Shown here piece after piece: positions 1 to 43,223 of a stretch of DNA of 43,223 nt; position 1 is the first letter of the stretch; each line of letters opens with the position of its first letter. Both the position numbers and the translations under genes were made by a program. Below the pieces are notes generated by a model. That model had not been told where the DNA came from. It saw only the letters and a program-made list of their open reading frames with translations, and did no database searches. Source of the stretch: Candidatus Nealsoniibacteriota bacterium (GTDB lineage Bacteria; Planctomycetota; Planctomycetia; Pirellulales; Thermoguttaceae); NCBI GenBank assembly GCA_013202865.1, contig JABMRB010000858.1, positions 1-43,223 on the forward strand, in the 5' to 3' direction.

Positions 1-388
1 CGAGGAAGACGTCGTAGTTCGTCCCCGGATCCAGGCCCGTGGCCGTGGTGGTCAGCACCGGAGCAGGAGTCCCCGGATCGTTAGAGTAGAACGAGGCGCC
101 GCCGGGCAACCCGGCCGCATCGATCCCCCCGTTGCCCCAGGCGCCCGGATTGTTGTAAGTCCAAAAGCCGTCGTCGATCCACATGCCGTCATGCGTTCCA
201 CTGACGGCCGGATCCTTGATGTAGTCGTCAACGGACAGGGTTAGTTTGTTGATCGTCGTTCCACCGACGCCGTACGTGGCGTCGGCGTAGATCGACCCCG
301 CCGGCAAGGCATCAAGAATGCTCTGCGCCGAAGCCGGGGCCGCGGCCATCGAGCCAAGTACCACACATGCTGCAATCAAGTTTCTCAT
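1..388 (-). CDS. secreted protein, N-terminal part only (runs off window edge)
   Basis: Minus-strand frame reads MRNLIAACVVLGSMAAAPASAQSILDALPAGSIYADATYGVGGTTINKLTLSVDD...; signal peptide; GGAG just upstream of ATG at 388; truncated by window start so absent from the ORF track. Confidence 0.7.
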   Translation of the reverse strand, partial: MRNLIAACVVLGSMAAAPASAQSILDALPAGSIYADATYGVGGTTINKLTLSVDDYIKDPAVSGTHDGMWIDDGFWTYNNPGAWGNGGIDAAGLPGGASFYSNDPGTPAPVLTTTATGLDPGTNYDVFL

Positions 389-705
389 TGCTACGTCTCC
401 TTGAAAATGGAAAAAACGTTAGGGGGAGAATTGTGCGAATCGAGTCGTTCGTTGTCGGTTCCCCGCGCCGAGATCTCCTCGGAAGCCCTTGTCCGCCACA
501 ACAACGCGCCCTTCTCAGGGCTCGGCAATGCGCAGCAGACAGAAGATTCGACTAGGGGCCGGTGGCCAACGAGAGATCGCGGGAACAGACGACAATGTCA
601 GGAACCAATACCGTCCCGGCTGCTACGCAGCCGACGACCCGCATCGCTTGGCAACGAACTCTTGCCTCGTTCAGAAAAAAGCATCCTGATTCAACTCTAA
701 CCAAT

Positions 706-748
706 AATATAACCGACCGTTTGAGAAGAAGAAACCAGAATCGCGTCC
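706..748 (-). promoter_or_regulatory. candidate promoter/operator copy E (CGGACGCGATTCTGGTT-N21-TATATT)
   Basis: AACCAGAATCGCGTCC at 733-748 and AATATA at 706-711, i.e. on the minus strand CTGGTT-N21-TATATT; same architecture as copies at 7827, 13779, 25036 and 30417. Weakest copy. Confidence 0.4.
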
Positions 749-881
749 GTTTATTGCCGTAATATCGTATACCCCCCTGCGGGGGGCGGCTTGTGCGTTG
801 CCGTGTGCAAGGGCACGGTTTCTGCGTATAATCGAGCCCGACTCGAAAACAACACCGCGTCTTCCTTGCCGACGATCTACC

Positions 882-2093
882 ATGAACCGCCGTTACCGCG
901 CATCCCGAAAGTCGTATCCCGAAGTGGCCGTGTTCGTCTCGTCGGCCGGCGTCTACGGACGTCGCCTGCTGGCAGGAGTCGCCGACTACATCGACCGTCA
1001 CGGACGGTGGTCCGTTTTTATCGATTCCTACGCGGCCGGACGCTTCGACAGCAAGTGGCTTCGCCGCTGGCAGGGCGACGGCGTGCTGGCTTTCATCGAG
1101 AACCGCCAGGACGCCCAGCGGTTGAAACGGCTGAAGATCCCGATCGTCGAAACCTACGGGCATTTGCGCGACCTGGGCCTGCCCCAGTTCGGCAACGACG
1201 AACACGCCATTGGCCGCGTGGCGGCCGAACATCTGCTCGAGCGCCGGTTCCGGAAGTTCGCCTTTTGCGGGTACCGCAACCAACCGTGGTCGCGGCGCCG
1301 ACACGAGGGCTTTGCCGAAGCGATTCAGCAGGCCGGGTTCTCCTGCACCCGTCACCTTACGGATCGCAAGCACAAGACCTTGCTCGATTGGCAGCGGGCT
1401 CGGCAGAAGCTTGTCGAGTGGCTCACCGAGATGCCTAAACCGCTTGCCGTGATGGCCTGTTCCGACCGTTGCGCCCAGCGCGTCCTCGATGCGTGTCGCC
1501 GGATCGAGCTGGCCGTGCCGGAAGAAGTGGCCGTCATCGGCGTGGACAACGACGAGACGCTGTGCCGGCTGTCCGACCCCTCGCTGAGCAGCGTGGCCGA
1601 CGATCCGCAACGGATCGGCTACGAGGCGGCCCGCCTGCTGGACGACCTGATCTCGGGCAAACGGCGGACGCGAGACTGCTTGCGGCCGAGGCTGTTTCCG
1701 CCTCGCGGCGTGGTCTCGTGCCGATCGACCGAGATCACGGTCGTCGACGACCCGGTCGTCGCCGAAGCGCTTACGGTGATCCACCGGCGCGCCCGGGAAA
1801 ACGTCACGGTCAAAGACGTGCTCCACGAGGTTGCCGTGTCGCGCAGCATCCTTTACGAACGCTTCAACAAAGCATTGGGGCGCTCGCCGCACGAGCACAT
1901 CATGCTCGTCCGCCTGCGGCGGGTGCAGGAGTTGCTCTTGCACACCTCCTGGCCGCTGCAGACGATTGCCCAAGAGACGGGTTTCGAGTACGCAGACTAC
2001 ATGGGGCGCGTTTTTCGCAAGCGTTTCGGCCTCACCCCCGGCCAATACCGTAGCCGCAACCGGCCCGCGGACGCAGATTCGGTGGGACCGTGA
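882..2093 (+). CDS. XylR-type transcriptional regulator (LacI-like sensor domain + C-terminal AraC HTH)
   Basis: ATG at 882 (MNRRYRASRKSYPEVAVFVSSAGVYGRRLL...); LacI-like GVDNDETLCRLSDPSLSSV; AraC-type C-terminus LLHTSWPLQTIAQETGFEYADYMGRVFRKRFGLTPGQYR. Confidence 0.88.
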   Translation: MNRRYRASRKSYPEVAVFVSSAGVYGRRLLAGVADYIDRHGRWSVFIDSYAAGRFDSKWLRRWQGDGVLAFIENRQDAQRLKRLKIPIVETYGHLRDLGLPQFGNDEHAIGRVAAEHLLERRFRKFAFCGYRNQPWSRRRHEGFAEAIQQAGFSCTRHLTDRKHKTLLDWQRARQKLVEWLTEMPKPLAVMACSDRCAQRVLDACRRIELAVPEEVAVIGVDNDETLCRLSDPSLSSVADDPQRIGYEAARLLDDLISGKRRTRDCLRPRLFPPRGVVSCRSTEITVVDDPVVAEALTVIHRRARENVTVKDVLHEVAVSRSILYERFNKALGRSPHEHIMLVRLRRVQELLLHTSWPLQTIAQETGFEYADYMGRVFRKRFGLTPGQYRSRNRPADADSVGP

Positions 2094-2176
2094 ATTGTAC
2101 GACGAAGCTCCGCCGGGAAATGGTTCAACCTCCCGTCTCGCGATCGAGCGGTTCGAGAATCGAAAGGAGCATTACG

Positions 2177-3619
2177 TTGCTCAAGCAAGCCGTGCCTGTT
2201 CTTCTGACTCTTGTCATTGTGCCATGCGTCGTCTGGACTGCCACGGCGGGTCGCGCCGATGCGCAGTACATGTTCGACGACATGAAAACTCACATGCCGA
2301 CCGGCACGCTCCATTTTGCCGACGACGGCGCGAGTTCCGCGATCAACGGGATCAATCGCCCGCCGGCGGTCTGTTTCAAGAACAAGACCTACGTCACGTA
2401 CCAAGGCGTGAACAACGCGCCGATGATTACGGTCTACGATCATGCCGCGAAGCAATGGGGGCCGCTGCTGAAGGCGGGGGCCAGTCCGCTTGGCGATACA
2501 GATACTCATGGCGCACCCTCAATGTTGATCGACAAGGAGGGCTATGTCCACCTCTTCTTCGGTTCCCACGGCGGCAAGCAGATGTACGTCAAGTCGCGCA
2601 ATCCGGAGGATATTACCGACTGGGTCGAAATGCCCCCGATCGTCGGCAACATGACCTATCCCAATGCCGTCGCTTTGGAATCGGGCGAGTTGGTGATGAT
2701 CGGCCGCACCGGGGGCGGACACGCGTCGCCCTGGGGGGAGATGTCCTCCCGAGACGGCGGTGCGACCTGGAGCGCCCCGAAGTCGATCGTCGACTACCGC
2801 CCGCATGGGATCTACGGCGCTACGACCGCCGGCACCGACGGCAAGACCCTCCATTTCGGCTGGTGTTTCCAGAACAAGCGCCTCACGGATAAGCACGCCT
2901 TTATGGACGTCATGCGAAAGAAGCAAAACTGGTGGACCGGCGTCTGGGACGAACGTCACCACGTGTTTTACGCCATGCGCGATGAGAAGGGCGTTTGGCG
3001 AAACGTCGAAGGACGAGCACTGAAGACGCCGATCGGCTTAGAGCAATCCTTTGAGCAGTGTCTCGTCTATCGCGGCGATTGGCCCGAGCACGGCCAGCAC
3101 CCGATTGTGGAGGTCGATTCGAACGATCGTCCTTGCCTGACGTTCGTCAATGGTCGTTTACCGGACGACCGCAAGCTCTGGACCGCCGATACGGTGGATT
3201 ATGACCAGAAGTTCGCAAGCTTTGACGGCACGAAATGGAACGTCTCCTCGATCACGCAGACCGATTCGATGTGGGATATGGGCCAGGCCGTCTTCTTCGG
3301 ACCCGAAAAGGGCCAGATCGACGTTTACCTCGTTGCGGGAGGTTCGAGGATCGACGGCAGAATCACGACCTACGGCCGCTGGGGCGGCGATATTCAACTC
3401 TGGCGGAGCTTGGACGACGGCAAGACGTGGAAGAAGCAGGCCGACGTCCACACTTTCCTGAGATCCGGACGGCTATTCAACTACCCGACGCGCGTTGTAA
3501 ACCATCATCCGGACGGAAGAATCGTCTTCGTGAACTTCACAACCGATCAAGGCTATCGCTCGAACGATTTTCGCCACAACGTTTATCTCTATGGCGATTC
3601 CGGCTTCTGCCGCAAATAG
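2177..3619 (+). CDS. BNR-4 repeat-containing secreted protein (sialidase-like propeller)
   Basis: Track ORF starts at a GTG (2090), but AAGGAG precedes an in-frame TTG at 2177 giving signal peptide LKQAVPVLLTLVIVPCVVWTATAGRADA; body has SxDGGxTW / LDDGKTW BNR motifs. Confidence 0.75.
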   Translation: MLKQAVPVLLTLVIVPCVVWTATAGRADAQYMFDDMKTHMPTGTLHFADDGASSAINGINRPPAVCFKNKTYVTYQGVNNAPMITVYDHAAKQWGPLLKAGASPLGDTDTHGAPSMLIDKEGYVHLFFGSHGGKQMYVKSRNPEDITDWVEMPPIVGNMTYPNAVALESGELVMIGRTGGGHASPWGEMSSRDGGATWSAPKSIVDYRPHGIYGATTAGTDGKTLHFGWCFQNKRLTDKHAFMDVMRKKQNWWTGVWDERHHVFYAMRDEKGVWRNVEGRALKTPIGLEQSFEQCLVYRGDWPEHGQHPIVEVDSNDRPCLTFVNGRLPDDRKLWTADTVDYDQKFASFDGTKWNVSSITQTDSMWDMGQAVFFGPEKGQIDVYLVAGGSRIDGRITTYGRWGGDIQLWRSLDDGKTWKKQADVHTFLRSGRLFNYPTRVVNHHPDGRIVFVNFTTDQGYRSNDFRHNVYLYGDSGFCRK

Positions 3620-6600
3620 GAAGGTTGCGGGCGATCGGTGACCCCGCGTGTGGTTGGCACGTGCCAGAACGTCTTGAAGTAGGCTTTGTCGGCGGCGTAA
3701 ACGTCGATCGGGTCCTTGGCCAAATCGAATGAGGCCGGCAGCACGCCGCAACGTTTCATCTCGCGGACGTAGTGGTGATTGGGCTTGAAGCCCGGCATGT
3801 CGAATCGCTTGATCTCGTTAAGCCTTGCCCGGGCCGCCTGGAGATGGACGAGGATCGTCCGGTAATCGGCGTCGTCGGGGTCGTCGAAGACGATCGGGTG
3901 ATGGATGGCGCCCGGGCGCTGGCCGCGGTTTTCGGCGACCTCTTTCGGCTCGGAGATTTCTGAGACCGGCAGTCCGTCGGCGTATCCGCCGGCCCGTTTT
4001 GAGAGGGCCGTCATGAGGAACAACGATTTCTCCGGTCGACTCAGGTTGAACACGCGATGCCGCGAATAGCGGCTCAGCGGCCGCCGCCAGGAGAGAAAAT
4101 CGTAATAGCTGTCCAGTGGAATGCCGGCCGTGACGTGATAGGGCAATTGCTTATTGGAGTGGCACGCGCCGCAACGCCGCGTGACGGCCTCCACGGCCGG
4201 ACCGGTCGAAGGCCAATCGTCGGCCAACTCGCGACTGAACTCGTGGTGCGCCCAGTCGCCGCCGACCTGGCCCGTGCCGTAGGCGGCGTAGGTGCCCGGG
4301 TACGTCGCTCCCACGTCGATCCAGAGCCGAACCAGCTTCTTTTCGTGCGGCGTGAGTTGCACGTCGTAGTGGCTCGGCTCGATCATCTTCATCAGCGGCG
4401 AGGCGGAACTGTAGGTCACGTAGGGCCGGTCGTTGCCGTACTGCCGACCCGAGTCGTTACGCGGAACGCCCTGCGTGTCCTTGATTTGCCAATTCAGGTA
4501 GAGCGAGTAATAACTCAGCGAAAAAACGGGCCCCCGATCGCCGCTGAGCACGATGGTTCCCGCGGGCTTGTCCGGGTTGTGGCACTTGACGCAATGGCGG
4601 TCGAAGATCGGCTGGATGTCGCGTGGAAAGTCCATGATTGGCGACACGTCGGCGATCGGCCTGATCTTGCTCGGCTCGCGGCTCATGGCCATCTGGCCGG
4701 TTCCGGGGCGCTGGCTAGGTGTCTGCTGACGCGGTTCATGGCAGCCGACGCAACTGAGCTTCTCGCCCGGCTGTAGTGTGACGAAGCTGCGCATCTGTTT
4801 GATCGACTTGCCGTTTTCGTCCAGCAGGGCGAAGTAGACGCTTCGCAAGGGCGGGACCTCGAAACAGGCCGACCCGTCGGTTTCGACCGGCACCGTGCCA
4901 AGGATTCGCTTGATGGTCGAGGTCACGCCGTGTCCGATCGGCTGCGACCCGCCGCCGGTGAAGTTGGCCGGCTTGGGCAGGTCTTCCATGACCAGCAGTT
5001 GCTTGACGGCCCCGCGCTGGACGCCAGCCATCTTCCGGCCCTCGTAGACGTCGCTGAGGAACACGGTGGCCGAATCCTGGGCCAGGTCGATTCGCGGCGA
5101 GAGGATCTGCTCGCGCGGTCGGCGGATGACGGGTCGCGGCTCTTGCACCGGATGGCCTTGGGCCGTGTAAAACGCCGAGGTTTCTCCGCGGCCGTTCATC
5201 AGGCCAATCGTATGGTCGTCGACGACCACCAGAAACGCGTCGGCCGAGAGCGGATAGGGATCGCGGTAGTTCTTGCCCCCGGTAATGTTTCGCATCGATG
5301 AAGTTTGGTTCGGTCCGTGCCGACCGGTGGCCACGGCGACGTGGCCAGCGTGTTCGTTCTGGCCATGGTGCGGGCTGTTGATCAACACGATCTGATCCGT
5401 GCCGGGGATCGGTCGGCCGTCGATGAACACGCCACCGGGGATCTGGTTGCCGTAATAGACCATTTGCCCGGTCCCGTCCGGGTTCATCGTCCACAGGTGG
5501 TGGAAGGTGACCGTATCGCGATTGACGTATTCCCAACGCGTATAAAGGACTCGTCCGTCGGGCAATACGGCCGGCGTGTTCTCGGTGAACGAACCGGACG
5601 AAAGCATGCGAATGTTCTTACCGTCGGAGTCGCAACGGTAGAGCACGGCCGTTTCGGCGTACCAGCAGCCGATCCAGCGATGGCATCGGGTCGAGCAGAA
5701 GACGATGTCGCCGTCGGGCAAGTAAGTCGGCTCGACGTCGTCGTCCGGCCCGTCGGTCAACTGCCGCAAGCCCGTGCCATCGCTGCCAATTTCATACAAG
5801 TGATAGCGATGCGTGCCGCCCTTGCGATAGGACAAAAGGATTTTCTGGGCGTCGTAGTGGACCTGCGGATCGCGGACCGCCCCGCCCGGGTCGTCGATCA
5901 GATCGGTCACCTTACCGGTGCGGAAGTTGAGCTTGGTCAGCCGCGTGCCGTCTTCCCCATAGAACCAGACGCTCGGATCGACGCACGAGTAGCCGAAGTT
6001 GGCGTAGTAATGGTTGGCCGTATCCCGACCGTGTCCCCGTTGGGCGAAAACGATCTCTTCGACGCTCAGTTCTTTCAAACGCTCGACCGCCGGCGGCTTT
6101 TGAGCCAACATGGCGTCGACTTGGGCCTGACGCTCTTGTGCCTGACGGGTTCTTCGGGCGAGGTGGGCCGCCTTCACTGCCTCCGCGCGGGCCGGCGCGT
6201 TGTATCGGGCTTGGACCTCTTTGGCCGAAAGGGCCCGATTCCAAATCGAGATTTCGTCGACGTACCCGCGAAAACGGAAGGCGTCATTCGCGTGCTTCGT
6301 GGCCGAGTCGCCGATCCCCAGGGCGTCGTCCGGTTCGCCGATGGTGCCGTCGAAGGTGGCCGTTCGGGTCAGATTCCCGTCCAAGTAGACGGCAAGCTTG
6401 CTAATGCTCGGGCTGTGTTCGTTACGTTCGGCCACGCCCACGAGGTGATGCATCTGGCCGACGGCGACCGAGCCGCCTTCGCAGAAGAGGTAGGTTCCGT
6501 CACTCTGGCCATGGCCGAGGCTGAGCAAGGTTTTGTTCAGTGCAAGCTGATACGAATAGGCCGGCCCGCCGCCCCATTTCATCACCAGCCGAGTCCATCC

Positions 6601-6933
6601 TCCGATCTGGGTGGGATAGACCCAGGCTTCGATCGTATAGCTGGGTCCCAGTTGTACGTCGGAGGAGCCTTCGTTGGACAGATACTGCGCATCGCCCGGC
6701 TCGACGCCCAAGGCGATCGCCCTGTCGAGGACACCCGGCAGTTCGTCGGCCGAGACGTACCGCGCCGCACCGCCGACGACATTCAAGTCGTCGCGCACTT
6801 CACCAGCCCGGTCGGCCGTCGAGCCGTTGAAATCCCAGTGGGCTACCAGCGCCTTCTCCGAAGGGACCTCGGTCCCGGTCGTCGACGCGGCACACAGGAC
6901 AACGAGCCAACACGTGGGAAACAGTTTCTTCAT
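3589..6933 (-). CDS. LamG + PD40 (TolB-like) + hydrazine-synthase-alpha-like multiheme cytochrome c protein
   Basis: N-terminal signal peptide and LamG (LVAHWDFNGSTADRAG...), PD40-type repeats, conserved VPVETDGSACFEVPPLRSVYFALLDENG...; three CxxCH motifs (CVGCHE, CVKCHN, CGACHS). Confidence 0.8.
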   Translation of the reverse strand: MKKLFPTCWLVVLCAASTTGTEVPSEKALVAHWDFNGSTADRAGEVRDDLNVVGGAARYVSADELPGVLDRAIALGVEPGDAQYLSNEGSSDVQLGPSYTIEAWVYPTQIGGWTRLVMKWGGGPAYSYQLALNKTLLSLGHGQSDGTYLFCEGGSVAVGQMHHLVGVAERNEHSPSISKLAVYLDGNLTRTATFDGTIGEPDDALGIGDSATKHANDAFRFRGYVDEISIWNRALSAKEVQARYNAPARAEAVKAAHLARRTRQAQERQAQVDAMLAQKPPAVERLKELSVEEIVFAQRGHGRDTANHYYANFGYSCVDPSVWFYGEDGTRLTKLNFRTGKVTDLIDDPGGAVRDPQVHYDAQKILLSYRKGGTHRYHLYEIGSDGTGLRQLTDGPDDDVEPTYLPDGDIVFCSTRCHRWIGCWYAETAVLYRCDSDGKNIRMLSSGSFTENTPAVLPDGRVLYTRWEYVNRDTVTFHHLWTMNPDGTGQMVYYGNQIPGGVFIDGRPIPGTDQIVLINSPHHGQNEHAGHVAVATGRHGPNQTSSMRNITGGKNYRDPYPLSADAFLVVVDDHTIGLMNGRGETSAFYTAQGHPVQEPRPVIRRPREQILSPRIDLAQDSATVFLSDVYEGRKMAGVQRGAVKQLLVMEDLPKPANFTGGGSQPIGHGVTSTIKRILGTVPVETDGSACFEVPPLRSVYFALLDENGKSIKQMRSFVTLQPGEKLSCVGCHEPRQQTPSQRPGTGQMAMSREPSKIRPIADVSPIMDFPRDIQPIFDRHCVKCHNPDKPAGTIVLSGDRGPVFSLSYYSLYLNWQIKDTQGVPRNDSGRQYGNDRPYVTYSSASPLMKMIEPSHYDVQLTPHEKKLVRLWIDVGATYPGTYAAYGTGQVGGDWAHHEFSRELADDWPSTGPAVEAVTRRCGACHSNKQLPYHVTAGIPLDSYYDFLSWRRPLSRYSRHRVFNLSRPEKSLFLMTALSKRAGGYADGLPVSEISEPKEVAENRGQRPGAIHHPIVFDDPDDADYRTILVHLQAARARLNEIKRFDMPGFKPNHHYVREMKRCGVLPASFDLAKDPIDVYAADKAYFKTFWHVPTTRGVTDRPQPSYLRQKPESP

Positions 6934-6981
6934 GGAGTTGCCTTCCGATACGTGCCCGAATCACAAAAAGCTACTTGGTTC

Positions 6982-7770
6982 CTAATACTGCTTCAAGTAA
7001 CCGCCGTCCATGGCGATGGAAGTTCCGTTGAAGAACTCTCCGCGCGGGGAGGCCAGAAATGCAACAAAGGCGCCCAAGTCTTCCGGCTTGCCGAACTTGG
7101 CTGCCGGCGATAGTTTCTTCCAGTTGTCGAGGACCTGTTCGGTGGAAACGCCCTCCTCTTCCGCGTACTTTCCTGCCAGGTCCGTTACCAACGGCGTGTC
7201 GAAGTAGCCGGGGCAGAGCACGTTGGCCGTGACGCCGTCGGCGGCGGCTTCGGTGGCGATGCACTTCGAGAAACCGTTGATGCCCGTGCGAAGCGTGCTT
7301 TGCACGACCGACGATTCTTCCGGCTGCAATCCGGTTGCCGAGCCGATGTAGATCAGACGACCATAGTCGCGCTCTCTCATGCCGGGCAATAGGCCGCGGG
7401 TCAAGCTAATGGCCGGCCGCAGGATCAGGTCGATGCCCTCCTCCCAATGTTCGTCCGTTGCTCGGGTAAACGGGAACGTCGGCGGGTGGCCCGTGCTGAG
7501 CACGAGAATATCGACTGCTCCCAGCACGGCCTCGGCACGATCCAGCAATTCGCCGACTTCTTGCCGATTTCGCAGGTCGGCCGCAACGCCCGTGACTTGG
7601 CTGCCCGTCTCCTGGGCAATCTGCTCGGCGGCATTGTTGGCTCGATCGGCATCGCGGGAGCAGAGGACAACTCGAACACCCTCAGCAGCAAGCTCTTTGG
7701 CACAAGCAAAGCCCAAGCCGTAGCTTGCGCCGGTTACCAGGGCTGTTTTTCCGTTTAGTCCCAACTCCAT
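6982..7770 (-). CDS. SDR family NAD(P)-dependent oxidoreductase
   Basis: KTALVTGASYGLGFACAKELA Rossmann motif; C-terminal FNGTSIAMDGGYLKQY. Confidence 0.9.
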   Translation of the reverse strand: MELGLNGKTALVTGASYGLGFACAKELAAEGVRVVLCSRDADRANNAAEQIAQETGSQVTGVAADLRNRQEVGELLDRAEAVLGAVDILVLSTGHPPTFPFTRATDEHWEEGIDLILRPAISLTRGLLPGMRERDYGRLIYIGSATGLQPEESSVVQSTLRTGINGFSKCIATEAAADGVTANVLCPGYFDTPLVTDLAGKYAEEEGVSTEQVLDNWKKLSPAAKFGKPEDLGAFVAFLASPRGEFFNGTSIAMDGGYLKQY

Positions 7771-7826
7771 GGTACCGCCTATCTGTCGATTTACGGGGCT
7801 CTCTACGGAGAAGTTGCATCGGCATC

Positions 7827-8015
7827 AGCATAGCACGTCAAGTATCTCGCTTGAACCGGAGGATCGTCTTTTCTCGCCGGAATTTCGTCCGGGCCATTGA
7901 GATCGGAAAAGCGGTCTTCTCCTCGCCTGTCGGGTGTCGCGGAATCGTCGGACGAACTTCCGGCGAGAAAAGGACGTTTTTCCGGTTGCCAATTCGAGCG
8001 ATGACGCGATATCTT
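7827..8015. promoter_or_regulatory. bidirectional inverted-repeat intergenic module, copy A
   Basis: Left arm 7854-7892 and right arm ~7949-7987 are near-perfect inverted repeats. Minus direction CCGGTT-N21-TATGCT; plus direction CCGGTT-N22-TATCTT. Homologous along its length to 25036-25225 in inverse orientation. Confidence 0.7.
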
Positions 8016-8071
8016 GTTATCGACGCTAGAAAAGACTCGCCAGCTATGTTAAGAGCAAAGGAGAGGCCAAC

Positions 8072-8725
8072 GTGTTTGAGCGAATCGTCGCGATGGCCAT
8101 TGGGATTTCCGCAGTTCAGGCGGCTTGGGCCGCATCGCCGGAGGACGAAAAGACTGCCCAAGCAGTGGTCGACCTGATGGTCAAGGTCAACCGCTATCAA
8201 CGAGAGCATCCCTGGAGGGAGACGGACCGCGGTTGGATCCGCGCCACCTATTACACGGGAGTCATGGGACTTTACCGGACAACGAAAGATCCGGCCGTGC
8301 TCGAGCAGGCGCTCGCCTGGGCCAATAAGCACGGATGGCAGGCCGGCAGAGAAAGTCACCTTGTCAACGCGAACACGTGCGGCCAGACATGGCTGGAACT
8401 CTACTTCCTCGATCCGCAGCCTAAGCGCATCAAGCACGCCCGGGCCTACGCCGATAAACGTATTGCACAGGTCGCTGCGGGCGAGGCGATCCAAAAGGGC
8501 TGGGACTACGTCGATACGCTCTACGTCGGTCCGCCGACCTGCGCTATGCTCGGCAAGGCTACCGGGGAGAAGAAGTATTACGACTACATGCACCAGACCT
8601 ACTGGGAAGTGGTCGACCATCTGTTCGACAAGGAGTACGGACTGTTCTATCGCGACAAGAAGTACTTCGATGCGAAGACGGACAGCGGAAAGAAAGTCTT
8701 CTGGTCCCAGGGCAACGAGCCATGA
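8072..8725 (+). pseudogene. GH105/GH88-type unsaturated glucuronyl/rhamnogalacturonyl hydrolase, 3'-truncated
   Basis: AAAGGAG RBS and GTG start; WIRATYYTGVMGLYRTTKDP..., ends KKVFWSQGNEP* exactly where family members continue FWSRGNGW.... Confidence 0.7.
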
Positions 8726-10011
8726 AGCAATCGACTTGCAGCCGAAGAGGACTGCTCCGCCGAGCCGCGACCGCCGCTGTTGCACCGTACGCCATCACGT
8801 CCGCCGCCTTGGGTTCGCAGGACAAGCCGGCGGCTAGCGATCGGATTACGGTCGGGTTTATCGGCGTGGGCGCCCAAGGGATCGGTCAAAATCTGAAGAT
8901 GTTCCTGGCCCAGCCGGATGCCGAACCAGTCGCCCTGTGCGATGCCGACAGCCGACAGATCGACAAGGCGTTGAAAGCCGCGCGAGAGAAACGCGACGGA
9001 AGCTTCTCTTGCCAGACGACCCAGGACTGGCGTGAGGTCGTTGTTCGGGACGACATCGACGCGGTGATGATCTCCACGACCGATCATTGGCACGTGCCCA
9101 TCTCGTTGGCGGCCATCCGCACGGGCAAGGACGTGATCTGCGAGAAGCCGACCTTCACGCTTCAAGAAGGGCGGGTCTTGGCCGATGCTGTCAAGCGTTA
9201 CGGCACGGTGTTTCAGTTTGCCACGGAGGACCGCTCCTTGCCCATCTATCACCGCATGGCCGAGTTGGTCCGCAACGGCCGGATCGGCAAATTGCAGCGG
9301 ATCCACGCCGGCCTGCCGGCCCGACCACGCGTGCCGGGCGACCCCAAGCCGATTCCCGTGCCGCCGGAGTTGGATTGGCAGATGTGGCTCGGTCCGGCGC
9401 CCGACGCCCCGTTTCGCGACCGCTTGCATCCGGGCCATTGGCGTTGGGTCCACGACTACTCGGCCGGCGTGTTGGCCGATTGGGGCGCCCACCTGTTCGA
9501 CACGGCCCAATGGGCCGCCGACACCGAACGCACCGGGCCGGTCGAAATCGAGGGCACGGGCCAACGGTTCGAAAACGGCTACTACGATGCGTTCCACCAT
9601 TTCGACCTGACCTACACGTACGCCAGCGGCGTCGAGCTACGCGCCACCGCCGGACGCATATTCTTGCGATTCGAAGGGACCGACGGCTGGCTGGGCAACG
9701 ACGGCTGGAACACAAGAATACAGGCCAGTTCCCCCGAGGTTCTCAACAACCCGATCGGCCCTAACGAAACGCACCTGTTCACTTGCCCTCAGGGCGAGCA
9801 TCGCAACTTCCTCGACTGCGTGAAGAGTCGTCGCGACCCGTATTTCCCCGCCGAGATCGGCCACCGTTGTTGCAGCTTGGCCCACCTGGGCAACATTGCC
9901 ATGGAACTCGGCCGTAAGTTACACTGGGATCCCGACACCGAAACATTCCAAAACGACGAAACGGCCAACCGCATGCGAAGCAAAGCCATGCGCGAACCGT
10001 GGAGTTTGTAA
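8722..10011 (+). CDS. Gfo/Idh/MocA family oxidoreductase, TAT signal
   Basis: CSRRGLLRRAATAAVAPYAITSAALG signal; VGFIGVGAQG; DHWHVPISLAAIRTGKDVICEKP. Confidence 0.9.
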   Translation: MKQSTCSRRGLLRRAATAAVAPYAITSAALGSQDKPAASDRITVGFIGVGAQGIGQNLKMFLAQPDAEPVALCDADSRQIDKALKAAREKRDGSFSCQTTQDWREVVVRDDIDAVMISTTDHWHVPISLAAIRTGKDVICEKPTFTLQEGRVLADAVKRYGTVFQFATEDRSLPIYHRMAELVRNGRIGKLQRIHAGLPARPRVPGDPKPIPVPPELDWQMWLGPAPDAPFRDRLHPGHWRWVHDYSAGVLADWGAHLFDTAQWAADTERTGPVEIEGTGQRFENGYYDAFHHFDLTYTYASGVELRATAGRIFLRFEGTDGWLGNDGWNTRIQASSPEVLNNPIGPNETHLFTCPQGEHRNFLDCVKSRRDPYFPAEIGHRCCSLAHLGNIAMELGRKLHWDPDTETFQNDETANRMRSKAMREPWSL

Positions 10012-10025
10012 TTACCGTTTAGCGG
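9953..10025 (+). repeat. direct repeat, copy 1 (3' end of Gfo gene)
   Basis: GCATGCGAAGCAAAGCCATGCGCGAACCGTGGAGTTTGTAATTACCGTTTAGCGG (9971-10025) is identical to 12186-12240; similarity extends upstream with 3 mismatches. Confidence 0.95.
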
Positions 10026-10056
10026 GCGTGACACTCTTTTGACGAGATGAATAGCG

Positions 10057-12162
10057 ATGAAATGTACAGTTTTTATCCTGGTAAGTCTGTTTCTGCCGGG
10101 TTCTGTCTCGGTAGCACGTGATTTCCACATTTCACCGTCCGGTCGCGATGACAACCCGGGAACGCAGAACAAGCCCTTCGCAACGCTCGAACGTGCCAGG
10201 GACGGGATTCGAAAGCTCAAGGAGGCTCGTGGGCTCCCTGCCGGGGGCGTCACTGTATGGTTACACGGCGGGCGTTACCTTATCGAAAAGCCGTTTAAGC
10301 TTGCAGAAATCGATTCCGGCAAGAAGGGTTTATCCATCGTTTATCGTGCCGCCGGGGGTCAGCACGTCCGCCTTATTGGCGGGCGAGTGCTCAATAGCAG
10401 CGATTTCAAACCGGTTACGGACCAGGCTGTTCTCGATAGAATAATCGAACCGACCGCTCACTCGAAGGTGCTGCAATGCGACCTCAAGGCCTTGGGGATC
10501 AGCGACCTTGGCCAGCGCTGGCCGGATAGATTTCGCGGGCTGCTGAAGACTCCCTCGCTCTTCTGCGACGGACAGACGATGCGTGCGGCGCGTTGGCCCA
10601 ATGAAGGCTGGGCCCATGTGGAAAAGGTCCTCGATCGCGGCTCGCGCCCGCGGCACAAGGAGACGCCCGACAGGCCGGGCAAGGTGCGAATGGAGCAACA
10701 GAGGGTCGCCCGATGGGCCGCTTCGGTCGAGGACGGCGTCTGGCTCAACGGATACTGGGCATTCGACGGGTATGACGAGACGCTGCGTGTAAGCAAGATC
10801 GACGGGCGTGAGATTTCGTTCGTCCAGCCGCACCATTATGGGATCGGCCACGGGCATCCGGGACCGCGGCGATACTTCGCTAGGAATTTGATCGAGGAAC
10901 TCGACGCTCCGGGCGAATACTTCCTAGATACGAAGCGAGCTTTGCTCTACTTCATCCCGCCGGCGCCGATTCAGCAGTGCGAAATCATTCTGACTCAGGC
11001 GTTGGAGCCCTTGTTTCATACGCAGAACGCCTCGTATGTCACGATTCGCGACCTCTCGTTTGAGGCGACCTCTGCTGCAGCAATCCGGATTAGCGGTGGA
11101 CACCACAATCTTATTGCCGGATGCGCGATGAGCAGCATCAACGGCCATCGCGCCATCGAGCTTCTCGACGGAACCAAGAATAAAGTTCTCAGTTGCGATA
11201 TCAGTCAGATCGCAGGCGTCGGAGTCTACTGCCGCGGCGGCGACAGAAGGAGTCTGACGCCGGGTGAACATCTTGTCGAAAACTGCCACATTCATCACTA
11301 CGGCACGGTCCTCGGCGGCGCGGCCGTCGAGCTGCGCGGCGTAGGTAATACGGCCAGGCACAACCTGATTCATCACGGCGGCGGTTCCGTCGCGCTTGGC
11401 GGGAACAACCATCTGGTGCAGCTCAACGAGTTTCACAATATGTGCGACGGCCGTCACGACGGCGGGGCGTTCTACACTTTTCGCGGATGGTCAAACTGTG
11501 GGTCGGTCCTGCGGAATAACTATTTCCACGACATCACCGGGCTGAACGAGCCGGGCAAGGGCCACGGCGTGATGGGCGTGTATCTCGACGGGGCCTCGGG
11601 CTATACCATCGACGGCAACGTCTTCTACAAGGCGGGTACCCGCGCGGCGTTGTTCTCGAATTCCGGCGGGCCGAACATCTTTACCAACAATCTGTTTATC
11701 GACTGCCGCCGCGCCATTCAGCAAAAGGGGATCGAAAGAATCAACGACGCCCTGGCCGCCTCGATCAACGAACAGCGCCGATGGCTAGAAAACATCGGTT
11801 ACCGGCAAGGACCCTGGAAACAGCAGTTCCCGCACCTCGAATCCATGTTCGACGGCTTTCTCGAAAACGGCATGTCGCCGCGCGGAACCGTAATAGCAGA
11901 CAATGTCTTTATCGGCTGCAAGGAAAACCTCAGCCTGCAGCCGTTTCACAATGACCCCGACGAAATCACGCTGGTCAAACAGATAACTACCATCCGCGAC
12001 AACGTGGAAATGGATCAAGCCGAGATCGGCTTCGCTGATGCGATCGACAAGAACTGGCAAATCAAGAAGGATTCGCCCCTTTACAAGAAGTCTCCCGGCT
12101 TCAAGGTGATTCCGTTCGACAAGATAGGACTGTATGATGACGAGTACCGCACGACCCCATAG
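10057..12162 (+). CDS. right-handed parallel beta-helix protein (pectate-lyase-like fold)
   Basis: Signal peptide, FHISPSGRDDNPGTQNKPFATLERARDGIRKL, repeated beta-helix segments (NHLVQLNEFHNMCDGRHDGGAFYTF...). Confidence 0.88.
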   Translation: MKCTVFILVSLFLPGSVSVARDFHISPSGRDDNPGTQNKPFATLERARDGIRKLKEARGLPAGGVTVWLHGGRYLIEKPFKLAEIDSGKKGLSIVYRAAGGQHVRLIGGRVLNSSDFKPVTDQAVLDRIIEPTAHSKVLQCDLKALGISDLGQRWPDRFRGLLKTPSLFCDGQTMRAARWPNEGWAHVEKVLDRGSRPRHKETPDRPGKVRMEQQRVARWAASVEDGVWLNGYWAFDGYDETLRVSKIDGREISFVQPHHYGIGHGHPGPRRYFARNLIEELDAPGEYFLDTKRALLYFIPPAPIQQCEIILTQALEPLFHTQNASYVTIRDLSFEATSAAAIRISGGHHNLIAGCAMSSINGHRAIELLDGTKNKVLSCDISQIAGVGVYCRGGDRRSLTPGEHLVENCHIHHYGTVLGGAAVELRGVGNTARHNLIHHGGGSVALGGNNHLVQLNEFHNMCDGRHDGGAFYTFRGWSNCGSVLRNNYFHDITGLNEPGKGHGVMGVYLDGASGYTIDGNVFYKAGTRAALFSNSGGPNIFTNNLFIDCRRAIQQKGIERINDALAASINEQRRWLENIGYRQGPWKQQFPHLESMFDGFLENGMSPRGTVIADNVFIGCKENLSLQPFHNDPDEITLVKQITTIRDNVEMDQAEIGFADAIDKNWQIKKDSPLYKKSPGFKVIPFDKIGLYDDEYRTTP

Positions 12163-12167
12163 CGCCG

Positions 12168-12240
12168 ACGACGAAACCGTCAATCGCATGCGAAGCAAAG
12201 CCATGCGCGAACCGTGGAGTTTGTAATTACCGTTTAGCGG
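12168..12240 (+). repeat. direct repeat, copy 2: orphan 3' end of a Gfo gene
   Basis: Would encode ...DDETVNRMRSKAMREPWSL*; 55 bp identical to 9971-10025. Confidence 0.95.
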
Positions 12241-12262
12241 TCGGGCTTGCCCGACGTTTTTT
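12240..12262 (+). terminator. rho-independent terminator
   Basis: GTCGGGC-TT-GCCCGAC followed by GTTTTTT; only in repeat copy 2. Confidence 0.6.
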
Positions 12263-12280
12263 CTGAAGAAGGGAAACGCC

Positions 12281-13687
12281 ATGACACAATACGAGCACGA
12301 TACCGACCGGAGTGCGAAAGAACGAACCGTCACCAGACGCGGCTTTCTCAAAAGCGGGGTCGCTGCGGGGGCGGCGTTCGCATCCCCAACAATCGTTCCC
12401 GGCATGGTCTTTGGTGCCAACGCGCCGAGTAATCGCGTGACGGTGGGCCTGCTCGGCTGCGGGGCGCTGGCCGGTTATTATCATTCGGAGCTTCTGGGCA
12501 AAATGGAGGATGTCCGGGTGGTGGCTGCCTGCGACGCCTTCAAGAGTCGGCGGGAACACCGGGCCGCCGCGTTCAATCAGCTCTACGGCGGCAGTGATAT
12601 CTGCACGCCCCATGCCGACTTTCGCGACGTGCTGGCCCGACCGGATGTCGATGCGGTCGTGATTGCCGCCCACGACAACTGGCACACGCCCATGTCGATT
12701 GCGGCCGTGAGGGCAGGCAAGGATGTCTATTGCCAGAAACCGCTGGCACTGGATCTTACCAGGACGAAGCTCTTGCGCAGAGTGGTCAATCGTTACGGGC
12801 CGGTCTTTCAGTTTGGAACGCAGTATCGGTCGATGGAAAAGTATCGAAAGATGATCGAACTGATCCGCAACGGGTACATCGGCGAGCTGAAGCGAATCGA
12901 TGTTTGGAGCCAGACTCTTCACGCCACTTACGCTTCAAAACAGTATCACGTCAAACCCTACGGCTCGACCAAGGAAGTTCCCGTGCCGAAGGATCTCGAC
13001 TTCGACGCCTGGCAGGGGCCTTCGCCCATGGTCCCCTATACGGTGGACAGGTGCACGCGATGGGGCGGCTTCCATTGCCCCGAGACGTCGCTCGGCTTCA
13101 TCGCCGGCTGCGGTGTTCACCCGCTGGGGATAGCGCAGTGGGGCAACAAAGCGGACCATACCAGCCCGATACGCTACGAGGGGACCGGCAACATTCCCAC
13201 CGAGGGCATTTTTCGGACGCTCGACCGTTGGGACGTCGCATGTGATTATGAAAACGGCGTGAAGATGCGCTTCATGGACTTCCACACGGCCAAGCCGGTC
13301 GTGTCGAGCTACGGCTTTTGGCCTTGGATGGACATGGACGGACTGCTCTTCCATGGGACGGACGGATGGTTTGCCGCGCAGGAGGTGAACGGCTTTTTCA
13401 CAAGCGACGAACGGCTTTGGGATGTGAATCTCAAGCCTGACGAAGAAAGACTGCCGGTAGGCATCGAACACAACCGGAACTTCATCGACTGCGTGAAGTC
13501 GCGACAGGAACCCCTGTGCCCGGTCGAAATGGCCATTCGATGTGACACGATCTGCCATCTGGCCAGGGCCGCCGCATTGCTTGGCAGAGCAATCCAATGG
13601 GATCCCGAGAAGGAAGAGGTCGTGGATGACCCGATCGCCGCGGGGATGCTTTCACTGCCGTACCGCGAGAAATGGAAGGTATGGTAG
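12281..13687 (+). CDS. Gfo/Idh/MocA family oxidoreductase, TAT signal
   Basis: VTRRGFLKSGVAAGAAFASPTIVPGMVFG; VTVGLLGCGALAGYY; GKDVYCQKPLALD. Confidence 0.9.
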   Translation: MTQYEHDTDRSAKERTVTRRGFLKSGVAAGAAFASPTIVPGMVFGANAPSNRVTVGLLGCGALAGYYHSELLGKMEDVRVVAACDAFKSRREHRAAAFNQLYGGSDICTPHADFRDVLARPDVDAVVIAAHDNWHTPMSIAAVRAGKDVYCQKPLALDLTRTKLLRRVVNRYGPVFQFGTQYRSMEKYRKMIELIRNGYIGELKRIDVWSQTLHATYASKQYHVKPYGSTKEVPVPKDLDFDAWQGPSPMVPYTVDRCTRWGGFHCPETSLGFIAGCGVHPLGIAQWGNKADHTSPIRYEGTGNIPTEGIFRTLDRWDVACDYENGVKMRFMDFHTAKPVVSSYGFWPWMDMDGLLFHGTDGWFAAQEVNGFFTSDERLWDVNLKPDEERLPVGIEHNRNFIDCVKSRQEPLCPVEMAIRCDTICHLARAAALLGRAIQWDPEKEEVVDDPIAAGMLSLPYREKWKVW

Positions 13688-13778
13688 GCGGTTACGGGTG
13701 ACCGTGAAATCCTGCGCTCACAGAATTTCATCGCATGGGAGGATACTTCGCTCGCCAGCCAGCAGTGACACTCTTCTT

Positions 13779-13848
13779 TCCGGACATAATTCAGTGAGAA
13801 AAAGGACGATTTTCCGGTTTACGGCCGGGAGGGGGTGCCTGGTATGCT
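13779..13848 (+). promoter_or_regulatory. candidate promoter/operator copy C
   Basis: CCGGACATAATTCAGTGAGAAAAAGGACGATTTTCCGGTT-N23-TATGCT, 50 nt upstream of CDS 13898. Confidence 0.55.
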
Positions 13849-13897
13849 GGAGATGATGTGTGGTTGGCAAGAGAGCCGGTAACCCTTTCGGATCGAC

Positions 13898-14800
13898 ATG
13901 GAAGACCGTGACACAACGTTATCCAAGCGCAACGCGCCCGAAGTAGCGGCCCCGCCACGACCCCGCGGGCAGCAACGCGTCGATCGGGCGCACGTGCCCG
14001 CGCCCATGGTCGGCGGCTGCCGGTTCGTCGTCTGTGAAGATTTCGAGACGATGAGCCGCACGGCCGCCGACATGATGGCCGACGAAATTCGGGCAAAGAG
14101 AGATCTGGCCATAAGCCTGGCCACGGGCGATTCGCCGACGCGGTGCTATCAACTCTTGGCGGCACGGCGGGCCGAGGACCCCGAGCTGTTCTCGGAAGTT
14201 CGTTTCGTGAAACTCGACGAATGGGGCGGGCTGCAGCCCAACGACCCGGCCACCTGTGAGTATTATCTGCGAAAGCACATGATCGGTCCGCTTGGGATTC
14301 CCGACGAGCGGTTCATTGCCTTCCATTCAAACCCGCCGGACGACCAGGCCGAATGCGATCGGGTTCGTGGCGAGTTGGAGCGGCTCGGTGTCATCGATCT
14401 CTGCGTGCTCGGACTGGGAATGAACGGGCACTTGGGATTCAACGAACCGGCCGACTCTCTGCGCCAAATCCCTCACGCCGCCGCACTCTCCAAAACCGCG
14501 ATGTCGCATTCGATGCTCGACGACGCCGACCAGCCGCAAGCCGTTCGTTGTGGACTCACGCTCGGCATGGGCAACATCATGCACGCCGGGAAGGTGATGC
14601 TGCTGGTCACCGGCTCCCACAAGAGGCCGGCGATGCGACAGTTTCTTGCCCGACGCATCACCGCGCGGTTTCCCGCGTCGATGCTCTGGATGCACAGGGA
14701 AGTATGGTGTATTTGCGACGCCGATTGCGTCGAAGGGCTCGACGTGTCGTGGACACGCGCCGGTGGCATCGACGAGATGGGCCTTTATCAACTAGACTGA
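13898..14800 (+). CDS. nagB: glucosamine/galactosamine-6-phosphate deaminase/isomerase (NagB family)
   Basis: LATGDSPTRCYQLL; VKLDEWGGL; LCVLGLGMNGHLGFNEPADSL. Confidence 0.85.
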   Translation: MEDRDTTLSKRNAPEVAAPPRPRGQQRVDRAHVPAPMVGGCRFVVCEDFETMSRTAADMMADEIRAKRDLAISLATGDSPTRCYQLLAARRAEDPELFSEVRFVKLDEWGGLQPNDPATCEYYLRKHMIGPLGIPDERFIAFHSNPPDDQAECDRVRGELERLGVIDLCVLGLGMNGHLGFNEPADSLRQIPHAAALSKTAMSHSMLDDADQPQAVRCGLTLGMGNIMHAGKVMLLVTGSHKRPAMRQFLARRITARFPASMLWMHREVWCICDADCVEGLDVSWTRAGGIDEMGLYQLD

Positions 14801-14864
14801 TTTGCCCGTTTCCTTCCAGTTCAGCACGGCCTGCGGCCGCAACCGACGAGAGGATACTCGAAAA

Positions 14865-16220
14865 ATGAGTTTGCAAACTAATCGCCGCCAGTTCCTGAAA
14901 CAAGGCCTGAGCGCGGGGTTGGGTACCGCCATTTTGCCTGCGATCGTTTCGGCAAAGTCGCCGAACGGAAAACTCCAACATGCGTCGATCGGGATCGGCG
15001 GTATGGGAGGGGCGGATTTAGCGCGATTTAGCTCGAACGCGGACTTGGCAATTGTGGCAATCTGCGACATCGATTTGGCACGCTTGGCTGCCGCGGGGAA
15101 GAAGTTTCCCGGCGCCCGCCGATATCAGCACTGGCGCGAACTGCTGGAAACGGAAGGCGACAAGATCGATTCGGTGAACGTCTCCACGCCCGACCACATG
15201 CATGCTCCGATCGCGATGAGTGCCATCAATCGAGGCAAACATGCGTATTGCCAGAAGCCGCTCTCGCACGACGTCTTTGAGGCGCGACAGTTGGCCGCGG
15301 CGGCCGCCAAGGCCGATGTGGTCACGCAGATGGGCATCCAAATCAATGCCAGCGTCGGTTACCGCATGGCCGTCAAGCTGATTCGCGACGGCGCGATCGG
15401 CAAAGTCAAACGGGTATACGCGTGGTCGTGCAAACCGGCCGGAAGATATCGTCCCCTCGGTCCCAGGCCCAGCGGCGAGGACCCGGTGCCTGCGACGTTC
15501 GATTGGGACGCGTGGCTGGGTACGGCGACCGAGCGGCCGCACAAATTGGGCGTCTATTATCCCTCGCTGTGGCGCGGATGGCAGGACTTCGGCGCCGGCT
15601 GGCTCGGCGACATGGGCTGCCACATTATCGACACGCCGTACCAGGCCCTTCGGCTGGGCGCACCGCAATCGGTCACCGCCGAGGTCGACCCCGCGTGGCG
15701 GGGTTCACCCGCGCGTCGGGCGGAAACGTGGCCCGTTTGGCAGATCGTTCGCTACACGTTCCCCGGCAACGAACTGACGGCCCAGTCGACGCTCGAACTG
15801 ACCTGGTCGGACGGCGGCAAGTATCCTCCGGAAGAGGTTCGTCAGCAGATCGACGGCCAAGGGTTTCCCCGAGAGGGGGCCGTGTTGCTCGGCGAGGCCG
15901 GAGCGCTGTTGCTGCCCCACGTGGGCGGGCCCCAATTGTTCCCGGCCGAGAAGTTCAAAGATTATCAGCGTCCCGAGATCGCGCCGCGGAACCATTATGG
16001 GCACTGGGTCGATGCTTGTCGGAACCAGGGCAAGACGGCGGCCGGATTCGATTACGCCGGCCCGTTGACCGAGGTTATCCTGTTGGGAACGGTTGCCCTG
16101 CGTTGTCCTGACAAGGAAATGGCGTGGGATGCCGAGCAGATGAAGATAACCAACGTCCCGGAAGCCAACCAATACATCCGCCGCCGTTACCGCGAGGGCT
16201 GGACCGTGGCAGGATTGTAA
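14865..16220 (+). CDS. Gfo/Idh/MocA family oxidoreductase, TAT-like signal
   Basis: ATG 14865 MSLQTNRRQFLKQGLSAGLGTAILPAIVSA; STPDHMHAPIAMSAINRGKHAYCQKPLSHD. Confidence 0.9.
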   Translation: MSLQTNRRQFLKQGLSAGLGTAILPAIVSAKSPNGKLQHASIGIGGMGGADLARFSSNADLAIVAICDIDLARLAAAGKKFPGARRYQHWRELLETEGDKIDSVNVSTPDHMHAPIAMSAINRGKHAYCQKPLSHDVFEARQLAAAAAKADVVTQMGIQINASVGYRMAVKLIRDGAIGKVKRVYAWSCKPAGRYRPLGPRPSGEDPVPATFDWDAWLGTATERPHKLGVYYPSLWRGWQDFGAGWLGDMGCHIIDTPYQALRLGAPQSVTAEVDPAWRGSPARRAETWPVWQIVRYTFPGNELTAQSTLELTWSDGGKYPPEEVRQQIDGQGFPREGAVLLGEAGALLLPHVGGPQLFPAEKFKDYQRPEIAPRNHYGHWVDACRNQGKTAAGFDYAGPLTEVILLGTVALRCPDKEMAWDAEQMKITNVPEANQYIRRRYREGWTVAGL

Positions 16221-16261
16221 TTCACGCGGGCTATCGCTCCGTATCGGAAAGAGAATCCAAC

Positions 16262-16366
16262 ATGGACAGGACCGAGAACAAGAACTCAGGAACGTCACGC
16301 CGCAACTTTCCGAAAACTGGCGCGGTCGCAATAGTACGCCGTTCACCCGGTGATAGGAACCTTGTG
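16262..16366 (+). pseudogene. remnant TAT signal of a Gfo-type gene, in frame with downstream CDS
   Basis: MDRTENKNSGTSRRNFPKTGAVAIVRRSPGDRNLV precedes the real signal peptide MKAPLLTILSVSLLVLALGSAAS. Confidence 0.5.
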
Positions 16367-17245
16367 ATGAAAGCACCCCTGCTTACGATACTGAGCGTTT
16401 CGTTGCTCGTGCTGGCTCTCGGCAGCGCCGCGTCCACCGCTGAACCGGCAGCGCCGATGAAACTCGACAACGCTTTCTTCGCATTCGACAACGGCACGGG
16501 AGGTAACGAGTGGCCGCTTGAGGAACAGGCCGCGATGCTCAAGGAGCTCGGCTACGCCGGGATCGGATACTCAGGCCGCACGGGCACGGAGCAGATTCCC
16601 GAGATGCTTGCCGCCTTGGACGCCCACGGCTTGAAGATGTTCAGCACCTACGTCTACGCGGACATCGCGGCCGAGCAGCCCGAGTATAGCCCGAACTTGC
16701 AACGGGCAATCGAACAACTCAAAGGCCGCGATACGGTGATCTGGCTCACCGTTCGGGGTTTGCCGGACAACGGCAAGCACGACGATCGCGCGGTGGTGGC
16801 CGTCCGGCAGGTGGGCCAATGGGCCAAGGCGGCCGGGCTGCGGGTCGCCCTGTATCCACACGTCGGTTTTTACGTGGGCCGATTCGAGGACGCGATGCGC
16901 ATTGCCGACAAGGTGGACATGCCGAACGTCGGCTCGTCATTCAACCTGTGCCATTGGGTCAGTGCCGAGGGAAGACGCGACTACGCCCCGGTACTGAAGC
17001 GAGCGATGCCTCGGCTGATGCTCGTCTCGATCAACGGAACCGACACCGACGACGGAACACGCAAGCTGATCCAGACGCTCGACCAGGGCAAGTATGACGT
17101 GTTCGCCGTGTTGAAAACGCTCCGGACGTTAGGGTACGACGGACCGATCGGCCTGCAATGCTACAACATCAAGGGCGACCGGCGAGAGAACCTCAAACGC
17201 TCCATGGACGCATGGCGTAAGTTCGTCAAGCGAATGGAGCAGTGA
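16367..17245 (+). CDS. sugar phosphate isomerase/epimerase (TIM barrel, AP-endonuclease-2 fold), secreted
   Basis: Signal peptide at ATG 16367; LKELGYAGIGYSGRTG..., VDMPNVGSSFNLCHWVSAEG, LGYDGPIGLQCYNIKGD. Confidence 0.82.
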   Translation: MKAPLLTILSVSLLVLALGSAASTAEPAAPMKLDNAFFAFDNGTGGNEWPLEEQAAMLKELGYAGIGYSGRTGTEQIPEMLAALDAHGLKMFSTYVYADIAAEQPEYSPNLQRAIEQLKGRDTVIWLTVRGLPDNGKHDDRAVVAVRQVGQWAKAAGLRVALYPHVGFYVGRFEDAMRIADKVDMPNVGSSFNLCHWVSAEGRRDYAPVLKRAMPRLMLVSINGTDTDDGTRKLIQTLDQGKYDVFAVLKTLRTLGYDGPIGLQCYNIKGDRRENLKRSMDAWRKFVKRMEQ

Positions 17246-17260
17246 CAAGGCGTGCGGAGC

Positions 17261-17289
17261 CGCGGATCGCAAAGGCAATGCGATCCGCG
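17261..17289. other. perfect hairpin between genes (possible terminator or mRNA 3' structure)
   Basis: CGCGGATCGCA-AAGGCAA-TGCGATCCGCG, 11-bp perfect stem, no T-tract. Confidence 0.6.
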
Positions 17290-17347
17290 TGAAGTTATAC
17301 CTGGAGCTTCTCGAGGCACTATTGACACAGACTAAAGGATGAGCGTT

Positions 17348-18700
17348 ATGAAGAAGATAGACAAGAGTCGCAGAGAGTTCTTGAAAAAGACGTCACGTCT
17401 AGGTGGCGCTCTGTTCGCAGCGCCGCTCTTCGTTCCCCGTTCGGCATTGGGCGAAGATGGTGCTCCAGGCGCCAACGACCGCATCGGAATTGCGGCTATC
17501 GGTGTTGGGCGCCAAGGGAGCGTCGCTTTCAAGGCTGCAGCAGACAACAAACTGTCGCAGCCTGTTGCCGTATGCGATGTTTACCTTCCTCGCGCTGTTG
17601 GAATGGCCAGGAAGCTCGGCATTGACCCCAAGAACACCTGTCAGAACTACCGTGAAATTCTCGAACGCAAAGATGTTGACGCCATTACTTCGTCAACGCC
17701 CGAGCATTGGCGTGCGCTCACCTGTATTCATGCCTGCCAGGCCGGCAAGCACGTTTATACGGAAAAGCCCATGTCGCTGACTGTTGTCGAAGGAAGGAAG
17801 ATGGTCGAGGCCGCCCGTAAGTACAACCGGGTGTTCCAGAGTGGTTCGCAGCAGCGATCCATGCCGGCGAACATCAGCGGCTGTAAGTTCATTCGCGAAG
17901 GCGGGTTGGGGAAAATCCAAAAGATCATTGCCTGCAATTATCAAAGCCCGTGGTTCGCGAATTTGCCTGCCGAAAAGATTCCCCAGGGACTCGACTGGGA
18001 AATGTGGTGCGGACCAACCAAGAAGGTTCCGTTTAGTTTCGGAATCTATCCCCCCCGTTCTAACCCGGGCTGGATTTCCTTCCGCCCGTATTCCGGTGGT
18101 GAAATGACGGGGTGGGGATCGCATGGGCTCGACCAGATTCAAAGCGCTCTGGGTATGGACGATACGGGCCCAACGGAAATCATCGTCGAAGGCGAGGCCC
18201 TTGAACCGCCGACATACAACAAGCCGGAATCCCTGATGCGCGGAGCAGACCTGTGCAGCACGCCGCACCTGAAGTTCAAGTATGCCAATGGTAACACCGT
18301 GATACTTGATCCCACCTCCAAACAACATGGAGCTGGCGGAATATTCATCGGCGAGAATGGCAAGCTCGAGATCAAACGGGCTGGGCTTGCCTCGAATCCG
18401 GAAGAAATCGCGCAGAAGCTCCTCAAAGGCCAACCGTCGCAAGATCAGCAAAATCGTTCTTCCATGGCGTTGCACCTTGGCAACTGGCTCGAGTGTTGCA
18501 TAACGGGCGACGAACCCATTGACAGCGTGGAGTCAGGGCACAGAACGGCTTCGCTCTGCCACATTCTCAATATCGCACGGTATGTGGGAAGGAATCTCCA
18601 ATGGGATCCGGAAAAAGAGCTCTTTGTCGGCGACGATGAAGCAAACTCCTACCTCAGTCGCGAAATGCACAATGGCTACGAATTGCCTGATGAGGTTTAA
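17348..18700 (+). CDS. Gfo/Idh/MocA family oxidoreductase, TAT signal
   Basis: KSRREFLKKTSRLGGALFAAPLFVPRSALG; IAAIGVGRQGS; GKHVYTEKPMSLTV. Confidence 0.9.
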   Translation: MKKIDKSRREFLKKTSRLGGALFAAPLFVPRSALGEDGAPGANDRIGIAAIGVGRQGSVAFKAAADNKLSQPVAVCDVYLPRAVGMARKLGIDPKNTCQNYREILERKDVDAITSSTPEHWRALTCIHACQAGKHVYTEKPMSLTVVEGRKMVEAARKYNRVFQSGSQQRSMPANISGCKFIREGGLGKIQKIIACNYQSPWFANLPAEKIPQGLDWEMWCGPTKKVPFSFGIYPPRSNPGWISFRPYSGGEMTGWGSHGLDQIQSALGMDDTGPTEIIVEGEALEPPTYNKPESLMRGADLCSTPHLKFKYANGNTVILDPTSKQHGAGGIFIGENGKLEIKRAGLASNPEEIAQKLLKGQPSQDQQNRSSMALHLGNWLECCITGDEPIDSVESGHRTASLCHILNIARYVGRNLQWDPEKELFVGDDEANSYLSREMHNGYELPDEV

Positions 18701-18790
18701 CGCACTACCAGAAAGAAAAGGGAAAAGGTTCCTGACACGTTTTTCACATCCGGTTGAGGTAACCCACTTATTTCTAAAGGAGGAGCACCG

Positions 18791-19417
18791 ATGCGTCTTT
18801 CATGTTTTGTTACGCTGATCTTACTTTGCCCCGTCGTGACGCTTGCCGAAGAAGGTTTTGTTTCTCTGTTCGACGGGAAGACCCACGATGGCTGGCAAGG
18901 CGACATCAAGGGCTATACGATCAAAGACGGCGTGTTGATCTGCGATCCCGGCCACAAGATCTTCACAAAGAAGGAGTATGCCGACTTCATCTTCCGCTTC
19001 GAGTTCAAGCTGCCCCCGAAAGGCTACAATGGCGTGGGAATTCGCGCGGCAACCAGTGGCGTTCAGGCATATAACGGCATGGAGATCCAGATCCTCGACG
19101 ATGGGCATGAGGTCTACAAGGATTTGCAGCCCTATCAGTATCACGGCTCGATTTACGGAGTTGTGCCGGCCAAGCGCGGAAGCCTGAAACCGACCGGCGA
19201 GTGGAACTGCGAAGAGATCCTGTGCCAAGGCAACCACGTGAAGGTCACGGTCAACGGCACGGTGATCGTCGACGCCGACTTGAGTAAAATCGACAAAACC
19301 AAGACGCTGGACGGCCAGAACCACTTCGGCTTGCACAACGAAAAGGGCTACATCGGACTCCTGGGCCACGGTTCGCCGGTCGAATTCAGAAACATCCGAA
19401 TCAAAGAACTGAAATGA
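18791..19417 (+). CDS. DUF1080 (3-keto-disaccharide hydrolase-type) secreted protein
   Basis: AAAGGAGGAG RBS; signal peptide; FVSLFDGKTHDGWQGDIKGYTIKDGVLIC; YHGSIYGVVPAKRGSLKPTGEWN. Confidence 0.9.
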   Translation: MRLSCFVTLILLCPVVTLAEEGFVSLFDGKTHDGWQGDIKGYTIKDGVLICDPGHKIFTKKEYADFIFRFEFKLPPKGYNGVGIRAATSGVQAYNGMEIQILDDGHEVYKDLQPYQYHGSIYGVVPAKRGSLKPTGEWNCEEILCQGNHVKVTVNGTVIVDADLSKIDKTKTLDGQNHFGLHNEKGYIGLLGHGSPVEFRNIRIKELK

Positions 19418-19457
19418 AGATGTAGGGTGGGTCGAGGAACGAAGACCCACGTCGTAG

Positions 19458-19518
19458 AATGACGAAGCACGAATGACGAAAGGAAGAAGCTTATTTCGTC
19501 ATTCGGATTTCGTCATTT
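19458..19518. repeat. intergenic inverted repeat (GAATGACGAA / TTCGTCATTC type)
   Basis: gaatgacgaagcacgaatgacgaaa ... tttcgtcattcggatttcgtcattt. Confidence 0.7.
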
Positions 19519-19603
19519 AGTGCTCGATTGCACAGTCGGGCAGCAAGACTATTAGACCATCCCATGGGATAGCATCACACCGAAGAAGTTGAAAGGTGAT
19601 ACG

Positions 19604-21040
19604 ATGCACGATTCAAAACAGCCGTCTCGTCGCGACATTCTCAAAGCGGGCGCGGCCGCCCTGGCGGCGCCGTATGTTATTACGTCCAACGCCTTGGGAG
19701 CCGAGGGACGACCGCCGGCCAGCGAGCGGGTCACTCTCGCTTATATCGGCATGGGGGGCAGGGGACGCGGCAACATGCAGGAGGCATTGTCCTGCGCCGA
19801 TGCACAGGTCTTGGCCGTCTGCGACGTTTGGGACCAACGGCGCGACTTGGCCAAGAGCATGGTGGATAAGCACTACAGCAGCACGGACTGCTCGGCCTAC
19901 GTCGATTTTCGCGAGATCTTGGCGCGCCGCGACGTCGACGCGGTGAGCATCGCCTCGCCCGACCATTGGCACGTACCGATGGCCGTGATGGCAGCCAAGG
20001 CCGGCAAGGACGTTTCGGTGGAGAAGCCGCTGGGGATGAGCGTTGCAGAGGACCAGATCTGTCGCGACGTAGTCAAACGATATGCGCGCGTGTTCCAATA
20101 CGGCTCGGAGGCCCGGATGAACGCCGCCGTCCGCTTCGGTTGCGAATTGATCCGCAACGGGCGCGTGGGCGAGCTTCGCGAAATTCGCGTCAAGGCTCCG
20201 ACCATGGACAGGATTGGGGTGCGCTATAGCAACGGAGCGTGGGTTCCCAGTTCGGACCCGAAAGTACACCGCTATATCCATGGGGTTCCACCGCAACCCA
20301 AGCCGGCGCCCAAGGGGTTGAACTACGATCTGTGGCTTGGTCCCGCGCCATGGCGGCCGCACGTAGGATGTCACGAGTTGGGCCATAACTGGTTCCACGT
20401 TTACGACTACTCCTTGGGTTTCATTGCCGGATGGGGCGCCCATCCGCTGGACCTGATGCAATGGGCCTTCGATACGCACCTGGACGGTCCCTGGGAAGTT
20501 GAAGGGACCGGCGCGATCCCCACTCCCGCGGAGGGCGTCAACGATGCGATCTTCCATTGGGACGTCCGGATTCGATTGGCCAGCGGCGTCACGATATCGT
20601 TCTTCGCGCACACCATGGCCAAGGACGAGCCGCCCGAATTTGCCCATGACCAGAGCAAGAATCCCTATCCGCAAATGCTTGGCGTCGCGGGGAATTACGT
20701 GCAGTTCATCGGATCCGAGGGCTGGATTGCCATTCCCTACAGCGGGGAGTACTGCTCGGAGCCGAAGTCGCTGTGCGAGGCGAAGTTGGGCCCCGACGCG
20801 GTCCGCCTGCCGGTGGGCACCGGGCAGGAAAGGAACTTTATCGAGTGTGTGCGAACTCGCAAGCAGCCCGTTTGTGACATTGACGATGCCGTGCGCACCG
20901 ACAGCCTATGCCATATCTCGGATATCGCGATCCGAACCGGTCGAAAGATTGTCTGGGACCCGATCAAAGAGGAAATCATCGGAGACGAAGAGGCTTCCCG
21001 CCGACTCAGCCGGGCGATGCGCGTGCCGTGGCAGATTTGA
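19604..21040 (+). CDS. Gfo/Idh/MocA family oxidoreductase, TAT signal
   Basis: PSRRDILKAGAAALAAPYVITSNALG; LAYIGMGGRGRGN; SPDHWHVPMAVMAAKAGKDVSVEKPLGMS. Confidence 0.9.
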   Translation: MHDSKQPSRRDILKAGAAALAAPYVITSNALGAEGRPPASERVTLAYIGMGGRGRGNMQEALSCADAQVLAVCDVWDQRRDLAKSMVDKHYSSTDCSAYVDFREILARRDVDAVSIASPDHWHVPMAVMAAKAGKDVSVEKPLGMSVAEDQICRDVVKRYARVFQYGSEARMNAAVRFGCELIRNGRVGELREIRVKAPTMDRIGVRYSNGAWVPSSDPKVHRYIHGVPPQPKPAPKGLNYDLWLGPAPWRPHVGCHELGHNWFHVYDYSLGFIAGWGAHPLDLMQWAFDTHLDGPWEVEGTGAIPTPAEGVNDAIFHWDVRIRLASGVTISFFAHTMAKDEPPEFAHDQSKNPYPQMLGVAGNYVQFIGSEGWIAIPYSGEYCSEPKSLCEAKLGPDAVRLPVGTGQERNFIECVRTRKQPVCDIDDAVRTDSLCHISDIAIRTGRKIVWDPIKEEIIGDEEASRRLSRAMRVPWQI

Positions 21041-21102
21041 TCGGAACCAGCGAAAACGAATTGCAGCGGCTCGACAAGATCAACCATTAAACGGAGATTA
21101 CT

Positions 21103-21480
21103 ATGATGCAATGTTCGGACAAACTGTCTCGTCGCGACATTCTCAAAGCGGCGGCGGCCGGTCTGGCTGTACCCTGCTTCGTTCCGCGAAGCGTGTTGGC
21201 CGCGCCGGGTGTGCCCGGGGCCAATGACCGCATTCGCACGGGCGTAATCGGATGCGGACGCCGGATCCAGGGCGTGATGCGACAATCGCCCAAAGACATT
21301 CAGCTTGCCGCGATCTCCGACTGCGATACGCGGCAGATGGGCGTGAATTCGTATTTCGGCAAGGCCGAAGACCGCATGAAACGCTTTCCGGAAGTACGAC
21401 TGACCGAAGGCGCCCGCGTAGCCGACGGCAAGCTGATCCTGGACGGACAGGGCGGAACATTGATTGCCGGACCGAAATGA
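21103..21480 (+). pseudogene. chimeric Gfo/Idh/MocA fragment: N-terminus of the 33220 gene fused to an unrelated C-terminal tail
   Basis: 21127-21364 is ~96% identical, without gaps, to 33241-33478; then diverges to EDRMKRFPEVRLTEGARVADGKLILDGQGGTLIAGPK*. Confidence 0.85.
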
Positions 21481-21503
21481 AAAAGGGCTCAAATGAAAAA
21501 ATG

Positions 21504-21600
21504 AAAAAGGGGTCGGGCTACTTTTTGGAAAAGTAGCCTGACCCCTTTTTGCTCCCGGGTGAAATGAAAAAGGAATGAAAACGTAGCCTGACCCCTTTTT
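21504..21600. repeat. REP-like palindrome plus extra half-site
   Basis: AAAAAGGGGTCGGGCTACTTTT-tgg-AAAAGTAGCCTGACCCCTTTTT (21504-21550) and GTAGCCTGACCCCTTTTT again at 21583-21600. Confidence 0.8.
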
Positions 21601-21628
21601 CAGATCTTTTTCAGCTTTAGGAGGATCA

Positions 21629-22015
21629 ATGATGACGATGGGCACGAAGGAAGACATTGAGGCATTCGTAGCAACGGAATATTTAGCAAGGACGTTGCCG
21701 AATACCTTCGATCCTCACAAGTTTGTATCGGCGGCTCCGCCGAAGCCCGACGTTATTTACGGTGGAAATATCGGCATCGAAGTTGGTTATGTGGGGCTAC
21801 CACAGAATATAGCAGGTGACATCCAAGAACAGCGGTTTGTCAAACAGCTGAACGATGTTCTTGGTCAACGCATTCGCGCTGATGTTGAAGTTGATCTCAT
21901 TATGCAGGACGATAAGGATATTGTTGATCATACCCCAGTCGAGGAAATGGGGACGTACCTACCAGGCTCCATCTGGTCGGCATGCGGATATCGGCGGTCA
22001 GCCCCTCGTCGATGA
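21629..22015 (+). pseudogene. 5' part of an unidentified gene, reading into antisense of the neighbouring gene
   Basis: AGGAGG RBS then MMTMGTKEDIEAFVATEYLARTLPNTFDPHKFVSAAPPKPDVIYGGNIGIEVG...; from ~21958 the frame is antisense to the minus-strand protein below; visibly lower GC than surroundings. Confidence 0.5.
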
Positions 22016-22622
22016 TGCAAAAGAGCCGCCCCCGCGCCGAGACCATCGCGCTGACGCTTGCCAAATGCTCGTGGCTGCGAGCGTATTTCGGATAACCGAT
22101 CCACTGGACATGCTTCGGCAGCCCAACCCGCGTGTCTCGGGCAACCGCATTGCTGTCTGGCCCGTGCAGATAATGGGTCCACTGGTCAATCTCGCCCGGC
22201 CATGGTTTGGTCGTCTTCTTCCAAGTGTCACCCGACTTGATGCAAGCCACGCCGTACGGCGCCAGCACGCGCATCACCTCTTCGGTGGAAACACGGCCGA
22301 GGTCCTCGGCGACAATGAGGTTGACGATGTTATCCGTATAGGGGAGATAGTTCTTGTTCCACTGTTGGACCGACGCCCTGCCGTACAAACCTTGTCCCTT
22401 GATATACTCTCGGGCCTTGGCCGTTTCGTCCGGATCGCGGCAAAGTCCGTGAACCACGAAGCTGTCATTGGCAAGCAACTCGGTCATAAACGGGCCGCCA
22501 CCCGAGCCGACATACACGACGAGCCCGCCCTGGATGCCCGAGCTTTTCGCGATCTCCCGAGGCGACTGGCCCAAGACGGCCGTGGTGACGGTAAGAAGGA
22601 CGAAAGTCAACACGATTCTCAT
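21960..22622 (-). pseudogene. SAM-methyltransferase/PQQ-propeller protein, N-terminal part only
   Basis: MRIVLTFVLLTVTTAVLGQSPREIAKSSGIQGGLVVYVGSGGG...RGRLFCIIDEGLTADIRMPTRWSLV then breaks off; larger planctomycete homologues continue into a propeller. Confidence 0.6.
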
Positions 22623-22652
22623 TGTCGCGACTCCTTAAGGAAGCCAAGGTAT

Positions 22653-24356
22653 CTACTTGGTATTCCAGATCGACTTCAGTTCGTGGGCTTGAAGCTTGAG
22701 CAGCTTGGCCGTGCCGCCGTGTGCGGTAACCGAGATCTCTTCAACATCCTGCTTCTGAGGACCGCCGGCGGTAATGAAGACCCGGCCGTCGCCGCCGGCA
22801 ATTTCGGTCAGTGAGCGATCAGCCAAGACCTGCAGGCTGATCTTGCCGTCCACCGTCTTCAGCGGCGCGTCGTTAAGCTTCTGATCAGTGACACTATACT
22901 TGATCTGCCGGCCGGGGAGGTTCAGTACGATTTCCTCGGCGTCGCCCACCTCAACCGTGAGGCGGACGTCGAGAAGATCGCTGCCGATGGGTAGCGTCAC
23001 CGGCTCGTCGGCCACAAGGTCCTGTGCATCCGCCAGGTTGCTCTTCGCTCGCAGTTGCTCGATCTCTTTGACGGGCTTGGCAAACATTCGAATGCCGTCT
23101 TCGGTGGTGCGCAGCGTTAGGCGATGGGGAAAACTGAAGTGCTGGTTGTATGGCCCCGGCGCTGCAATCCTGACCCAGCCGATCTGGATCTTGCGGCCGT
23201 CGGGCGCGTTGTCAAAGGTCTGGGAAGCGTAGTACGGACCGTAGTGGACCCGGTGCTTGCCCTCGTGCTCCGGGGTGAAGGTCTTCCCGTCGAATGTCCC
23301 CACGGCATACTTGGCATCGGCCGCGAAGACCACCCAGCGGGTGTTTGCTGCATCGCCGTCAACGGGAAGCTCGAACAACTCGGTGCACTCGTAGTAGCCC
23401 GGTAAGTGACTCTGTTCGGTCCAGTCTTTCATATTGGTCGAGGTGTAGAAGGCAGCGTTGCGCCCGCCCTTCTCATCATAGACGGCCATCACCCAGTGGC
23501 CGCCGAGTTGTTTGGCTTTGTCATCCAGGGGCGTATCGTTCTGATCGTATTGATACCAAATCACCTTCGGATCGCGGCCGCCGTGCTTCACGACGGGGTT
23601 TTTCTCATAGTAGGTGAAGGTTTCGCCGCCGTCGGTGCTGTAAGCGATGGATTCGCCGCCGTATTTCGGAAAACCGTAGCCGGTGTCGGTGAAGAAGGCG
23701 ACCAGCGCGTTCTTGCCCCAGCCGGCCGTGTTCTTCTTGTCTACCGTGGCGCCGCCGGAAAAGCAGTCGTGTGCAGCAAACGTCTTGCGGAGCAGCTTAT
23801 TGGGATGTTGCTCCCAATGCAGGAGATCCTTGCTCGTGGCATGCCCCCACGTCATGTTACCCCAAGGCAGCCCCACCGGATTGTGCTGGAAGAAGAGATG
23901 CCACTTGCCATTGTGGTAGACCATGCCGTTGGGATCGTTGTTCCAGCCCACCTTCTGGGTGAAATGGAACTGGGGGCGATAGGGCTCTTTGTAGAAATTC
24001 TCTTCGCCGGGAATGGCGTCGGATTGTTTCACCAAGGCAAAACCTTCGTCCGTGGTCTTGTCGACCACGACGCGCGCCTGCTTGCCCTGGTAGCGTTCGA
24101 TGGTGAAGAAAGCATACCAGTCGACCTGCTCGGGCGAGGAGGCCACATTCAGGCCATACTCACGGACCTTTTCCTCGCCGATGTAGAGATGAATATGAGC
24201 ATCGACCTTGCCGTTCTGGATCGGGATGATGAGATACTTGTTCTCGACCGTGAATTCCTTTTCCCTCGTCTGCAAGTCCTCCTGGCCGAAGGCCGCAACG
24301 CTAAGAGTGAGAAAAAGGAAATGTACAGCAACAACCCCAAAGAAAATCTTTTTCAT
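22653..24356 (-). CDS. GH32 family glycosidase (levanase/fructan beta-fructosidase-like), secreted
   Basis: YRPQFHFTQKVGWNNDPNGMVYHNGKWHLFFQHNPVGLPWGNMTWGHATSKDLLHWEQ (WNNDPNG motif), GGRDPKVIWY, ECTELFELP. Confidence 0.95.
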   Translation of the reverse strand: MKKIFFGVVAVHFLFLTLSVAAFGQEDLQTREKEFTVENKYLIIPIQNGKVDAHIHLYIGEEKVREYGLNVASSPEQVDWYAFFTIERYQGKQARVVVDKTTDEGFALVKQSDAIPGEENFYKEPYRPQFHFTQKVGWNNDPNGMVYHNGKWHLFFQHNPVGLPWGNMTWGHATSKDLLHWEQHPNKLLRKTFAAHDCFSGGATVDKKNTAGWGKNALVAFFTDTGYGFPKYGGESIAYSTDGGETFTYYEKNPVVKHGGRDPKVIWYQYDQNDTPLDDKAKQLGGHWVMAVYDEKGGRNAAFYTSTNMKDWTEQSHLPGYYECTELFELPVDGDAANTRWVVFAADAKYAVGTFDGKTFTPEHEGKHRVHYGPYYASQTFDNAPDGRKIQIGWVRIAAPGPYNQHFSFPHRLTLRTTEDGIRMFAKPVKEIEQLRAKSNLADAQDLVADEPVTLPIGSDLLDVRLTVEVGDAEEIVLNLPGRQIKYSVTDQKLNDAPLKTVDGKISLQVLADRSLTEIAGGDGRVFITAGGPQKQDVEEISVTAHGGTAKLLKLQAHELKSIWNTK

Positions 24357-24411
24357 GACACTACTCCATCTGGTGAAAAACTGCTAGCGACCTTAATCAA
24401 GGGATATAAAG

Positions 24412-24914
24412 TTAATTGGCAGACTCCTTCGTCGGCACTAGCCGCACGGCCATGCCTCCTTGGGCCGTCATGGCGGCCTTCAGAACGCTGTCGCTGCTGA
24501 CTTGCTGGCGGGTCACGCGGACCTTGGTGCGCGTGTCGACGGTCGGATCGTCGCTGTAGATATGAGCGTCGAACAGTTGGTCGGCAGGCAGGAAATCCAA
24601 GCGGACGTCGAGTGTGCGCGGCTGACCGGCGTTCATGCAGCCGATGAACCACTCGTCGCCGTGACGCCGCGCGATCACCGCATACTGCCCGATCCGGCCG
24701 TGTAGCACCTTGGGTTGTGGGCCACGCCCGGCTCGACGCGGATTTCCAACGCGTCGTCCTTGATTCGCCAGGCATCCGAGTTCTCTCGGAGCCAGATCCA
24801 GCCATCGGCCGGTTTGCTGTCGAAGGTGTCCTCGAAAACCACTTCCGGCTCGGCGGCCGAAAGCGACAGACTGAGCATCGGCAGGGCAACGGCAACAAGT
24901 AGCAAGCGTTTCAT
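24412..24914 (-). pseudogene. chimera: signal peptide + concanavalin-like N-terminus joined out of frame to a GH97 C-terminal domain
   Basis: Frame 1: MKRLLLVAVALPMLSLSLSAAEPEVVFEDTFDSKPADGWIWLRENSDAWRIKDDALEIRVEPGVAHN; frame 2 from ~24715: KVLHGRIGQYAVIARRHGDEWFIGCMNAGQPRTLDVRLDFLPADQLFDAHIYSDDPTVDTRTKVRVTRQQV.... Confidence 0.7.
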
Positions 24915-25035
24915 GAGGGAACTCCTTGGGGTGAGGTGGTTGCCAGCGAGACGACGGCATTTTGGGTTCAACCAATCATGTCTAATAAACTCCGTCTATG
25001 TCTACAGCCGTCCAGCATCTTCGAGCATCAGTATC

Positions 25036-25225
25036 AGGATATCGTGTCATCGATCGAGTTGGCAACCGGAAGAACGTCTTTTCTTACCGGGAAATCGTCC
25101 GGCAATATCCCGACACGCGACGGGCCCAGGAGGAGACCGGCTTCCGGAACTCAGTGGCCCGGACAGAATTCCGGTTTAGAAAAGACGATTTTCTGGTTCA
25201 AGAGAGCGACTTAGCTTGCTATACA
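25036..25225. promoter_or_regulatory. bidirectional inverted-repeat intergenic module, copy B
   Basis: Plus: GACGATTTTCTGGTT-N21-TATACA (25184-25225); minus: GACGTTCTTCCGGTT-N22-TATCCT (25078-25036). Same length as copy A (190 vs 189 bp). Confidence 0.7.
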
Positions 25226-25354
25226 GATAAGGAATGTGTGCCGGCTAGCGTTGCCCGCCGCGGCGGTCTGGTCGAGCCGTGCGAAAACGGCAAGTATCGG
25301 CCGTCGTGAGTTTTTGCCCTGGCGGCTCCCGCCCGTACCCTTTGGAGGTTCACC

Positions 25355-27658
25355 ATGTTTCGTCCCTGGTTACTGTTGGTTGCTTTGACCCTGTTTCCTG
25401 TGTTCCTTGTGGCGGCCGTTGCTACGGCCCAGGAGCCGGAGGAGCCGAGGCCCGCGTCGTCTGCTAATGTCCTGCAAAACAACGCGGCAGCGGTTGCCCC
25501 GCACGAAGCGGCCCGGCGGTTGCTCGAAAGACTCCTGCCCGAGAGGGCCGACGAGTTCGTCCTGGAAACGATCAGCGCCGAGGAGGGCAAGGACGTCTTC
25601 GAGATCGAAAGCGCCGGGGACAAGATCGTCATTCGCGGCAATAACGGCTTGGCGATTGCCACCGGGTTGAACTGGTATCTGAAGTATCACTGCGCCTGCC
25701 ATGTCTCGTGGGGCGGCACGCGGTTGGAACTGCCAAAGGTGCTGCCGAAGGTGGAGGGCAAGGTTCGTCGGGCCGCGTGGGCGAAGCACCGCTACTTCCT
25801 GAACTACTGCTGCTTCGGTTTCACGATGCCGTTTTGGGATTGGCAACAGTGGGAATGGCTAATCGACTGGATGGCGCTTAACGGCGTGAACACGCCGCTG
25901 GCGGTGACCGGGCAGGAGGCCGTGTGGCAGGCCGTGTGCAGGCGGCTGGGAATGTCCGAACAGCAGATCGACGAGTTCCTGGCCGGCCCGCCGTATCTGT
26001 CGTTCAGTTGGATGGGCTGCATGGACGGCTTTGGCGGGCCGCTGCCACAAAGTTGGATCGACAGCCACGTCAAACTCCAGCAGAGAATCCTTGCCCGCCA
26101 ACGCGAGTTGGGTATGACGCCCGTCCTGCAGGGCTTTACCGGCCACGTGCCGCCGGCCGTCAGGCAGAACTTTCCCGACGCCAAGCTGCACAATATCCGC
26201 TGGGTCCAGTGGGAAACGGACCTGCTCGATCCGCTGGATCCGTTGTTTGCGAAGATCGCGGAAATGTACATGCAAGAACAGGCCAAACGTTTTGGCACCG
26301 ATCATCTGTACGCGGCCGACACCTTCGTCGAGCAGGTGCCGCCCAGCGGTGACCCGAAGTACCTGGCCGACGTGAGCCGGGCGACTTACAGCGGGATGAC
26401 CAACAGCGATCCAGATGCGGTGTGGGTCTTTATGACCTGGCCGTTCAGGTACAAGCAAGGTTGGTGGCACCAGGATCGCATTCGAGCGTTTCTTGGTGCA
26501 GTGCCGCATGAACGGATGCTGTGTCTGGATCTGTTCTGCGAGACGGGACCGCAATGGAGCCGCACGAAGGCATTCTATGGAAAGCCGTGGTTATGGTGCA
26601 ACATTCAAAACTTCGGCTGGCGAATCAATCTCGGCGGAGATCTCCAGAACATGGCCACCGAGCTGTCCGCCGAAGCGCGAAAGGACCCGGCCCACGGCCA
26701 ACTGGTCGGTCTGGGCGTTGTCAACGAAGGGCTTGGCTACAACCCGGTCGCTTACGACCTGATGTTCGAGTTGGCTTGGCGCAACGAACCGGTCGACCTG
26801 AAGCAATGGCTGCACGGCTACGCCCGCCATCGATACGGTCGGGCCAATGATCAGGCCGACGCAGCCTGGGCGATCCTCATTAGCACCGTACATCCTGCAC
26901 CCCGGCCGTGCGACCGCCGCTACGTCATCGGCCACGTGCCGACGCTCAAACCGATCAAGGGCCAGCCCTACGATAACGCCCAACTGGCCGAGGCCTGGCG
27001 ACTGCTGCTCGATGCGGCCGAAGAGCTTGGCGATGGGGCTCCCTACCGGTTCGACCTGGTCAACGTCGCCCGCCAGGTACTCTCCAACCACGCCACGAAG
27101 ATGCACCAGGATATCATCGCGGCGCACCAGGCTAAGGACGTCGAGGCCCTGCAAGAAGCGTCCGACCGGTTGCTGCAGTTGATCCGCGACCTGGACGAAC
27201 TCGTGGCTACGCGCGAGGAGTTCCTGCTGGGTCCCTACCTGGAAGACGCCAAGCGCTGGGGGACCACCGACGCCGAGCGGGCAAAGTTCCAGTGGAACGC
27301 TCGACGCATGGTGACCGCCTGGGGCTCCATCGAGAAGTATAATGAGTGGAGTTATGGACTCCGCGACCTATGTTACAAGGAATGGTCCGGCATGCTCAGC
27401 GGATTCTACCTGAAACGCTGGCAGTGGTACCTCGACGAGTTGGCCGCGGCGCTGAAGCAAGGCAAGACGTTTGATGACACGGCCGTCAGCCGGAAGACGT
27501 GGGAGTGGGAGCTGAAATGGGCCGACAATACGGACACCTATCCCACCGAGCCCCGCGGCGACAGCGTCGAAGTGGCGCGCCGCCTGTGGAAGAAATACGG
27601 CAACGCTCTCGGACTTGATGCGGATAACCAAGGTGCGGGAACATGGCGTCCGGAATAA
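25355..27658 (+). CDS. alpha-N-acetylglucosaminidase (GH89, NAGLU-like), secreted
   Basis: GNNGLAIATGLNWYLKYHCACHVSWGGTRLELP; FTMPFWDWQQWEWLIDWMALNGVNTPLAVTGQEAVWQAV; LQGFTGHVPPA. Confidence 0.93.
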   Translation: MFRPWLLLVALTLFPVFLVAAVATAQEPEEPRPASSANVLQNNAAAVAPHEAARRLLERLLPERADEFVLETISAEEGKDVFEIESAGDKIVIRGNNGLAIATGLNWYLKYHCACHVSWGGTRLELPKVLPKVEGKVRRAAWAKHRYFLNYCCFGFTMPFWDWQQWEWLIDWMALNGVNTPLAVTGQEAVWQAVCRRLGMSEQQIDEFLAGPPYLSFSWMGCMDGFGGPLPQSWIDSHVKLQQRILARQRELGMTPVLQGFTGHVPPAVRQNFPDAKLHNIRWVQWETDLLDPLDPLFAKIAEMYMQEQAKRFGTDHLYAADTFVEQVPPSGDPKYLADVSRATYSGMTNSDPDAVWVFMTWPFRYKQGWWHQDRIRAFLGAVPHERMLCLDLFCETGPQWSRTKAFYGKPWLWCNIQNFGWRINLGGDLQNMATELSAEARKDPAHGQLVGLGVVNEGLGYNPVAYDLMFELAWRNEPVDLKQWLHGYARHRYGRANDQADAAWAILISTVHPAPRPCDRRYVIGHVPTLKPIKGQPYDNAQLAEAWRLLLDAAEELGDGAPYRFDLVNVARQVLSNHATKMHQDIIAAHQAKDVEALQEASDRLLQLIRDLDELVATREEFLLGPYLEDAKRWGTTDAERAKFQWNARRMVTAWGSIEKYNEWSYGLRDLCYKEWSGMLSGFYLKRWQWYLDELAAALKQGKTFDDTAVSRKTWEWELKWADNTDTYPTEPRGDSVEVARRLWKKYGNALGLDADNQGAGTWRPE

Positions 27659-27718
27659 GGCCGGGCCCGTCCCGCTATCTTACCGCCGATATTCCAACGG
27701 AAAACGTACTGGCAATCT

Positions 27719-29164
27719 ATGAAGAGTGAACGATCTCCCGGATACGATGATGGGCGACGCGGCAACGGCCAACCGGTTGTGGACACTCTCGCGCAGGCAG
27801 GCGTAGGGTACGCGTATCCATGGCGGGTTGGCTTCGCCGCGGCGATGGGTGGTTTTCTCTTCGGCTACGATACGGGGATCATCGGCGGGGCCATGACCTC
27901 GCTGGAAGAACACTTCCAGATGAACGCCGCTCAATTGGGCGCTTCCGTGGCCATCGTCTTTGTCGGGTGTATTCTGGGGGCCATCTGCGGCGGATTCTTC
28001 AGCGATCGCTTCGGGCGGCGGCGTGTGCTATTTGCCACGGCGTGGATGTTCCTGCTATCCGCCGTGCTGACGGCCATCCCACAAACGATCGCTCAATTCA
28101 ACATCGCGCGATTCGTCGGTGGCGTGGGAATCGGGATTTCCTTACCCGTTGCCGGAGTTTACCTGGCCGAAATCTCTCCCGCCCGGGTCCGCGGCCGGAT
28201 GGTCTCGCTCAATCAACTGGCTATCACCTTCGGTATCCTCGTTTCGTACGTCGTTGGCTGGTTCGTCGCGGACATCGGCTCCGAAGCCTGGCAAATCGCC
28301 ACCTCGTGGCGCTGGACTTTTGGAACCGAGGCCCTGCCGGCGGCCCTGTTCGCCGTGGTCCTGATGCTGATCCCCGAAAGTCCCCGCTGGTTGATCCAAC
28401 AGGGGAGAACCGACGAGGCTCTGGCCGTGCTGACACGGATCGACGGTCCCGAGACGGCCCGCCGGGAGATCGATGAGATCCGGCGGGTGATCGACGAAGA
28501 GGACGTCGCTATCACGCAGTTGCTGAAGCCGGGCCTGCGAATCGCTCTGATCATCGGCATTATGCTCTCGCTGTTCGATCAGATCACCGGCATCAACATC
28601 GTGATCTACTACATCCAGAAGATTCTTCTGCAAGTCGGCTTCAGTAAGGAAGCTGCCGGCCAAGGAATGATCGCTCTGGGCGTGGTCAACTTCCTGACGA
28701 CGATTCTCGCCCTAGCCCTGTTGGATCGCGTTGGACGCAAGCCATTGCTTATGTTCTGCCCGCTGGGAATGTCGATAGCCATGTTGCTGCTGGGATTCCA
28801 GTTCTACACAGAAATGCTGCCGCCGATCTTTGTGCTGGTCACGATCATTCTCTATAGTTTCTTTTACGCCCTGGGATTGGGGCCGGGGATCCTCTTGCTG
28901 CTCTCGGAGATTTTTCCCACGCACGTTCGTGGCAAGGCGGCCGGCGTGTGTACCGTCTTTATGTGGGTCTCCTGCTACTTCGTTTCCGAGCAGTTTCCCA
29001 CGTGGCTGGAGTGGTCGCAGTCGGGCACCTTTTGGATCCTCAGCGGCACCAGTTTCACGATGTTTCTGTTCGTTTGGCTGTTGATCCCCGAGACCAAAGG
29101 CAAGACACTGGAAGAGATTGAACAGTTCTGGAGACGCCGCGGAGGGGCCCGTAAAAATGGCTGA
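27719..29164 (+). CDS. MFS sugar porter family transporter
   Basis: GFLFGYDTGIIGGAMTSL; FSDRFGRRRVLF; PESPRWLIQQGR; DQITGINIVIYYIQKIL; VPETKGKTLEEIE-like LIPETKGKTLEEIEQFW. Confidence 0.95.
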   Translation: MKSERSPGYDDGRRGNGQPVVDTLAQAGVGYAYPWRVGFAAAMGGFLFGYDTGIIGGAMTSLEEHFQMNAAQLGASVAIVFVGCILGAICGGFFSDRFGRRRVLFATAWMFLLSAVLTAIPQTIAQFNIARFVGGVGIGISLPVAGVYLAEISPARVRGRMVSLNQLAITFGILVSYVVGWFVADIGSEAWQIATSWRWTFGTEALPAALFAVVLMLIPESPRWLIQQGRTDEALAVLTRIDGPETARREIDEIRRVIDEEDVAITQLLKPGLRIALIIGIMLSLFDQITGINIVIYYIQKILLQVGFSKEAAGQGMIALGVVNFLTTILALALLDRVGRKPLLMFCPLGMSIAMLLLGFQFYTEMLPPIFVLVTIILYSFFYALGLGPGILLLLSEIFPTHVRGKAAGVCTVFMWVSCYFVSEQFPTWLEWSQSGTFWILSGTSFTMFLFVWLLIPETKGKTLEEIEQFWRRRGGARKNG

Positions 29165-30344
29165 AACGATGACCGGACGGCAGCGGCTGCAGACGGCTAT
29201 AAGTGGCGGCCAGGCGGATCGCGTACCTTGGGCGCCGTTGATCGATCCCTACTTCCTGGCTTCACTGCCGGAGAGCTTCCAGCGGGAGCATTTCGGCGCG
29301 ACGACCGACCAGGGCGACACGGTCACCGAGCCGCTCTATCTGTCCGACACGTGGCGGAGGCGCGTGATCGACTTCACGAAACACATCGGCGCCGACGTCT
29401 TCCAGCGACACGCTCCGGGGTTGGTCATGCGTGTCGAGGATCTGCACATCGAGCAGAGCCCGCAAGGCCGCGAAATTGTCCGCCGGCACGTTACCCGCCG
29501 CGGCGTATTGACCGACGTGGTTTACAGCGTGCCCGAATCACCCAACTACCCGTTCTACGGCAAAGAGTACAAGCTGAAGACAGTCGAAGATCTCGGCGTC
29601 TATCGCTACATTTGGGAAAACACCCATTTCGAGTCGGACTACCCGGCCTTCTTGGCCGAGGAGGCGTACATCGGCGACGCCGGGCTGGCGGCCATCGACG
29701 GGCCGCAAAGCGCCGTGCAACTGCTCTTGGGCGAAGAAGCCGGCATGTCCAACTTCTATGCCCTGCTTCAGGATCATCCCCGGGAAATCGAGATGCTCAT
29801 CGAGGCCATGCACGCGAAGATCCGCCAGGCGTATCACGTCATCGCCCAGTCACCGGCAAAGGTCGTGGTAGCCATGGAAGACCTTTCCAGCACCACCTCT
29901 TCGCCGGCCATCTTCGAGCGGTTCAGCTGGCGGCATCTCAACGAGTATGCCGACATCGTACACGCGGAAGGTAAGACGTTTCTGGCCCACATGTGTGGGC
30001 GGCTGAAAGCCATGGCCCCGTTGATCGCCCAGAGCCGTCTCGACGGCGTGGAGTCGCTCACCCCGCCGTCAATCGGTGACCTCAGCGTCGCGCAGGCCCG
30101 GCGGCAATGGGGGCAGCGGAGAATCCTGATCGGCGGCCTGGATGCCAACCTGATGCTTCAGGCCGACCAGCAAGAAGTCCGCACGGCCGTGCTGGACGTG
30201 CTCGGACAGGCCGGTGACGGAACCCACTTCGTGTTGAGCAACGCAGACGCGATGCCTCACGGCGCGCGGCTCGATACACTGCAGACCATCGCCGAAGTGA
30301 CGCAGCAGCATGGTCGGCTGCCCTTGGCCGGCGGCCACAACTGA
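29157..30344 (+). CDS. uroporphyrinogen decarboxylase (UroD)-like methyltransferase family protein
   Basis: ATG 29157 overlaps MFS stop (8 nt); GRQRLQTAISGGQADRVPWAP; EGKTFLAHMCGRLKAMAPLIAQSRLDGVESLTPP. Confidence 0.85.
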   Translation: MAETMTGRQRLQTAISGGQADRVPWAPLIDPYFLASLPESFQREHFGATTDQGDTVTEPLYLSDTWRRRVIDFTKHIGADVFQRHAPGLVMRVEDLHIEQSPQGREIVRRHVTRRGVLTDVVYSVPESPNYPFYGKEYKLKTVEDLGVYRYIWENTHFESDYPAFLAEEAYIGDAGLAAIDGPQSAVQLLLGEEAGMSNFYALLQDHPREIEMLIEAMHAKIRQAYHVIAQSPAKVVVAMEDLSSTTSSPAIFERFSWRHLNEYADIVHAEGKTFLAHMCGRLKAMAPLIAQSRLDGVESLTPPSIGDLSVAQARRQWGQRRILIGGLDANLMLQADQQEVRTAVLDVLGQAGDGTHFVLSNADAMPHGARLDTLQTIAEVTQQHGRLPLAGGHN

Positions 30345-30416
30345 GAAACCGCTCGCGTGGCCGGGGGCAAGAGGCAAATCCAGCGACTCGCCCGGACGAA
30401 GTCGCGGTTAGATAAG

Positions 30417-30458
30417 GCCGATTTTCCGGTTGCAATCGAGACCCGCGACACTTATGTT
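30417..30458 (+). promoter_or_regulatory. candidate promoter/operator copy D
   Basis: GCCGATTTTCCGGTT-N21-TATGTT; upstream CGCCCGGACGAAGTCGCGGTTAGATAAG also matches; 85 nt before CDS 30543. Confidence 0.55.
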
Positions 30459-30542
30459 TTTGTGATTGAGGTGTGATGCGGTGGCCCTGTTCACCAACGG
30501 TGTCGGAGAAGTGAACCCCAGGAAAAGAAGAGTGACGCGCTA

Positions 30543-33110
30543 ATGAGTCAGCAAATCGACGTGAGAAGTGTGTTGGCAACAGCCGTATTGTTAGGAATGC
30601 TTGCCGCATTGCGAGCGGTCGCGGCTGACGGTCCGTCCCAAGAGCCTGCTATCGATATTTCGAGCGAGGAGCAGGCACATGAGGTTCGGGACTTGTGGCT
30701 ACAGGAACTGGCTGCGATCAAGCGGGACATGAAGCGGCCGTGTTGCCGGCTCGAGCAGTCGAGGGACCGTGTTGTCAATATCCATTCGCTGATTCATCCC
30801 ACCGACAAAACGCCTATGGACGTGATCTTGCGTCGCACGGAAGCGCTGCTTGGGGATTTGCGAACGCTTGGCGGCGCGGCGGATCTTTCTTGGGCGAATA
30901 CGGCACTGGCGAAATTGCGCGAGCAGGCAAGAACTTCCGTGAACGACGAGCAGCAGACGCAGATGTTCTTGGACATCTGTGCGATCCGTCGTCGGCTGGC
31001 CATGAGCAATCCGCTGCTTTCGTTCGAGCAGATCGTTTTCAGTCGCGGCGTGGGGTACAAGGGGTGCATTCATATAACGCCATGGGGAACGGGAGGAGGG
31101 CTCGACAATAGCCTGATCCGGAACTCGCCGAAAGAGAGCGATTGGCCGGGCCTCCTGCATCGGACGCCCGAGGGTGAATCGGAACCCGACGGAATTGCGC
31201 GGCCGGGGTTGTTCTTGCTGATCGGTTACAAGACGTCGGCGCCGCGCGTCGAGCCGCTCTTCGTGAATGCGGTCATCAACAACGGCCGTCATCGCGGCAA
31301 GAAGCTGGTCAACTTCCCCGGCGAGTATCATTTTGCCTTCGATGTAAGCTACGACGGCCAGTCTGTTTTGTTGGCCAAGCGACTTGGCCCGGAGGCGCCG
31401 TATCACATTTTCAAGGGAAGGCTCGCCGAGGCCAAGGTGCAACAGCTGACCGACAGTTGGTTCCCGGACGTCGAACCGTGCTTTCTGCCCAGCGGTCGCA
31501 TCGCATTCATCTCCTTCCGCCGGTGGATTTCGGCCCGCTGCCTTTCATATGTCCCGCAAGCTTGCGGGACCCTGTTCAGCATGAAGGACGACGGCGGCGA
31601 CGTGATCCCATTGAGTTGGCACGAAACGAGCGAATTGTTCCCCACCGTGGGCAACGACGGACGATTGATCTACACCCGCTGGGACTACGTGGACCGCGAC
31701 TTCTCGGCCGGCCATCATATCTGGACGAGCTATCCCGACGGTCGCGACCCGCGTGCGCCGCACGGCAATTATGCTTATCCCCATTCCACGTTGGATCTGA
31801 CTGAAAATGCGTACGACGGCAGGCAGGACCGGCCGTGGGCCGAGTTCCATATCCGCGCGATTCCGAACACTTCGGGCAAGTATGCGGCCATTGCCGGCAC
31901 GCATCACGGGTCGACGCCCGGGTTGCTCGTGATGATCGACACGTCGATCCCCGACGACAACCGCATGTCCCAAGTCCGTTTCATCCGGGGCGCAGAGCTT
32001 TCCCATGAAATCAAGGGAATGTACGAATCACCCGACGCGGAATTCGTGACGCCGTGGCCGTTGAGCGAGTCGTACTACCTGGCATCGCACAAGGGTGGCG
32101 CCGTGGTCCTGGTGGATGTCTTTGGAAACATGGAACTGCTGACTGCCCAGGGCGGACAGGGTCCGCGTCCGCTTCGGCCACGGACGAAACCGCCCGTGAT
32201 CCCGCCTGGTACGACACAAGCCTCGACCCAAAAGAGCGACCCCTCGCAATCGGCCGTGATCAGCATCCTGGACGTCTACAATGCCGATCAGCCGTGGCCT
32301 CCCGGGACAAAGATCAAGGCGGTGCGGATTCTCCGGCTGGTCCCAAAACCGTGGATCAGCGGCATAGATCACGCATCGACAGTCGGCTATTCGAAGGGGG
32401 GATTGCCGAGGATCGCGCTGGGAACAGTGCCGGTCGAGACGGACGGCAGCGCGTATTTCCACGCGCCGGTCGGATGTGAGATTATGTTTCAGGTTCTCGA
32501 TGAACAGGGCATGGCGATCCAATCGATGCGCAGCGGCACCTATGTTCATCCGGGCGAGCACCTCTCCTGCGCGGGTTGCCATGAAGACAAATCGAGAGCG
32601 CCTCGCCGATCGGCCCCGAAGCTGGCCTTCCAGCGCCCGCCCTCGGTCATTCAGCCTGAGACGTCGCTGGGAACGGTTCCGGCGTCCTACCCGCTTCTGG
32701 CCAAACCGGTCGTGGAGAAGACATGCATCCCCTGCCACAAGGCCGAGCAGACCGCCATGCAAAGCGCCAAGTATGGGGATTTGGAGCCATACGCCTTCTA
32801 TTTTCACGGCAATTATGATTCGTTGGGCCTCGTCCCCCGCCATGGAGGCTATCGAACCACTGCCGGCCGCTTCGGCGCGCGCGAGTCGCGCATGGGCAAA
32901 GCCCTGTTGGATGAGACGCATCGCAAGCTTCTCCAGAGTGGAAAGATCAAGGAAGAGGAGTTCCGTCGCGTGGTCCTCTGGTTGGACTCGAACTCGCTCC
33001 ATCTGGGCGCCTACAACAACGATGCCGCACAGCATCGCGGCGAGATCGTCTGGCCCTTGTTGGAATTCGACCCCGAGAATCCCTTGGCCCTGGAGGCTGC
33101 AAGACAATAG
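30543..33110 (+). CDS. PD40/hydrazine-synthase-alpha-like cytochrome c protein
   Basis: Signal peptide; LGTVPVETDGSAYFHAPVGCEIMFQVLDEQGMAIQSMRSGTYVHPGEHLSCAGCHED; second CxxCH CIPCHK. Confidence 0.82.
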   Translation: MSQQIDVRSVLATAVLLGMLAALRAVAADGPSQEPAIDISSEEQAHEVRDLWLQELAAIKRDMKRPCCRLEQSRDRVVNIHSLIHPTDKTPMDVILRRTEALLGDLRTLGGAADLSWANTALAKLREQARTSVNDEQQTQMFLDICAIRRRLAMSNPLLSFEQIVFSRGVGYKGCIHITPWGTGGGLDNSLIRNSPKESDWPGLLHRTPEGESEPDGIARPGLFLLIGYKTSAPRVEPLFVNAVINNGRHRGKKLVNFPGEYHFAFDVSYDGQSVLLAKRLGPEAPYHIFKGRLAEAKVQQLTDSWFPDVEPCFLPSGRIAFISFRRWISARCLSYVPQACGTLFSMKDDGGDVIPLSWHETSELFPTVGNDGRLIYTRWDYVDRDFSAGHHIWTSYPDGRDPRAPHGNYAYPHSTLDLTENAYDGRQDRPWAEFHIRAIPNTSGKYAAIAGTHHGSTPGLLVMIDTSIPDDNRMSQVRFIRGAELSHEIKGMYESPDAEFVTPWPLSESYYLASHKGGAVVLVDVFGNMELLTAQGGQGPRPLRPRTKPPVIPPGTTQASTQKSDPSQSAVISILDVYNADQPWPPGTKIKAVRILRLVPKPWISGIDHASTVGYSKGGLPRIALGTVPVETDGSAYFHAPVGCEIMFQVLDEQGMAIQSMRSGTYVHPGEHLSCAGCHEDKSRAPRRSAPKLAFQRPPSVIQPETSLGTVPASYPLLAKPVVEKTCIPCHKAEQTAMQSAKYGDLEPYAFYFHGNYDSLGLVPRHGGYRTTAGRFGARESRMGKALLDETHRKLLQSGKIKEEEFRRVVLWLDSNSLHLGAYNNDAAQHRGEIVWPLLEFDPENPLALEAARQ
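31551..31570. repeat. perfect 20-bp palindrome inside CDS
   Basis: GTCCCGCAAGCTTGCGGGAC. Confidence 0.95.
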
Positions 33111-33219
33111 GGTGGGCATACATGGAAAACTCCTTTGCCTTTCTTTCTTCCCGCCCGCTTGGTAAACTGCCTACGGGCCCGACTTTTGCCTGAAACATGG
33201 TTCATTGGAGGTGTCTGCC

Positions 33220-34560
33220 ATGCTATGTTCGAAAGATCCGTCTCGTCGCGACATTCTCAAAGCGGCGGCGGCCGGTTTGGCTGTGCCCTGCTTCGTTCCG
33301 CGAAGCGTGTTGGCCGCCCCGGGCGTGCCCGGGGCCAACGACCGCATTCGCACGGGCGTAATCGGATGCGGAAACCGGATCCAGGGCGTGATGCGACAAT
33401 CGCCCAAAGACATTCAGCTTGCCGCGATCTCCGACTGCGACACGCGGCAGATGGGCATGAATTCCTATTTCGGCAAGGGAATGACCGGCCGCGGCGGGTG
33501 GCGAAAGCCGACCGATAATGTGGTATCCATCGGTACTTTCAACAAGTTGCCCCGCTATCAGGACTACCGCGAGATGCTCGACCAGCAGAAGCTGGACGCG
33601 GCCTACATCGGCACGACCACGCACGCCCGGGCGCTCTGTTGTATTCACGCCATGCAGGCCGGCCTGGACCTCTATGCCGAAAAACCGCTAATCCTGACCG
33701 TCGAAGAAGGCCGGGCTGTGGCCAACGCCGTGAAGAAGTACAAGACGATCCTTCAAGTGGGCACGCAAGGCACTTCGATCGAAAGCAATCAGGCGGCCGT
33801 CACCCTGATTCGCGGCGGAGCATTGGGCAAGATCCAGAAGGCCGTCACGCCCAACTATATCTCGGGCAGTGATTGGCCCGGCACGCCGGGCAGCCCGATC
33901 CCCAAGGAGGTCAATTGGGACATGTGGCTGAATCAGGCCCCAATGATTCCGCACAGTACGAACCTCTATCACGGCAATGCGAAATGGGGGCCGTGGAATG
34001 CGTTCGATTGCGGCGGCGGCTCCAATGGCATGACCGGCTGGGGGACCCATGCCTTCGAGCAAGTGCAGCGATCGTTGGGCAAGGAGGACACCGGCCCGGT
34101 CGAAATCTGGCCGGTCAAGCCGGGCGACATGCACAGCCCCGTCACGGCCAGATATGCCGACGGCACAATACTGGAAATGAAGATCGAGCCGGGCAAGGGG
34201 CCTGCCTGGGGTTCGATCTTCATCGGCGAGAAGGGAAAGATCGAGATCAACCGCTTCAAGGTGGCGTCCAATCCGCCCGAGTTGACCGCCGACATCCCGG
34301 CCAGCGAGCCCAACGGCGTACCGGAGCACAACCGCAACTGGGTCGAGTGCATGCGAAGTCGTAAGCAACCCAACGCCCATGCCGAAGGCGCTCACCGCGC
34401 CACCACGCTCGCCTTTTTGGCAACTATCGCACGCGAGTTGGGCCGCCGCGTCCGCTGGGATCCGGAGAAAGAGATCTTCCCTGGCGACGAGGAGGCCACG
34501 CAGAACCGCTGGGTCTCGCGTCCCAGGCGAGAAGGCTACGAATTGCCCCAATTGCTGTAA
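33220..34560 (+). CDS. Gfo/Idh/MocA family oxidoreductase, TAT signal
   Basis: GGAGG RBS then MLCSKDPSRRDILKAAAAGLAVPCFVPRSVLA; TGVIGCGNRIQG; GLDLYAEKPLILTV. Confidence 0.92.
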   Translation: MLCSKDPSRRDILKAAAAGLAVPCFVPRSVLAAPGVPGANDRIRTGVIGCGNRIQGVMRQSPKDIQLAAISDCDTRQMGMNSYFGKGMTGRGGWRKPTDNVVSIGTFNKLPRYQDYREMLDQQKLDAAYIGTTTHARALCCIHAMQAGLDLYAEKPLILTVEEGRAVANAVKKYKTILQVGTQGTSIESNQAAVTLIRGGALGKIQKAVTPNYISGSDWPGTPGSPIPKEVNWDMWLNQAPMIPHSTNLYHGNAKWGPWNAFDCGGGSNGMTGWGTHAFEQVQRSLGKEDTGPVEIWPVKPGDMHSPVTARYADGTILEMKIEPGKGPAWGSIFIGEKGKIEINRFKVASNPPELTADIPASEPNGVPEHNRNWVECMRSRKQPNAHAEGAHRATTLAFLATIARELGRRVRWDPEKEIFPGDEEATQNRWVSRPRREGYELPQLL

Positions 34561-34584
34561 ACGATCGACAATGAAAGGATAGCT

Positions 34585-36123
34585 ATGAGCAAGTCAGATT
34601 CTCGTTCCCATCCGCCGGCCGGGCGGCGCGAGTTCATCACTCGACGGGGGTTCTTGAAATCGTCGGCGCTGGGAGTCTCCGGTACGGCGGGAGCAATTGC
34701 CGCGGCGTCGGGAAAGACGTCTGCCGAAGATGCCTCGGTGGAAGCGCAACAAGCGGAAACCTACAACTTCACCCGCCGCGTTCCGGTAGAAAGCGGCTAC
34801 GACCTGGTGGTCTGCGGCGGCGGCCCGGCCGGCACGGCGGCCGCCGTTTGTGCCGCCCGACTGGGCGCCAAGGTCCTGTTGGTCGAGGCCACCGGATGCC
34901 TCGGCGGCATGGGGACCTCGGGGCTGGTGACCGCCTTCGACCCCATGGGCGACGGGAAGCGAATGCTCGTGGGTGGGTTCATGCGGGAAGTCGTGGAAAC
35001 GATGTTCCATCGCAAGTTCCTCAGGCCGGGGATCGATCCGAATACTTGGCGAAAGAACTACCATCAGTGGACCCAATTCCAGGCGGAAGGCTACAAACTC
35101 GTACTTGACGAATTCGTAACCAAAGCCGGCGTCGAGGTCCGCTTCTTCACCCGAGTCATCGATGCCGATGCCGATTCGCAAGGGGGCAAGGTATCCGGCG
35201 TCGTGCTGCAGAACATTGAAGGATACCGCTTTATCCGGGCCCGGGCGTATATCGACGCGACCGGCGACGCCGTGTTGGCCGACTTGTGTGGTGCGGCCTG
35301 TCGCGAAGCGGGGCGCGATACCCCGGCGCCCATGGCCGCCACGTTGTGCTCGCTCCACGCCGGTATCGACTGGTCGCGGATGGGCAACGAGGATGTGGCC
35401 TTGAAGAAGGCCCTGGCCGCCGGTCATTTCACTCAGCCCGACAGGCATTTGCCCGGCATGACTCGAGTCAACCAGACCGTCGGATACCTCAACGGCGGGC
35501 ATCTGTTCCGCATGAACGCCTTGAAGTGCCAAAACCTCAGCGCCGGCGTGATGCTGGGCCGCCGCATCGTCCAGGAGTATGTCGACTTTTACAGGATGTA
35601 CGTTGCCGGCTGCGAGGACATCCAACTTGTGACCACCGGCTCGTTGATCGGAGTCCGTGAATCGCGACGGATCGTCGGGGAGTATGAGTTGAACGTCGAC
35701 GACTACCTCGCCCGGCGGCAGTTTCCCGATCAGATCGCCGTGTTCAACAAGGCCGTGGACATTCACGCCTACGATTGCACGGAAGAGGCGTACCGGCAGT
35801 ACTACCAGGAATACACCAAGACGGGCCGACTCGGCAAGGGCGAGTGTTTTGGCATTCCCTACAGCATCCTGGTACCCAAGGGTTGGAAGAACCTTTGGGT
35901 GGCCGGACGATGCAACTCCAGCGACGTGAAGGTGCACGGGTCGATCCGCGTTCAGCCGGCCGCTTCGATGATGGGGCAGGCCGCGGGCACGGCCGCCGTG
36001 CAATCGCTTCGCACCGACCAGCCGGCAAACGATCTGGATACGGAGCAGCTTGTGCAGACGCTTCGCAAGGCCGGGGCCTACCTGCCGCAAAAACAGATGA
36101 GCAAAACCATGACCCGTGCGTAA
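34585..36123 (+). CDS. FAD-dependent oxidoreductase, TAT signal
   Basis: TRRGFLKSSALGVSGTAGAIAA; YDLVVCGGGPAGTAAAVCAARLGAKVLLVEATGCLGGMGTSG. Confidence 0.92.
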   Translation: MSKSDSRSHPPAGRREFITRRGFLKSSALGVSGTAGAIAAASGKTSAEDASVEAQQAETYNFTRRVPVESGYDLVVCGGGPAGTAAAVCAARLGAKVLLVEATGCLGGMGTSGLVTAFDPMGDGKRMLVGGFMREVVETMFHRKFLRPGIDPNTWRKNYHQWTQFQAEGYKLVLDEFVTKAGVEVRFFTRVIDADADSQGGKVSGVVLQNIEGYRFIRARAYIDATGDAVLADLCGAACREAGRDTPAPMAATLCSLHAGIDWSRMGNEDVALKKALAAGHFTQPDRHLPGMTRVNQTVGYLNGGHLFRMNALKCQNLSAGVMLGRRIVQEYVDFYRMYVAGCEDIQLVTTGSLIGVRESRRIVGEYELNVDDYLARRQFPDQIAVFNKAVDIHAYDCTEEAYRQYYQEYTKTGRLGKGECFGIPYSILVPKGWKNLWVAGRCNSSDVKVHGSIRVQPAASMMGQAAGTAAVQSLRTDQPANDLDTEQLVQTLRKAGAYLPQKQMSKTMTRA

Positions 36124-36205
36124 CTTACCGACAAGACGCGTGCGTCGATATCCTGATACGGCTGATCGGTCGCGAACAGCCAGATGCGTTTGAGGAGAAA
36201 CTACG

Positions 36206-36367
36206 ATGTCAAAGAAGTTCGTGATTATCGGATCGGGAAGTCAGTTTACGGAGTTCTTCTTCCAGGAGTTCTTCAAGGGAGACGCCTTTCGCGGCTGTAC
36301 GCTCTCGCTGGTGGACCGAAAGCCCCAGCGCTTGGAACACGAAATTGCCGACAGACGTATGAGATAA
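36206..36367 (+). pseudogene. 5' fragment of GH4-family gene (truncated duplicate of 38410)
   Basis: MSKKFVIIGSGSQFTEFFFQEFFKGDAFRGCTLSLVDRKPQRLEHEIADRRMR*; first ~44 codons match the 38410 gene closely, then stop. Confidence 0.85.
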
Positions 36368-36400
36368 CTAACATCAACCAAGTTCTAAGGAGGAACACCA

Positions 36401-37329
36401 TGCACGCCAGCAAGTATTCTTTGCTCATCACATTGGCTTTGGCAATCCCAGCAGCCGCCTCGGCTGAAGACCAACCGGGGCCAACATTGCAGATTACCGA
36501 AGACGCCGCGACCGTGTCCATCGCTGCAGCGGAACGACCCGTGCTGCATTACCAACGCACGATGAAACCGAGCCGACCCTTTGTGCGGGAACTGTTTACG
36601 CCCTCGGGCCTCAATGTGGTGCATGATGCTCCGAGCGATCACATCTATCACCACGCCCTGATGTGCGCGGTGTATGTCGACGGGATCGATTTCTGGTCGG
36701 AGAAGAAGACGTGCGGTCGCCAAGTGCCGGTCGCGTTGGACATCGCGGCGATCAAGTCGTGCGAGCGTGGTTGCCGGGCCGGGTTCACGCAAAACATCGA
36801 ATGGATCGCCCCCAACGGCGACAAGAGACTCGTTGAGAGCCGTACGATCGAAGTCGTTCAGTTGAAGGGGATCGACGTGCCCGTGGTCAATTGGCGAATG
36901 CGCATGGAGACGCCTGCCGGGAAAGAGAAAGTCACGCTCAGCGGCGCCCATTACAGCGGCGTGGGGATACGATTCGTGAAATCTATGCACAAGATAGGTA
37001 CGCACTTCAACGCCGATAACAAACTCGGCGTATTGGTGCGAGGCGACGAGCACGTTACGCCCACCAAATGGACCGCCTACACGGCGCCGATCGACGGCAA
37101 GATGGTCACCGTGGCCATGTTCGATCACCCGAACAATGACTACAAAGCCCATTTCTTCACGATGTCGAAGCCGTTCAGCTACATGTCGGCCACGCTGAAC
37201 GTCTGGAAGGAGCCGGTGGACATTCTTGCCGACAAGCCGTTGAACCTCACTTACGCGGTCGTAGCCTGGGACGGCGAAACAAGTCGTGAAGAAATCGAGG
37301 CCGTTTATCAGCAGTGGATCAAGCTGTAG
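36401..37329 (+). CDS. DUF6807 (PmoA-family) secreted protein
   Basis: Real start at ATG 36401 (AGGAGG upstream): MHASKYSLLITLALAIPAAASAEDQPGPTLQITED; VHDAPSDHIYHHALMCAVYVDGIDFW; earlier part of track ORF 36184 is out-of-frame GH4 fragment. Confidence 0.85.
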
Positions 37330-37371
37330 GCCGCAAGCCTGTTAGCCAAGACCTCGCACGGAGACACTCGG

Positions 37372-38370
37372 ATGCACTCGCGGGAAATCGTTCGCCGAGC
37401 TATCGAGTTCGACAGTCCGCCGCGTCTGCCGTTTTGGCAGCATGTGGCGCCGTCGGCTCCTGACGACGTCTGGGAGATCTGGGAGATGGACCGCGGCGAG
37501 GCTGGCTGGTTCTTCGATAACGCCGTGATGGACGATTGGGGATGCCAGTGGGCGAAAACGGATCAGGAGAACATGGGCCAGGTCATCGGCTACCCGCTGG
37601 AGGATTGGTCGGCATGGGACTCGTATCGACTGCCCGATCCGCGAAACCCATTCTACTTCAAGAATGTCGAAGCGAGGCTGGGCGAGTCGGGCGATCGGTA
37701 CGTGATGATCACCAGCCACTTCAACCTGATCGAACGCCTGCACATGCTCCGCGGCTTCGCGGCCGCCATGCAGGACTTCTATCTCGAACCGACCCGAGTA
37801 GAAAGCGTGCTGGATAGGATACTGCAGTGGAAGCTGGACCATTTCGAGGAGGCCTCCCGCTGGTTCGGCGATCGGGTGCATGGGGTGTTCCTGACCGACG
37901 ACTGGGGAACACAGCAAGGAACGTTCGTTCGGCGGCAAGTCTTCGACGACTTCTTCGCCAAGCGATACGCCGCGATGTTCGAGGCCGTCCACAGCCACGG
38001 CTGGCATGTCATTCTGCATAGTTGCGGACGGATCAATGATTTTGTACCCTGTCTGATCGAGGCGGGAGTCGACGTGCTGAACATGCAGCAGCCGCGAGCT
38101 TATGGCTTAGTGGCATTTGGTGAGCAGTTTCGCGGCCAGGTCTGTTTTACAGTCAATGCCGACATCCAAAAGACGCTGCCCGTCGGTGATCCGCAGGAAA
38201 TCCGCGAAGAAGTCGGGCTGCTTGTCAAACACTGGGGGACGCCCGAAGGAGGTATCCTCGTCGCCGATCCGGGCGAACCGAAGGAGTTGGGAGTCGAGCC
38301 GGAATCCATCCAGGTCATGTTCGACGAGTTCATCAAGATGCAGAATTACTGGCAGCCCGCCGGCCAATAA
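37372..38370 (+). CDS. uroporphyrinogen decarboxylase (UroD)-like family protein
   Basis: MHSREIVRRAIEFDSPPRLPFW; WHVILHSCGRINDFVPCLIEAGVDVLNMQQP. Confidence 0.85.
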   Translation: MHSREIVRRAIEFDSPPRLPFWQHVAPSAPDDVWEIWEMDRGEAGWFFDNAVMDDWGCQWAKTDQENMGQVIGYPLEDWSAWDSYRLPDPRNPFYFKNVEARLGESGDRYVMITSHFNLIERLHMLRGFAAAMQDFYLEPTRVESVLDRILQWKLDHFEEASRWFGDRVHGVFLTDDWGTQQGTFVRRQVFDDFFAKRYAAMFEAVHSHGWHVILHSCGRINDFVPCLIEAGVDVLNMQQPRAYGLVAFGEQFRGQVCFTVNADIQKTLPVGDPQEIREEVGLLVKHWGTPEGGILVADPGEPKELGVEPESIQVMFDEFIKMQNYWQPAGQ

Positions 38371-38409
38371 GTGCCGTCAAAGTGGGATGCCTTTTAGGGA
38401 GACACAACC

Positions 38410-39762
38410 ATGCCCAAGAAGTTCGTGATCATCGGATCGGGAAGTCAGTTCACCGAGTTCTTCTTTCAGGAGTTCTTCAAAGGCGATGCTTTTCGCGGCT
38501 GTACGCTCTCGCTGGTGGACCGCAAGCCGGATCGCTTGGAGCACGAACTCGCCCTGGCCAGGATGCTCAACGAATCGGTCGGCAGCGAGGTGACGATCGA
38601 AGGTGGTGGCGACCGCGAGCAGGCCCTCGAGGGCGCCGACTTCGTCTACTGTTTTGCCGCGGTCAATTCGGCCGAGTGCTGGAAGAAAGAGTTTGAACTG
38701 GCCAACAAGTACGACATTCATCCGCTGGAAGCCTATACAGCCGGCACGGCTGGCCTGGGCATGGCAATTCGCCACGTGCCGCTGATGTTGGACCTCTGCT
38801 CCGACGTCGAGCGCATCTGCCCCGACGCCTGGCTGATCATGGAGAACAACCCCCTGGCGAAGCTGACCGCGGCGGTCGAGAAACATGCCAACGTCAAGTA
38901 CATTGCCTACTGCAACGGGCACGAGCTTCTCGAAATGGCCCTGGAGCAGATCCTCGACCTGACTGACCGGGACCCGGCCCTGCGCAAGGCCGATCCGCTG
39001 GAAAGGGAGTTCCTCGTGCCCGCGGGCAACGTCCAAATGACCTTAGGCGGCGTGAACCATTGCACCTGGATCCTGGACCTCCACGGCACGGCAACCGGCG
39101 AGGACTTGTATCCCCGATTGCGCGAGTGCGTCGAGAATCCCGCACTGGTGCCCGAGGGCTATCAGTACTCGGTCGAGATATTCAAGCGATTCGGCCTGTT
39201 CCCCTCGCCGGCCGACAATCACTTGGCCGACTACCTCTGGTGCACAGACCGGAGCGTCTGCGAGTGGATGAGGATGGAGCCTTATCCGGTGGACAATTGG
39301 TTCGGCAACCGGGACGCCCGCGCATGGGAGGAATTGCGAGCCAGCGTGGTCGATTCCGAGTCGGCCGCGCAATTCGTCTCCCGGCGGCGGACCGGGTGGC
39401 GTCATCTGCAAATTGCTCGGCAGTTGCTCTCAGCGAAGCCATCCTGTTTCCCGGCGTTGAATTTCCCCAACCGCGGCGCGATCGAGAATCTGCCGCCGGA
39501 AATCATCGTGGAAGTGCCGGCCGTGCTTTCGGCCCAGGGCGTCCGACCGGTGCAGGTCGGCCCGCTGCCCGAAGCGATCGCCGCCACCTGCTCCTTGCAC
39601 GGCACAATCACCAACCTTGTGGCTGACGCCGCTGCCACCGGCTGTAAAGAGAAGGCTCTGCACGCGCTACTGTTGGATCCGTTCGTGGGCAGCATGACGG
39701 TTGCTGAGAAGCTCCTGGAGGACACCCTCGATTACAACAGCGAGTACGAAACTCGCTTTTGA
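38410..39762 (+). CDS. GH4-family-like (alpha-galactosidase/6-phospho-glycosidase fold) NAD-dependent enzyme
   Basis: KKFVIIGSGSQFTEFFFQEFFKG; MENNPLAKLTAAVEKH; YCNGHELLEMALEQILDL; GGVNHCTWILDL. Confidence 0.8.
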   Translation: MPKKFVIIGSGSQFTEFFFQEFFKGDAFRGCTLSLVDRKPDRLEHELALARMLNESVGSEVTIEGGGDREQALEGADFVYCFAAVNSAECWKKEFELANKYDIHPLEAYTAGTAGLGMAIRHVPLMLDLCSDVERICPDAWLIMENNPLAKLTAAVEKHANVKYIAYCNGHELLEMALEQILDLTDRDPALRKADPLEREFLVPAGNVQMTLGGVNHCTWILDLHGTATGEDLYPRLRECVENPALVPEGYQYSVEIFKRFGLFPSPADNHLADYLWCTDRSVCEWMRMEPYPVDNWFGNRDARAWEELRASVVDSESAAQFVSRRRTGWRHLQIARQLLSAKPSCFPALNFPNRGAIENLPPEIIVEVPAVLSAQGVRPVQVGPLPEAIAATCSLHGTITNLVADAAATGCKEKALHALLLDPFVGSMTVAEKLLEDTLDYNSEYETRF

Positions 39763-40336
39763 GCAGATGCGCTACGTTATGAGGACTGTGGAATCATGGG
39801 CCCCATGACGTGCAACTTCGACTATTCCGGTACGTTGGCCGAAACCCGTGAGGCGTGAGGTCAAATTATTCAACCGAACCTCAAGCACCATGGTAGCATA
39901 GACTTGGCACAGTCGAGATCCGAGAATCTCGGCCGAAGGTGCCCGTTGAGATCGAGTCCGGGAGGCGGATTTGGCGGGGTTTTCGAGATGAGCGCAGACC
40001 GCGGCTCCAACAGATTGTGCAGATCAGAGACTATGCTGCGTCACGGTAGTAGTATCGCAGCATGCCACCGAGCCGCTCACGGCATCTAACCTCGCCGGTC
40101 GTTTGTCCGACGCCATCGTCCGGCTCGATAATCCGATTGCCCGATCCCTGATGGTTTCGGCGCGGCCGGGGTCGCGATTCTGATACATAATCAGTCGTCG
40201 GAAACTATTTCCCCCGGGGTTGGCGCGGGTTTCGGCCAGGATGTAGCCAGCCGCGTTGCCGAACAGCGGCCAGATCGCCCTCGCCGGATGCCGCCGGGGC
40301 GGGTGATCGCCCCGTCCACCCGCGTGCTATACTTAC

Positions 40337-40462
40337 ACTTCCCCGGACTCGGTAGGTTTTAAGGTGACCGAACACCGCAGGGTTTGGCGCCCTTATCAAG
40401 CGCCACGCGGTTTTGCAACATCCCGCGATCCTCCCCTGCGGCCCCCGAGTCCGGGGATTTTT
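40337..40462 (+). ncRNA. candidate structured small RNA of unrecognised family
   Basis: TATACT (40328-40333) shortly upstream; 12-bp closing stem CCCCGGACTCGG (40341-40352)/CCGAGTCCGGGG (40445-40456) followed by ATTTTT; inner stem CCGCAGGG (40375-40382)/CCCTGCGG (40434-40441) enclosing hairpins TGGCGC/GCGCCA and CGCGG/CCGCG. Confidence 0.45.
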
Positions 40463-40899
40463 GATCGCCCCAGGCTCGCGTTCGGCCGGGCCGCCGTTTC
40501 GGGTTCTGCAATTGCTGGGGGCATGTTTGGTTCTCCGTGGGCGGTTACCACAACCGGCCGCGCGACTGCATCTCGGGACCGCCGCTGCCGAGGATGCGTG
40601 CGGCGGTCAAACTGAATAGGCCTAATAGAAACCGTATCGCCGCCCAGGACGTGGCCAGCTCTAGGCGATGTCGATGACACGGTTGAGCAAGGCGGCCCAA
40701 CGGAAGCACAAATCTTGGGCGGATGAGGCCAATCGAGTTGAACTCGTTCTCTCCGCCGAGTAACCGCAGGGCAAACAGAATATGCGTGTGATATACGCTT
40801 GCGATGTTGGCAGCACTAAACAAGACACCGATGCATTCGCGTAGGTTGGTTGCGTCGCCAACTCATCACCTCAGTGACCTGGTTGGCAAAATGCAAAAG

Positions 40900-40934
40900 C
40901 CCCCTTCGTAGCCCACGTCAGGCTGCGAAGGGGG
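40900..40934 (-). terminator. strong hairpin, intrinsic terminator-like on minus strand
   Basis: CCCCCTTCGTAGCC-CACGTCA-GGCTGCGAAGGGGG (one wobble); minus strand continues CTTTTGC. Confidence 0.5.
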
Positions 40935-41327
40935 TTGGGGTGTCTTGAGCGGACAATTGACTGATTGTGGTAGTCGGTCGGCAACTACGAACTAACCAGG
41001 CATCAGTGAACCTGCCGTGAGGCCTGTCTCTTGTTTTGCCAGTAAGCTGGCTCCTTGCTCAGCGGGGTCAGGTGCTGCGTCCGCTACGTCAGTTTTTCTT
41101 ATCGGCACGTTCTGCACGGTTCTACCGCCAAACCCTCGGACACGTCTTTACTCCGTCGGCAAACTTTGCCCCAGTTGCCGGGCTTCGCGGGCCTTACGCC
41201 GAGTTATGTGCGAAGTATAATAACCGCTCCTGGGCCAGAACTATGGCCGAGACGCTCAGCCCACGCGTTCGGCTCAGTCGTGCTGCCTTGCTCGTCAAGC
41301 AGCCGCCAGCAAAAGCGGAGTAATTTA

Positions 41328-41672
41328 ATGGCCATGAAATCCAACCCGCCCGAGTGGATGCCGTCGGACGAACTGATCGAGATGGAGGCCCAGGTTTTCC
41401 CTGATGGCTTCACGCTCCGGGACGAGGCGAACGCCATTGTGGCCATGGCCTTCCGCAACGGCCCGATCGAGGACCTGCATGCCGGCAAGTCGTCCGAGCT
41501 GCTGTCCGACCCGAAGTTAAGCCGGATCACCGACGACGAGATGAAGACCATCATGGTCAACGCGTGCGAGCAGGTCACTAAGCTGCTGGAAATGAAGGAG
41601 ACCGACCCGGAGGCATACTACCGGCAGATACTGTCCCACAACCACATGTATTGTCGGCGATGGGAGCGGTAG
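41328..41672 (+). CDS. hypothetical protein
   Basis: MAMKSNPPEWMPSDELIEMEAQVFPDGFTLRDEANAIVAMAFRNGPIEDLHAGK...; start ATG 41328. Confidence 0.65.
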   Translation: MAMKSNPPEWMPSDELIEMEAQVFPDGFTLRDEANAIVAMAFRNGPIEDLHAGKSSELLSDPKLSRITDDEMKTIMVNACEQVTKLLEMKETDPEAYYRQILSHNHMYCRRWER

Positions 41673-41693
41673 ACCTAGATCACGAGGAGACCC

Positions 41694-42278
41694 ATGGGCG
41701 TTGAAGATGACGATGGCTTTCGACTCGCCGGCGACAATGCTACGCCGCCCACTTCGTCGAGTTACTGGGTTGTCGATGGCCTGCTTCTGGGCGGTTCATA
41801 TCCGGGCGCCCATGAACCGAAGAAGCACGAACAGAAGATCCGTGCATTGCTCGATGCGGGCGTTCGGTTGTTCGTCAACCTGATGGAACGGGACGAGACA
41901 GATCTTCGGGGGCGGCCATTCGTGCCGTATGCCGATCCGGTCCTGCAGCTATGCCCCGAGGCGTCGTGCGTTCGCCTCCCCGTCCAGGATCTGTCGACTC
42001 CGACCGTCGAGCAGATGCAGACGATCCTCGACACAATCGATAGCTCGATGGATGACAAGCGACCGGTCTACGTCCACTGCTGGGGCGGTGTCGGGCGGAC
42101 GGGCACGGCGGTCGCGTGTTGGCTGTTGCGGCACGGGCTGGCCGATCCGACCAACATACTGAACGCCCTCATGGAGCTGCGACGGCAGGACCGTGAACGA
42201 GGCCAACGCATGTCCCCGGAGACAGCAGATCAACAACGGTTTGTGAAGCAATGGCTGGCACGGGAGACCGACGAATGA
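41694..42278 (+). CDS. dual-specificity/tyrosine protein phosphatase family protein
   Basis: CX5R-type P-loop VYVHCWGGVGRTGTAVACWLLRHG. Confidence 0.85.
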   Translation: MGVEDDDGFRLAGDNATPPTSSSYWVVDGLLLGGSYPGAHEPKKHEQKIRALLDAGVRLFVNLMERDETDLRGRPFVPYADPVLQLCPEASCVRLPVQDLSTPTVEQMQTILDTIDSSMDDKRPVYVHCWGGVGRTGTAVACWLLRHGLADPTNILNALMELRRQDRERGQRMSPETADQQRFVKQWLARETDE

Positions 42279-42546
42279 AATCCGACACATTCCAACAGGG
42301 TGTCGGTCTAGCAAACCTCTCCGGCTTTGAATACGTTTTCAACCGCGTGCCACCAGCGGCGTGGCTACAGGCGGTTCGTTGCAGCGGTAGCCCCAGGTAC
42401 CCCTAGTCGAAGAGCATGCGGATGGTCGCCAAGTGCAGCTTGATTGTGGGCCGACCGACATCAAGCGAAAACTGATCGACGTAGGCCGGAATGGAACACG
42501 TGACTGTTCCTGAGAAACCCACCACCCAGGTAAACGCAGAACCCAA

Positions 42547-42765
42547 TCAAACCCTCCTCTTCTCCACCGTCGCCACCTCCTTTTCGATGAACCGCTCTAT
42601 TTGGCGGAGGAAACCAGGGTCGCCCAATTCTCGGGCATACGACATTGCCAATCTCTTAATCTGTCTTACTGCCTTCTTGACCGAGTAACTACTCAGCCCA
42701 ACCATGCCCTTTATTGGACGTCCCGCCAATCGCGTGTCAAACACCTGAAGAGCCAGCGGCCCCAA
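42547..42765 (-). CDS. hypothetical protein with GDPxF..E.ATV.KR motif
   Basis: IKRLAMSYARELGDPGFLRQIERFIEKEVATVEKRRV; possibly a fragment. Confidence 0.4.
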   Translation of the reverse strand: MGPLALQVFDTRLAGRPIKGMVGLSSYSVKKAVRQIKRLAMSYARELGDPGFLRQIERFIEKEVATVEKRRV

Positions 42766-42837
42766 CCTCTGCTGAATCGTAAGAGCCCATCGGAGCCATC
42801 GCCAATCGCTTTGCGGGCTGGGGCGGCGTACCGTTGG

Positions 42838-43140
42838 CTAGCGAGATTCCGTGGCGGCACGCTGCTTGCCGCGGTGGAGATAGGCGTCCAAAACGGGCCG
42901 GAGGCGGCGAAGTTGTTTGCGGTCGGCCCGATCACGGCGCTCTTCGGTGCGGTAACTGCGGACCGCATCGCCGTGAGATCCTCTCCAAATGTCCGGACGA
43001 AGGTTGGCGTAGTCGGTCGAACCGGCCAGCAACTGGTCGAGCACGTCCTTCACGTACGGTTCAAGGATGCCTCTGATGTGAGCGTTGTACTCCTCGGCGA
43101 GTTTTCTATCAGGCCATTCTCGTGGAAAGCCGCTTCCCAA
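42838..43140 (-). CDS. hypothetical protein
   Basis: FPREWPDRKLAEEYNAHIRGILEPYVKDVLDQLLAGSTDYANLRPDIWRG...; Asp/Glu-rich ordered composition. Confidence 0.4.
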   Translation of the reverse strand: MGSGFPREWPDRKLAEEYNAHIRGILEPYVKDVLDQLLAGSTDYANLRPDIWRGSHGDAVRSYRTEERRDRADRKQLRRLRPVLDAYLHRGKQRAATESR

Positions 43141-43222
43141 CCGTCGCCGCCTCCCTCGCCATCGCCTTCTGAATCATTCCGATAAAGGCCGGGTCACCCG
43201 AGCGGGCCGCATAATCCCTTGT
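43109..43222 (-). CDS. C-terminal end of hypothetical protein related to 42547 ORF (partial at window edge)
   Basis: TRDYAARSGDPAFIGMIQKAMAREAATVGKRLSTRMA*. Confidence 0.4.
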   Translation of the reverse strand, partial: TRDYAARSGDPAFIGMIQKAMAREAATVGKRLSTRMA

Positions 43223-43223
43223 C

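Follow-up and report, generated by a model that had tools for sequence, protein, structure and literature searches.

A short sequence element recurs in front of seven genes of a planctomycete carbohydrate-degradation cluster, which raises the question of what kind of control element it is and which protein might read it. The window, that is, the whole stretch of DNA that was analysed, is an entire contig of 43,223 nucleotides (C729) from a 9.1-Mb metagenome-assembled genome (MAG) that is 81% complete. A sequence-only reading had described a recurrent box followed at nearly fixed distance by TATRNT, and had considered an activator site or the promoter of an alternative σ factor plausible.

A direct repeat joined to a predicted promoter

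Inspection of the sequence confirmed all seven sites, including their positions, strands and spacings, and every copy indeed faces a downstream gene. The box has the 15-bp consensus GACGATTTTCCGGTT in its seven occurrences. Six copies are strong and one is weak (706-748), and at each of the seven a hexamer of the type TATNNW follows 21-23 nt after the end of the box. When the six strong boxes were scored by leave-one-out matrices, no 15-mer with an equal score was found on either strand of 1 Mb of random sequence with the same dinucleotide content as the real sequence. A chance origin of the box is excluded.

Most copies had also been reported to follow a conserved block, CCGGACnnAATTC....AGAAAA. 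The conservation is real, but the block is not a separate motif: its sequence, CCGGACGAAATTCCGG, is the box once more. Comparing the box with the DNA upstream of it, matches peak only at lags of 21 and 22 (61 of 91 positions, taking the better lag for each site), while pairs of lags without 21 or 22 gave 14-29 matches. Two ∼15-bp half-sites of the form GACG-N5-CCGG-TT thus make up the element, in direct orientation and with a period of 21 or 22 bp, which corresponds to two helical turns. The element reads GACGAAATTCCGG, then a mostly A-rich linker (AGAAAA), then GACGATTTTCCGG. Across the sites, the downstream half (half B) is more conserved than the upstream one (half A). A joint model of half A, N6-7, half B, N20-23 and TATNNW, trained on the six strong sites, gave these sites scores of 46.6-49.3, whereas 2 Mb of random sequence reached 21.2 at most. 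The weak site at 706-748, which was held out of the training, reached 31.0; since this exceeds the random maximum, we regard it as genuine, too.

The seven hexamers are TATATT, TATGCT, TATCTT, TATGCT, TATCCT, TATACA and TATGTT. As a description of this −10, TATNNW is better than TATRNT. Because the box ends 21-23 nt before the −10, its TT starts the −35 at several sites. This is the case at five of the seven, with a spacing of 17-18 nt: TTGCAA-17-TATGTT at 30417, TTGCCA-18 at 7973 and 25036, and TTCAAG-17 at 7827 and 25184. A separate promoter scan recovered the identical TTGCCA-18-TATCCT pair at the 25036 site. The −35 hexamers match the consensus poorly, and the downstream half-site abuts or overlaps them. 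We also considered a riboswitch or another RNA element and rejected it: Rfam gave no match, and the element is located upstream of the −10.

Half A is partly palindromic at some sites (CCGGA-N6-TCCGG). It could thus be the target of a repressor that blocks the −35, all the more as the sensor domain of the regulator encoded nearby (see below) is LacI-like and the inverted repeat is exact at 7827 and 25184 and partial at some other sites. But the dyad is gone at 13805 and 706, where the direct repeat is retained, and the strongly conserved half B is not palindromic. Furthermore, inverted-repeat scores of the whole element do not exceed 37 of 91, well under the 61 of the direct repeat. A repressor of this kind is therefore improbable.

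Seven sites and the genes behind them

The weak site (706-769, minus strand; half A 755-769, half B 733-747, −10 TATATT 706-711) shows a direct repeat at lag 22 with 8 of 13 matches. It is located between a XylR-type regulator gene and a divergent open reading frame for a putative secreted protein with a signal-like N-terminus, which runs off the contig (2-388, minus strand) and starts ∼317 nt downstream of the site. Two strong sites form a divergent pair. The minus-strand copy (7827-7889; half A 7875-7889, half B 7854-7868, −10 TATGCT 7827-7832) precedes a short-chain dehydrogenase (SDR) gene (6982-7770, minus strand; PF00106). Its plus-strand partner (7951-8015; half A 7951-7965, half B 7973-7987, −35-like TTGCCA, −10 TATCTT 8010-8015) precedes a GH88/GH105-like hydrolase gene (8072-8725, plus strand). 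This open reading frame matches the family profile PF07470 in its N-terminal part only (positions 11-203 of 352), overlaps the gene at 8722 by 4 nt and is possibly truncated. The next site (13783-13848, plus strand; half A 13783-13797, half B 13805-13819, −10 TATGCT 13843-13848) faces a gene for a galactosamine/glucosamine-6-phosphate isomerase-like (NagB-like) protein (13898-14800, plus strand; PF01182), which scores 256.8 bits against NCBIfam PRK09762, slightly below the cut-off of 271.

A second divergent pair follows. Its minus-strand copy (25036-25099; half A 25085-25099, half B 25064-25078, −35-like TTGCCA, −10 TATCCT 25036-25041) is a well-kept operator in front of a broken gene (24357-24914, minus strand). 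According to the translations, a signal-bearing N-terminus and a GH97 C-terminal domain (PF14509, GH97_C, E=1.9e-24) are in different frames. The plus-strand copy (25162-25225; half A 25162-25176, half B 25184-25198, −10 TATACA 25220-25225) precedes a GH89 α-N-acetylglucosaminidase gene (25355-27658, plus strand; PF05089/PF12971/PF12972). The last site (30395-30458, plus strand; half A 30395-30409, half B 30417-30431, −35-like TTGCAA, −10 TATGTT 30453-30458) precedes a gene for a protein with a hydrazine-synthase-α-like (HZS-α) middle domain (30543-33110, plus strand; PF18582). The same domain occurs in a second large protein of the carbohydrate cluster (3589-6933, minus strand), and both proteins stay far under the score that NCBIfam requires of a true hydrazine synthase. 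The regions 8722-21040 and 33205-34560 encode several Gfo/Idh/MocA oxidoreductases together with a TIM-barrel AP_endonuc_2 protein and a 3-keto-disaccharide hydrolase, a set that suggests oxidative (3-keto) glycoside cleavage.

The two divergent promoter regions are inverted duplicates: positions 7773-8071 align with the reverse complement of 24976-25354 over much of their length, pairing 7973 (plus) with 25036 (minus) and 7827 (minus) with 25184 (plus). Therefore, the seven sites amount to about five independent ones. A whole bidirectional promoter region has been copied in inverted orientation inside the cluster, and both operators were carried to new genes.

Occurrence in the genome and in relatives

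The genome was scanned with a covariance model of the full element, built from sequence without structure, and by pattern searches. In all 9.1 Mb, the covariance model found only its six training sites (E ≤ 4e-13), with the next best hit at 0.14. The weak 706 site was missed by this search and has E = 0.1 even at the scale of the window, so that the scan excludes further strong sites only; weaker, 706-like sites, to which the search is blind, are possible elsewhere in this 81% complete MAG. The box-only pattern with three mismatches gave 646 matches compared to 403 for the reversed control, a comparison that is uninformative because reversal alters the dinucleotide composition. Searches with the trained model gave no credible copy in 60 relatives, and the order, sampled with 397 genomes, gave none either. 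Four weak hits, the best of those obtained there, were inspected; they are located inside or among predicted coding sequence, and none has a XylR-type gene nearby.

The inverted duplication might indicate a mobile or structural repeat that is dispersed in the DNA and has no part in regulation. The copies of such a repeat would be scattered without regard to genes, and copies mainly inside genes or in downstream regions had been named as its sign. Instead, the strong copies are confined to this contig and every copy lies before a gene with a promoter in phase. Moreover, the sequences around the element show little similarity at 13805, 30417 and 706, and Rfam gave no match. We consider this explanation very unlikely.

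An alternative (e.g., ECF) σ factor with GACGATTTTCCGGTT as its recognition element would account for the near-constant spacing to a conserved hexamer. But the hexamer TATNNW is σ70-like, the box is present twice, two helical turns apart, and the gap varies by 2 nt. A genome-wide promoter set was not found, the strong copies being restricted to one 43-kb contig, and no σ factor was recognised in the window. With a σ70-like −10, a direct-repeat box and strong copies on this contig only, this part of the earlier proposal is unsupported, and we give it very little probability.

A XylR-type regulator next to the weak site

Among the proteins of the window, a single one was recognised as a DNA-binding regulator: the XylR-type protein of 882-2093 (plus strand), which the sequence-only reading had named as one candidate binder. 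The reading frame is open from 798, with a likely ATG start at 882. Pfam identifies a XylR N-terminal PBP1 domain, a Peripla_BP_3 sensor and an AraC-family HTH_18 domain (PF22177, 33 bits with a cut-off of 27; PF13377; PF12833), and both HTH_18 and HTH_AraC match within 798-2093. This combination of an N-terminal PBP1 domain, a periplasmic-binding sensor and a C-terminal AraC HTH defines the XylR subfamily. In agreement with this, the E. coli XylR structures 4fe4 and 4fe7 match the protein with E=1.7e-54 over ∼375 residues (4fe4 over residues 47-421).

The anatomy of the element resembles operators of AraC/XylS-type activators. The XylS operator consists of two 15-bp direct repeats of two boxes each, with 6 bp between the boxes (TGCA-N6-GGTA) (PMC5481539). 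XylS/Pm of the TOL plasmid thus shares the two 15-bp repeats with two boxes each, but differs from the window in sequence and sensor domain. The reference list of the same article includes a paper whose title reports that the Pm sites of XylS and RNA polymerase overlap (PMC5481539). The MtlR operator, AGTGC-N5-AGTAT-N7-AGTGC-N5-AGGAT, has a period of 22 and an A-tract after the first repeat (PMC4514859). PmtlE of Pseudomonas fluorescens is therefore alike in its 5+5+5 bp half-sites, the N7 between them (period 22) and the A-tract. The sequence is different, the sensor of MtlR is AraC-like whereas that of the window regulator is LacI/PBP1-like, and PmtlE has its weaker half downstream, while the downstream half is the more conserved one across our sites.

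For E. coli XylR, our comparison draws on the E. coli sequence and general knowledge. When the DNA between xylA and xylF was scanned, the direct repeats that scored best had a lag of 21, one at each promoter, and the repeat read on the xylA strand continues into a −35-like TTGAGC. Both systems combine a PBP1-like XylR sensor with an AraC HTH and tandem half-sites 21 bp apart. In contrast, the E. coli half-site is TGTGAAATAACATAAT-like instead of GACGATTTTCCGGTT, it serves one divergent promoter pair instead of seven promoters in one cluster, and the two regulators are only ∼30% identical.

Tandem repeats at other XylR-type loci

The generality of this arrangement was tested at 67 loci, nearly all picked for their XylR-type genes, by searching for promoter-like elements that occur in pairs and contain direct repeats. 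At a period of 21/22, four loci (the window, L199, L220 and L222) reached p ≤ 0.01. Since control periods gave 0-4 loci at this threshold, mostly loci ringing at several periods (L112, L213, L220), the number of loci is by itself weak evidence. The individual cases L199, L220 and L222 are clear. Each has a pair of 21-22-bp tandem repeats before open reading frames, with a −10 at 22-23 nt, beside a XylR-type gene, and the repeats differ between the loci, as expected if each regulator has a private operator. L199 carries two copies, each before an open reading frame; one of them lies in the intergenic region on the divergent side of the regulator. A search of this 6.4-Mb single-contig genome gave exactly two matches to the pattern, both beside the regulator. 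In L220, the element TGACGCAAAATGCCA-N7-TGACGC(A/G)AAAAATCA occurs in two copies, each before an open reading frame downstream of the regulator, and is absent elsewhere in that genome. In L222, two copies flank the regulator, and there may be a third, weaker one.

No comparable repeat was found in the short 8.7-kb contig of L198, which encodes the closest homologue of the regulator (56% identical). Footprinting of 12 orthologous XylR loci of one family (L200-L210, L212) gave no better result at period 21/22 than at control periods, and a direct-repeat scan without restriction to intergenic regions was too noisy. Laminin-G-like proteins with PEP-CTERM sorting signals are encoded near the tandem-repeat promoters of L220 (3920-4915) and L222 (919-1839); XylR-type regulators may thus also control surface or exported proteins.

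A tandem operator of the AraC/XylS type could still be bound by a different regulator encoded elsewhere, as this incomplete MAG carries at least three XylR paralogues and one further AraC-HTH match. But all strong sites found in the genome share a contig with the XylR-type gene, the held-out weak site adjoins that very gene, and the tandem repeats of the three relatives adjoin their own XylR-type genes. We therefore regard another binder as unlikely, though less so than a repressor. Anatomy, location, locality and the parallel cases all point to the protein at 882 as the probable binder.

Discussion

We consider it likely that the element is a private two-part operator of the local XylR-type activator, which would switch on seven promoters of the carbohydrate-degradation cluster. 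Of the two possibilities raised originally, the activator operator thus agrees with the anatomy, location and locality of the element and with its parallels. It displays what characterises class II operators of the AraC/XylS type: direct-repeat half-sites of ∼15 bp at a period of ∼21-22 bp, a promoter-proximal half that abuts or overlaps the weak −35 of a predicted σ70-type promoter, and a nearby, presumably cognate gene for an AraC-HTH regulator.

We infer binding, activation and the identity of the ligand from this arrangement and propose the following mechanism. The element would be a two-half-site operator fused to a σ70-type promoter, each half-site offering one major-groove contact box to each of the two HTH motifs of the AraC-type DNA-binding domain. 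The protein encoded at 882-2093 would sense a sugar ligand, and its dimer would fill both half-sites. Bound to its ligand, the dimer would contact RNA polymerase at the overlapped, poor −35 and hold it there (class II activation), so that the local carbohydrate genes would be turned on jointly. The position of the weak 706 site between the regulator and the gene at 388 might allow autoregulation. With GH88/105, GH89, NagB-like, SDR, HZS-α-domain and other proteins encoded behind the operators, the ligand is probably not simply xylose; because of this set of targets, our guess is that it may be an amino sugar or a uronide instead.

The element had been called undescribed. Within the literature searched this holds for its sequence, but not for its architecture, which is the known layout of AraC/XylS-family activators. 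No operator or regulon of planctomycete XylR-type regulators was found described in that literature. The kind of mechanism is therefore known, while the operator sequence, the regulon and the host group appear to be undescribed there.

Planctomycetes hold large sets of sugar-degradation genes, and the operator joins seven promoters into one candidate regulon; its targets, enzymes for amino sugars and uronic acids, yield candidates for the ligand. For uncultured relatives, tandem 15-bp repeats of period 21-22 with a −35 at their end and an adjacent XylR-type gene provide a rule for regulon searches. XylR-type regulators are expanded in Planctomycetota, with up to 25 strong matches per genome among those analysed. 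Tentatively, and with somewhat less than even confidence, we suggest that each of these regulators has a private tandem operator at its own locus, so that the pairing of domain and operator would be a specificity code readable from the genome. If this is true, the window would be its best-populated example, in which a single regulator would serve seven promoters, and the inverted, duplicated bidirectional promoter would have spread the circuit to new genes.
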